A stretch of DNA of 64,000 bases from Trebouxia sp. TZW2008. Taxonomy: Eukaryota; Chlorophyta; Trebouxiophyceae; Trebouxiales; Trebouxiaceae. The stretch lies in contig BDIU01000306.1 of the NCBI GenBank assembly GCA_002118135.1, positions 1 through 64,000 of the forward strand. The letters run 5' to 3'. This document shows, piece by piece, positions 1 through 64,000 of the stretch (position 1 is the first letter of the stretch; every line of letters begins with the position of its first letter). The notes beneath the pieces were generated by a model that saw only the letters and a program-made list of their open reading frames with translations, did not search any database and had not been told where the DNA came from. A program made the position numbers and the translations under genes.

Positions 1-95
1 CCCCCCCCCCTCTCGTGCTGAAGCTTCCTTTGCTGCCATTGGTGCATGCACTGCTAGCATGGTTGTTGTGCCGACATTCACTTTGTGATTTGCAG

Positions 96-782
96 ACTCA
101 GCACTATGGGCGTGTCTCCCCACACGATGAGGATGCAGAGACGCCAAATGCACGCCTGACTGCTGCTGCTCATGATGAGCATGAGGAATTCGACTTTGGA
201 GAAATCATGGTGCACCAAATGATCCACACCATTGAGTTTGTGCTGGGGGCTGTGTCAAACACAGCCAGTTATTTGCGATTGTGGGCATTGTCTTTGGCCC
301 ACTCCCAACTGTCAGCTGTCTTCTATGACAGAGTGCTGATGGCTGGCATTCAATCTGGCATCCCTGCACTGTTCATAGGTGAGTTTACTTGCATCCTGCA
401 TTGTCTGTCCAAATTTGTCATTTCCAAATGTGTTGCATTCCAGAGGTGCATGCAAGTTGTCAGGATGAGAAGTCATGCCAAACAAATGCATTTCATTGGG
501 TGCATGATGTTCAGTGTGGCTGCAAGACCATGCTATTACAGCATTGGCATCGAATTCTGCACAGTCTACACAATGCCTACAGCTGATTTACGCTTGGTGA
601 ATGCAGCATTCTTCGTCTTCATTGTGGCCACACTGGGTGTGCTGATGGTTATGGAGACTCTGTCAGCATTCCTTCATGCGCTTCGTCTGCACTGGGTGGA
701 GTTCCAGAACAAGTTTTACCATGGAGATGGATACAAGTTTGCACCATTCAGCTTCACTCTTGTAGAGCAAGAGGAGTTGTGA
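96..782 (+). CDS. V-type proton ATPase subunit a, C-terminal part
   Basis: Subunit a is the membrane stator of the V0 sector and carries protons across vacuolar and endomembranes. Two exons are visible: 96-378 and 607-782 (phase 1 junction, G plus CA). Exon 1 holds the conserved run around [20 protein letters not shown], which contains the essential buried arginine of this family. Exon 2 holds the membrane helix ending [20 protein letters not shown] and the family C-terminus (VEFQNKFY, then YKFAPFSF). The acceptor at 606/607 was chosen over one at 582/583 because it restores the usual 12-residue spacing between the two helices. The gene is partial: its 5' part lies left of the window. A TGTAA at 849-853, about 70 nt past the stop, could be the algal-type poly(A) signal. 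Confidence 0.95.
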
Positions 783-1379
783 GCTGTTGGTGATGTAATG
801 CAGTGCATGCAGGATGTACAATGATGTGTTTTGCACATGACATTGGGTTGTAATGCTTTTGCCAAGAAAGACCGTCCTACTGTAAGAATGAGGTGCATTG
901 AGATGTTTGCGAAACACCTGTTTACAGATTGCATCTGAAGTCACCATTGAGCAACAAAAGCGCATAATCCCTGACATGCCTTCGCATTTGATGCCCATAT
1001 GTGGTTGATCGACGCCATGTATCTCACAAAGAATTGTTGACATACGCTGCTTCAACTCATGAACATTAAGAAGTGTGAGTGTTTCGAAGCATCTGGCAGA
1101 GCCAGAAAGTACTGATGAAGCCATGTCATTACAAGCTGCCTGGCATGGTGACCGATTTGAGAAATTGTCCACTTCAGACCTGGACAGAGCTTGACAAACT
1201 GGCACTGTTGCCAAGCTTCCACTGGAAGCCAGGACCTGATGAAGACTTGTCAGCGGGCTGTGTTATTCTTAGCAGGGCATGAAGCTCTAGCACATCAGAC
1301 AGCAGACGTACCACAAGACACGTACAAGATTGTGCCCTGCTTTTAACCAATACTAGTACTACTGGGGCTGCGGGCAATG

Positions 1380-4300
1380 TCACCGCCAACGAAGCGGTGC
1401 AGGGGCAATTTCAGAGGCAGAGCTCGCTGGTTGCTGCGCCTCGTCATCAACAGTGAAGGGAGGAGGGATTTCTGAAGCCACGTACTGAGGCCTCTGGGCT
1501 GCGCTCGAGTTCAAGCGAGACTGGGGCGCTTGAATAGACCCAGCAGCGGACACAAATGAGTCCGGCCTGCTCGTGGCGTCATAGAAAGAGCCCGCTCGGC
1601 TAGATGCCTGCGTCGTGAAGGAACCTCTCCGCTCCGCCGCCGACGTGAATGAGTCCGACGAGTCCTGCAAGCATAGCGTCGTGATGTCAGAATTCTGAAG
1701 CTGGGCCGTCCTCACCGCTCTCAAAGGCAGCCAAATGCTGAAGCAAGCCATAAGCACCAGCCACAAAAGCCTACCTCCTGTTCAAGCTGCCCATATGAGG
1801 GTCCCTGACTGCTCATGGGCACAGCAGTCTCTTCCTCTCCTCCCCTGGTCTGGATGTTCTGCACGCCAGGCAGAGTGCCGGCCTGCTCAGCAGCCCGCTG
1901 CCGCTGTGACACAGTATGCCTACCGCCCGACTGGTGGCCAGGCTCCGCCTGTGCTGTCATACCAGCAGGTGCCTGCAAATATCCGGGAGCAATGGTCTCA
2001 AGTGCGCTGCTGATGCAGATGATACCATGAAGGTACATCTTTGCTGTCAAAACATACTGCAACAAAGACAGCGTTGCGAGCTGACATAAGCCATGATGTA
2101 TGCTCAAAGCCAAGCTACTGCATCGCCATCGGGTGAAAAGCAAGCTGTCCGTGATTTCAGGCACTGGGTTGACTTTCAATTCAACTTTCAAGTGTCTAAT
2201 GACAATATATGTACAGGCAGCGTCTAGCATTTGTGGAACCTGTTGGCACTGACGCTGCAAAGTACCCAACCAGATGACAGTGTAGCGCACCTGCGGACTT
2301 TCAGCTTCCTGGCTGCTAGCCCCGATGGCTCCCTCTGTTGGCGAGCTGGGTGCCTGCACACAAAACTGAACATAAGAAACGTAGAGACCATTTATCATAT
2401 TGTCTGTGTGTGCATCCATTTGGAAATATCTGATCACCAGCCATGTAGATTTCTCGAAATTTGAGTTGTCCGCATGGACTGCAGCAGAGACATGCTTCCC
2501 GAAGAGGATGTGTTGACAGCGTATGAGCAAATCAACTTCTGCATATTTGCAAGCCAGAAGAAACAAAAGAATGCTCAACACACATAATGCCAGTCTTCGG
2601 ACTGCAGGGGAGGCACTTGTTTCCAGAGATCCATGCAGCATAAGTCGGACAGTTACACAGACCAAGACACAACCTGCGCTGCATGTAGTGTCACAGAAAC
2701 TGCTGGGTTGAAAGTAGATGCGGCCTTACCAGCAGATGGCCACCATGGGGCGGTGAGCTGCGAGCAGGGGCCTGCTGGTGGGTCCCCCCCAGCACCCCAG
2801 GAGTTACCCCGGGTGCCACAAGAGGCTGTGCTGTGCCATTCTCAGCACTGCTCAGATCATATCTGCTGGGGTCAAACCCAGAGCTCCGCATGACTGCTGC
2901 CTGCACGATTGCGAACAACATGTGTTGCCTTGAGCTTCAGGCAGACGTCGTGCTCAATCAGTTACCCTCAGTGATACCAAGGGCTGTGCTACACAGTTCT
3001 CAGCACTGCTCAATCAATACCTACTGGGTTGAACCTCAGAGCTCCGCATGACTGCTGCCTGCACCGTTGCAATTAGCATATGTTGCCTTGACTTTCAGGT
3101 AGAACTGATGATGACACAGTCATCCTCAGTGCTACCATGGGCTGTGCTGTGCCATTTACAAGAGCGGCTCAGATCATATCTACTGGGTTGAACCTCAGAG
3201 CTCCGCATGACTGCTGCCTGCACTGTTGCAATTAGCATATGTTGCCTTGACTTTCAGGCAGAACTGATGATGACACAGTGCTGTCAGGAGCTGTGCATGC
3301 CATTCTCAGCACTGCTCAGATCATTTCTGCTGGGGTCAAATCCACAGCTCTGCATGACTGCTGCCTGCACAGTTACAATCAACATGTGTTTCCTTGAGCT
3401 TCAGACTTGATGCTGACACAGTGACCTTCAGTGCTGTCAGGAGCTGTGCATGCCATTCTCAGCACTGCTCAGATCATATCTGCTGGGGTCAAACCCAGAG
3501 CTCTGCATGACTGCTGCCTGCACAATCACAATCAACATGTGTTTCCTTGAGCTTCAGACTTGGTGATGACACAGTGACCTTCAGTGCTGTCAGGAGCTGT
3601 GCATGCCATTCTCAGCGCTGCTCAGATTATATCTGCTGGGGTCAAAGCCAGAGCTCTGCATAATTGCCGCCTGCACATTTGCAGTTAGCTTAGTCTTGCC
3701 TTGAGCTACCAGGGGCTGTGCTGTGCCATTCTCAGCACTGCTCGAGTCAAATGCAGAGTCCCACGTGAGTGCTGCCTGCACATGGTAGTCAATTCAATAC
3801 TGTCAAGGCAGCAGACACACTCAGTCTGTCAACACTCTAGGCATATGCATGGTTCCTGCCTGCACAATTACATGCAGCATTGTTTGCTGTTTGGGATGCC
3901 TTTGGATGCCTTTGGATGCCAGGCATTCCCAAACAGCAAACAATGCTGCATTTTTGTGCAGGCAGGAACCATGCATATGCCTAGAGTGTTGACAGGAATG
4001 CTCAATTGCAATAGCTGCACACTCAACTCCTGAAGCAAAGCATAAGTGACATCAGCAGCAACTGCATTCTCTGAGCAAAACGTTCTTGTTGACTGTGCTG
4101 GGTGATTGCTACATATGCCTCAGCCCGACAATGCAACCACTGTCCTCAGCAACTGCTTGAACCCTAAAGCATGCGACACTGCCCGTGAACAAGCGCATTG
4201 CTGTATAGTCACTGCAATGGTAACAAGTAGCATTGGCTCTTACGACACAAAAGTGGAAGGTGCAGCGTCAGGCAGAACAGTGTCAGGCACAGCAGCATAA

Positions 4301-7300
4301 CCTCAGTGGGTGCACCAGTGAACTGATCTCACGCACTGCGCTTGCTGCTGGACCGGACACTATGCCTGACATTGCCCCTACCACTGTGCCGTACGTCAAA
4401 AGCTGCCACCAGCCTGGTGGACCTGATATGACACTACACAACAGGTTGCCAAAGTCAAATCTTCAGACCGATGACCCCAGCTTTTGAGTCAATAGTAAAC
4501 TATATTTCAGGAAAAAGGCTGACCTGCTGCTGGGGAGGCTGAGGCAGGGCTCCAGCTGCCGCAAGGGCCTGGTCGGGGTAGGGCTGGATGGGGTAGGGCT
4601 GGGCCAAGGGGTTATTGTGCACCCCATTCATCCTGCTATCCAACTGACCTGCTGCAAACACAGCCAGAACAATCAGCCCAATCTTAGAATGCAATATGTT
4701 TGCTTTGTGTAGCGTTTGGGTCAGGGTAGGACTGGGTGGGGTAGGGCTGGGCAGGGAAAGGCTGGGTCAAGGGGTTCTGATGCGCACCACTCATCCTGCT
4801 ATCCAACTGCCCTGCTGTAGCCACAGCCAAAAGACTCAGCCTGTTGATTGCTTAGCCCAGTCGTACAAACCAACATGTTCAACTGCAAGACTTCATCCTG
4901 CTGCCTGACTACCCTGCTGCAATCACAGCCAAAAGCTTAAGGCAAGTGAGCAGTTAGCCCAATCATACAGTCTGACATCTTTATGGCAATTAATGTGCAA
5001 AGCAGTCATCCTGCTATACAACTGCCCTGCTGGAGAATCAGCTACATCAACCACCTCAGCCACACAGTCCAATGTGCTCACTGAATGTGAATCTAGGAAC
5101 AATTGGAGCTTTGATGCAATGCAAAGGCAACAAGACTCAATGAAAGGAGGGCGCTTGATCAGGGTGTTCCAACAGAAAATGCAATCGGCCAACAAGTGAG
5201 CCTTGCAGGCCAGGACAGAATGCAATACCCTTATGGCATAACATGTTGCACATACAATGCAACACATTAATGATATTGGCCTCCAAATGTCCACATATCC
5301 ACTTGAATTCAGCAATTTGCGGAGCTCACACAGCATCGCACCTGTGCCTGAGACTTGAAGCATACTTGTTAGATAGGTAGGCCAGAATGTTGCTGTCAAC
5401 TCACAGGGGGAGCAAAGTCTATGTTGGTCAATGAGGAAGCGATGCCTGACATGTTGCTGTAGACATGACAGGAATGGCCTCCTCTTTGACTGACATAGAC
5501 TATGCTTCTCCTGTGCAATGACAGCAGCATGAAGCGCCATATCAGAGATGGCCTTCTCCATCACCATCCACCCTGATTCTCCTGTTTGTTCACAGGCAGA
5601 TTCCGAATCTTCAGAACATCTCATCCATCCATCCATGCTGTCCTTGGTGGCAAGACAGGCAATAGGTACACCTAGCACTTGGTGACTTTGCATAGAACAG
5701 GTGGTATGACTACTATATTTGTCACCTGGTGGGTAGACAGGCCCGCCAGAAATGGCAGGAACGGCCTCCTCGTTGTCGACGTACCCCATCTCCAGGTCTG
5801 GGTGCAGCATGGGCTCCGGACGCCGCTTGGGAATGGGCAGGCAGCACACCTCCCTCCAATTCCTGAAGATGCCCCTGCAATCAGCAAAGCAGGTCACTAT
5901 TTTGGTAACAATGAAGTAAACTGCTGACATGAGACTTGTAATCACCCAGGCCCAGCATGGCTCCAGCTGCTGCTTGGAAACGGACAGGCAGCACGCCTCC
6001 CTCCAGGTCTTGAAGGTGCCCTTGCAGGCAGCAAAGCAGCTCAAGTGCCTTGTGACAGTTCAATCTACTAGGCTGCTGACATGAGACGTGTGATGACCCT
6101 TCGGCCAGCATGGGCCCCGGCTGCCGCTTGGGTTGGACAGGCAGCAGACCTCCTTGCAGTTCCTGAAGATGCCACTGCAATGAAGAAGCGTCAAAACATA
6201 AGGCTTGCAATGACATCGTAGATGCATCATGCTTGAGTCCTTCTGCCGACTGGGGCAGGCAGCACACCTCCCTCCAATTTGAGAAGATGCCCCTGCAACC
6301 AGCGAAGAAAGTTACCCTGTAACAATTGGGTATTCTGCTGAGATACGCTTGCCATAGCCCTGCACATACACACCTGTCTGAAGATGCCCCTGCACCTAGC
6401 AAAACGGATTAGCCTTGCAGGGATTGACTGAACCTCTGATAGCATGACTGTCCGTTTAGCTGCAGTGACAGTGCAGCAGATGTACCCAGTGATATGAGAC
6501 GGTTGGCAATTGTCGCAGTCTTAGGTCTTTCAGTGCCCCATGACCTTGTGACAGGACTGATGGAAGGACATGAAAACTTGCCCATGAACAGACTGCAAAG
6601 CAGTAATGCTGCTCAAGAGGAGCTGCGCCTTGCAGGCTGCACAGCCGAGTTGAGTATGACTCTACTGCTAGATTTGACCCCACTACTTAGGCACACAGCT
6701 AGTGCATGTCACACATTGCTGCACTCAGCATCATAATTGCTTCTGTACATGGTCTGCATGCTGTGCTTGCTGCATATACAAGCCAAAATGCCACTGTTTT
6801 GTTACAGTCAGGAGACATAGGTAAAGGATTGCCAGGCAAAAGACATCAGCAGTTTCTGACCTGTTGTATGGGTTGCCCTGGGCATTGCCATATCTGTGCC
6901 TAAAGTGCTCATAAGTGGTCTGGTTCGTAGAGGTCAGGAAGATATGGAAGCCGCTCAAACCACCCACAAAACTACATGCACAATCAACATCAGTCAGACA
7001 TTGACTTTGTCATCATCATGACTCACAGCACAATTGCATGCACAGGCAGCATCAGTCAGACATTGCCGTTGTCATCATTGTCACCATTAACGTCACATTG
7101 TCATCATCACTGTCAGCATCATTGTCAGCACTGTTGTCAGCATCATCCTGAATCATCACTGTCAGCATCATTGTCTAAATAATTGGCGTATGATCACTGA
7201 CATGCTTGCTAGTGAGGCTCCACATCCCAGCCAGCTGCATACAGAAACAGTGAATTGCCTTCAAACAAGTTTGTCAGACATGCTAGGCAGCATCTTCTAA

Positions 7301-10300
7301 TATTGGCAAATGCACATGTCTGATCCGTTCTGCTTTGCCAAAGTGTATGGCCTTTTGAGGCATTGTGATGGACTCCCTGTGCGTGAGCAGGACCATGTGC
7401 AAAACTCTTCCACAGTATTTCAAAAAAGTGTGTGGCTTGGCAAAGCTTCATGAAGGCAAGGGTTCATATGCAGGCATTGCAGAAAGGCACACTAGCAAGC
7501 CAGGAGGGCATAAAGCATGAACACAGCCATTTGCGCGAGATAGATAGTAAGATCTCAACGTATTCACACAAGCACAGGAGCTGCAAGCAGCAGCTGCTGA
7601 CGAAGTCAGGCAGGCGTGAGTCGTGGGCATAATCCTGATAATGTACAGGAGGTTTGCCTTGTTGCTTCATTGGTCATGTCCCATCAGCTGCACGAATGAG
7701 CCTTGCCTTCATTCTGCTCAGGCAAGATGCATGGTCCTTTGAGATCTTGTGGTGTAACTCACTGTGCATGAGTGATGCCGTGCGCAAAGAGGACCACCGA
7801 GAGATCTTTGAAGATCATGCAGCTTGGCAGAGCATCGTGAAGGCAAGGGTCCTGAAGCAGCAGCTATCAAGGAAGCTGGGCAGGCGCAAGTCATGAGCAT
7901 GATCATGTACAGGTAACATGCCTTTGTAGCCTTGTTGGGTGTGCCCCTCAACATGAGCTGCATGTCTTGCTCGTGAGATCATTCTGCTCTGCATGGTCGT
8001 TTGAAATCCCAAGAGGAACGCTCCTTGAACATGAGCAAGACCATGTACGAGGTAGATCATCATGAGATCTCAAAAGATCAGGTGGCTCGGCAAAGCATCA
8101 TCAATGCAAGGGCGTCACATGCAGGCTTTATTAAAGGGCATACCAGCAAGCCATCAAGGCATAAACAATGAAGACCTCTACATACATGGGATAGAGAATA
8201 GACTTTCAACAGCACATGATAGCAAGGAGGTCTCAAGCAGCAGCTGCTGAGTAATCCAAGCAGGTGTTAGTCATGAGCTTGAACTTGCACAGGACAATTT
8301 TTTGGGGCTTGTTGGATACGCTCCTCAGCATCAGCTGCATGCCTTATCCTTGCAGTCAACTTTGCCAAAATGCATGGTCTTTTGAGATCTTATGTTGGTG
8401 CTCCCTGTACATGAGCAGCACCATGTACAAAGAGTTACCATCCTGAGATCTCCAGACATCACGCAGCTTAACAAAGCCTCATTAAGGCACAGGGGTCACA
8501 TGCAGGCATGACAGAACGGCATATTTCTCAAGCAGCAGCTGCTGAGGGAGTCAGGCAGGTGTGAATTGTGAGCTTGGCCTTGTACAGGTAGTATGCCTTT
8601 CTGGGTTGTTGAGTTTGCCCCGCTGCAGCACCTGCATGTCTTATCCTTGCACTCTTTCGACTTTGCCAAAATGCATGGTCTTTTGAGATCTGGTGTTGGT
8701 GCTCCCTGTACATGAGCAGCACCGTGTACAAAGAATACCACCACGAGATCTCCAGACGTTGTGCAGCTTAACAAAGCATTGTGAGGGCACAGGGTTCTCA
8801 TGCAGGTATTACAGAAAGGCGAATCAGCAAGCCAGGAAGGCTTAAATCACGATCATGCCCAGATACATGGAACAGATGGCAAGATCTCAATGATTCATGC
8901 AAACCCAGGAGTTGCAAGCAGCAGCTGCTGAGGAAGCCAGGCAGGCATGATCATGTACAGGAAATACTCTTTTTTGGCTCATTGGTTTTGGCCCTCAGCA
9001 GCAGGTGCAAGTTTATCTTCTGTTCGTTCTGCTGTGTCCAGATGCATGGTCTGTTGAAACCTCAAGAATGTCTTCCTTGAACATGAGCATACCAATCTCA
9101 TGCTCAAATACTGGGCATTCAATGCCTGTGGAGTGTTGCAAGGTTACAGGTGCAGTAATCTGTAACACGACGTCCAGGTCTGTGTTAATAACACACACAA
9201 CTGTCAATAACATACAATAAGTACCATCATGAGATCTCAAAAGATCGTGCAGCCTGGCAAAGCATCATGACAGCAAGGGGCTGCATGCTGCTTTTGCTGA
9301 GGAGCAAACCAGCAAGGCAGGGAAGTGTAGATCATGAGCATTAGCATGCACAAGAAATGCTTGGTTTTAGCTTGTTTAGTGCATTGCTCAGCAGCACCTG
9401 CACGTCGTATCCTTGCATTCATTCTGCTTTGCCAGCATGCATGGTCCTTTGAGATCTTGTGATGGAACACCCTGTACATGAGCCTGACCATATACAAAGA
9501 GGACCATCATGAGATCTCGAAAGCTGAGGAGGTTGGCAAAGCATTATAAGGGAATCCATGCAGCTGCTGCTGAGGAGCGGAGTGTTCCCACATTACCTAA
9601 TATTCCAGTCAGACAAGAGTGTTGCTTATCAGAAAAGAAAAAAGAAATGCTGATATGTCAAATGCAATAATTAAGACAAATTTTCAATGGCGCACCAGCA
9701 AGCCAGGAAGACGTAGATCAAGAGCATCAGGTTGGCCAGCTCCTGCTTGATAGCAGTCTCAAAGTTGCCGCAGCGCTTGTGGTCAACCAAGACCAGCTCA
9801 CCCACGCAGGTGCAGAGGATGGTGAGGCACAGCAGAATGAATGCAAGGTGTCACATGCAGTCACTGTCGATGCCTGTAGTGTAACGAGTACTGGAGGTGG
9901 TGACGATACTACCCTCCATAGCGGGAGTGGAGCCTACCAGCAAGCCAAGAAGGCGTAGATCATGAGCACCAAGTTAGCCGGCTCCTTGATGACAGTAACA
10001 GTTTTGCCGCAGCGCTTGTGGTCAATCAAGACTAGCTCACCCACACAGGTGCAGAAGATGGTGAGGCACAGCAGAGTGAATCAAAGGGGTCATATGCAGC
10101 CGCTATGGATGCTGCTCCTGCCACCACCACTAGCCACTACACTACTTGTTCATAGTAACCCTATCTATAACAGTAGTGGAGCCTACCAGCAAGCCAAGAA
10201 GGCATAGATCATGAGCACCAGGTTAGCCGGCTCCTTCTTGATAGCGGTCCCAAAGTTGCCGTAGCGCTTGTGGTCAATGAAGACCAGCTCGCCCACGCAT

Positions 10301-12865
10301 GTGCAGAAGATGGTGAGGCACAGCAGGGTGCAACTGAAGATGAAGGCCAGGAAAAAGCGATAGTTCCTCTGCAAGTCAAACAGGCAGTCAGATGGGCCGC
10401 CCATTGTGACATCAACAGCAACGCACAGCTGGCAATGAAGATTGGTTCATCCACACGGGTGCAGAAGATGGTGAGCCACAGTAGAGTACAGCTAATGATG
10501 AACGCCATGAAGAAACAGCGGTTCCGCTGCAGCACAAACAAGATGTCGTTCTGTTGACTCCTGTGCATACAGGACTCAATGCAAGCAGACAAGGATCTGT
10601 GTGCGGCACAAGATGGATAGCAGATAGGCGCTGCACTCTGTCATCATTAGCAGTTATACGAATGCAGATGTATGTAAGATGAAGGCCAGAAAGAACCTGT
10701 AGTTCCTTGCGCAACACAGTAAGGCAATCAGATGGGCTATCCAAGTTGACATCAACAGTAGAGGACAGCTACGACGACAACGAAGCCTGGGTCATTGAGG
10801 CAGGTGCAGAAGATGGTGAGACACAGGAAAGTAAAGTTGAAGATGAGCGCGAGGGGAAACAGTAGCTCCTCTGCAGCACAAACAGGTTGTCATTCTGTGC
10901 AAGCAGGATGCAATGCTTTAGGCCCTGCACTCTGTCATCACCAGCACGAGCGCAGATGCATAACAGCCTGTTTGTGTTTTAGAGGGACTACACGCTCTTC
11001 CTCGCTAGAGCTGAAAATGAAGGCCAGGCAACGTGACAGGTTCTTCCTGGCCTTCATCTTCAGCTGTAGGAAGCTAGAGCCTGTAGTTTCTCTGCAACAC
11101 AAACAGACTGTCATACCGTACACCCTCAAATTGATCGTGCACCCCAAAATTTTGGATGATTTTAGGGCTTCGCGCACCGCTTTTGCGCAGGGTCTTGAGG
11201 GTTTTGGGAGCACCGCGCATTTGGCAAAATATGTCCAAAATTGGCCGGAAATCGTGAAATTTAAGCGTTTTGAGCACGTTTGAGCCAAAACAACTACTAA
11301 GTCGCTTGGCGCAGGGCACTTCGCATAGGGGCAAAATAATTACCCGAGCTGATAGCGCAGGGCAGATTTAATGCTTTGTGCGCGATCAATTTAAGGACGT
11401 ACGATACATGTGCACTTGATGAATAACAGTTGTGAATATCTGGACATGATAGTGCATGGACATCAGCTGGCTCATGCAAGTGCTGAAGACGGTGAGGCAC
11501 AGCAGTGTACAGCTGAAGAGGAAGTCCAGGAAGAAGCAGTTGTGCCTCTGCCGCATAAACGGGATATCTTTGTGCGTTTCTGTGCCAGCAAGATTCAACG
11601 CAGCATAGCATCAACAGCAGAAGAGAAGGAACAGTCTGTAGGTCCGCTGCAGCACAGAAAGTTGTCAAACAGGCCCTGCACTCTGTCACCAACAGCTCTT
11701 GGGGTTCCCTATTGTACTTATGTCATGATCAGCGTTCCATCACAACACAACAGTATGTACTTAGCTGGGCCTGCTGAGCCTGCCTAGCATACGTTTAGAA
11801 TGAATGAAATGAACGAATGACACAACAACAAAACAAACGATATGATGAAGAGCAGCAGCTTACCAGGCCGACGCATGTGCCCACCCAGGGACAGTGGTGG
11901 TCAAACTTCTCCACACAATTGTCACACACGGCGCAGTGGGAGCAGCGGGGCGGCCTCCAGTGGTTGCATGTGGTGCACCACTTGGTCTGAATGACGAAGC
12001 CGTTGATCTGATGTTCCTTGAAGGCAGGCCTTGATCTGCACAGCAATGTACTTTGTGGGCACTTACAAGTTGAGTGTTTACAGGCATGCGTTGGGCACGC
12101 TGCACATAGGCATGCTGCTCATGGATCAAGCGACATGCAGAAGCATTGTCCATATGATGATGCACTGTCGTCAGCTACAACAGCAGATGTTGTGAGAGAA
12201 TTGAGACTGATACAATAGAAAATTGTGCAAAAGATGCGGTGGAAGAACGTGCTTGCATGGGTCAGGAACTGCAGAGTGCATGACGGTCGAAACGTTCTGA
12301 GCAGGAGTCACAAAAGGATTGCATGCTCATAGGCACAGAACAAGCTGCATGCTAAGCCACATTTGCATGCATGCTCATGATGACTGTCACTGCATGCATA
12401 AGGCAATCTCAAGCAGGCAGCAACTCACGCTCTTGCCTCAGGCCTGTTGGCATCATCTCTGGGGTAAAACCCAGGGTCTCGCAGGGCTGTCATACACAGG
12501 CAGAACACAGAGGCAACAAGCTCTGCTGCCACAATCGCTACCAAAGCCCATGTGATGTTTGAGCCGGCCTTTGGTGCCACAAAGCCAAAGAAGATGCCGC
12601 ATGGCGCAAGGACAATGAAGATTGTGCCAAGCAAACTTTTCCAGTCAGTGCCTGCAGGAACAAAGAGCTTACTGAGCTTATTGCCTGTGTTCAGTGACCA
12701 CTTCTCCGGAGCCAAGCATCGACAGCGCGAGCGCATCAGCGACTTACCTACGACAAATGCGCCATTGAACCAGGCGAAATGCTCTCCGGCGTTTTCCCCT
12801 CGACGGCGTTTGATGCTGTTGGTCTGGTTCAGATCGGCCGTCTGGTCGGGCATTCCGGTGCCCAA
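1380..12865 (-). CDS. DHHC-type protein S-acyltransferase (palmitoyltransferase), 11 exons
   Basis: Transfers palmitate to cysteines of target proteins at endomembranes. Exons: 12865-12748, 12651-12429, 12035-11864, 10368-10187, 6971-6861, 5874-5726, 4651-4524, 2900-2730, 2353-2291, 1972-1775, 1664-1380; all phases close (1800 nt, 599 aa). Exon 2 carries two membrane helices and the RDPGFYPR motif. Exon 3 is the Cys-rich domain with [18 protein letters not shown] (catalytic DHHC). Exon 4 starts RNYRFFLAF (third helix). Exon 5 has the TTxE-type motif [10 protein letters not shown] and NPYN. Exon 6 is a basic/Pro tail. Exons 7-11 are a low-complexity Pro/Gln/Ser tail, all joined in phase 0. Reading on past exon 7 gives an earlier stop at 4500 (368 aa), so a shorter isoform is possible, and the five-exon tail is less certain than the core. 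The introns (up to 3.2 kb) are packed with decayed copies of exons 4, 6, 7 and 8. Confidence 0.88.
2901..3790 (-). repeat. Tandem decayed copies of palmitoyltransferase exon 8
   Basis: About six copies at a period near 150-159 bp lie directly 5' (higher coordinate) of the functional exon 2730-2900. Each repeats the acceptor region and exon start: on the + strand the landmark GCATGACTGCTGCCTGCAC recurs near 2889, 3048, 3206, 3356 and 3506, with weaker forms near 3660 and 3765. Reading frames are broken by substitutions and small indels. Confidence 0.85.
3826..3995. repeat. Near-perfect long inverted repeat (hairpin)
   Basis: Left arm 3826-3900 and right arm 3922-3995 are almost exactly reverse complementary, with about 75 bp arms and only a few mismatches or indels. 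The 21-nt loop consists of repeats of TTTGGATGCC. The arms contain a CCTGCCTGCACAATTACATG stretch resembling the adjoining exon-8 copies, so the hairpin probably arose by inverted duplication of one such copy. It lies inside an intron of the palmitoyltransferase gene, on the transcribed path. A transcript would fold into a pre-miRNA or siRNA-precursor-like stem. Confidence 0.9.
4652..5100 (-). repeat. Decayed copies of palmitoyltransferase exon 7 region
   Basis: Two degraded copies of the segment spanning the start of exon 7 and its acceptor follow the functional exon (4524-4651). One is near 4728-4860 (GGGTAGGGCTGGGC then CATCCTGCTATCCAACTGCC). The other is near 4886-5040 (CATCCTGCTGCCTGACTACC, then CATCCTGCTATACAACTGCC). 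They are non-coding by eye. Confidence 0.7.
5875..6420 (-). repeat. Decayed copies of palmitoyltransferase exon 6 start
   Basis: The functional exon 6 begins at 5874. Four further copies of its acceptor and first coding part lie upstream in the intron, near 5950-6040, 6110-6180, 6240-6305 and 6365-6405. All share a block close to TTCTGAAGATGCCCCTGCA (the reverse of the TGCAG acceptor and the GIF.NWRE codons). Translated on the minus strand they give variants such as [12 protein letters not shown] and [13 protein letters not shown]. The frames differ, so they look like echoes, not alternative exons. Confidence 0.8.
7015..7185 (+). repeat. Low-complexity CATCA/TTGTCA repeat
   Basis: Irregular tandem repeat of CATCATTGTCAGCA-like units inside the 3.2 kb intron between exons 5 and 4 of the palmitoyltransferase. 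A longer duplicated block (CAGCATCAGTCAGACATTG) precedes it. No coding potential is seen. Confidence 0.7.
7340..9540. repeat. Long-period tandem array, about seven diverged units
   Basis: A unit of roughly 260-400 bp is repeated about seven times. The landmark GCATGGTC..TTGAGATCT followed by CCTGTACATGAGCA recurs near 7347, 7729, 7993, 8371, 8670, 9041 and 9438. A second landmark, AAGCAGCAGCTGCTGA..AAG.CAGGCAGG, recurs between them. The array fills most of the large palmitoyltransferase intron. No open frame is conserved between units and no protein family was recognised. It may descend from an exon no longer recognisable, or be intron satellite. Confidence 0.75.
9690..10100 (-). repeat. Two decayed copies of palmitoyltransferase exon 4 (3' side)
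   Basis: Copies near 9690-9840 and 9942-10090 repeat the 3' part of exon 4 (functional copy 10187-10368). Minus-strand translation gives recognisable [20 protein letters not shown] and [10 protein letters not shown], and both keep a donor-like sequence after the TGCTG. Both lose similarity towards the 5' end of the exon, so they lack the RNYRFF start. Confidence 0.85.
11009..11065. repeat. Inverted repeat made of exon 4 fragments
   Basis: AGCTGAAAATGAAGGCCAGG at 11009-11028 is matched in reverse by CCTGGCCTTCATCTTCAGCT at 11046-11065 (one mismatch, 17-nt loop). The sequence is the part of exon 4 coding for LAFIFS, present once in each orientation. Confidence 0.85.
11117..11403. mobile_element. 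MITE-like element with terminal inverted repeats
   Basis: Left end 11117-11140 (CGTACACCCTCAAATTGATC..) and right end 11380-11403 match as imperfect 24-bp terminal inverted repeats (about 19 of 24 positions). The flanking ATAC at 11113-11116 and 11404-11407 fits a 4-bp target-site duplication. The 240-bp interior has a composition unlike its surroundings (AAAATTTTGG, GAAATTTAAG, CGCGCATTTGG) and no open frame. It sits among the exon 4 copies and contains none of their sequence, so it inserted later or independently. Superfamily not assigned. Confidence 0.7.
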
Positions 12866-13539
12866 CCGCCGCGTTAGCTTCAGGCAGCGTCCTTCACGAT
12901 GCTATGATAGGCTGCTCAATCTGAACGCGACGATTTCGAGCTGTTTGCTGTGGCTCACTGCTGAAAAGCTAAGAGCTCGAGGCCAGCTACTTGACAAATT
13001 TGGGCAGTACAGCTGGTGGCGAAAACAGGTGCTTCCGACTTAACATGCGCTGTCAAGTCACACATCCACCATGTCGACGGGTGCGGCTTTACGGAAAACA
13101 AGCGCGAGCTGATGCGCGTGTGTATGGAGACAAGCCGAGTGTTGCAAACAGAAAGCACTGATGCAGAGCGAACATCAGCAGCACCCAGATGCTATACTCG
13201 ATGAGACGAAGGGATCAGCAATGCTGCGACACTCGGCAACGCGCGCTCACAACTTGCCTACAAGCGACAGCAGAAATCTGGCTTAGGGAGGTGCAAATTA
13301 TCGATTTTGCTTTTTCGCGACCCTCAGCTAAGTTCCTGCTGCAATTTAGGTAAGCCCTAACCTGCAGGGGAAATTTGGACATATCCCTCGCAACATTCGT
13401 CAATTCCCCTGGCAAACGCTCTGCACAGCGCCGCGCCATAGCATTGACGCTCTGCAGATTGCGCGTTTGGCATTGTTCCGGCGCCCGCGTCAGGCGTTCA
13501 ACCATAGTTGGATTGCCGCGCAGCATCTAGCCGAGCGTC
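12866..13539. promoter_or_regulatory. Divergent promoter region, CpG-rich
   Basis: This 674-bp gap separates the start codons of the palmitoyltransferase (minus) and the conserved 248-aa protein (plus). It is visibly richer in CpG than gene bodies and has no coding exon I could support. No TATA box stands out. A stretch near 13290-13400 (ATTATCGATTTTGC, GGAAATTTGGACATATCCC) differs in composition and may be 5' UTR or promoter. Confidence 0.55.
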
Positions 13540-15720
13540 ATGAACAACAACAAGCTAGACGAAGCTGCCTTGTTGGCTGGGGGAAAGGGTGTCTTCGCCA
13601 AGTCATCATACATCACTATCGGAACCAAAGAGTAAGCGCGCCTGGACTTATCGCTGCTACAGTGCTGTTGAGATATTTCGTCCTGCTATACCTGCAAAGT
13701 AATTAAGTTGTCGATAATGCACTCTGCAGAACGCCAGAGAAGTTTTCTTCGAAACTTTCGGAGCGGGACGGCTTCAAGGGAAAGCAGTTCAAGACAGCGC
13801 CCGCCAAAACCGGCCGCACTCCTGACACATACTTTGAAAAGAAGCACCCATGGGTGTCAGAGGTGAGACTTCAGCCTTCGAGTTTGGCTTGAATGCAGAA
13901 GACACCCTTGTTTTGGCCGTTCATTTAGCAAGCACCTCATATGCCATGAGCTTTCAGCTTTGGCAGAAACAGACTGAAGCAATTTTGAGCTGCCAGCTGC
14001 AGATAATGCCCATGCTTTGGCTCTGTGCAGGGTGCCAAATACATTGACAGACTCAAGTACCAAGAAACACAGCCAACTCACAAGAAGGGGTTCCAGACAA
14101 GCGACTTCAGTCGCAGGGATGAGTTCTCCATGACCTTCCGCACAGAGCAGTACCGCACTCTGCTGAAACAGGTGAACACACTTGCTTGCTTGCAGCCTAC
14201 AACGACATTGTGTATGGTTGTGTCTTTCAGCCAGTGCTTGCTCACCTAGACTGTGCTTGGCAGATGCACCTCATTTGCTTCTGTCCACTTGTCACTTGTT
14301 GCATGACATGGTCAAGTCTGCTGAGCAGTAACAAAATTGCAAAGGCAAATCCGTATGACAACTGCCTAGGTCACTGAGAAGCCTGCTGTTACCTGGTCCC
14401 TTCGGCACCATTGCAGTTGGAACGCTTCCAACTGCTCTGTCTTTGCCATGAGCATGCCTGTATATCAAGAGTCCTTGTACAGGAAAATAACTGTGCTGTC
14501 TTTGTTACAGGAGGACAAGTTTGCCAAGAAGGCTTTGCAGTTGCTTGGCACAGCTGCCCAGGATGGCACTTTGGCTAACCTGACTGCCTCCCTCACACCT
14601 GCTCCTGACAGGAACAAGGACAAGTTCTTGTTCGACCTGGTATGCACAAGCGCCCTGTGTGTAGTGGTTTTCATGTGCCTGTGCTTTATCTAGCTAAACG
14701 CGTGTCTAGCAAGCTCTTGTATCTGGATGAACACATCTGTGCTGCAGTGTCTGGGATTCTGCGATGCATATGGCAAGCAATGTCATCCTAGGCTGTCATT
14801 TCAGCAGCTATTGTTGGCACTGCGCTTCATCAGATAGATTGGGCGGCTGCTCAACCTACAAATGCGACCTAAATACGTACAGTGCAAATACTACAGCAGC
14901 TCACCTATGCATGCCTAAGTGTGTGCCTAACACCATTGATTTCACGGATGCTAGTCTCCAAGGCCATTTGGGCCAAAGCCATTCCACAGTCATGCATGAA
15001 ACAGGCTGATGTGACATGAAGCATTTGAAGCTTTGTGCAATGCTTAGGTGCTTGTTGACGTCCTGTGACATAGATCGCGACCACTTCGCACCTCAGCAAA
15101 TGAGTCAAGTCAAATTGAGTAGATCTAAAGCTGTCTGCACCTGAGGATGCTCTGGTGTGTTCAGGTCTTTGACAAGGATGAGGATGTTGACAAAAAGGCC
15201 ACCTTGAAGCTTGCCAGGGATACCAAGAACCCAACAGCGTTTGAGAAGGAAAGGAATTTGGGCACCTACAGAACCACCCAGTCTATGGCTTTTGCCCCAC
15301 CTCCAGAGGTATGCCATGCTGTCGCACCTGCATCAAACTGAACTTTGACTGAAACTGTGCTGTTGAGCGCCTGCAGCGTGACCGGCTTACTGCACAGCCA
15401 TGGCAAGCAGGCAAACAAGTAAGTTGTGTGGGGGTGCAGGCGCAACGTGCATTTGACATTTCAGGGTCAGGATGTTGAGGGGCTTCATACTGCAGCATCG
15501 CGTAGCCTTGCGTTTGGCCTTGCCTTTGCATGTTTCAGCAAAGACCTTGCATGACATGTTGGAATGCCATCAAAGCATGCTGCATGCTTTGAAGTTTTCT
15601 TTTGTCTTGCAGTTTCACAAGCCTGAGTATGCACGCAAGCCCATTGTTCAGGACACCTTCTACAGAAGAACCACAGCGTTTGCGCCGCAAGGTGGAGTGG
15701 CTGTCGCTGCGTCTGGCTAG
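13540..15720 (+). CDS. Conserved protein of unknown function, 6 exons, 248 aa
   Basis: Exons 13540-13631, 13730-13862, 14031-14171, 14511-14639, 15165-15308, 15613-15720; phases close (747 nt). Soluble, charged, with no membrane segment or signal. Early motifs are GVFAKSSYITIGTK and GKQF; then RTPDTYFEKKHPWVSEGAKY, KKGFQTSDFSRRDEFS and FRTEQYRTLLKQ; late motifs KFLFDLVFDKDED and QDTFYRRTTAF. The dense conserved-looking aromatic/Arg pattern resembles ciliary microtubule-associated proteins, and the YITIG and GKQ elements are faintly like CFAP96 (C4orf47). That resemblance is from memory and weak, so no function is assigned. The start codon follows a CpG-rich stretch and begins MNNNKLDEAAL. Confidence 0.85.
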
Positions 15721-16736
15721 CACAGTCTTCTTAGGTGTAACGCTGCAACTCTTGAGGAACGCCCTGCAGACATGCACATGTTCCAAATGTCGCTTGCCCT
15801 CACATGTCCCTGATAAAAGCCATCTTTCTGGTATGGTACATAATTTGCTTTGACTTGAAGATGCATGCTTTTGTTTGATTCTGTGAGCTGTAGTCTGCAT
15901 ACAGCAGCAGCTCATTTTGGCTTTGCACACCAGTCGCACCACAGCAGTATGCAGCACATGACATTGAGACTCGGTGTTGTATCAGAACGCAATGTCAGCA
16001 TGCATGCTATGCCAGCACCCTCCACACTGCAACTGTAAATACAGGCTGACGCAGTGCTGCTTTGCTACTCAAATGAGTATGAGCTCAAGCTTTAGAGGGG
16101 CTTTGCTTGCCATAAGGCTGGGTGTAGAGCATGACAAGCACTCGTTTGAGACTCGACAATTGTTTGAGCATGAGAGTACCTGTGACGTTACTCATACCTG
16201 ACTTGATGTACATGCGGCACGCTCTGCTGCAGTGTACTAATGCTGTATATAGATTGTACAGTTGCTGCTGCTGACACTGTTGCATCTGTGCCAAGCCATA
16301 GCCTGAGCTGCAGCAATCGCAGGCTGAGAGTCTTGGACAATAATGCAAGGTGGCAGCCTCCCCCATTTCGGCTTCGATCACCGAACGAACATTAGTCATG
16401 CTTGACACAAGTGAGTCAGCCCATACACATACGGTATGTGACATACCCAAATCTGGTCATCTTGAACGGAGAAAGAACCCATCGTCACGCAAGCATAAAG
16501 CTTGATTCGCCTGCTGAAGCGAGACTGGCGCGATTTGAAAGCTTTGTGCAAGCGCGCTCCGCCTCGCAGCCCCAGGAGCAGTTCGCACTTGACAGGTCGA
16601 GATCAACATCTTGTGAGCCGTTCTCTCCAGATAACGCGCTGCTTGCGGCTGCTAGCTTCAGACCATCGTGACGGCTTCTGAGCCGCGCGAGTGGTCTGCA
16701 CGCTTTGGTCTTCCGTGATAGTCAGGACTTGTGCAC
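15721..16736. other. Intergenic region, CpG-rich in its last 250 bp
   Basis: Between two plus-strand genes. The first 700 bp shows no supported gene. From about 16470 CpG rises and the sequence becomes promoter/5' UTR-like for the next gene. An 89-codon open stretch (16402-16671) lies here but has no recognisable family and is probably chance in CpG-rich sequence. Confidence 0.5.
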
Positions 16737-17540
16737 ATGGGGTGCTTTGGCTCGAAGTCTGCTGAAACCAAGTCGGAACGAGGTAGAGCTCTCAGGCGCC
16801 CTGTTTGGAGCAGCGAGTACCCTATGACCAGAGCCGAGCTACAGGTAATTGCAGCTGGCATTTAGGGTCAGTGTCGTGTTTCAGCCACAGCTCCTGAGGC
16901 TTCTTGTCACTTCAGGCCAAACGTGAAGAGTTTTGGGATACAGCTCCACATTATGGTGGCGATAAAGGTGACTTACGAGCAGCACATCAATCGCGCGCAT
17001 AAGCCGTATTTTGTGCCTGCAAACTCTGAGCTGCTTGCTTTCTTGCAGTCATTTGGGATGCTTTGAAAGCAGCGTGTGAGTCAGACTTGCAAACAGCCCA
17101 GCTGATTGTGAACACAGCTGGCATCATTGTCACTGTCCAAGACATGAGCACGTGTTTTGATGAAAGAGGTAATGATGTCGCTGTGCTGTTTTGTCAATTC
17201 AACGAGCTGACAGCCGTTACAGGCATAAAACACCCTGCTTGTGATGTTTAGCAGCGTTTTGCACCATCCCAAGCCAACAACGTGCCTTAAGCATGGGGAT
17301 TTTGGTCAAATTGCGATTTGGCTTCAGCACTTTTGACCTGTAATTGGCGCAAGGAACAAGCATAAGCATTGCCTGGCTGACTACTGTCTGATGTAAATCA
17401 TGTGACAGTTGTGCGTTGCAGGTAGTAAATATGAACTACCCAAGTATGTGCTCAGCGAACCTGCTAATTTGGTGTCTGAAAGGGACAGCAAGTTGCAGCA
17501 AGGCAATCAAGTGGAACTCACTGCAAGAAGAATGTTTTGA
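16737..17540 (+). CDS. UBTD/DC-UbP N-terminal domain protein, short plant type, 132 aa
   Basis: Exons 16737-16844, 16916-16967, 17049-17168, 17422-17540; phases close (399 nt). Starts MGCFGSK, a good N-myristoylation plus cysteine acylation context, suggesting membrane anchoring. The rest is the conserved UBTD N-terminal domain: LRRPVWSSEYPMTRAELQ, AKREEFWDTAPHYGGDK, then SAGI-type NTAGIIVTV and the ending YELPKYVLSEPANLV. The ubiquitin-like domain of animal UBTD1/2 is absent, as in short plant homologues. Animal relatives bind ubiquitin-pathway enzymes; a role here is inferred only. The last 21 residues after the domain are not conserved by eye. Confidence 0.9.
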
Positions 17541-18563
17541 CAGCCTGTTGCAATTCTTTTTGCTAGTGGTTTGCATAATACTTTGAGTGTGAAGCTCTCC
17601 TCCAGGGCACCTATTGTGCTGGCTACTTTTCACTACCTTGCCTTGGGTTCTTGGTGTTCTGGACCACATGTTTGGTCAAGCACTGTCCAGCTTTTGTCAT
17701 CGCAACCTGTTGGCCCTGCGTACATGTCATGCATAAACGCTTGAATTTAAAATTGTGCAGCTGCTAAACACTCTGTGTGACATTGTACTATATGTTTCGA
17801 GGTAAGTTTCTTGCAGTCCGTGACTCGGATAGGCCACAGTCTGCCTTACTGTATGTCTTGCCATTGATCAATGTTGATTTAGCAAGGCTATGATGATCAC
17901 AGACAACAAAGGTCATACAGCCAGATACGGCTGCCGATTGCAAGGCATCCTGCACACAATCAAGATGTCTTCTGCATGTTGCCTGAACCCAAGTCCGGCT
18001 TTCAAGTATGAGCAATTGCATTGTGCCAAACATGCATTCAAGTGCTTGAATCATGATCAGTGGGTGCATGCCATATGTGACTTAGCATTTGTGTGTGTAT
18101 ATGAGTAGCTTTGCAGGAACGATCACTGACGTTGCAATCTCCAATATGAGGGCTGCCCTTGCACCTGCATCGCTAGCTGCCAGCTCTGGGGATCTTGCTG
18201 CAATATCTTTATTTCGGTCGCAGATACTCGTGATTACATGGAAAGCGAGTCAGCCTTGTCGCTGCAACTCAGTGTGCAACCGCTGCCGATCTTCAACACG
18301 CGCTTGCAGTCCACGCAGCTGGCAATTTGCAGCCCTCAGTCTCTTGCCGGCAGGCCGTGCTCACCACCTTCCTTGCAGAAAGCAGCTATATACCCCTCGA
18401 GACAGGACTTGAGGCTTACTTACTGGTCCAAGGCACTATGTCTGCATGACAGAGCAGCGTGCAAACGACTTTGAATTCCTGCTTGGAGAGGCTTGGCCCG
18501 GGCGACATTGCTGGTTCAGTGGATCTGCCCGTCGGGGGTCACAAAAAGGGGATAGCCGAACTG
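17541..18563. promoter_or_regulatory. Intergenic region with CpG-rich promoter/5' UTR of the RING gene
   Basis: 17541-18100 shows no supported gene. From about 18130 CpG density rises and stays high to 18640, typical here of a gene 5' end. Open stretches at 18238-18474 and 18446-18703 lie in it, in frames that do not join the RING exons, so part of this may be 5' UTR or an upstream exon I could not resolve. Confidence 0.45.
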
Positions 18564-21500
18564 ATGTCTGTCAGCAAAACACCGGCCGATGCCAATGTTT
18601 CGCAACTGACAGCATCTGCAGAAGAGATCGGAATACTCGAGGTGGCTATGCAGTTCTGTCTCATGCAAGGTCTCAGGTTGCCACCGACTGTTGGTACACC
18701 TGAGTTGACATTGGCTGGTTGCTGTGGACTAGGACGTGGCTGGCAAGGCATCGCCTGCCAGCAAAGCAGGCGCTTTACCTCCCAATCTCGCCGCAGAAAA
18801 CAGCTATGGCCCAGATGACATGACTTGTGCCATATGCTTGGAACAGATTCAGCTAGAAAACACCGCATATGTAGTGGGCTGTGAGCACGTGTACTGCGGT
18901 GAGTCAAGATTTTTGTCCCTGCACATCACATGCTGCATTCCAGCAACTGCGCAAGCTTGCTTACAATTTGCAATGTCTGCAATGTGTTTCTCAAAGACCT
19001 GCTTATGGTTCTGACTGCTTGTTAACCAAAATGTACAAGACAATACCTTCTCCTTCTCAAGCTTCACGCTCTTGTTTGATAGTGACTTGCGTCGTGTACC
19101 TTTGCAGCCAAGTGTATCCTGCAATGGGCTGATCTGCGCGAGAACTGCACTTGCCCTCAGTGCAAAAAGCCATTCAGTCGCTTGCTGACTTACCGCATGC
19201 TTGACGGCTCCATGAGTGATTTTCCCGTGGAGGAAAGCATTTGCCTGCTGAAGAGGGCAACCTGGGTGCAAGAACAGATGAAGGTTAGCTGCAACAGAGC
19301 TAACCACAAGGGCCCTACATTTTGCATGATGGTTTTGAACAAGCTTGCGGAAGTGGTCTTTGATCCTGTCTTACCCATCACAATGTGTCATTTGATACAA
19401 TCTGTACTTTGGCAAGTGTCCTGTGTCATGTCAGGCTGCTGGAACCGCACCACCTGATGCTGTTGTTTAGGTGCATACAGACTGCTGAAGAAAGGAAAAG
19501 CTGTGGCTGCGTATGACTCATACCATGCTGCAGCAGCTTATGACATGGATTTAGGAAAAGACTGGCAGGACTACAGCAGCTTGATAGATGATTATGGTGA
19601 TGATGAAGAGGCCTAACTTTTTTTGTGCGAGTGCATGCAGACTGCTGAGAAAGGGAAAGCTGTGGCTGCGTCTGACTCATACCACGCTGCAGCAGCCTAT
19701 GACATGGATCCTGTGACAGACTGGCAGGACTACAGCAACTTCTATGATGAGTACGATGATGATGAAGAGGTAAGCACACAGAACATGAGGTCATTCTTGT
19801 TGCAAGGACACTGCAATTGGGTGCTGCTCAATGCACTTTAACTGCAGTGGTACCTCTGATCAAGGATCATCTTCTTGGTGACCAGAGCAGTCGCTATAAG
19901 ACTGTACTTGCAATACTGTATTTATGCATCCAATCTGCCTTCTGCAATATCCAGTTTCCTGGCTGGAGGTCCTGTGGCAACACTTTTGAATCTGCTTAGA
20001 TGCGGCTTGTCTTGTACTCTTGCTTGGCATAGGGATCCCCTCCCCCCTGTGGGGGCGGGGGGAGGGTTTGTGCACATATGCATTGTCATGTTGCTGAGTG
20101 ACGCCAGGCGCAGCCAAACCTGTTGCAGCTGATGTTGTGCATGTGGCTGAGTGACTACAGTTTAGTTGGACAACCTCTTCTTCAGTTCAGCTGCTGGTTG
20201 CGCTCGCATCAAGGTTGTTTTTGACACTGTCTGTATGAACCCCTGTTGGGTTCTTAACCCAGTCATTGAGATCCAATCATTGAAGCAATCAGTTATAATC
20301 ATGTAATGTTGCAGGTGGAGGACTTCTACTTCAGCTCAGCTGCTGGGCGTGCTCGCATTGTGCTGGGCAACAGGCGCTGGGGCGAGAACGGCTATGTGGC
20401 CAGTGGACGTCAGCAAGGCCGCCCTGTACAGCACAACAAAAACAAGGTGAGCGTTCCTCCAGCACAACAAAACCCGCAAGAGGAGCTGTCTGACGCTCAA
20501 ACATCCTGCTTTGTATCATGAGCATACGTGACAGCAGGGCCGTACTGTGTACGACACCGAGAAGAAGATGAGGTCTGCAGCCATTGTTCTTTCACCAAAA
20601 TGCTTGCTGGGCAGGAACTTAGCTATTAGGTATGTACAGGGCTGCAGGTCCTGTGTAGGTCCTGTAATGCCTTGCATCAAGCCTGTCAACACTGCTGCAG
20701 CCCAGGCAGCAAATGGTCCTGCATGTGTTTATGCATGGCGATTTCAAAATAGTCGTGCACTGAAGAAAAGAATGCTTGCCCAATTTTAGGAGATCAGGGC
20801 AAGCCTGGGGTGACCCGTCACAGGTCTTCCGCAAACTGTACCAAGCCAATGTGAGATTGAATCCAGCCATAAATCAAGAAAGATTTGTTGCATAGGCTTG
20901 CTGCACATCAGCTGAGCCCGTATGTTACATCATTTGCCAATGCAGCGACATCAAGAAGGTCATTAGGCATGAAAGGCTCAGCAGGAAAGCAGTCCGCGGC
21001 AAACAGCATGCTCTTGCAACGCGGTAGCTGCATGCAATCATTTTCAGTCCTGACAAAAATGCTTTTCCATGAATTCCATGTATTTATAGGGTGGTCAAGG
21101 AGGGTCATCAGGCAAAAAGGGCTCAGCAGGAAAACAGTCAGCAGCAAACAAGCAGCAGGCAAGCACGCCAGGCCCCAAGACACCTGCCAGGAGCACACCT
21201 CAGACATCACCCGCAGGTGACCTTCCTTACAAGAGCATCATACCTGCTGTGTGTCTCAAGTTGGGTGAAACTTGGGTGAAAAACCTTTGAGACACTCTCC
21301 TGAGGTGTGAGGAGCTCACTTGTGATTCGCCTACTTGTCACTACCAATTTTGAGGAACGTACACAAGCACAAGCCCCTGCAGAAATGTAGGTGTAAGGGT
21401 GAGCTATCTTGCCCTGGCATCAGTTGTTTGTTGTCCCCGATGCTTATTTCAAGTTTCAGAACGTCTCCTTTGCTTTTGGTGAAGCTGTTGCTGTCCCATT

Positions 21501-23108
21501 GCCGGATATGCTCTCCTGAGCTGGTATGCTTTCCTGGGCTTGCAGTGTTTTTCACTTGCTATGGCTGCAGCTGCCAGCTGTCTGTGTGCCAGAGTTAGTC
21601 TTTTAGGGTTTTGCAGAGGGTCCGGCTTCCCATCGCAGGCTCTCACACTGCTGAGCCTGTGCCCATATCCAGCCTCACCTTGCCAATTGATGCACTCACC
21701 GCACAACTTTGCACAGTTCCAGTATGCGCCTTTGGTTGCCAGACACAATCACCTGTGCCTTCAGGCCGGAAAGTCCCATGAGTTACATCTGGCCGTTAAT
21801 TCTAAATCTAATTCTTGATTGATTTGTTGCATTTGCTGTAGGTGTAGCCGCTGGACCTCAGTCTACTGAATCAGTGGGCAAAACCAGTCTCACCATGTCT
21901 GCTGGTCACGAAGACAAGGGCTCAGAGCATTGCACAAGGGCTGTTGAGGATTTCAAGGCAGAAGACGAAATTTGGCCTGCCGCTAGGGCAATCCCCAACA
22001 GCCCTTCGACCCCCATTGCAATTGCTGGCGGTGGCAGGAATGCTTCGAGTGGTGGCAGACGCAGCAGTGGCTCAGACATTGCAGGTGAGTCGTGACAAAA
22101 ATTCCAACTGTCATTAGCTGTCTGGCAAGGGCTAGTCAGCAGCAACCCCATTGCGTTCATCGGCAGGATTCTCCAGCAGTGGCAGATGCAGCAGTGCGTC
22201 AGACATTTCAGGTCAATCCTGTTCAGTCAGAATGTGTGCTGTTTGTCTGGTAAGAATTATCAGCAGCAACCCCAAGGCATCTGATCACTGATGGCCGTGG
22301 CAGACGCAGGCAGTGAACCAGACATTGCAGGTCAGGTCTGTTTGGAGTTGTAATCTTTCTGACACTGTCATCTACAGCAGCAGCATACTTGATTGGGCAG
22401 ACCGCAGCACACTGCATCAACAGTGGCGCTTTGAGTCAGCTACCAGCCAAGCTGACCCCAAGGCATCCAGTTAATTGAAAAGAAGTCACTAGTCAAACAC
22501 CACAGAGCCAGCCACAGAAAGACGTGCAAGCTGCATGTGCATGACATGGGCATGCACAGGTACTGATTACTCCAGCAACGTGCACAGACAGTTTGGCTGT
22601 TTGCTGCAAATTCAAACTGTGGGCGTAAGCCTTCACTACCGCACTGTTAGTGCAGAAAATGTTGTGTGTCAAGCTCTGACAACGACGCCTGTCTTGTGGA
22701 CAGTGCTGTTGTCCGTGATGTGTCATAAAGATGGGACTTTTTGCAATTTAGAGCAGATCATGCTGTGAGCAGAAGGAAGTTGGTTCCCCACCACATATCA
22801 AAGTGACTGTAATACAGAACCAAAGCACCGATTTTAATCATGTCTTTTCCAACGTCTGCAAACAAGCCAATATTGCTGGTTTTGGTGCAGGCACAAGTGC
22901 TGATGCTGCCTGGGGGAGTGCCAACAGTGGCAGTGGCTGGGCATCTTACAGGCAAGGCAAAAAGAAAGCTGCCAATGGTGATTCAGCCCTGATGGGCAGA
23001 AGCCCTGGCAGTGACGCAGGGCCTAGCAGCAGCAAAGCTGGTCGTAGAGCACGCAGAAATGCCAAGAAGGCTGCAGCTGATGCCAAAGCAGACGTCTATG
23101 CATACTGA
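18564..23108 (+). CDS. Plant-type RING-finger protein (putative E3 ubiquitin ligase), 10 exons
   Basis: Exons 18564-18641, 18733-18898, 19108-19283, 19641-19769, 20315-20446, 20535-20572, 20790-20850, 21090-21216, 21842-22084, 22891-23108; phases close (1368 nt, 455 aa). The RING spans exons 2-3: CAICLEQI, GCEHVYC, then CILQW and CPQCKKPF. It is followed by the family element YRMLDGSMSDFPVEESICLL, and in exon 5 by IVLGNRRWGENGYVASGRQ. The C-terminus is basic (KAGRRARRNAKKAAADAKAD), a likely nuclear signal. Exons 8-10 are Gly/Ser/Lys-rich. The start at 18564 is the first in-frame ATG and is uncertain; a further upstream exon is possible. Exons 4, 5, 8, 9 and 10 are each accompanied by decayed partial copies. 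Confidence 0.85.
19481..19610 (+). repeat. Decayed copy of RING-gene exon 4
   Basis: A nearly full-length copy of exon 4 (19641-19769) lies 160 bp upstream. It has one extra base, so the frame (TAEKGKAVAASDSYHAAAAY in the real exon) is lost after five codons, and its donor has changed from GT to GC-CT. It keeps a CATACAG acceptor. It is very similar to the real exon and therefore young. Confidence 0.9.
20038..20066. repeat. GC-rich perfect 10-bp inverted repeat in intron
   Basis: CCCTCCCCCC at 20038-20047 and GGGGGGAGGG at 20057-20066 form a strong short hairpin with a 9-nt loop, or G-tract structures. It lies in the intron between RING-gene exons 4 and 5. Confidence 0.75.
20166..20212 (+). 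repeat. Decayed 5' copy of RING-gene exon 5
   Basis: The block CTTCAGTTCAGCTGCTGG..GCGCTCGCATC matches the first 45-50 nt of exon 5 (20315 on) with scattered changes, about 150 bp upstream of it. Confidence 0.8.
20941..21015 (+). repeat. Decayed 5' copy of RING-gene exon 8
   Basis: AGAAGGTCATTAGGCATGAA..GGCTCAGCAGGAAAGCAGTC matches the first 75 nt of exon 8 (21090 on), about 150 bp upstream. The frame is disrupted. Confidence 0.85.
22158..22331 (+). repeat. Two decayed 3' copies of RING-gene exon 9
   Basis: The end of exon 9 (GGTGGCAGACGCAGCAGTGG..GACATTGCAG then GTGAGT) is repeated twice downstream, at about 22165-22212 and 22290-22331. Each ends in GACATT.CAG followed by GTCA, so the donor-like site is preserved. 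Confidence 0.8.
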
Positions 23109-23121
23109 CTCTGTTTTAACA

Positions 23122-23240
23122 CACAGTGGGCTGCCAAGAAGGCTGGTGCTCAGGCAGATTTCATGCTTGTTGACTTTGCTTTGGACACAGCGGGATGCCA
23201 AGAAGGCTATTGCTGATGCGGCTGCAGATGTGGTGTGTAT
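23122..23240 (+). repeat. Two decayed copies of the last RING-gene exon end, past the stop
   Basis: GCCAAGAAGGCT..GCTGATGC..GCAGA, which encodes the final NAKKAAADAKAD, recurs at about 23128-23160 and 23195-23232, downstream of the stop codon at 23106-23108. The copies would lie in the 3' UTR. Confidence 0.75.
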
Positions 23241-24146
23241 TGAGCATGTGTGGGAACACATATAGTGTATTTCAGGATCAGCATTGTGTACATTAGGCAG
23301 AATTTGAGGCAGTGCGTATCATAATCATTTATCACTAACAGTGTATATCGTATTATTTTGACTGTCAAATTCGCAATGAACTAAGGAGTCAGTCATTTGA
23401 ACTTGAACATGGACCTGCTCTCAGCAGCACAACTGCAAAACCCCGCATTCGGTCAATGTCTACAAGTTATCTCAGTCGTCACATATGTATTTCCGAAAAG
23501 TTTCAAGAATCTGCGCCTGATGACAGCCTGTTGTAGCTTCTGACAGCTGCAACCCGGGTGGTGGGCTTGTTCATATTATGCATCAGCCCAGGTGCATCAC
23601 ACCACAGTTGACCCCAAGCTACTCTGTGGCATGCACACCTAGGCATGCGTAATTGCTTGCGCCGCCACAGGTTGAAAGGGGGCAGGCACTGCTGCATGAA
23701 TCGTTCGGAATGGCTGATGCAATTGGTCAACAGTGCAAAGTGTGCCAAGGTCGACCTCATATGCATGTTGTAACAGCCGCTGAATTCATAGCCAAGCACA
23801 GTCAAACAAATTAGTGCATTGAACACCACAAATGGTATCAGCTAATATTGCATTTAAGATGGACAGAAAGTTAAAGGAGACACAGGACATTGAACAGTAC
23901 ATGAATGATGTCATCTGTAGTAAAAGTCTCTTCTCACAACAAAATCTCATTCAAAACGTAAGCCTGTAATAATGATTTACAGCTGCATTGGCCTGAAGGG
24001 GTCAGGCCATGCATACTCTGCCCCACTGAGTCCAAGCAGTTTGCAGCTGGCATGTTGCTGCAAAGTGCTTTACACATTGAGTGCATGATGATGTTGCTGG
24101 TACTTCAAAGAGCAGGCAGCTGCCTGCAGAACTAGGCTGGAAAGTA
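23241..24146. other. Convergent intergenic region, no gene seen
   Basis: Lies between the 3' ends of the RING gene (plus) and the DUF2358-like gene (minus). Only short unsupported open frames are present. No RNA gene or repeat was recognised. Confidence 0.6.
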
Positions 24147-26219
24147 TCACTTGATGTGCTCAATCAAAGAGTATGTAGTGTAGATTAGATATAGCACAGC
24201 TATGACTAGAGCCACTTGAAAGACGTCCTGCAGGCACAACAGAAATGCGTGCTCAGATGGCGCCTCCTGCTCACACCACTGGAGCATAGCAGCCATCAAA
24301 CTACGCTGAGGGCTGCAGTCACACTACAGCACTTGCATGTATACCTTGTTGCCATTATCTTGTGGAGCAAAGAACCGTGTTGGGTCGGTGGGGTTCTGCC
24401 GTATGTTCTGCAATGCAAGTAGGAAATCAGTTTCCACAGGAACTTTGCTGTGTTTGCCAGACATCACTTGAGCTGTTGCTAGATGGCAGGAAGACTGACA
24501 TGCATTACAGTGCCGCCAGACCTTGGCAATTGCCATCGCATTTGCTGCATGAAAAAGCTCATGTAATGCCATGCAAGACAGCAATGACTGATGCAGTACA
24601 CGCACCTGGTCCTCATCCATTGAGCTGAAGCTAGACATGATCCTGCTTCCGCCATCTTTAGTGTCTGATGCTGACTGCACGACCAAAAAAACACTTGTGT
24701 CTTGTGAGCTGACCATTGTACTTGAATGCAAACTTGCTTTGGGCTTTGCTCATTGCCACACTTGCTGCCAGTACATAATCAATGGCAACAATGAGCTTTT
24801 GGCCCTGCTGTGCGCTGAAGTCAGCTTGGACTTGTGGAGCACAGCCTGAGCAATGCACATGCAACAGTGATATTCATGCAATGACGTTCTCCAGCAGACC
24901 ACTTGCCTGTTTTGCAGCCCAGGCAATTCTGCTTGCAATGAAGGCTGCCTTGCCTGGCAAGCTGCATCGCCCCAGATCCCAGGATTGCCTGCAATGCATG
25001 ACAGACTAACTGTCAGCCAAAATTGTCTTGCTGATGTCATATAGACACAGCAGGCTGCATTGCCCCAGATCAAGGGTTGCCTGCATCGCGTGCCGCAGCA
25101 GCTGTCAGCAAACCCTGCCTTGCAAGTGGCTTCAACAGACAGCAAGCTGTGCATGAGAAGGAGCAACAACGCCCTTCAGCATGGGCACTCATGCGCCCAT
25201 GAGTGCCCATGCTATGGGTGCATGTAGCTGTTGCGGGTCAAAGTCAACTCTGGTTGCAACATAGGTACCTACTCCCAGGCTGAGCACTTCAGATTGTAAC
25301 AACAGCATTACACTCTGATGGATCTTTGACGTAACAATGGTGTAGGGCGTTTTGCCTTACGTGTGCTTCAGTACTCGTCCTGTCAACAGGTTCAGCTCAA
25401 ACACATCCTCCATATCCGCATCCACAGGTATGCCTACAATGCTGCCGCGCATCCTGTAGCTGACTGCTCCAGTGTCTCTGCTGAGCATTTTGAGCTTTGT
25501 TACCAACTGCACCAAGCAGCACATGCATGATCAAACTTGAGTGCTCATCTGCCCTAGCTCTGACTTGAATAGACAACAGAGGCAGGATTGCAAGTTGACT
25601 GGCTGCATACCACTTTTGGCTGCTTGACTGCGCCAGCAAAGTATGTCTGCCTTCTGTACTGTGCTATACCCTCTGTTGACCTAAACTTGTCCTGCAGATA
25701 ACAAGCCAAGGTAGGAAAAACGGCAAGCAGAGCTCAAAGACAACCTCAATCTGAGCTCAAACTGTGCACGTGACACTACGTCATTTACACTAGCTGCTAC
25801 TGGGTTGGTTCCTCAGGTGTGTGCAGTGGATGTGCCTGGCCTCGTGCAAAGCGAGCTGAAGATCTTGGTATCATACTCACCTTATACCTGACCTCGTCAG
25901 CGAACAAGCCGGAGGTCCAGGTTGAGGTTCGTACAACGTCTCTGGCAAGTGCCCTCAGATTTGACTCGACTTGAGGAGAACTTGTACAGACGAACTCGTC
26001 ACAGTAATCTGACTGTATGCCCTCTATCTGCAGCTCTGGCCTGTCGTCGGTCTGGGTCTCAGCTGCAGCTCTGCATCGACCTGCTTTGTGCGATCTGACC
26101 GCTCGTCGGCTTGGCTTTTGACAGCTCGAGAGAAAAGGCCGCAAGCGTTGACGCTGTACAGCCAGAAGATGTGTGCCGAGCGCTGGCTGGAGCTGAGCAG
26201 GAACTGTCATGGTGGACAT
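24147..26219 (-). CDS. DUF2358-like plastid protein, 7 exons, 286 aa
   Basis: Exons 26219-25881, 25691-25611, 25506-25361, 24988-24907, 24674-24606, 24407-24345, 24227-24147; phases close (861 nt). The N-terminus MSTMTVPAQLQPALGTHLL with Arg/Ser-rich continuation looks like a chloroplast transit peptide; an in-frame ATG also exists at 26333. The body has CTSSPQVESNLRALARDV, DKFRSTEGIAQYRRQTYF, VFELNLLTGRVLKHT and SWDLGR..LPGKAAFIASR, the pattern I recall for DUF2358 (an NTF2-fold-like domain of plants and cyanobacteria). RQNPTDPTRFF and one membrane segment (VALVIAVLYLIYTTYSL) end the protein. The exon 4 donor is GC (CAG then GCAAGT). Function is unknown. Confidence 0.8.
25040..25140 (-). repeat. 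Decayed 5' copy of DUF2358-gene exon 4
   Basis: The acceptor and start of exon 4 (24988 downward; GCAATCCTGGGATCTGGGGC) reappear about 100 bp upstream as GCAACCCTTGATCTGGGGCA preceded by GCGATGCAG. The rest is degraded. Confidence 0.75.
25178..25213. repeat. Perfect 16-bp inverted repeat, 4-nt loop
   Basis: AGCATGGGCACTCATG at 25178-25193 and CATGAGTGCCCATGCT at 25198-25213, with loop CGCC. It lies in the intron between exons 3 and 4 of the DUF2358-like gene. Confidence 0.9.
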
Positions 26220-26470
26220 CAGGCCTTCAGGAAGCTCAATATACCGACACGCGAAAAGTCTTGGCGCAGCGAAATGGACGATTTCCTGCCTAACAAAGCA
26301 AAATGCATGCGTGAAGCTGTGTCTCCGAATCAAGCAGCTGAGTCAGTCAATGCAATTACAGCAATACTACGGGGTCATTTGTAAGGAGGGTCAAAACACA
26401 CAGCAAAAGCAGAGATGAAGACAGGATCACCAACAACACTGAAAACGCTGAAACAGCACAAGCAGAAGTA

Positions 26471-29400
26471 TCAATTGCTGTGAGACTGTTTGCCACCAAA
26501 GAATGTTGCTAAACTGATTCCCTTGTCACCAGGAGCTCTGCGCATCCCTTGCCTTCTTGCTATCATAAACGGCAGGCCTATCACTATTGCAAGACCAACA
26601 ACCACAAACAGAAATATCAGCCCCTGCAAGCATGCGTAGCAGTCGTGAGTGGTGAGTATGCGGATAAAACAAAGAGAAACGCCTCAGCATTCTTACTGTT
26701 CCAAGCTGCCACAAGAGAGCAGATCACGACGCCTGTAAAATTCATCTTGCTTGACAGGCAATGCTCTGACAAGTTGAGGAAACTTGGCTCAGTGCAGACA
26801 CAGCCATCATGGCACACACCATCATGCAAGTCAGATGACAGTGTGATCACATTGTGCAGCATTCGCATGAGGAGTATACATTGACCGCAGCGCTGTCAAA
26901 AGGCACAGACACAATTAAGAATGTGACGAGATTGCAAAAAAAACAGGCAAGTGTGCTTTGCTATGTTTATCCTTGCAAAGCATACACACAGAAACTCACT
27001 GAATTGACACCACTGCTGACATCAGCGTTTGCTCTTGCTGCGTCATAGACAGCTCGGTACTGAGCATCTTGTTCCTCGTCTGTCAATAAGCTGCTCTTGG
27101 GCAGTCTGACAGCACCTGCAGGATTCACGCAGTTCAAAATACCAAACTGGAATGGACGAAAACGGAATGGACTTGAATGGAATTGCATTGCTGTTGTGCG
27201 CTGATTGTGGATGCGCTGCTACGCCTTGCTCTGCAATTCAAACCCCCAACTTGCCTCAAGACAGAAATCCAGACAGAGATGAGCAGAAGAGCAGTACAAC
27301 AATGATTTGATTGCTGTCCAAGGCTTGCACTCACACTGCACTGAGCAAAACACATGGCACAACATGTCTGGACAGCTGAGAAAGGTCATGTCAGGTTGCA
27401 TCATTGCTGCTTGCATCACTACATTGCAGCATTTGATGCAGACCTAGACGAGCTTGTTTCTGTTGCTATCTGACAAAAGAACAACAATCATAATAATATT
27501 GGATGAATGACTTCACGTTCCAGCACATGTGCTAGATGTGTGTTACTATCTGCAGCAGCGATTCAAATGCTACCTTTGCCGTTCTGCACAATGAACTGAG
27601 CAAGGATTGGTCAGCATGGCCCAAAGCAAACAGCAGCAGCAGCAAAGCTGTTGAAGAATCAGGTGCAAGATGCACTGACAAGCATGCATCCCACAAGATG
27701 CAGCACATCTGCACATCTCCATTGTCTGGCAATGCTGCATTGCAGCAATTGAGCAGACTTATATGTGCTTGTTGCTCTTGCAACTTGCAGCAGCCATGCA
27801 GAAAGCTTTGCCTGCCTTCTGCATGATGAAGTTAGCACTGTCATCTTGAGACACCGAGGTGATGGTCAGAATGGCTAAAAGCAAACCACAGCAGCGAAGC
27901 TGGAAACAAGTGGCACTATTCACTCTGAAAAGTACCTTGAAGCTAGCAGATCCGACCAACTTTATTGCTGGATAGACAGATGGAAAGCGCGGTCCATGTG
28001 GGCTGTTGGAACCTACCTTGCAATTGCTCTTCTTCTACACTACCTTCTACACATGACACTGTGGCATTCACGGTTGCATACTCTGGAGACTGCAAGCAAA
28101 AAAAGACAACTGACAACACAGGCAATGACAGCAAGCTCTGACAGATGCCCTGATCAGGAGCACGGTTGACCTTTGCAGGGGACAAGGCAAGATATGCCAG
28201 CCATTATAGGTTAGAACCAAGTGCAGTTGCTGTGCAACATGAAGCATTGCTACCCAAAGAGCCATGACCACTCAGGGCATTATCAGAGTATGCTGTGCAT
28301 GCTAGAAACATGCATGTTACAGACCTCTTGCAAGCAGTCTGAGCGTTTGCAGGGCAGTGCAGGGTTGTACTGCCTTTGCGACAACCGCCACTGACATGTC
28401 ACAAATTTCAGCAGGACCAAGCACTCATGCATGATTACTGATCACAAATGCTGCCAAATTGCAATTGCACATCGAAGCCATGCCAGTGCATTGAGCCTCA
28501 ACTAAATACTGAGTTCAGCATGCGCGTGAATAACAACTTTCAAGCAGCAGCAAATGACACAGCTTACTGTAAGGGTGAAGTTTGGCATAAACTCTGCGGC
28601 GAGATGCCACGATGTCAGGACATGCTGAGGCCTGGTCTCTTTGCCAGCAAACCCTCCCCACATCAAGATGTCCTCCTATTGACAGCAAAGCAGGTGTTGA
28701 TTGGCCAAGCATGGACGCTCATGTACAAGACAGAAAGGCGCTTGCTTGCTTTGTGTATCACTGTCACCGTATCGTGCTCGATGCTATTGCAATACTGTGC
28801 ATGACAGAAGTGCAGGTCCAGCAGGTTCTGGCAGGCTTCATGCCGCGTCTGGCTGCTTGCAAGCGCAAGCAGCAATCAAGCTAGTACAGTAGATTCTCTT
28901 GATGAGGACACTCCGCGTAAGGACCTTCTCGATGCAAGGTCAAGGCAATTGAGAAGCAATCAATGCAATTTGGCGGCAGGGGTATCTCTGAGTAAGGACA
29001 ATTGATATATGGACAATCTTCTTGTTCAACAATGCAGTCATTGTAAAGAGATGTTGCTGTACTGCTTGATGGTGTTGGTGTAGTTTATGTATGCTGTGCA
29101 AGTCAGCATTGTGCTGTACTGTAAATGTAAGTAAAATGAGTCCTCTGCTGTTGACTTTGCAGGGCAATGCAATGCGTCAAGACTCACCTCCTGTGACTTG
29201 CTACCATTTGTGAAGTCCCAATCGCGATGCGGCGCCGAGTACCACAGCACCCTCTCCGCTGCAGTGCAGAAACACACAGGTGTTATGCGCGCTGCTGAAT
29301 ATCTGTTGCAAAACAGCTTGTTCAAATGCAAATGTGCAGCGAGAAACGATGAGCTATGCATTGATCCCTTTGCTCAGGCGTCTAACCTGCTTTGTCGGTC

Positions 29401-29909
29401 GTATCCCGCTTATAAAGTGGTCGACCATTTTCGCAAGTGGAGAGCTTATAGATGCCGTCCATCCCTCCGACTAAATTTGGAGCAGCCGCGTCGACCCCCC
29501 GGACTTGGACATCGCACGGTCTCGTACCTGCACCAGGCCGAATGGACGTGTCACGCACGATCTAGCAAGCCCACGTCGCAGTTCTTTGCAGCCCAATCTC
29601 AACAGATCGGCAAAGGCAGGCCGTACCGTTGAATGTCGCTGAACCGTTGGCCGCCACTTGACAATCTGTTGTTACGGCTAAGTTCTGCAAGATGCTATCG
29701 CCGTATGGGTCGACGTAGTCCCCTTCGTATGGGTTAAAATACGTTTTGTCGATCGCTTCCTCCTCAAACGCGTTGTACCCCTGCTCGTACAGTTGATAAT
29801 CATCTAGGTCGTCGAGACTATAGTCGTCTTGCAACGACGACTGGCATGCTGCCAAAGACAAACTGGCTATGCACACGGCCACTAGCTGAGGCGCGAAATT
29901 TCTGACCAT
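26471..29909 (-). CDS. Putative type I membrane protein, unknown family, 5 exons, 231 aa
   Basis: Exons 29909-29627, 29258-29188, 28089-28017, 27115-27000, 26623-26471; phases close (696 nt). A signal peptide (MVRNFAPQLVAVCIASLSLA) is followed by an acidic Asp/Tyr-rich region (DDYSLDDLDDYQLYEQGYN), a short segment with RVLWYSAPHRDWDFTNGS and SPEYATVNATVSC, then a hydrophilic part (SSLLTDEEQDAQYRAVYDAA). A single membrane helix (LIFLFVVVGLAIVIGLPFM) and a basic tail (ARRQGMRRAPGDKG) close it. Several NxS/T sites (NGS, NAT) fit a lumenal or extracellular domain. The 5' end is CpG-rich. Introns are 370-1100 bp; an unused open exon-like stretch (26617-26868) did not fit the phases. No family recognised. 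Confidence 0.65.
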
Positions 29910-31175
29910 GCTATACTGCAGATCAAAGCTGTGACACAGCAAGTGATGACATGCCAGGGCCAGATGATCTGGTCTGGAACCAGCCTATGGCGTTAACAGC
30001 CGTGCATGGACGCCCGCATGACATGCAGCGCTCAACGACAGACGCTGCCAGCCCTGCCGACCGCATTTGACTGGCACCTGCCTGTCTTCTTCTTGGATCC
30101 CCCTCTGTTTCGTCTGCAGCAGTGCAATGCAGGCCTCAATACCGCAAATGGATCGCTGCAGAGCACCATGCCCTGATTGCAGCGTGCATGAGCTGCAGCA
30201 TAACAGCCCAACAGTAGCCTGCAACAGCGCACCTGACATGCGGTAACAGGCAAAAAGCTGACTGTATACACAGTACATTTAGCAACCATTTTCCCGCACA
30301 CGCCTTTGCCTGCTGGTCATGACGTCAGTTGTAGCCATCCTTACCAACGCAAGTGACAACAATCTTGAAGTCAGATTGTCTGCGGTCAGCTCGAAGTCCA
30401 TTCCTGATGCTTGCAAGCCGGCACAAGGCCAGCAAAGCTTGCTCTAAAGCATGAAATTCTCAAGCCTTATAAGCTTGAACAAAATGCACAACTCTTGCAA
30501 GCGTCATTGCTATACATTTTATCTTGACCATAAGGTTGTGCGCCGGCTGAGGGAAGAGCATTGTTATTGTTATGTCAGTGCCAACCCTGACATGCACCTC
30601 TTGAGAGAAGTTGCCAATGCTTACCTTTGTCGCACACATTCCGTAATGACTGAGCGTTGAGGCAAAGAGATCACTGTTGAAACGATAGGCAGCAAGAAAA
30701 GACATGCATATGGTAGTGAGAAAATTGCAAGTGTGAAGTGAGCAGTGACATATATATAGAAGCTGCACGTTCGCACTCAGCCAGAGCTTTCCAATTCTGT
30801 TGAATGCTGAGAGGCACAGGCATCATTAGAACAGGAGGTCTAGCTCTTATCATGCAGATTTACACTGTAGTAACGTATACTTCCCTGCTGATGCCCACAA
30901 AAGACTCTGATGCAAACAACACATGTTCAATGCTGTAAATCAAGTGTATACACACATGTAGGCCTAATTGAAGGGTTGAAAGCATACACACCTGCTACCA
31001 CCCTGGAACTGATATTCAAATGTACAGCATTGCATCAGCTGTCAGGCTTGTTGCATCATGCACAACAGCTGCACTATATATACATGAGCAAGAGCAATCA
31101 ATTTGCATTCTGATGGTGCCAAGGAATGGTACCAACTGAACATGCACTCAAACAAAGCAGTCTTGCAAGGCAATC
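29910..31175. other. Intergenic region, no gene seen
   Basis: Between two minus-strand genes. The first 300 bp is the upstream region of the type I membrane protein. The rest holds only short unsupported frames and a TATATATA tract near 30750 and 31077. Confidence 0.55.
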
Positions 31176-32750
31176 CTACTGCAGGGCCTTGATGCTTTCT
31201 CTGTAAGTGCCTGTCAAGTAATCCCAATGTATGAAGTACAAAGCCCTGTTGTACTGGGGCTGGAGATGGTGGATGTAATGGGTTTTGGAGTTGGCCGCAT
31301 TTGGGAAAATGCCCACACCACCAGTGACTAACAGATGCAGCCAACAGGGAAGCTTGTATCCGCAGTGACCTGAAGCACAGTCATTTGCAGGTTTGGCAAG
31401 GTGCTACACAGAAGCGTGTAGGGGCTCTAAGATGAACATGACAACAACACTGTGTGATGGCTACACAGGCAAGAGATTTCATAAGACAGGCAACTTTTGC
31501 ACACTTGCAGCATCAGGCATGCATGTTGCTTGCAGACTTGTAGGACAGACTAGGACATGTGCTTGCATGACAGCATAGTATATGACATACTCAGACGTAA
31601 GGACATTGGTAGATGTGCACGCACTCAAAAGCCAATGCAGCATTGCTGCAGGATGCGATAAGCATGCACATTGGCACACTAGGCATGCTGTCACGCAGAA
31701 GTGGCTCACCCACTATGTTTGTCATGACCTCCACCACAATGAGAGCCACCACAGCTAAAGGATTCCATGCTTTCTGATGGTACAAGTATATATACAAGAC
31801 TGCATGGAAGCCCACAAAGCAGAGGCCAATGTCGGTTGCATCAGCATACGCATTGCCAAGAGCAGAGCAGCTGGCACCAAGGCGGTGATGCATACTATGT
31901 ACATGTTTGTATAAGCGCCGAACTTTGTGAAAGATTGTGTGCAAGGTGAAAAACCAAGCATCGTGACAGAACATGGCGACTGTCACAAAACTCCAGATGT
32001 TCAGCAGATTCAAGTCTATGGCTGAGCGCTGTGCGAACTGACTCCAATTGTGGCTGACGGCGTAGTAAAGTGGAATGTAGGGCAGACCAACAGCCAAGAG
32101 GTTGCTTGGGGGGTGCTCTGCAAATGGAGGTGTGCCAGGAATGAAACGCTGAATCACGCCCAGCTGCTCAAGCCAAGCACAAATGACAACGGCTGAGCTT
32201 TCTGCTGCATAGTTTGCTGCTCCAACTCCCAGACCGCCAGCGATGCCTACCAGGAGATCCTACACGCCATCGTGCACAGTCGGTGAAGGCGCACGAGGCA
32301 GGTGCAGCGACATCACAAGGGTCGACAGTTGGGTTGACTGACCATGGCGCGCTCAAATTACAGTGCTGCTGGCGCTGCAATTGGCCCCTATGCGGAGTAG
32401 CCAAGATGTCCTATTGTCAGCTTGCCCTCAAGACCTGCACGCAATGCTCCTCGTCGCAACTGTTCGTAGCTTCTTGAACTTGCATCGCGCGGCAGAGGCA
32501 AGCTGCGATGCAGCGTGGACGGAAAACAGCCAATAACAACACCTGCAAATTTTGCTGCAGTCAAGAAAAGGACCTCGTAGCAAGTCTGCGCTTGTGCTGA
32601 ACCCTGTCCGATCTCAACATCGGACTCTGCCAGAAGTGAAGCAATCCTGCAGTCTTGTATGCACTCTTCTGTGTGTCGCGAGTCGACAGGATCTTCGTGA
32701 AAGTCAAACGTGCTGAGAGCCACTAGCGGCCGTCTGTGCATCTGACTCAT
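31176..32750 (-). CDS. Fatty acid hydroxylase superfamily (sterol desaturase type), 298 aa
   Basis: Exons 32750-32543, 32246-31710, 31327-31176; phases close (897 nt). A di-iron membrane oxygenase of the ERG3/sphingolipid hydroxylase superfamily. Histidine clusters are visible: HDAWFFTLHTIFH, then HVHSMHH, then the C-terminal THYIHHLQPQYNRALYFIHW. Several membrane helices surround them (e.g. PLAVVALIVVEVMTNIVV). The ending DYLTGTYRESIKAL is typical. The substrate (C-5 sterol, C4 alkyl or sphinganine) cannot be fixed from motifs alone. The N-terminal 45 residues are hydrophilic. The start lies in a CpG-rich divergent promoter shared with the FBA-domain gene. Confidence 0.9.
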
Positions 32751-33187
32751 GAGTGACTGATGCCATAAATGGCTCCGTTTACGAGATCAGCTGCCAGTGA
32801 AGAAGTCATGACTAACAGAGCAAGCGAGCAAGAATGCTAAATTCAAAAGCGTTCCCTTAATACTTGCAGTCAGCGACAACTTGCAGGCTCTGCTCACGTT
32901 TGGGCAATGTTTGAAGGGTTGCCGTGCGTCCTTTTGACCGACTAGCCCTTGACCGCATTGCCGTCTTGGCTCAAAACTTCAACTGACAGCAGTGAATCAA
33001 GCTTGATGCTCAACGCTTTCGGCAGCTGCACCCCATGACGCTTTATCGGTGTTACCTCTTCCTTTACTCCAGAAGCATCGCGAGCATCATAGTAATGCTT
33101 CTGACCCTGCCCTGCGACGCTGTTGCGGATCTCATGTATCGGTCAAGCGCGAGCTGATCTGCACAGGAATGCCAAGTGTGTGTACGC
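32751..33187. promoter_or_regulatory. Divergent promoter between hydroxylase and FBA-domain gene
   Basis: A 437-bp gap between start codons on opposite strands, CpG-rich like other 5' ends here. No coding potential or clear TATA box seen. Confidence 0.55.
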
Positions 33188-36110
33188 ATGGCCAAGCGTG
33201 CTGAACTGCCGTCGCTTTTTCCAAACAGTTACTTGTTGCAGGGCTCACCACCTGCAGCTGTTCAGCCATCTCTGCAGCCGATGCTCAGCAACCTGCAAAA
33301 GGGTTGCAGCAACCTGGCCGACGCAACGGGCCGGGCGGTTGGCTTATCACAGTCTGCCCAACAGACTTTGAACACCGCAGATCAGCTGCTTCGGCGAACG
33401 AAGGATGACCTCGTGCCAGATGTTCAGCGGCAACTCGGCATGCTCAGCATCATTCTTAAATGTTTGTCTGTTGTAGCTGTACTTGCCTGCCTTGACTGGC
33501 TGGTCCGTTTTGTCAGCCGAACAGCATTAGCAAGCTTGTACCTGCTGCGCTTGATGGGTCTGACTTCACCTTCAGCAACAGGTAACTGCTGGCATCAAAG
33601 CATGTCTCATGAGCTGTGTTTTCCCACAATGTGCTTCACTCCACAAGCTGGCTGTGCTGCCATGTGTCCAACTGCTTGTTGTGGCTTGGCGATGTCACAG
33701 ACGTGTTCATATTGCTGCAGGCTTGTCTGCCTGTGCAGTGCTTGTGCTGCTGGCAGCTCTTTTGTCAAGGTAAGCATTTGAGCCTGCTCTGTACACATTC
33801 AATGCAAATGCATCTCTACACAGCCTGAACAGTTTGCAGCTGCATTACAAAAAGTCTGCACTGCAGTGCATGTCATGTGTATCCAGATTACGAAGAGGAT
33901 ATGGAAGCCTCTTGGTCGCATCTGCAGCTGCAAATCCTGCTGTTACAAGCTATTTGCATTGCTCGCCCAGTAGCAACAGGATGTCATTGTCGTCACAGGC
34001 TTCTTTTTAAGAGCTCACATCAACAGCCCATGATCAGTGCCAGCTTCCATGCATGTCTTTGCAGACACAACCTGATTCGCTTCCCATTCTATAGCAGAGC
34101 CACAGTAAGCACCAAACACCAGCTGTCATGCTCTCCGTGTTGTGATGACAAATATTTGTACAGGCCTTGATTGCATAAGGTCTGTGCATTGGGACAGCAC
34201 AAGTTGAGCATATGATGTCTATGATCGTCTACACACTTTGCTGCTTGTGATGTCAACTTGAGACTGAGTGTACTCTCTGAAATTGCAGGGTACTGGCTTT
34301 GAACCTCAACCAGTCGGCATGACAGACAACAAACAAGCTCCTTGGCCATTGTACACTGATAGAGACGGCCAAACTCCGCGTCCAGAACACAATGGCTGCT
34401 TTGCAACATCATACACCTGGCAGCACATAGAGCACAGCGTCTGCTTACGTGAAGAGCTGCAAACAGTGCAGCGTGGCACCAACTTGTCCCAAGGTCTGGG
34501 ACTTGTCAGCACTCAGAATGCTCAAAGGTTCAAGTCAGAGTCAGCAACCTACCTCCAGAACCCTGGCCCTCTGGCGTTTTCAATGTACATAGGCGCCCGT
34601 CAGGATTGCCCGGCAGTCTGTGCCCTCCAGATACAATTGCAGACGGAGCAAGGTGAGCGTCACTGTACAACGTGTCATGCAAGATGGCCCAGCAGTCTGT
34701 GTACTCCAGGTACAGTTGCACACAGAACAAGGTGAGGCCCACTGTACAACGCGTGATGCAAGCTGGCCCAGCAGTCTCTGCCCTCAAAGTACAGCTATGC
34801 AGAGAGCAAATTGAGCATCACCTTATAGTGTGTGATGGCCCAGCAGCCTTTGCCCTCAACCCACAGGTGGGCACAGAGCAAGGTGATGGTCCCTGTATAA
34901 CGTGTGATGCAGAATAGGACAGCAGTCTGTGCCCTCCAGATACAGCTACAGAAGGATCAAGGTGAGAGTCATTGTGCACCCTGTGAACCAAAAGGGCCCA
35001 GCAGAGTTGCCGTCCAGATACAGCTACACACGGAGCAAGGCGAGCGTCATTGTACATTGTGTGATGCAAAATGGCCCAGCAGTCTTTGCCCTCAAGGTAC
35101 CGTTGCACACAGAGCAAAAGCGAGTGTCTGTGTAGCACTCGTGACGTGCTCAGCAGTCTGTGCCCTTATGAAACATGTGCGCACAGAGCAAGGTGAACAG
35201 TGCTGTACAGTGCCCTGGTGTTGCCTGCCACTCTAGATGAAAATTTCCTGTCAATGTAAGCTTTCAGGACTCAGTTACAGACGGAGCAAGGTGGGTGTCA
35301 CTGTGTCACAACCAGTGTACTCAGCAGTCATTGCTCTTAAGGTATAATTGTGCACAGAGCAAAGTGAGCGCCACTGTACGACGTATGATGCAAGATGGCC
35401 CACCGGTCATTGTCTTCAAGGTGCAGTTGTGCACAGAGCAAGAGGACCGTCACTGTATAACATGTGATGCAGAATGGCCCAGCAGTCTTTGCCTCAAGGT
35501 GCAGTTGTGCCTCACAACCACCATATACACCATACACACCGTACACATTCACCCATGCTTGAGTGTTGAACATATACGTGATATCAATACTCTGTTATGG
35601 CAAGTGTTGAGTCATTGTGAGTCATCACTACCTCTGTGAATGTTGCTGACCGCAATCAGTACTGATGTTGTCATTGCCATGATCATGATGTCATTGTCAT
35701 GATCATGATGAGTACGTCATGCAGGACCGGGCATGACATGGCGCACTCCTCTTTTGGGCTCTTACTGCGGCGAAGAGGCACAAAGGCAAGCCGAAGTTGA
35801 GAACGTTGGACTACCCCAAGAGGATCGCCTCAAGGCTTTGCAGTTCATTGAGCCAGGTCACTGGCGGCGCATTGCACATGTTTTCAAGGAGTGCCCAAAA
35901 AAGGTGACCCAGGTTCAAATCCTGCTCATGGGAAAAGATGGCCGCTCTTGGGCTGGGGCATATGGCATGAAATTCAGCTCTCCACAGTTGCACTTCCTTC
36001 CACAGGACAAGGTTGCCTCCTATGAAAATGGAAACGGCGTGCCCCATTATGCTGGCCCGCTGAACACTGGTGACTTGCTAAAGACTTTTCAGATGCTGAG
36101 TAAAGGCTGA
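33188..36110 (+). CDS. Membrane-anchored F-box-associated (FBA) domain-like protein, 410 aa
   Basis: Exons 33188-33581, 33721-33769, 34065-34104, 34289-34652, 35725-36110; phases close (1233 nt). The N-terminal half has an amphipathic stretch (SQSAQQTLNTADQLLRRTKD) and two or three hydrophobic helices (LSIILKCLSVVAVLACLDWL, then LSACAVLVLLAALL). The C-terminal half follows the FBA sugar-binding module of FBXO2-like proteins: RHNLIRFPF at its start, CFATSYTWQHIEHSVCL, ALQIQLQTEQG, then HWRRIAHVFKECPKKVTQV and GRSWAGAYGMKFSSPQLHFL. No F-box is present, so it may bind glycoproteins at a membrane without SCF function (inference). An alternative third exon (33887-34010) would end translation early and is disfavoured. 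Intron 4 carries a satellite made of exon 4 ends. Confidence 0.72.
34653..35500 (+). repeat. Tandem array of about 11 copies of FBA-gene exon 4 end plus donor
   Basis: Unit near 72-82 bp. The landmark GCCCAGCAGTCTGTGCCCTC..CAG recurs near 34691, 34769, 34842, 34921, 34998, 35078, 35150, 35325, 35400 and 35479, with a partial unit near 35270. Most units also keep ACAGAGCAAGGTGAG, i.e. the exon end with a GT donor. The original is the end of exon 4 (34609-34652). The array fills intron 4. Confidence 0.9.
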
Positions 36111-37142
36111 GACAGTGCCAAATTGCCATTGCTCATTAAGCTCTGTCAACAGCAGCAGCAGCAGCAGGGGCAGACATTTCATGCTTTGACTCACTTAGCA
36201 ATTGTAACAGCAAATGATCACGGCAGTTCTGTCTGCGTTTCAAGCTTTGCTGCAACAATCCCACAAGACAACACTGATTGCTTTGAGATCACCATGGTCA
36301 CCAATTTCATCAGCAGGCGGCACTCCTGTGATGTGTCAAGCATGATGTACTACATACGGTATCTGCTGCTCCCATGATGCATCTGCTGCTCAAACCAAGG
36401 ACCGAATGTTGACATACTGATATGACTGTCCAGATACTGCTTTGCTGTGGTTCAAGTGCCCCAGGCCTGTAATGCGTGTTTTGAAAGCATTCGTTAGTAT
36501 TTGATTCATGCATCCTGATGCAACTTGAATTGACCATTCTAGCCAAGCATGAATGCCTGACTAGAATGGCAACAGATTCTAATGCTTTTGCCTAAGATAT
36601 AAAAGCTCAAATGGTCTGGAGTGCGGCGTCAGGGACACTTTAGTCCACTGGAAAATCTGCAATCCCCACGACGGCTCGAGACTGCAGCGTTGACTCGCAG
36701 CGCTTTTGCTGTGGTGAAGCGACCTGTTTGCTGAGACTCGCCGGCAAAAGCGGCAGAAAAGCCACGCGTGCCAGCAGGGAAGTGCAACATTGTCTGCACC
36801 TCTTGTGCCTGGCACTCTGTTACGATCTAGCGAGCCGCCTACAGCATCAGCCTGTCTGGCTGTGCGCTGGTGTCAGCAATAGCACCGCAATTCGCCTACC
36901 GGCCAGTCTACTTGTTCCGCCATTTGCTGCGGCGTGTGCTGGCCTAGAACATCGCCTGCAAGCAGAACAGCAGATTAGGTCAAGGGAACAAGCCCATACA
37001 CTGGAGACTGCAGTTGTCTCCTGCCCTTAACCCATCCAAACTCGTTGCAAAAGGCACCCTCCGCTGCTTTGGCTCGCACCTGTGCAGCAGAAGCAGGTTC
37101 CTGCCGGTTTGAAACCGGAGTTCTGCTTGAATAGGGGCAAAG
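36111..37142. promoter_or_regulatory. Intergenic region with CpG-rich promoter of the GATA-like gene
   Basis: 36111-36600 holds a short CAG run (36150-36167) and no gene. 36620-37140 is CpG-rich and probably contains the promoter and 5' UTR of the gene starting at 37143. Open stretches on both strands at 36579-37030 have no recognisable family. Confidence 0.5.
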
Positions 37143-39220
37143 ATGCCTCGGCAGGCAGGTCAGTAAAAGGATTCTGCTAGCGCGCTTGAAGCATTCCACC
37201 ATCACAATGCACATCTGCTGCAATGACACAAAGCAACTTCATGTCTGGCTCAAGGCTACGTTGCTGCTGCTCATGCTCTGCTCTCAACTAGGTTTGCCGC
37301 TCTGTGCAGGAGCAAAGGCGCCAGTAGCTCAACCAGGCCCTACTAGACACAGCGCCCGCGCCCCAAAGCCCACCGAGCGAGCTCTCCAGGTAATCCATGC
37401 CATACCGACACCCCATCAACTTCTGGCAAGTGCATTGCTCGCAGATGCACAGCAAGAGTGAGCATATCTCTCCAGGCTACAGTGCCAGCACAGCCTGCTT
37501 ATGCAATCACTATGGAATGATGCATGCAGGCCAAGCAGGCTGCAGTGCAGAAGCCAGCCCCAAAGCGTCAGCGAGGCCCGAGAGCAGAAGGCAGGACTGG
37601 TGCCAGAGTGCCAAGCAAGCGCAAGCTGGCGCTGAAGGCAGGCGGGCCGTGCACTGCTTGCCAAACCACTGGTAATCCCCCTGCCACCTGTCTCCACAAC
37701 ATCCAAGTTCCAGCTGAAATTGGTGCTGTCATTGAAAGCCGTCCCAACGACATAGCTGCCATCCAACAATGGACTGTTGAATGCAAGTCTCAAGGTGACC
37801 TAACTTGCACACAAAAGCATGCAAACACTGCTATCTCACAGTACATGCACGGACCGCTAGGCAAATTGCTCCGTACATTCCCTGTCTTCTGTGAAAGAAC
37901 TCAGTGTGCCCACATAGATATGCCGTACAAATTTCTGCAGCGAATATTATTGCAGTTGCAGTCCCTGCGCGTGTCTGCGTGTGAGCCACTGTGAGTCTTG
38001 CTGTAGTCTGCGACAGGCAGCCTTTCATCACAAGCAACTCGATTCTCAGTTCATGCTTTGCTGCAGAGAGCTGTCTGTGGCGGAGTGGCAAAGTGAATGG
38101 GCTGTACCCGGGGCAGATACTCTGTAACCGCTGCGGCGCCCGAGATGCCCGCCACCGCCTTGAGTTGAACGAGCAGGGCCAGCAGGTACATCAAGCGTGC
38201 ATTGTATGCAGCTTGTGGGCAGCTATCACAGGCATGACTTGCCTTCCTAAGTATGCACGATTGTAAGTGGGTTCCATGACTGCTGTTTGATTGGGCCTGT
38301 GCAGAGTGTGTTTGTGCATCCACTTTCATGATTGAGCAAATTCCAAAATCAAGAGCTCAGCGAATGTGTTGTGCATCTGTCATTTAGTCAACCAGACAAG
38401 ACCATCGACATCCAATGCAGACACTGTGACAACACCTGCTAAGCTTGTGTAAGAATGCCATATTGGCTTGCTGGCTGCCTGTCATGGATTATTGACGTGT
38501 ACAAGCACAGGCTACTGGGCATATTGACCTATTTCGTATGGCTTGCTTGCAAAACACGCCGAGACGGCTTACTGCCGTCGTTCAGAAATCATATGTGTCT
38601 GTTGACATCAGCCCCCACTACCTTCCTGTTTCTGACTGTAGGTGACAGGCCACTCTTGCTGGCATGATCACTGTGCTGCTTGAGCTCTGTGACTACAAAT
38701 GTGCTGATAAGGGTCGATGCTTGTTGACAGGAAGAAGATGTATCAGAGGCAGAGGAGTTGTCAGATGATGCTGCAGTCCTGCCCCCCAACAGCCCCTCAG
38801 CCAGCCCTCAGCCCACCAGGGGCAAGAAGAGGACTGCAGCTCATGCCAACCTGGGCGAGGATGATGCTGAGCACAGCCGCCGCAAGAGAGTTGACCTCCA
38901 GGCATATGCTGGAGAAGCAGCAAGTGCAGCTGCAATGCAACAGCAGCAGCAGCAGCAGCAGACGGCAGCTGATGAGGAAGCATGGCACACAAACAACATT
39001 TGTGAGATGTTCGATGCTTTCTCCCAGGCAGCATGCTGCAGGCAAGAAGAGGTCCGCAATGTTGAAGCGAGGAATCAGGAATGACGAACAGGATGCTGTT
39101 GCAGCCCTGCTGGGGTTGGGGGCCCAGCCCACTGAGGTTGATGGCATGGCTTATGACACCCAGGATGAGGACATGCAGCATGAGTTGGACCAGGGTCAGG
39201 TCCCTGAAGATGAGCTGTAG
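37143..39220 (+). CDS. GATA-like zinc-finger protein, 6 exons, 268 aa
   Basis: Exons 37143-37158, 37310-37389, 37530-37671, 38067-38185, 38731-39001, 39042-39220; phases close (807 nt). Begins MPRQAGAKAPVAQPGPTRHS, then a Lys/Arg-rich segment (KRQRGPRAEGR, SKRKLALK). The zinc finger is split across exons 3-4: CTAC then CLWRSG and CNRCGARDARH. It has CxxC, the LWRSG core of GATA fingers, and CNxCG, but a loop of 22 residues, longer than usual. The C-terminal half is acidic/Ser, with KKR clusters, a polyglutamine tract (38938-38961) and an acidic end (QVPEDEL). Likely a DNA-binding regulator. The intron between exons 5 and 6 would be only 40 nt; without splicing, translation stops 28 codons on (RNQE stop at 39081). 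Confidence 0.7.
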
Positions 39221-39700
39221 GACAGCATTGGATGGATGTACAGCCCAACAGCCCTATGTGTATTAGATACCACATATCAGCCCTATGTGTATTGTATGTC
39301 ATGTATCAGCCCTATGTGTGTTGTATAGCACATACAGTTCCTTGACCCTGATGTGTGCTATATAGCATACACAGGCCCCTGGCCCTCATGTGTACTTTAA
39401 TGGCACATACAGCCCTTAAGAGCTTGGAGATGCTGCTTTGCAGCAATCAAAAACCCAAGCACTAGCATCACCACAGCCCATGTGTGTATTTTGTAGCAGA
39501 CACAGCCCTTGACTGTATCTGGACTTGCTGCTTTGCAGCAAGCATAAGCCCAAGCAACAGTATCAGTATAGCCCCTTGGGATAGCCCCTCAGCCCCTATG
39601 TACACTCCATAGCACACATAACCCTGGATTGGATTTGCTGCTTTGAAGTAAACATGCTTCCAAGCAGTAGCAGCAGCCATAGATGGACGCGCTGGCCTCT
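39221..39700. repeat. Short tandem repeats after the GATA-like gene
   Basis: Units near CAGCCCTATGTGTATTGTAT (about 26-45 bp) recur from 39242 to 39420. A longer unit containing TTGCTGCTTTGCAGCAA..CCCAAGCA recurs near 39432, 39528 and 39637. They probably lie in or just past the 3' UTR. Confidence 0.75.
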
Positions 39701-41270
39701 TGTATTCTTCAACCCAGAAGATGGGCTTTTCTTTTGCAAACAGCTCATATGTGAGGCTGCCTATGCAGCAATGGCGTTGTGTGCAAGGGATATCATCCAG
39801 CTCTCTTGGAATGATCTGATGCCTTAGCATCATGTTTGTTTTGTGTTTTAGCTAGGTAGCCTGCTATATAGGTCGTAGATCTGAACGCTCTGGACAACAA
39901 AACGACATTTAGCTTTTCATTTGTTCATTGCAGTCTTGCTGCTCAGAACAGGATAGGTAGCTTGCTTTTTCTTTTGTGTGTATGCTCTTTCCCAGGCTGC
40001 CTCTTTAGACAGAGGCTCCCATTATGACGCCTAGCCTAGTAGCGGCGTAGACTTTTCTTTTTTTTCTCTTCTTTTCTGTATGCTCTTGCTACACTCCCCA
40101 CTAGTTGCTGCGATGCCCTTTTTTCCAGCTGACACTTGTAAACCTTGTGTGTAAGCAGTAAGCATGCTGTAACAAGCCCTCTGCTGAAACTGCATACTTG
40201 TTCATGTTGGTGTCTAAACATCTATGAGTCTTGCCACGAGACACAGCAGTCAGAAACTGCATGTTCTACCAGACCAAGTAACATCAGACGTCAGCAACGA
40301 ATTGTGCATACACACCGTTGTGCATGCGTGAATATGCATAAGAAAGCAATATTGTGTACGCAGACTTAAGTATGGCAGACTTGTTCATATGTATATATAC
40401 ATATATATTTTGCCTGGTCAGCGACGTAGCTCATGCCTCTGAAAAGACTGACCATGAATAGCGAAGCGACCCTGCACATTTAGCGCAGCATGGCATTTGC
40501 CTGATGCGATGATTGATGCAGCAGCTGCAGCAGCAGCAGCTATTGTCTGTGATCGTTGCCCACATGCATTATTGTCAGGACAGCTAGTACAGTACTTGCA
40601 CTGCTATTCAGATCAAGAATGTCACAGGCGTTTACACACATAAGGACCTGTCTAAGGCCTGAGCTCATGGCTCTGACAGATGCTGTCTAGAGTACACAAC
40701 ACATAATCAGATGATCATCAGAGAACAGAGTTGATTTGCCTACAAGCGCCTGGCATACACTCAACTCAGACACAACAGCTGACCAATGAGCAAAAGCCGC
40801 TACAATATATTCCTACCCTGTGCTACAAGATGCTACAAGGCTACAATAAGCTGCAAGCTGACCTTTTGGCGCTAGACAATGCAACAGCGCCACTGCAGCA
40901 TGCGAGGACGGTACACTGACAATAAGGTGTCTCTACAGATCGCTCAAATGTGCAGCAGGCAATGCAGAACACTTCTGCAGGCTCCTGCAGCCTGCAAGGT
41001 CGTCATGCTATAGGTGTCATGCTTAGTCATGCTAAAGGTGTTTTCTGAGATGCTGCTCAAGCCTGCGGAAAGGTAGATGGGTTGGGGAGGAGGGGGGGCA
41101 GGGACAGGCGGGTGGGTTGAGGTGGGTGTCTGAAGCCCTAAGAACATTTGCTGTACCACTACTCTACTTCTACGCTGTACTTCAGTTCAAAAGCCGCGCC
41201 CAGATTGTTTCATCTTTTGACTAGCCTTTGATCTCATTCAGATATGCCTTGATCTGCAGTTGCTGTGAAG
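39701..41270. other. Convergent intergenic region, no gene seen
   Basis: Between the GATA-like gene (plus) and the U-box gene (minus). It contains a pyrimidine-rich tract near 40050-40078, an AT-palindromic run (CATATGTATATATACATATA) at 40387-40410, and a GCAGCAGC run near 40517-40541. Only short unsupported frames occur. Confidence 0.55.
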
Positions 41271-44200
41271 CTACTCAAGTGTCAAGTTGTACTCCGCCGC
41301 AAAAGCCACAACGAGATCCCTCATCTTCTGGCAAGCCTTGATTTCATTCAAGTATACCTTGTCACGGCTCAAGGGATGAGTGTGCTTGAGCTTGATCCAC
41401 TGAACAATCTCCCTGCACATGTTAATGTGCCGCAGTCGTGATCTTGTGCATACACGGCATACGCAGCACACAAATGCACTATGAGTGTGGCAGCCCGTTC
41501 CAGACAAAGAGTATTCATTCTGCGTCAACACTACTGACCTGCTTGCATTGCATGAGTGAATGCAACTGTCAAAAACATGTTGCAATCAGGACCAGACCGC
41601 AAAGTTAATAAGGCTGTATGTGTACTGCGACGTCAGTGCGTGTAAGCAAGCGGGCAAGCAAGCCAGCAGGCCAGCGAGCGAGCAAGCAAGCAAGCAAGCG
41701 AGCAAGCAGGCAGGCAGGCAGGCAGGCAGGCACATCAATCTGTCACTGGCGCTGTTGCCAAACCAAAAGCTGTTGCTTCTCATGCAGGTGGCAAAACGCA
41801 CCTGCGCTCAAACAAGTTTCCATGCAAAGAGCAAGGCTCCACAAAGGGAGCCATAGTCAGAGGGCAAATCATGTCTGGGGCTTGAATCCCAATGTCTATT
41901 GCCTGATCAGGCGTCAGCTTCCAAGCAGGCGTGCTGCTTGATCTTGCAGTCCACCCAATAGCTATGAGCATTGCCCTCCACACTTCTCTGCCCGTGAAGT
42001 ACCTTGGCACATCTGACTTCTTCCAAGCAGCATTGGCAGAGAAAGAGAGGCCCCATGCCAAAGCTGCTCCAAGCACCCAGAAAGGCCAACCCCCCATGGC
42101 TGAGACAGCCCTCCCTGCAAGTACTTAGTCACTGAATTGGGAGATCCTTGTTGATGACAATGACAGTGGCAATGAAATAATAATGACAGCACCCAGAAAG
42201 CCCAACCCTCCCCCCCCGCTTTCCCCCCCCGGCAGACACAGCCCCTGCTGAAACAAGCTCACTTAGTCACTGAATTGTGGCAACTGTGACAATGGCCATG
42301 ACAATGACAAAGACCATGGCAACGGCAATGGCAATGGCAATGACAGCACCCAGAAAGCCCAATTGCCCATGGCAGACACAGCATCTCCTGCATCAAGCTC
42401 GTTTAGTCACCAGACAACAAATGTAATCTTGACAATGCAACGAATGGCATTGACAATGACAGCACCCAGAATGCTTGACCCCCCTGGCAGACACAGCCCC
42501 TCCTGCAACAAGCTCATTCAGTCACTGAATTGTGACAACTGTGACAATGACAATGACAATGACAATGGCAATGGCAATGACAGCACCCAGAAAGCCCAAA
42601 CCCCCCTGGCAGACACAGCCCCTCCTGCAACAAGCTCGTTCAGTCACTGAACCGTGAACACTGGAATGAAGACATGGACAGTGACAGTGACATGGACAGT
42701 GACAGTGACATGGACAGTGACAGTGACAGCGGCAATAGCAATGATGCTGGCAATGACAATGGCAATGAAAGCACCCAGGCAGCCCAACCCTTGTGGCAGA
42801 CAGCACCTGCTGCAACAAGCTTGTTCAGTCTGGTGAATGATTTGTGATGGCATTTGGGTCGCTGCATGTGCGTCGGCTAAGACAGAGCATTTGATCACAT
42901 TCAGTAGTCAGAAACAAGTTTCACAGGGGCAGCAATGCGACTGTGCCAGTTGACGTACCCAGAGCGATGCATGCAGCGTCAACTGTAATCTTGCACCATG
43001 CACTTCCACAGAAATATCATTGTAAACGTGACAGTTGACATACCCAGAAAAATGCATGCAGCACCCAGTGCAATCTTGCACCATGCACTTCAACAGGAAT
43101 AGCAACGCAAATGTGCCAGCTGACGTACCCAGATCGATGCATGCAGCGTCAAGTGCAATCTTGCACATTGCGCCTGCCAAAGCGCTTCCTCTACCAGACG
43201 GAGGGGCGTCCATGTATGCTGCGGCCAGTGACACCGCCATTGTGACAATCACGCCAACCAACAGTGCCTTGGCAGGTGTGTTGCCAGCCAACCACTTCAG
43301 ATTCCTGCAGCACAAAACGCCTTACAGCTGTCAAAGTCACACATTCTCCAGCAATTTCTGGAATCAAGTACACCAAAGCTGAGACACCTTTGAATGCAGT
43401 TCAAATGTTCTGTGCATCATATGGTAAAATCCGCATTCTGTCTGTTTGCGACTTCAGAAGGTAAAGATGCTAAAAGTGCAACATGCTCACACATCAGTGC
43501 ATTGGCTGTTAGTCTGAAGAATGCGGTTATGAAGATGCAGTGCTGCAATGCAATGTTGGAAAAATGCAGTCATACAACGCTCGCAACATCATTTGAATCA
43601 ACACAAGTCTAATGCTCAAGCAACAGCAAGCAGCAGAAACTTTTAGTACCGAGCAACCCAGTATAGTTTTGATGTTCAAGCAATAGCCAGGCTATGGATG
43701 CACTTTGTTATCAGTCTGGATTTGATGAATGCATATCCGCTTGAAGGCAAGTATGTTGTTGTACAATATAACAATGCAGAACGCCTGACTTGAAGTGACC
43801 TTGATGACTCACTGCTGCTGATATGATGCTCAATGCTGACACGCTGATACATCACTGATGTTGACACTGCCACTCATGATCATGCATCAGTCATATGGAC
43901 TTGGAGTACAGCTGTAATGAAGGAATGAATGTTAGCACAGAAATGCCCATGTCAGGATGTGATGAAGTGACGCTCACCCAGCAGCACCACTTCTTGCCAT
44001 TGACCCACACTTAGCGAAGGCCTCGCACATCTTGGTGATTGCAGCATTGCATCCGTCAATGGAGACGGACAGGCACAATTCCTTCAGCAATCCATTGAGC
44101 CATGTTGCAAGGGATTCAACATCGTCTGCAGGGTTGTCAAGAACATCTTGCTCAAACTTTTGATGGGCCTTCTTGGAGAAGAGGTATGCCAGGATGCTGA

Positions 44201-44860
44201 CCAAAGTTGCTGACATCTTTTTGACAACTGCCAGGGCTCTCGCTTGCTTGACTGAAGTTGGCTTGTAATTCTGCAAGCAGCGTGTCAGCTGTCAAGGGGC
44301 TGTTGTCTGGCTTGCTGCTCTGAGCAGGATTGATGCAAGCAAGATCTGCAGCCTAATGAACTGGTAAGATACATCACACATTGCAGACCGGTTGGGTTTG
44401 CAAGAGTTAATTTGTTAACACTGGGTGACAATTGTGGCAAACACTGCTGTGAAAAGCGTGAAACTTGCCTGTAGAGCCTGGCGAACGAGCTCAGCCACCA
44501 TCTTGATGGGCCCCTCACCTGCAAATGCGCTGTCACTCTGTCGGGAAACAGCCTTACGTACGCGTGCACCTTATCAAGCAATGTCATGATCAGCAGTGCG
44601 TCTTGCCTTGACAACCGTTTCACCAGTTTATGCAGATGCTCGAGGGAGCTTGAGCGACAGGCGCTTTCGAACATACCGTTTGATACATTCTCTATCAAGG
44701 TTGCCGGAACGTCTTTGTCGTCCAACAACGCGTCCTTTATATTTTCGGCCCGGCGCTCCCACTCAGATAGTGGGGTCCGATCGCAGCCTGGGAACAGCGT
44801 CGACGACCAAGTTAAAATTGCGTTGCATTGCCGTGAGCCGTTTAAGCCACATGTGAGCAT
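41271..44860 (-). CDS. U-box domain protein with membrane segments (putative E3 ligase), 421 aa
   Basis: Exons 44860-44519, 44270-43978, 43304-43129, 42114-41802, 41412-41271; phases close (1266 nt). The C-terminal U-box is APDMICPLTMAPFVEPCSLH, FERREIVQWIKLKHTHPLSR, then LNEIKACQKMRDLVVAF. Upstream lie hydrophobic helices (LLVGVIVTMAVSLAAAYM and PFWVLGAALAWGLSFSANAA) and an N-terminal helical region (LEHLHKLVKRLSRQDALLIM). A membrane-tethered ubiquitin ligase is a reasonable inference. The start at 44860 is supported by CpG-rich sequence around 44530-44880. The frame stays open upstream to 45496 without family signal, so a longer N-terminus cannot be excluded. Confidence 0.78.
41642..41735. 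repeat. (CAAG/CAGG)n microsatellite
   Basis: Runs of CAAG, CGAG and CAGG tetramers inside the last intron of the U-box gene. Confidence 0.9.
42120..42860 (-). repeat. Tandem decayed copies of U-box gene exon 4 start, with AATGAC microsatellite
   Basis: At least five copies of the acceptor and start of exon 4 (42114 downward) lie upstream in the intron. The landmark CAGCACCCAGAAAGCCCAA, then CTGGCAGACACAGCCCCTCC and CAAGCTC.TTCAGTCACTGAA, recurs near 42186, 42347, 42463, 42585 and 42772 (original near 42071). Between copies are runs of CAATGACAATGGCAATGACA and ACAGTGACATGG that have expanded as simple repeats. Confidence 0.85.
42945..43128 (-). repeat. Two decayed 3' copies of U-box gene exon 3
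   Basis: The end of exon 3 and its donor (original 43129-43175: GACGTACCCAGATCGATGCATGCAGCGTC on the + strand) recur as GACGTACCCAGAGCGATGCA at about 42952-42998 and GACATACCCAGAAAAATGCA at about 43036-43085. Both keep the GT donor (reverse of TACCC). Confidence 0.9.
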
Positions 44861-45862
44861 AACGCGGACCAGCTGAGCAATGCTTGCAGCACAGATCACC
44901 TGCCATGCTCTTCTGCACAGTTCAAAGCCAGGACCGTATAAGCTAAAAACGACAAGTCGATTGACAATGGCAAAGGCTGTGTCTGCGGTTGCTGCAGGTC
45001 GAACGCTGGACGTTGCAGACAGATCTAATGCCCAGTGCGCTCGCAAATGTCTTGCAAGTGCAGTGAAATGACTCAACAAGAAGCCAGACCAGAATCCTTG
45101 CTTCCTCACTCTCTTGCTTCCTTGCTCTCTGACGTGTGAGGCTGAGCATGCAGGGAGCTGATCAGGGAGCTGCCTGACACGTTGCAACAGCTTCGTAGAG
45201 CCGCAAGCTAGGTATGCTGTTGAGCATCCTTGCGCGCATGGCGGCAGTTGAAGGGGGATGCAAAGGAGCTCCTTTCTTGTCAGCTTATTCCTTACAAGCC
45301 ATGTTGAGACCCAATGTCGTCGTATGAAATGTTGAGCACAGAAATAATGATCAGTTTTGATTTGATCTATGCTGGTTTGATGTGACATGGCATTCAATAA
45401 AGGAACAGAACAGTCTGCAGCCAGCAGCAACATACCGGTAGGTATATAGTAATGTTTGAAAAGCATGTGCACACATTGCGTCGACAGATCGTACATTTGG
45501 CTTCTTATTTTCCTTGTTTCTGCTTCTTTTCTGTTTGTTCTTCTTCTTCCTCCTCTTCTTCTCCTCCTGTTCTTCCATCATGCTCAGCATGAGTTTGAGG
45601 TTGAGTGTGAGCAAGTCAAAGTCTGACATCTGGAAAGGAGTCAGGAACCAGCGGAAGCCAGGCGCAACCTTTGTCGACTTTTTTAAAGAGTCCAAACATA
45701 CACAAAGCCCTTACAGCTTTTCAGTCAGGTGCAGCGACCGGCCTTGCTTGCGTCTATAAGACCTGATCACGTCGCACGCACAACTTGTTGCGTTGAAGGA
45801 ACGGGCGTGGAACACACAGGCAACGCCGGCGTTTGAGGCTGGCAGTGTGCGCCTGGGCAGTG
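44861..45862. other. Intergenic region, possible small minus-strand exon
   Basis: An open minus-strand stretch (45351-45695) starts MDSLKKSTKVAPGFRWFLTP and turns into a Lys/Glu-rich run (EEKKRRKKKNKQKRSRN). It has no recognised family and could not be joined in phase to the U-box gene. 45760-45862 is CpG-rich promoter of the next gene. Confidence 0.4.
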
Positions 45863-48800
45863 ATGGATCCGATGCTCGTCCAGAACACGCCTTATAGTTC
45901 GGGTGAGGTCGCGCTTCTGACCGACAAGATGAAGGCAAAGGCTACCAAAACTACCGACATTGAGGTCCGCATTGTGACTGGCACACACATACATTGCGCT
46001 GAGGATGTTGCAAATCTATTCCGTGTTGCAGCTTGTGAAACAGCTGCAAGAACCGTCTGATCAAAACCTAACGGTGGACCATCAACGTCTGCGTGGGCGT
46101 ACACAGGACGCCGTGCTGGCTAAAGTAAGGGCTATGAGGTACGCTCCAGCACGGAAATTCAACGCTCGGCCGTGATACTTTGGCTTCAGCTTTCCTGTAG
46201 CAGCACTTTCGACTGTTGTCATCCACTCTCCAAGGCTGCTTTTAGGTACCGTGGCTCCTGCTTCATTGCTGATTGCATGGGGTTTCTTTTGAAAGCAGAT
46301 GAATCACCTCTTGTTTTGCAGATAGGCAGATCGATGCGCAAAGCCATTTGCTCTGCCCATGTTGCTTAGGTCCGACAAATGGCGCTGTTCTTTTTTAAAA
46401 GCATGCTCACCATCTTAGAAAAAACTTATTTTGCTCTAAACTGCTGCAGGAAGAAGTGGCGCCCACCACCAGATACTGGGACACTGCCCGTCACACATAT
46501 AGATGTTCAGTCACAGGCACTTCTTCCCACTCACTATCATCAACAGGTCAATGGAGATGCATATGCAAGCAGCCAACTCCAGGTCCAGGCACAATTTGGA
46601 ATGCAATACAGCTATGCCCAAACGCAGAACCATCACAACTTGACAGCCAGTAAGACCAAGCTGGATAACATGCTGAAGAGTGTTTGGTGACCATTAGTTA
46701 TGCTTTCAAAACATTTGCATCCTCCAGCCTTGACTAGTTATCATTTCAACAGTTTGCACAGCACAAGAACAAAATTATATGATTCCAATTATTGTCTGTG
46801 GGGACTATGCAAGTGAAGCTCTGCCAAGTCAGCATGCGGGCATCTGCCGCATGTTGCTTGCTTCCTTGAAAGCTGAGTCGATTGCTGTTTGACAATCAAC
46901 ACAAATGGACAAGTCAACAACACTTTCCTCATTTTGCAGGCTACAGTGAGGAACAACTTGGTTTTACAGGAAGATGGGGAGGCAATGATCAAAGCACAAA
47001 CCCCATGCTTGACAACACCTCAGGTCTGCAACATCAAACAGCCGGTCAATTGCCTTCTGCCTTGCATGCTCTGGCAACCGCTGCTTGCAATTCTGCAACT
47101 TGCTCCCTTGCATGGCCGCTGAGCTGCTTGCTGATGGTCAAGTAACCCAAACACCCAATTTTGCTACCTGTGACAAGTCTTATGCCCGTAAACAGATGAA
47201 CAAGCCAATGACAGTTTGTTGTATGTGCAGTAGAGAATGAGTATCAATATAGCTCAGTGGCACAACTGGAAGATGCACTTGGTCATCAAACCAGCAGCCC
47301 TGTGCTGGATCCTAACTCAGGTCTGTGACACAAGCCTACATGCCTACTTCCTCGTCTTTTGCATGCGCCAGGGACCTCTGCTTGCAAGTCTGCATGTTGC
47401 ATAGCTGCATACCCTTCATTCCACAGCATTGAAGAGCAGCTTCCTATTGTCGCAGTAGAGAATGAGGACAAGTACAATTTTGCAGAATCTGCATTTGATG
47501 ATCAGACCAAGACGCTTGTAGTCAACAACGCACTGGGTCTGCGCTGTGCGCCTGCTCTTTTGCATGCTCTGGCAACCTTGCTTCCAAGTCTGCAAGTTGT
47601 GTAGCTGCACATCCGTTATACCACAGCAATCAAGAGCCATTTCCTGTTTCTGCAGGAGAGATTCCACTCAGCTGTGCAGAAGATGCTTTTCAAATCAGCA
47701 GCCCCATGATCGACAACACATCAGGTCAGCGTTATCCGCCGTCTCGTTTGCGTTCTTTGGCAGCATCTGGCTGCAACTATCTGAGATGTGTAGTTGCATG
47801 TCCGCTATGTTGCAACTTGAACCATATATCCAGCAGCACACATATGACTGTCATCCCATGCTGATGCTTGAGCTTGCAACCTCAAAGCAACCACCACAGG
47901 GACGCCAGATGGTGAGCAGTCATTTGGTCATCACACATGTGGGCTTCTTATGCAATTGTATTGAGCGTCGACTTGCAAGCCGCATTGCCCCAGTTGTAGT
48001 GGATAGGCATGCTTGCAAGGGGATGTGTGCATGGCAGCATGTCACAAGATAGCGTCACAAGGATGGTTTGGTGTGCAGGTCAGATCATTCAGCAAAGTAT
48101 ACCTAGCTCTGGTGATCACAACATACCTCAGGTGCAGCAAGACTCTGTATGCAATCCTGCTTGACCTTGGCAAAAAGAGGTCTCTTTCTGCTGCTGTGCC
48201 AGATGTTGCTGTCAACATTTCTGCATCACATGCCATGCTGAGGCTGCAGGCTCATGGTAGCTGTGCTGACCATGTTGCCGAATAATTTTGCAGACTGGAC
48301 ACTCTGAATGGCTAGATGCTAATGGCAATCAAGTGTCAGAGCCCTCACCAACTATATCTCTGCAATCTTCAAGCCTGGTGGAGAGCAATCAATTGTCAGG
48401 CGAGCACTTTGCAACCTCCTGCATGTCATGATCTCCTCAAGTCATGTGCGTTTCTGTTGCCTTGTGAGTGCAGCTTGGTGCTCTCAGTCATATATGCTGT
48501 GACCAGGACATACTAATGCTGCAGTCGAGCGTGTCACCACAAAAATCAAAGCAAAGCAAGCTATGTATGTTACTAACAGCACATAATGCCCACAACAAGC
48601 TGTTTTTTACACCTGTTTTGTTGGTGCAGGGTCCAACAATGCTGTTAAAGAGACCGTGGCGCCTGCTGTGGAGAACACAGGTAATCTAGCCGTGCACGCC
48701 AGAGTACCCATCAGTTGCAAGCAATACTTTGCTTGAGGAAGCTGTAGTGCCTTTCGACAGGAATGCTTGCATCATTGTGACAAGTATGCATTACTCCTGA

Positions 48801-49612
48801 ATGAGACACAGTTGAACATGATAGCCAGCATCATGTGCTGTTCACAGGCCATTCACTGCTGCTGCATGCACCTACTAGGGTGGTAGACCTCATCAGCAAC
48901 CATGTCAATGATGATGCCGACGACAACTATCCTTTTGATGTAGGCACACACCATTTCTCATGTTGTTCTGTCAAAATTGAGGTCAAGCTTACTGTTGGCG
49001 GCAGCTCCTTTGGAAGAGCAGTAAGTTGTCCTTGCCGGAACATTCTGCATTCAATTGTGCAGCACTTGCATCAGCTTAGTCGTGAGTGGTTTTACAAACA
49101 CATTCTGCATTCAATTGTGCAGCACTTGCATCAGCTTAGTTGTGAGTGGTTTTACAAACACTTTGATGCCCAAGTGATCATGTCAAAAACTGTGACTTGC
49201 TGTGCTGCTAAGTTTGCAAAGCCTTGAACTGCCTTCATCAGTAATGTGATAGCTTATAGATTGCGGCAGTAGCATCAAACTGTAAGTTTCTGCCTGCAAT
49301 GTATGCTATGACAGGTGTTTGAAGCATTACTATGCTGCATTCCAGACAGCATATGCAGCCAAACACTAACAGACGACACAGTGTGTTTACACGCAGGTTG
49401 AGACTCCTTTGAGCATGCAATGCAATGTCTGCAAAAAAGAGCGTGCCGTGACTCTCCATGATGCAGCTCGGTACTTTGGCTCTTTCTGTCAGGCAGGAGG
49501 TTCTGTGAAATGCGGTTTCGATTCTCACGGACAGCCTTGCGCAGGCGTAATGTGGGTTCATCACACATGGCCCTTTTGGCTCTTTTTCCACAACATTCTG
49601 CATGTAATATAG
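45863..49612 (+). CDS. Protein built from repeated phase-1 exons, C-terminal Cys cluster, 443 aa
   Basis: Exons 45863-45964, 46032-46138, 46450-46649, 46940-47023, 47231-47320, 47456-47536, 47656-47724, 48079-48131, 48294-48399, 48630-48680, 48848-49020, 49397-49612; phases close (1332 nt). The N-terminus (MDPMLVQNTPYSSGEVALL) leads into a basic helical region (HQRLRGRTQDAVLAKVRAMR). The middle is hydrophilic and made of related short exons ending PMLDNTSG, PVLDPNSG, VVNNALG, PMIDNTSG, NQLSG and VENTG. The C-terminus has MQCNVCKKERAVTL, then VKCGF and QPCAG: a CxxC plus two cysteines, loosely like a CW-type zinc finger but lacking its tryptophans. Nuclear role is a guess. The 48294 exon needs a GC donor. 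The weakest parts are the exons between 47724 and 48680. Confidence 0.6.
49041..49160. repeat. 60-bp tandem duplication, one mismatch
   Basis: Bases 49041-49100 are repeated at 49101-49160 with a single C/T difference (49081 versus 49141). It lies in the last intron of the repeated-exon gene and is clearly recent. Confidence 0.97.
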
Positions 49613-51137
49613 ATTGAGTTGCGGCATTAGCAATAAGGGCGCTTATCAACCAGATACATTTGTTCTTAGAGTACAGTAGTTATTGACATTGCAGCTGTGA
49701 CAACTGTACACTATCTTGCCTGCCTGTATATAGCTGGCGCTTGCTGGATGCTTGCCAGGCTGTTCTGTTTTGTGAAATCAAGGGAGTGTCACATCAGCAG
49801 AAATTTGCTCATGGGATGGGTGTTACATAGAAAGCAGTGTTAGCATCACGAGAAAATTGACGGTCTGACGTTCACGGCAGTCGTCTGAGATCTGGAGTAA
49901 GCCAAAATTGCTAGAGCACTGATCAGAATACTGGCTACCTCGTAGTCTCTGACCTGTTGTGTTGTGTACCATAAGATGAGTAGGCGTGAGGCAAGCTGAC
50001 GACAGGATGGACAAAGCATGTCAGCAGATACAAAACATATGTGTACAGCATCATCAGGGGTCTCATGGTGTAGTTCATGGTGGTGAGCAAGATAACATTG
50101 AAAACGTAGCTGACGGATGCTTGCCACATGCTGTAACAAATATTCTGCTGTCCAAAATTCGGTGTAAAAGGAATTTCTCTGCAAAGCGTCAACAGCTGTC
50201 AAGCGCCACCGCTCATCCTTGTCACAAAATGAAATGTCATCTGTCCAGACGCATGAACACAACACCTAGGCCTGATCATGCTGTGTGATTTGCTGTCAAG
50301 GACGTCTCAAACATCCAGCAGCACTGCTATTGTGCAAGCGCAATCTTCTGCTGAACCTGTTGAGTGAAAGGAGGTGTGCAGGGCGGGCAGGATTTGCGTC
50401 AGCTGGAATTTACATGCTGCACAGGATATAATTTGTATACCTCGACAGACGCTGTTTATGGCTGCTTCTGACGCTGTTGCCTATGCACATGCATCACTGC
50501 GACAGTGCATCAGGCGGCAATCTCATTGAGCTTGACAAAAGATATTATGCTTTTGCGCATCAGCTATGACAGGTGTGGAGCAGTTGCAAAACCTTAGGCC
50601 TTGAGTCAGATACCTTTAGGTGGACGAGACTTCAGTGCAAGCTTGGAGAGAGATGCTTCTTGCTGTGTATGCTTGTTACAGGAATAAGTATGAGAAGCAG
50701 TGAATACTTCAGTAAGCTAAAGGCAGGTTGATCGCTTACTAAGCTGAAGACTGGGTGTCGTCTGCAGGTGACTCCAAAGTACACTTCACTCAGTACACAC
50801 TTCCTGATATCAGCCAAATACGCTCACTAAGGCAAGCAACATATGCCTATCACTCACTGCATTCTGGTCACATACATCACTCATCTGCTGCTCACGCCTC
50901 ATAACACTGACTTCTTTATACTTGTCATGACGTCTTCATCAAGCTGAGCAATATGGTCTGTACAGTCAATACGTGTATAAGGTTGATCATACAGCTGTAG
51001 AAGCAACAGCAGCTTCACTACCCTGCAAACTGTACATCACAAATGCTGCTTTTGCCGCAGTGCTGGCGCTTTCTAACACAACCACTTGCATTGGTATCAG
51101 CAGCAAACAGGCAGGCCTCTAGGCCTGAGTGCTGGTC
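49613..51137. other. Convergent intergenic region, no gene seen
   Basis: Between a plus-strand and a minus-strand gene. The longest open frame (minus, 49846-50265, 139 codons) has no recognisable domain, low CpG and no supporting splice structure. No RNA gene or repeat recognised. Confidence 0.5.
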
Positions 51138-52423
51138 TCATGTTTGCAAGGCCTGAATGTCAATCTCAATGAGGGACCCGCCCAAAATGTGAGCACCAAC
51201 AGTAGTTCTGGCTGGTGGGTTGGAGCTGAAGAACTGAGTGTAGGCGCTGTTCATGCCAGCAAAGTCAGCTGTGTTGTTCAGGAACACTCTGGACATGACT
51301 GCTGCATCCAGACTGCTGCCAAGGGTGCTTAAAGTCTCATTGAGTGCAGTCAATACCTGCATGAACAGAAATTTCAGATCTTCCATCTTCAGATCATCAT
51401 GGTCATCAGTCATTGACTACAATTCAACAGAATTCTCACATGCACAGAGACGCATGAGCCGTAAGCGTTTAGCTTCAGGTTGGTGTCCTGTGGTGTCAAT
51501 GCTGGTGTGCAACCAAGGCCTGTCACTGCCCAAATGATAGATGTCTTTTTATGTCAAGTGATGCTACGATGCATGCAGATGTCAGTCTGCAGTCAAGCCA
51601 CAACATGCTTAAGCTTGATGCACAACACCAGTGATTTGCCAACTGATCAAAGCCAATGCACATGATCAGCTTATGACAAATTGTGTCAAACGCAAATTGC
51701 ATACCTCAGCAGTTTGCTCTTGAATTGTTGTATTTGCTGTCCCTGGGGTTCCAGATAGGAAGATGAAGCCATTGGCTATGATGGCCTGCATGTGCAAGCA
51801 AACAACCTTCAGGTTCTGGAATACAGCAAGTGATACTGAGCATCACTTGCAGTGACTGGCTGCCTTTGCATGTACTATCATAATATGCATGTAAAGACTG
51901 CAGTAACCATGCTGAGCTAAAAAATGGGAGGGGGGGGGAGGGGGGCAGGCGTTGTTGTCTAAGTGCAGAATCACATGCACCTCTGCAGTGTCCATGCATG
52001 GCCTGACAGCAGCTCCACATCCTGTTGCAGTGTGCTGAGGCTTGAAACACAAAGTCAAGCTCAACCCAGAGGGAAAAATCTCACCTCAGAGAATCGCGGT
52101 GTCGGCTCATATGCTTCCTTGCCTGCATGCACAGGTCACAAGAGGATTTGCATGAACATTCGGCGAACATGCAAGCGAATGCGCGGCTCGATCGCAAGTT
52201 TGAAGTGAAACACCGGGAGAGACTTTGCGCAGTGATGCGTCATTCGGAACGCTGCGGGATGCAGTGCACATGCAGAGCTAAAACTAATACCCGGGACAGG
52301 CCCTTCTTCGACTTGCGCGACTGCTCCCGTGGTGCAGCACAGTAGCGCTGACACGACATATACGAGAAACATGGACTGTACAGATACGCGAGGTCGGCCG
52401 CAGCTGTTGCGTGTAGGAGACAT
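51138..52423 (-). CDS. RidA/YjgF-family protein with N-terminal signal-like sequence, 174 aa
   Basis: Exons 52423-52291, 52122-52085, 52034-51981, 51785-51705, 51356-51138; phases close (525 nt). RidA enzymes deaminate reactive enamine/imine intermediates of amino-acid metabolism. Family elements seen: AIIANGFIFLSGTPG, QEQTAEVLTALNETLSTLGS, MSRVFLNNTADFAGMNSAY, PPARTTVGAHILGGSLIEID. The conserved Arg before TTVG (PPARTTV) is present. The N-terminus is unusual: FLVYVVSALLCCTTGAVAQ reads as a signal peptide, so the protein may be secreted or lumenal. The start could be 52423 or 52372. The N-terminal exons are supported only by phase; the last two are firm. Confidence 0.8.
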
Positions 52424-53102
52424 GGCGCAGCGTCTGCTGCACTCGACGATCTCTGCCGCAGGCGGTGCTCAACGAGGACGCAGGACTTCAGTCGAAACCG
52501 GCGCGGTGCATGCACTTGCAGAGCTACACAGGCTCTGGTGTATGCAAACGATGAAATAGATTCGTTAACAAGCACCCCAGAGCTTCTTAAACGATAACGT
52601 CATAGAAGCGACTCGTGATGTAACGATGTCGATACTTGCCAAGAGCGACTTTTGCCCCTTTGCTGCAAATGTACCAGCAGAGGTCACAATGGAATTGCAA
52701 AAATTGGGGATGATTGATTACGATAAAATCCATCTTATTCTATCATGTGGACTGACACCGAGTTTTGACCTAGATTTGATGTACCTTGAGGCAACAAATG
52801 AGCGAAATTAAAGGCCTCTTTGGCCTTTCAGACCTTTACAAATCAGCCTTATCTGCTTACTCATGACGTAACCCGGAGCTTTGCATACAGTATACAGCGA
52901 GCTTGCCTGTCGCTGCGACTGCCCGCAATCGACCGATAATCGACTTTCAGGTAGGCCTTGATGCTGTGCGATTGCTTGTGATATTGCCTGTTCCAGTCGC
53001 TCTCTGTCGTACAGGTTGTATGCTTGCAAGCGTTAGCTGATCAATCGCATGGTGCTGGTCCGTCACTGCAACGTTGCATTTGTCTGCAGGGAGTAGTCCG
53101 CC
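52424..53102. other. Divergent intergenic region with an AT-rich 61-codon frame
   Basis: Between divergent RidA and amine oxidase genes. A plus-strand frame at 52627-52811 (starts MSILAKSDFCPFAANVPAEV, ends LYLEATNERN-like) is noticeably more AT-rich than its surroundings and has no recognised family. It could be a small gene, an insertion remnant or chance. Confidence 0.35.
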
Positions 53103-56100
53103 ATGGTCGCTCACCGGATCGTCGTAGCTCTGGCTGCTGCGTTGTGGTTCTTGCAAACAAGCGTAGCCGGACGCCAGCTGCATCAACTTGCGCCCACCGA
53201 CACGTTGCAGTGCGACATCGCCGTTGTTGGAGGTGGTCCAGGTATGCTCTCTACAGCAGACTCATGCCTTAGGCTTGTGTACTGATCAAAACATCAGCAA
53301 ATAATGTCTGCGCGCACGCTGCGAGGGCCACCCGCTTGGAACACCGCACTTGTGTTGACCCCCCATTCAAACGTTTCTGCAAGTCGCAACTTCAAGCACG
53401 TCACTGCTTTTCCGCCACAGGCGTGTAGCTGCACACAGTGTACCTGCTTCACAGCACTTTCAAGCTTATGCGCCGTTGATAATGACTTGCATCGCATATA
53501 CGCGTGAGCTATTCTGCGCAGCTGACGCTTTATGCTTATGCAGGTGGCGTTTATTCCTCATACCGCCTGCTAGAAGCCAATGTCTCGTCCAACGTATGCC
53601 TGTTCGAGACCAACAACAGGGTTGGCGGCAGGTACACCAATTTGAAACACCTGAGTATCTTGCTCTTGGAGTTGAAATCTACAGACCACAGCACGCTCAG
53701 GCATCTACAAGGTTCTTGTTAACAAAGCAAACGTTTGCAGAGTGATTTAAACACATTGATTGCCTGCAATGCTGTATCTCCTCAGTCTGCACAAGCAGCG
53801 GTATGCAACGTGCCAAGTATTGCCAATGAAATCAGCATACTGCATGTGCTGCCCAATATGATGTAGCGATGTCATACACTACGGTGATGACAGTCAGCAA
53901 ATTTGTTGTAACAATTAAATAACAATGCAGGGTGTACAGCTTGCGCAATTTGGGCCCCAATCAAGACCTGACATTGGACATGGGTGCTTACCGCTACATG
54001 CCTTTGGCTCAGCCGCTCATCACTGACATCATCCAAAACCTGCTGCAATTGCCAAACAGGCTGTACCAGGTGACACCCACAGCATTGCAGCAGCAGCTGT
54101 TACCTGCTTGCTCAGCTGTAGCCTTACTCTGACTGCAGCTGTTTGCGCTCATTGATTGCATAATGCATTGCTGCACAGCGAAACACGATAGCAGCTAAGC
54201 ACTGCATGCACAATGTTGCTCTGAGTGTGTGCATTCATCAGTCACCTCGAGCATTTGAGTGCAAACAAACACAGTGTGCTGCCAACCTGTGCTGCATAGC
54301 TTGCCTGTTGAGGCTCATGTGCCTGACGTGCTGTGTCTAAGATTGAAAAGGTGAATAGGCACTTCATCTTGCTTTAGCACATATGCATTACAATGTGCGC
54401 ACCCGGCATCTGCGTATGCAACTTTGCCCGCAATGCCAGCTGCATTGCAGTTTGTGCCTTGCACTGTGCCCTTGTACTGCGTGATTTTTACTGTGTGCCT
54501 GTACTGACTTGAGATATTTGGATGCACTGCAGCCCGGCATTGCCGACTACAGAGTGGTCTTGACACCAGAGGGTGACAATGCCGGCTTTGCTACATATGT
54601 GGAGAAGCTGTTTGCCATGGCTGAGGACATGGGCCTCAAGGCTTCATTCTCAACCCACATTGACACTGTAGACCAGGATGGAGATGGCTTCCTGCTGACT
54701 ACATCTTCAAACACGGTATGCTTTTATCGGCATCTGCATTGCTGGTTGGTGTGACAAAGTATCATGCAAATGAGCCTGAATGCATTGCCTGTGTCTAAAT
54801 GTATGTCTGTCTGTCTGTCTGTCTGTCTACAAATCTCATGGCCAAGACCTGTTTAGCTTTTGGTATGGAGCCTGCTTGATTGCTTGCCCATGATCAACTT
54901 AGATGCTTCCGGGCGATGCTGCTGTACGTGTGCACGTGGACAGCCAGATGTTGCATGCCATTGTGACTCGCCGCCTGATTATGCAAGGCAAGCCTGACTG
55001 ACCCAGGCCAATCTTACTTGCTGTCTGATCATCAAAGGCAAGCCTGGCTAACCGGCTTGTGTCACCATACAAAGCATCCGGGCCAATCAAGTCAATCTGA
55101 ACCTGGCAACTCGGCCTCTGCATGGGCTGTTGAACAACAGCAACCTGCCTGCACATGTGTACATCCATGTCATCTTGGCATCTGATCATGCATGGCCAGC
55201 CTAACTGGCGGATCTGTGCTGATGTACAGAGCATCCGGGCCAACCAGGTCATTCTGAACCTGGCAACTCGCCCTCTCCACAGACTGCTGGACAACAGCAA
55301 CCTGCCCAATGCTGCCGCCTTCAGTGACCAGCTAGTGGCACCCTACATCAACCGCGCCACCAAGCTGTACCTGTACTACCCACATGCCTGGTGGCTGCAA
55401 GTGGGCCTCAACAACGGTTCCCTGCAGTATGTTGACACCACGTGGCCACCAGTTGATGCCCCTATCATTGGCAGGTCAGTGCTGCAGTGAGATGTTCACA
55501 TTAGCTACACCAGCAAGCTGTACCTGCACTACCCACATGCCTGGTGGCTGCAAGTGGGCTGTACTGTAAATAATACAGTACAGCTGTACCTGTACTATCA
55601 CATGCATGGTGGCTGCAAGTAGGCCTCAACAATGGGTCTCTGTAGCATGTTGACACTCAGTGGCCACAAGTCGATGCCCCCATTTTTGGCAGGTCAGTGC
55701 TGCCCCTTGTATCGTTTGCATGCATTTTTATGTTTGCTGTGTGCGGGTACAAGGCATAGCGGTGGCTATAGGTTGCTTTGTCCCTTGTGAGGAATGCACT
55801 TGATGATTCTTATAGACTGCTGCAGTTTGCTGACCAGCAGTGGTCACTGCTTGATGCGCTCACCACTGCACTTGTGCACATCTCCATCCTAGGCTGTGCT
55901 GTAAGTTTATCAAGAATTGTGTGACTTTGATGTTCAATTTTCAATGTCACAAAACGCTTTTGCAATGAGCAGGTACCATGATGCTCAGGCTAAGTGCCCC
56001 CAGGCCAATGCACATGGCGGTTTGGACGTCTACTATGGCATGTATGCAACTCATGATGTTGACAGTGATGCTTTTATGTACAGGTACCATGATGCTCAGG

Positions 56101-58366
56101 CTAAGTGCCCTCAGGCCAATGGCAATGGCGTTTTGGACTTCTATTACAACAGTACCACACCCCTGGACACCAGCAGCTGCTATGGCTTCTTCCAGGCTAC
56201 CTACACCTCAGATGCCGGCATGACTAATATCAGTCACCTGCCGCTTGACTACCTGGTTGACTATGCTGGAAACATGGACACGGTGAGTCAACCATGTGAT
56301 GCTAACCATGAAGTGCATGGGTTCATTTTCAGCAGATCAACACATGTGCGTTGCATGAGAACTGCTTGCTTGACGATGGAGAGCATAATCCCTGGAACTT
56401 TGAATGTACTGCCGCAACAAGGTAATGCCTTGCGCTGCAGTTCAGCATGCATGACTGTTGCGCTCTGCACAAGGCTAGGCAAGGCAAAGCAATACACTTC
56501 AATTGACATCAACCTCCTCTTTCCAGTATGAGCTGCCTTTGAAATAGCTTCTCCTGAAAGACTTGCAGCTGCATTTCTTGCTGTGAGCTGTGTTACCCAT
56601 TGTTTAGTTCCAGTAATACCTTCCATTCAGACTGTGTCTTGGCAATGCTGCAGACTGTGCCATACTCGAAATGAGACAACACAACCGTGAAGGGTGAGAG
56701 ACTACTAGCTGATGCACACAGTCGCCTCATGGCGCATCTCACTTTCTGGGATGTGCTGCTTGTTGCTCCAGTCACGTTCAGCAACAATCATCTGTCTTGA
56801 AATGCTGCAGACTGTGCCATACTCAATGTGGGACAACACAACCGTGAAGGGCGAGAGACTACTAGCTGACGCACACGCCCGCCTCATGGCTTACCATGCC
56901 AACAAGAGCATCCTCCTGCCAGCAGGCACTGCCAGCAACCTGCCCACTCAGGCCATCGTTGCTTTCTGGGATAGTGCTATCACATGGGTTGGTGGTGGCT
57001 GGAGCAGCATGAAGGTGTGTAACCTCACATCAGTGATTTTGTCAGCTGACAGCAGTCCTTGCATGTCACTTTACAGCTGTGATTGTGTGCATCTTGGCAC
57101 AACTGATCTGCCATAGCATGCCAGCAACCTGCCCACTTAGGCCATTGTGGCTTCTTGGGGTTCTGCCATCGCTTGGGTTGGATGGAGCAGCATGAAGGTG
57201 ACTGTCTGACCTAATGCTTGCTTTGTGATGAGCGCCACACCAAAGCATGCAGATGAGACGCAGCAAGCTGACAGTCAGATTGTTTCAGCTATCCGTAGCA
57301 GATACATGATGTGTTTTATGTCAGGCCCATCAGCTTGCCACTTTCTGCTGATCAGCCCTTCGCAGCTGCACATACGGCTGCAATCTGCAGCTGTACACCG
57401 CACGGATGTGACATCCCAAGAACGTCAAGATACATGACTGTGCTTGTGCTGAAGCAAAGCTTGCTGTGCGCTTGGTCAGTGCAACGCAGCTTTGGCTAAG
57501 CGCAAGCATATTTCTGCGTACACATGACCTTGATAGTTGTTGTGGAGTATACTTGTGTGCTAGCCAATGCATGCAGACAATGCAAATGCAAGCACTGATG
57601 TGATGCAGGATGTTGACCGTGGAACAGCAATGAATGTGTCCCAGGCAACCAAGCCTTACGCAGACCTGAACCTGTTTGTGGCCAATGAGGCTTACTCCAC
57701 TCAGCAGGTACTTCAACCGTCATGACATGACCAGCATATACCCTTGTTCTCTTGCCGTGCACCTCTCTCACAGCCTGCAAGCCTGTGCACATGGTGCCTT
57801 GCTGGGTGTGTGCATGTATTGCTGTCAGCAGAAACACAGTGTGCTGACACATATCTTGGTCTGCTGGCATCCCTAATGATTTCCAGTGAACAATGACTCA
57901 CCATCACAGGTACAAGTCATTTTGCGCAGCACGTTACAGCCATGCTGCACTGGACCATGCTATGTACGTTTCCGCTGTCAGACCAAGCATCTCATAGCTG
58001 GGCTGGTGCACCTGATATGTTTGCATGCGCTTGATGGCATGCATTATTTCAACAATGCACCGACTGTATGACTGACTGTTCTGTGACTGTGGAGTGATGG
58101 CATGGACTGACCAGATGACTGTCTTATAGGGCTGGTCTGAGGGTTCGCTGACCATGTCAGAGAACTACCTTCAGAGGTACTTCAATGTGGGCATCCCCAG
58201 CTGGATGCGCAGCACCACCTGGCCTCAGATCAACATGCTAGTCCCCACTTTCAACGACTACGAAGAGGCCCCTCAAGGCATCACCATTCAACCTGTCACT
58301 GCTGCCAATGCCACAGCAATCACCACACAGCCTGACACAAACGGCACTGCTGCTACCAGTGGCTGA
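53103..58366 (+). CDS. Secreted FAD-dependent amine oxidase-like protein, about 10 exons, 521 aa
   Basis: Exons 53103-53241, 53544-53631, 53931-54069, 54533-54715, 54903-54935 (tentative), 55230-55474, 56084-56282, 56811-57014, 57609-57707, 58130-58366; phases close. A signal peptide (IVVALAAALWFLQTSVAG) precedes the Rossmann FAD site split over exons 1-2 (CDIAVVGGGPGGVYSSYRLL, then LFETNNRVGGR). DLTLDMGAYRYMP in exon 3 matches the GA.R..P segment of flavin monoamine oxidases. VILNLATRPLHRLL follows, and GWSEGSLTMSENYL near the C-terminus is the FAD/substrate loop region. The C-terminus is Thr/Asn-rich. An extra open exon (56333-56421, with CALHENCLLDDGEHNPWNFE) fits the upstream phase but not the next exon; it may be alternative or need a micro-exon. 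Confidence 0.82.
54804..54829. repeat. (GTCT)n microsatellite
   Basis: About six GTCT units in an intron of the amine oxidase-like gene. Confidence 0.9.
55010..55160 (+). repeat. Decayed 5' copy of amine oxidase exon 55230-55474
   Basis: AGCATCCGGGCCAATCAAGT at 55073 and CGGCCTCTGCATGGGCTGTT repeat the first 80 nt of the real exon (AGCATCCGGGCCAACCAGGT at 55230), about 157 bp upstream. Adjacent intron sequence (GGCAAGCCTGGCTAACCGG / GGCCAGCCTAACTGGCGG) is duplicated with it. Confidence 0.9.
55500..55695 (+). repeat. Two decayed 3' copies of amine oxidase exon 55230-55474
   Basis: CAAGCTGTACCTGCACTACC..CATGCCTGGTGGCTGCAAGT at 55513-55558 and CAGCTGTACCTGTACTATCA on to TTTTTGGCAG then GTCAGTG at 55580-55692 repeat the end of the exon. 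The second keeps the complete exon end and donor. Confidence 0.9.
55974..56045 (+). repeat. 5' copy of amine oxidase exon 56084-56282, frame still open
   Basis: GTACCATGATGCTCAGGCTA..GTGCCCCCAGGCCAATGCAC translates as RYHDAQAKCPQANAHGGLDV, against RYHDAQAKCPQANGNGVLDF in the real exon 110 bp downstream. It keeps a GCAG acceptor. It is the best-preserved echo in the window. Confidence 0.9.
56638..56745 (+). repeat. Decayed 5' copy of amine oxidase exon 56811-57014
   Basis: CTGCAGACTGTGCCATACTC..GAGAGACTACTAGCTGATGC..CGCCTCATGGC repeats the acceptor and first 80 nt of the real exon, about 160 bp upstream. The copy has TGAGAC in place of TGGGAC, a stop in frame. Confidence 0.9.
57117..57200 (+). 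repeat. Decayed 3' copy of amine oxidase exon 56811-57014
   Basis: CATGCCAGCAACCTGCCCAC..TAGGCCATTGTGGCTTC and GGTTGGATGGAGCAGCATGA then AGGTGACTG repeat the last 80 nt of the exon and its donor. An in-frame TAG replaces CAG. Confidence 0.9.
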
Positions 58367-59233
58367 TTTCACTGTTGCTGGAGTCACTGGTCACTAGTGG
58401 CGACTGACTGGTTACTCATGGCGAGTAACTGATGACTAGCGGCTGGTGACTCATGGCTCTGGTCACTGTAGTCAGATGACATACCAAAGAGGATGAGCTG
58501 TTCAGCTCTACATGACTCACCCTGGCAGTAGACTACCATACAGTACTGGAAGATGTTGTATTGAAGCCTTGCAACATGGCATGGAAGTGTATTGGGCTGC
58601 AGTGTTTACTGAAATAAGAAGAATTGTACAAGAAGCGATGAAGACAAGAACAGTCAGACTGAGTTTGTTGTATGTATCATGCCACATGTATATCTGTTTG
58701 CTGACTTCTTGAAGTTTGTCTGCCGCAGCAGTTCCCTGTTGTGATCAGACTGAGTTATCATGAATGAGGCTTGAGCAACAGTGTAGAATTGCTTTGACGG
58801 CCAAGTGCACACACAATGTTGAGTCTTTGTTATGTGCCTGTCACACTGTGTATCAAGTGGCTGAACGCAATTGTCTTCTTCACACTGGGGAAAGCATGTA
58901 AAATTGGATGACCCTTACTAGTGCTAATCATACAGCAGTTACTGTGCAGTGCAAATTGCATTGAATGCTGCTGCATCAGGACCCTTTGTTTGTTCCTTTG
59001 GAAGCATGATACAGTTGTGCTGTCGCATCTCGAGCTTGATATCTGTCTATTCGAAAGCATAAAACAGTTGCAGACGTACACCAGACAACTGATGAGCAAG
59101 CATTGATTTTAGCATGCAAACGCCACCAAAGCTTTCCCTGCTTAAGCTGGAAATGTTTACGAGGCATACACATCAGTGTCTGCACCCAGGAAGCCGTCAC
59201 GACACAGGCTGAAAGTGTTGACTAACATGCATG
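58367..59233. other. Convergent intergenic region, no gene seen
   Basis: 58375-58470 holds an irregular repeat of GGTCACTAGTGGCGACTGAC / GGTTACTCATGGCGAGTAAC-like units directly after the amine oxidase stop. The remainder has only short unsupported frames. Confidence 0.6.
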
Positions 59234-62200
59234 TCAGCTTTTGCGCCCAGTGTAGCGCTTCAAATTGACACCCCACAGCTTTGCAACCGCCCTAGCTGTC
59301 AACTCCTCACTGCTGCGCTGGCTAAGCTGCTTATCCAACTTTGGCAAACACGCTGCAATTCCTACTGCCTGGTTGAGACCCCTGATCCTTGCTTGCACTG
59401 CACTTGTGTCCCTGGACAGCACAGCCTGGCTCTGGCTGTTGTTACCCATGCCAACACCGTCAACTGTATTGGGTGCTGCTGCTGTACTGCTTGCCACGTT
59501 AGTGCTGTCCAGTGGCATCGCCTGCTCTGTTGACTGGGGTGTGTTTGCAGCATCAGCAGCTTTACAGGCTGCTTCTTGGGTGGCAGGAATGTTGCAGGGT
59601 TGTGCCTCTGGCTTGCTTGCTGCAGTGCTGTCTTGCACAGGCACTGCACCACTGACAGCAGTGGCGGCATCAGCAGCAGTGGTGGCAGCGGTGGTAGTAG
59701 GAGGAGGTACCCCTTGGCCAGTCCAGGGGTAAGAAGCAGAACCCACTTGAGGCCCCACAGGCCAGGGCACATTGGAAGCGCCCTGCCCCCATGGCCCTTG
59801 AGGGCTGCTTGGAACAGCCCCAGGCGGGTAGAGCCCAGGGCTGCTGCCCCATGACATGTAGGGGCTGTTTGGAACAGCCCCTGGGAAGCTGCTATAACCA
59901 CCCATCTGACAGAAAACTGGCATCCAGTGCATGTGCTGCCCATTCTGCTGCATTGCTGCTGATCGGTGACCTAAAGGCAGCTCTGCAGGTAGACCTACTT
60001 TGACCTGCTGCTGCGGCATGCCGTGCTGCTGACTCCCATGAGGCTGTTCTGATCCCTGCTGCTGATGCTGCATACCGTGCTGCTGACTACCACAAGTCAC
60101 AGGCTGATCTGATTGCAGCTGGTGGTGCTGCATACTGTGCTGCTGACTACTATGACTCAAAGGCTGTTCTGATGACTGATGTCGGTGCTGAATATGCATG
60201 CTGTGCTTGTCACTGTCATGAGTGTCAGGGTGATCTGCAGCTGGCAAGGGGTCAGAAAAGTGGCTGGTGCTGTGCTCTAGGCGTGCCAGCTTTGTCTGCT
60301 GCTGGTGACTGCTAGGAGAGGGGCTGCTGCACTCACGCTCTGCAAAATCAAAGCATCAATTGGTCTTGTAGGCAAACAACAGAAACTCAAGTTTCAAAAA
60401 GTCACGTCATAATCCTTTTGCGCCAGTACTTGATCAACCTTGCACAAAGCTGCGAGCAGTGCAAAACACATATACACACATATACAAAGCCTCAAACAGT
60501 TGATGTCTCCATGGCGAGTGTGCACGGCTTGTCTGCTGCTGATGACTGCTTTGAGAGGGGCTCCTGCACTCACAATCTGCAGAACATGCACAATAGCTTC
60601 AGATGGTGCAAGACACTGCACAAAGACCCAGAAGACTTGCTGGCGTCATTGTGAACAAGCACGCTTTGTCTGCTGCTGGTGACTGCTTGGAGAGGGGCTG
60701 CTGCACTCATGATCTGCAGAATATGCACAACAGCTTCAGATGACGCAAGGCTCTATACAAAAACATGGTCAGAGGAAGTCCGATGAGCCTATCCGGCTTC
60801 AGGTCTTGGACTCAGACTATAAATGTAGTTGATTGATTGATTGAAAACCCAGAAGACTTGTTTGCGTAGGCACAGTTTGTCTGCTATTGGTGGCTGCTTG
60901 GGGACGGGCCTGTTGCGTTCACGCTCTGCAAATCATGCACAAAGCTTGCGGATGATGCAAAAGACTATACAAAGCCTCAAAAACCTTGACGGCTCTGCCG
61001 TGCACGCTTTGTGTGTTGCTGGTGACTGCTTGGAGTGGGACTGCTGCACTCACGCTCTGCAAAAGATGCACAGCACCTTCAGATGGTACAAAAGACTTTG
61101 CAGAGCTTCAAAGAGCTTGACGTTTCTCCATAAATGTGCATACTTCGTCTGCTGCTGGTGGTGTCACTACAGCACACCTCTGGAAACCTTGATGACCTTT
61201 AGGCAATACCAGCAACCCAGCTTGTACGGCCAAACTCAGGCGTTGATTGCGTTTTGTGCGTATTGCAAATAGGTTCTGTACCTTGACACCTCCTGCTTGG
61301 TGATGACTGATCAGCTGCATGCCAGCTTCTGCCAGGGCTCCTTTGCCGGTGACTCCTTGGCGACGCCGGGTCGCCTACACGCAATTAAACAGCTGATATT
61401 TGTGTGCAAAACAATTGTGTTTAATGCAAACTTGAGCGCACACTCTTTGAGTACCAGCGTGTCAACTGCTGTGAAACTTTGTAGTCAATGAATACCCCCA
61501 ATTGCCTGTTCTCAATGCATAGGCAGCATCATGTACTTCAGCAAACATGTAGCTCAACACGGCATGGTTCACAGGGCAGGCTACTGCTGTATGTCTGCTT
61601 TGCAATGTCAACACCACTTTTGAGATGCTGTCACATTGCCTTCCAAGCATTTTCTCTGCTGTAAGAGGGACAAAGAACATTCAAGTTTTATCTTGGGGTG
61701 CATCTGCTTACAGAGGCTCCCGTTGTCACGCCTAATGGCACAAAAGTCTCTGACCACTCTAAAGGCACTATCAGTGATGCAATTGTAACAACTATATTGA
61801 CACTATCAGTATCAGCTGGCTGAAGTGTTTGCACAGCCAACCTGGAGAAGGCAGGTAGTGGTGGTGCCCTGAGCCCTTCGAGGGCCGCACCAAACAGCCC
61901 TCACCAAAGCCCTGCTGGCAACAGCCTCTGTCACGGTCCAAATCCTCTGCAGTGTCAAGATAGGCACTGCTTCTGAAGAGGAGAGTCTCACAGGAGTCCT
62001 GTTGCATCTGTTGTAGCAGTCTGCTACGCATCAGTGCTGTGTGCGAGGCTTCTGTTGCCTCCTGCCCATATGCTGGCGATGTCATGGACAAAGGCAGCCT
62101 CCCTTCACATAAGCAAACAGTCACTCAGCAAGATTCAGATTTCTAGCAACAAAGGGATGTGTCTCACAGGACTCCTGCTGCATGTGTTGTAGCAGCCGGT

Positions 62201-64000
62201 TACGCCGGTTGCCTCCTGCCCATATGTTGGTGATGTCATAGACAAAGGCAGCCTCCCTGCATATAAGCAAATAATCACTTAGCAAGTTTCACTTTGTTTC
62301 AGCGAGGAAAAGATGCATCTCACAGGAGTCTTGCTGCATCTGCTCTGGCATTTTGCTGCGCATGAGAGCTGTGTGCGAGGCCTCAGTTGCCTCCTGCCCA
62401 TATGCTGGAAAACAAAGGCAGCCGCCCTGCATGTCACCTTTCTTTCACGCATGCATCATGAAGCAGTCAACATGCAGGCATGGACCGATCAAAGAGAAGG
62501 CATCAATAAGTCATGCATTACTCACCAACCAGTCATCAATCAGTTGCCAGCCAGCCAGCAGTCAGTGATCAATCAATTGTGAGTACTCAGTGAGTAATGA
62601 AGCAGTCATCAGTCATGCAAAGCTACACTGCAATTGTCCTGCCTGGCATGTGCAACAAGGAGCGCGCCACAAGGCAGTACTAGATCACCGATTCTCGTGC
62701 AGTAATTGCTCCCAGATGCTTTCTTGGTAATCAAAGTCGTCTTCATGAACAGAAATGATTGCAGTACCTGGGGAGATGGCTTGCACAGCAGCAGAGACGG
62801 CATTGGAGCCTTGCTGAGCCACAGTGACATGAAACAGACAACACCACACATTGAGACACAGTCTACTAAAGACAAACACATATTGTGAAGTGGCAGTAGC
62901 CGCTGTCAGAATCAAACAATCACCTGGGGAGATGGCTTGCACAGCAGCAGAGACTGCATTGGAGACCTGCTGAGCCACCGAGCTGGCAGCTGTTGTGATG
63001 CGCCGGGATGCCTCCGGGCTCATGCACTCCTCTATCTCTTCTTCCTCAGCAGACCCATCAAATCTGCGTCAACAGGTTGCTTGAGTGTTGTTTCAGGATG
63101 TATTGTGGATGGAGTCACAGCCTATACTGGTACTGTGGTGATGCAGCGGGACGCCTCTTGGCTCATGCACTCCTCTACCTCTTCCTGCACATACAACACG
63201 CCAGGCCTGCATTGACAGGGGTTTCATCATCATGAGCATCATGACTTAGCCTTTGCCTGCCATTTGTCATGCTTCCTTGCTGACGGATTCACAGCTCATG
63301 CTGCGGTAATGGTCTTGTCTCAAGCTTGCAACTGTCATTTGCTGCTCATATGAGACAGCATTTTTAGATTATGTGAAGAAGTGCTGAAGCCAGCCAATCA
63401 ATCAGGGACATCTGAGCGCACACATGCAGGAGAGGCAGTCCACACCTTGGCCAGCAGCATCCCTGGTCTTCAGTGTACGCCCCAGGGCGCCTGGAACCTG
63501 GTCGGGCTGAGCTGAACAGAGGCTGCTCACCCCTAGGGGATGATGCGTTGGTGTATCTGTTGTGCAGTCCTCTGTCTGATGCCTCAGCCTTGACTGTGCC
63601 TGCTACAAAATCCAGAATGAAGTTCAGACAACTTGGAGTTCGCCTTGCTGTGTTGAAATGAAACAAGAGAGCATTGAATCGTTCAACGGGCATGCTATCG
63701 GCAATTACAATAACAGACTTATGAGAAATTGCAAGGAAATGTAGTGTCAGGAAAGTGTGTGCAGTCAGCTGTCATGACAAGCAGCCTCTTAGTCCCAAAA
63801 GCAGCACTGCAATTTTTGCGGTGTCCCACAATAGTTGGCATCATATGATCAATGCGCAATGCATGACCAAGTGATACGGACCTGACACAGGCACTGAGAG
63901 TCTGTCAGCAGCAGCAGCAGCAGCAGCTGCAGCAGAACTCTGTTCCTCTTCGTCTCCCATAGCAGCCAGCTTCTGTTGACTCATGCTGGTCAGATTTTCC
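59234..64000 (-). CDS. Gln/His/Pro-rich protein of unknown function, 3' part of gene
   Basis: Firm exons: 63063-62924, 62102-61905 and the terminal exon 60339-59234; phases join (ISPG into GRLPLSM, QQGF into ERECSSP). Open segments near 63650-63520 and 64000-63894 (MSQQKLAAMGDEEEQSSAAA, polyalanine) are probably earlier exons; their junctions are unresolved. Order: acidic Ser region (AEEEEIEECMSPEASRRITT), a helical segment (TALMRSRLLQQMQQDSCE), a long Gln/His tract with repeated SQQHGMQHQQQ, a Pro/Gly/Trp-rich stretch (SSPQGPWGQGASNVPWP), an Ala/Thr-rich linker, and a conserved-looking C-terminus (AVGIAACLPKLDKQLSQRSS, RAVAKLWGVNLKRYTGRKS). It resembles a transcriptional or RNA-regulatory protein in composition only. 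No family assigned. The 5' end lies outside the window. Confidence 0.6.
60515..61175 (-). repeat. Five decayed 5' copies of the terminal exon start (Gln/His-rich gene)
   Basis: The acceptor and start of the terminal exon (original 60285-60339) recur upstream. TTTGTCTGCTGCTGGTGACTGC..GAGAGGGGCTGCTGCACTCA..TCTGCA appears near 60530, 60667, 60877, 61013 and, partly, 61147. Each keeps the TGCAGA acceptor-like end except the last. Confidence 0.9.
62155..62440 (-). repeat. Two decayed copies of exon 62102-61905
   Basis: TTGCCTCCTGCCCATATG..TG..GACAAAGGCAGCCTCCCT and CACAGGACTCCTGCTGCATG recur at about 62160-62270 and 62318-62440. The nearer copy keeps a TATGCAG acceptor, while the presumed functional exon has TGTGAAG at the same place. 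Confidence 0.85.
62740..62815 (-). repeat. Decayed 3' copy of exon 63063-62924
   Basis: ACCTGGGGAGATGGCTTGCA..CAGCAGCAGAGACGGCATTGG repeats the exon end and donor found at 62922-62990. Minus-strand translation still gives SNAVSAAVQAISPG. Confidence 0.9.
63125..63200 (-). repeat. Decayed 5' copy of exon 63063-62924
   Basis: CGGGACGCCTCTTGGCTCAT..GCACTCCTCTACCTCTTCC repeats the exon start (minus-strand EEVEECMSQEASR against EEIEECMSPEASR), about 140 bp upstream of the real exon. Confidence 0.9.

What the first reader, a model, noticed from the sequence alone, without database searches (positions are those of the whole stretch)
1380..64000. Exon echoes: functional exons flanked by decayed partial copies of themselves
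Seen in the palmitoyltransferase, RING, DUF2358-like, FBA, U-box, amine oxidase, Gln/His-rich and repeated-exon genes. The geometry is consistent. Copies on the 5' side usually carry acceptor plus exon start; copies on the 3' side carry exon end plus donor. This is what repeated tandem duplication with one breakpoint in the exon and one in the intron would leave: the full exon survives once and each event adds a splice-site-bearing fragment to the intron. It could be an intron-growth mechanism typical of this lineage, and the retained splice sites could act as decoys or recursive sites. I know of no description of this as a genome-wide process. Sequence identities were not computed.
Basis: partly seen in the sequence, partly recalled or inferred. 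Interest (0 to 1): 0.88.

Follow-up and report, generated by a model that had tools for sequence, protein, structure and literature searches.

The report
Decaying exon fragments fill algal introns
In this green-algal genome, probably that of a Trebouxia lichen partner, about half of the predicted protein-coding exons examined share sequence with a partial copy lying close by, most likely left by repeated short tandem duplications that would lengthen introns while one intact exon is kept.

Summary
The echoes are real. In the window plus 27 other stretches of the same genome (328 kb), local same-strand self-similarity is pervasive: 211 families, none between unrelated loci. 51 of 98 predicted exon cores lie in a local direct pair, against 25% of length-matched non-exon segments. 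The geometry holds: 27 of 32 copies with an exon start lie 5' of the exon, 12 of 13 with an exon end lie 3'. Exon-echo mismatch rates at codon positions 1, 2 and 3 are 11.7%, 11.9% and 24.9%, as expected of a constrained exon beside a neutrally decaying echo. About half of the pairs keep homology in the rest of the tandem unit (20 of 38; 37 of 73). Offsets are mostly 82-225 bp, with a sharp fall above 225; 168 of 172 units match no other sampled locus. So tandem duplication is supported. Not supported: exon specificity (noncoding pairs have similar offsets) and decoy function (echo splice sites decay about neutrally). Some listed genes show no echo or were not located. Lineage-wide occurrence and the repair pathway are untested.

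The parts
55230..55474 (+). amine oxidase exon 4 (functional copy)
55068..55149 (+). 5' echo of exon 4, offset 157, 87% identity, includes the acceptor region (AG now AA)
   Evidence: intron part of the unit also homologous
55498..55559 (+). 3' echo of the interior of exon 4, offset 153
55599..55703 (+). 3' echo of exon 4: exon end plus donor, offset 218, 86% identity, in-frame stop
56084..56282 (+). amine oxidase exon 5 (functional copy)
55965..56035 (+). 5' echo of exon 5, offset 111, 87% identity
56811..57014 (+). amine oxidase exon 6 (functional copy)
56644..56733 (+). 5' echo of exon 6: acceptor plus exon start, offset 157, 90% identity, in-frame TGA
   Evidence: intron part homologous
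57119..57200 (+). 3' echo of exon 6: exon end plus donor, offset 183-189, in-frame stop
19635..19769 (+). coding core of the exon following the RING exons
19471..19611 (+). 5' echo of that exon, offset about 160, 86% identity
20164..20209 (+). 5' echo of the predicted exon core 20312-20497, offset 149, 80% identity
4729..4839 (-). 5' copy of predicted coding core 4524-4685
2825..3707 (-). array of 5.7 copies of a 153-bp unit containing exon-like frames
5805..6180 (-). array of 2.5 copies of a 147-bp unit overlapping predicted core 5721-5840
62766..62978 (-). 57-bp block repeated at offset 156 (95% identity) with an unrelated 99-bp spacer; exception to the simple unit model

Best explanation
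The echoes are most likely remnants of short tandem duplications, mostly of about 80-225 bp, each with one breakpoint in an exon and one in the adjacent intron, after which selection would keep the one complete exon while the extra fragment decays neutrally. Shown: copies on the same strand and close by; 5' copies carry the acceptor and exon start and 3' copies the exon end and donor; the rest of the unit is still recognisable in about half of the cases; divergence by codon position is about 1:1:2; nearly all units match no other sampled locus. Inferred: exon echoes are over-represented mainly because exon against echo ages on one side only at codon positions 1 and 2, while intron against intron ages on both. 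Inferred and untested: the lesion is a staggered break, or two nicks on opposite strands up to about one nucleosome repeat apart, followed by fill-in and end-joining, which would set the upper size limit near 225 bp; each event lengthens the intron by one unit.
For: Direct-only, local pairs. Positions 27/32 and 12/13. Intron part of the unit above the 95th percentile of the null in 20/38; outer part of the unit in 37/73 gapped simple pairs, with 4 further pairs showing the full unit. Codon-position mismatch rates 0.117, 0.119, 0.249; ratio 2.11, bootstrap 1.78-2.52, 27 pairs. Three abutting copies of a 132-bp unit across a citrate synthase acceptor, where only the last copy matches the conserved protein. 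168/172 units without a match in other sampled loci. Similar offset hump in noncoding pairs and a sharp fall above 225 bp after correction for detection. Tandem duplications from staggered ends are known in other organisms (PMC5730883 and PMC8355091, passages).
Against: A few little-diverged blocks lack the rest of the unit: window 62766/62922 (95%), L005 2836/3022 (94%), L004 2404/2594 (90%); 13 of 73 gapped pairs rank at or below the null median. A first test of spacers found little (6 of 47 above the 97.5th percentile). Exon over-representation (51/98 against 25%) is larger than the roughly 1.5-fold that slower decay alone predicts. Some of the 51 are repetitive coding arrays, and some cores are false calls (reversed sequence gave 20 against 96 at score 16 or more). 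High-identity pairs are few (20 of 116 banded simple pairs at 90% or more), so present activity is not shown. The repair route and the nucleosome link have no direct evidence.
Confidence: 0.8

Rival explanations
1. Spaced block copying: blocks of 30-180 bp are copied to a site 100-200 bp away by template switching or templated end-joining, so that the spacer was never duplicated.
For: Sharp block edges and unrelated spacers; at identity of 0.86 or more, none of the 32 pairs examined is a full-length ungapped unit; the 95% pair 62766/62922.
Against: Residual unit homology in 20/38 and 37/73; the abutting 132-bp citrate synthase copies; indels split the ungapped blocks.
Confidence: 0.12
2. The echoes are working alternative exons (mutually exclusive exon duplicates) kept by selection.
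For: Only 8 of 27 5' echoes carry a stop or frameshift over their short length; the thioredoxin echo in L003 differs mostly at third positions (9 of 10).
Against: Positions 1 and 2 diverge as fast as expected of a neutral copy (ratio 2.11); most are partial exons without a second splice site; 26 of 57 pairs have frameshifting indels.
Confidence: 0.05
3. The repeats are dispersed mobile elements such as introners, or simple satellites.
For: Many families are multi-copy (93 of 211) and some are plain arrays.
Against: 168 of 172 units have no match in other sampled loci; the copied part is the host exon itself.
Confidence: 0.02
4. Assembly or haplotype errors created the copies.
For: None found.
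Against: The copies are typically 10-30% diverged with indels, and the pattern occurs in all 28 sequences.
Confidence: 0.01

Closest known systems
[quoted passage not shown] ATP2A1; potato RdRp; PMC4974935, abstract and passages)
   Same: Local tandem duplication supplies splice sites; in the potato case the duplicated unit also spans an intron-exon border.
   Different: Those cases create a new intron in single genes; here existing introns lengthen around a kept exon, at many exons of one genome.
Small tandem duplications from staggered breaks or paired nicks, by fill-in and end-joining (PMC5730883 and PMC8355091, passages)
   Same: Direct, abutting, local duplications without a mobile element.
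   Different: PMC8355091 speaks of short (<100 bp) insertions in human; the units here are mostly 82-225 bp. The pathway was not tested here.
Internal gene and exon duplication (Gao and Lynch; named in PMC4974935, otherwise recalled)
   Same: Exon sequence duplicated in tandem within a gene.
   Different: Here the copies are mostly partial and decay neutrally.
Introners (PMC9860276, search listing and start of abstract)
   Same: Lineage-scale remodelling of introns.
   Different: Introners are dispersed elements that create introns; these units are locus-specific copies of the host exon.

Membership tests
Local tandem duplication | copies in direct orientation, close together | tested here: met
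   81 direct pairs within 2 kb against 1 inverted
Local tandem duplication | whole unit duplicated, copies abut | tested here: inconclusive
   unit homology in 20/38 and 37/73, absent in the rest; abutting at citrate synthase
Rogers-type intron gain (AGGT duplication) | duplicated exonic segment with AGGT becomes a new intron | tested here: not met
   in the two genes examined, units span an existing intron-exon border and no new intron is formed; other genes not examined
Introner or other dispersed element | similar copies at many unlinked loci | tested here: not met
   168 of 172 units without a match in other loci of the 328-kb sample
Mutually exclusive exon duplicates | both copies under coding constraint | tested here: not met
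   codon-position rates 0.117, 0.119, 0.249 over 27 pairs; single pairs may differ
Staggered-break fill-in duplication | dependence on end-joining and fill-in; little microhomology at junctions | not testable with these tools
   no mutants or young junction set; microhomology was not analysed

The most novel reading that the evidence does not exclude
A nucleosome-length tandem-duplication process has run across the whole Trebouxia genome and built a large share of its intron DNA, leaving at about half of all exons fossil acceptor- and donor-bearing fragments whose 1:1:2 codon decay dates each intron-growth event.
Probability: 0.4. Interest if true: 0.8.

Novelty: new variant of a known kind. 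Interest (0 to 1): 0.62.

Why it matters
How introns get longer is often put down to transposons or left open (general knowledge). Here the source of each added piece can be read from its neighbour, with a built-in neutral clock: exon beside echo. If it holds in related algae it would give a datable record of intron growth, a natural test of how splicing tolerates a second acceptor or donor 100-200 bp away, and a view of a duplication process with a size limit near one nucleosome repeat.

Tried and rejected
Blastn self-comparison suggested a hard lower limit near 97 bp for offsets of simple pairs. The 60-bp duplication at 49040 was missing from the blastn list, so I suspected an artefact and replaced it with an exhaustive ungapped diagonal scan. 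The limit softened: 19 of 118 simple offsets fall below 82 bp, and corrected density there is about half that at 120-225 bp. The fall above 225 bp stayed sharp. The 150-160 bp peak of the window alone is broader in the genome sample.

Unique spacers first looked like proof against tandem duplication. Tests with strand and splice site known or a free junction showed unit homology in about half of the pairs, so I returned to tandem duplication and kept spaced copying as a rival.

The codon-position test without a known frame gave a weak signal (57 pairs, p 0.002); with the exon frame it became clear.

Pfam on 30 hand-picked ORFs under pairs: 6 pass the curated cut-off (zf-C2HC_2, 5_3_exonuc_N, ILV_EDD_C, Citrate_synt, Thioredoxin, Sulfotransfer_3), 9 have only weaker matches (among them WD40, gamma-glutamyltranspeptidase, ABC2_membrane, AAA_16) and 15 have none. 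The choice was not unbiased; ORFs were taken from the listing.

No other eukaryotic genome was available as a control. Ten paper searches listed no account of exon echoes as a genome-wide process; most titles were seen only as listings, and the library is open-access only.
Full report
WHAT WAS ASKED. The window is contig C290 of a 68.5-Mb assembly in 527 contigs. A protein modelled from the window is 81% identical over its full length to a protein of Trebouxia sp. C0004 and 68% to one of Trebouxia sp. C0010, so the genome is most likely that of a Trebouxia, a green alga of lichens. Size and base composition (68.5 Mb; 46-53% GC in 2-kb steps) fit strain A48 (69.1 Mb, 49.68% GC; PMC12712428, passages).

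IS IT THERE. Blastn self-comparison of the window gave 76 matches, 67 direct and 9 inverted, 70 of them within 1 kb. In the window plus 27 stretches from other parts of the genome (328,163 bases) blastn found 156 families; of its 86 simple pairs 81 were direct within 2 kb, 4 direct farther apart and 1 inverted, self-palindromes left out. About 20% of bases lay in direct pairs less than 2 kb apart. Because blastn can drop matches near the main diagonal, I scanned every diagonal from 15 to 1000 bp without gaps: 820 direct segments, against none between 25 pairs of unrelated loci at a quarter of the offsets. They form 118 simple and 93 multi-copy families. All 28 sequences have at least one segment at offset 60 or more.

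ARE EXONS INVOLVED. Of 30 hand-picked ORFs under pairs, 6 pass Pfam cut-offs, among them a 5'-3' exonuclease, a thioredoxin and a citrate synthase domain; 9 have weaker matches and 15 none. A codon model trained on such exons and on the amine oxidase exons called 98 exon cores at score 15 or more; 51 overlap a direct pair at offset 60-1000 by at least 25 bp, against 25.4% of length-matched non-exon segments. Reversed sequence gave 20 calls at score 16 or more against 96 in the real sequence, so some cores are false, and some of the 51 are repetitive coding arrays. Predicted splice sites give a coherent consensus, CAG|GT and TGCAG|G.

GEOMETRY. Of 77 acceptors and 58 donors tested, 32 and 13 have a copy. 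Of copies that include an exon start, 27 of 32 lie upstream; of copies that include an exon end, 12 of 13 lie downstream. One of the five exceptions, window 55972, is an echo mistaken for the exon: the curated exon is 56084-56282. This geometry follows if a tandem duplication straddles an exon edge and the one complete exon is kept.

DECAY. For 27 exon-5' echo pairs the mismatch rates at codon positions 1, 2 and 3 are 0.117, 0.119 and 0.249; position 3 over the mean of 1 and 2 is 2.11, bootstrap 1.78-2.52. A constrained exon changes mainly at third positions and a neutral echo changes everywhere, which predicts 1:1:2. Echo acceptors keep AG in 21 of 27, close to the 0.78 I expect from a per-base divergence of 0.12; donors keep GT in 7 of 11; 8 of 27 5' echoes carry a stop or frameshift over their short length. 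Nothing here suggests that echo splice sites are kept or purged. On these rates exon pairs should stay visible about 1.5 times as long as intron pairs (my arithmetic); the observed excess at exons is about twofold, so some of it is unexplained.

IS THE WHOLE UNIT DUPLICATED. The visible blocks are usually shorter than the offset, and a first test of spacers against outer flanks found little (6 of 47 above the 97.5th percentile). With strand and splice site known, the predicted intron part of the unit scores above the 95th percentile of the null in 20 of 38 pairs; with the junction free to move, the outer part does so in 37 of 73 gapped simple pairs. In 13 of the 73 it is at or below the median. 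A few of those without homology are little diverged: window 62766/62922 (95%), L005 2836/3022 (94%), L004 2404/2594 (90%). The simple model does not explain them. The clearest case is the citrate synthase gene in L023: three copies of a 132-bp unit span an acceptor; the last is the true exon and matches solved citrate synthases, while the echo just before it reads GVLREGAD for GPLHGGAN. A second exon of that gene has a 5' echo at offset 151.

SIZE. 90 of 118 simple offsets lie between 82 and 225 bp, 20 below and 8 above by the bins (the lowest bin, 15-25 bp, cannot be corrected). Corrected for detection, density is highest at 120-225 bp, about half that at 25-120 bp, and falls sharply above 225 bp. 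Noncoding pairs look similar: 32 of 47 at 90-220 bp against 36 of 46 coding pairs; 25 intermediate pairs were left out. So exon structure does not set the scale. A limit near one nucleosome repeat is suggestive; no chromatin data were available. High-identity simple pairs are few (20 at 90% or more), so present activity is not shown; collapse of young copies in assembly is possible.

AMINE OXIDASE GENE. Eight exons join in one frame; exons 4, 5 and 6 have echoes. One offset per side (157 + 218 + 111 + 157 + about 186) sums to roughly 830 bp of the 3,429 bp in the seven introns, about a quarter; this is my arithmetic.

WHAT IT IS NOT. 168 of 172 units have no match in other loci of the sample, so they are not dispersed elements. 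They are not, as a rule, alternative exons (codon rates above), nor assembly errors, given divergence and indels.

WHAT REMAINS OPEN. Whether relatives share the process, which repair route makes the duplications, whether any echo is spliced, and why some high-identity blocks lack the rest of the unit. Ten queries of an open-access paper library listed no account of exon echoes as a genome-wide process; the closest found is intron gain by tandem duplication in single genes (PMC4974935, passages).

Noticed in passing
window 62766-62822 and 62922-62978: A 57-bp block repeated at 95% identity with an unrelated 99-bp spacer and no homology outside it; does not fit the simple tandem-unit model.
   Followed up: partly
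L003 2827-3134: Thioredoxin exon and its upstream copy differ almost only at third codon positions (9 of 10): a candidate for a working duplicate exon.
   Followed up: no
L023 5045-5412: Three in-frame, stop-free copies of a 132-bp unit at a citrate synthase acceptor; use of the upstream acceptors would insert multiples of 44 codons.
   Followed up: partly
5' echo acceptors, 27 pairs: Of 6 echoes that lost the AG, 4 read AA, the last G changed to A; too few to test.
   Followed up: no
window 3826-3995 and 10960-11114: Near-perfect palindromes (inverted self-matches, 88% and 78%).
   Followed up: no
window 49040-49161: Young abutting duplication of a 60-bp unit, 98% matches; a possible model of a fresh event.
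   Followed up: no
window 42071-43171: Nested repeats of 6, 12, 18, 85 and about 122 bp with Asn/Asp-rich open frames.
   Followed up: no
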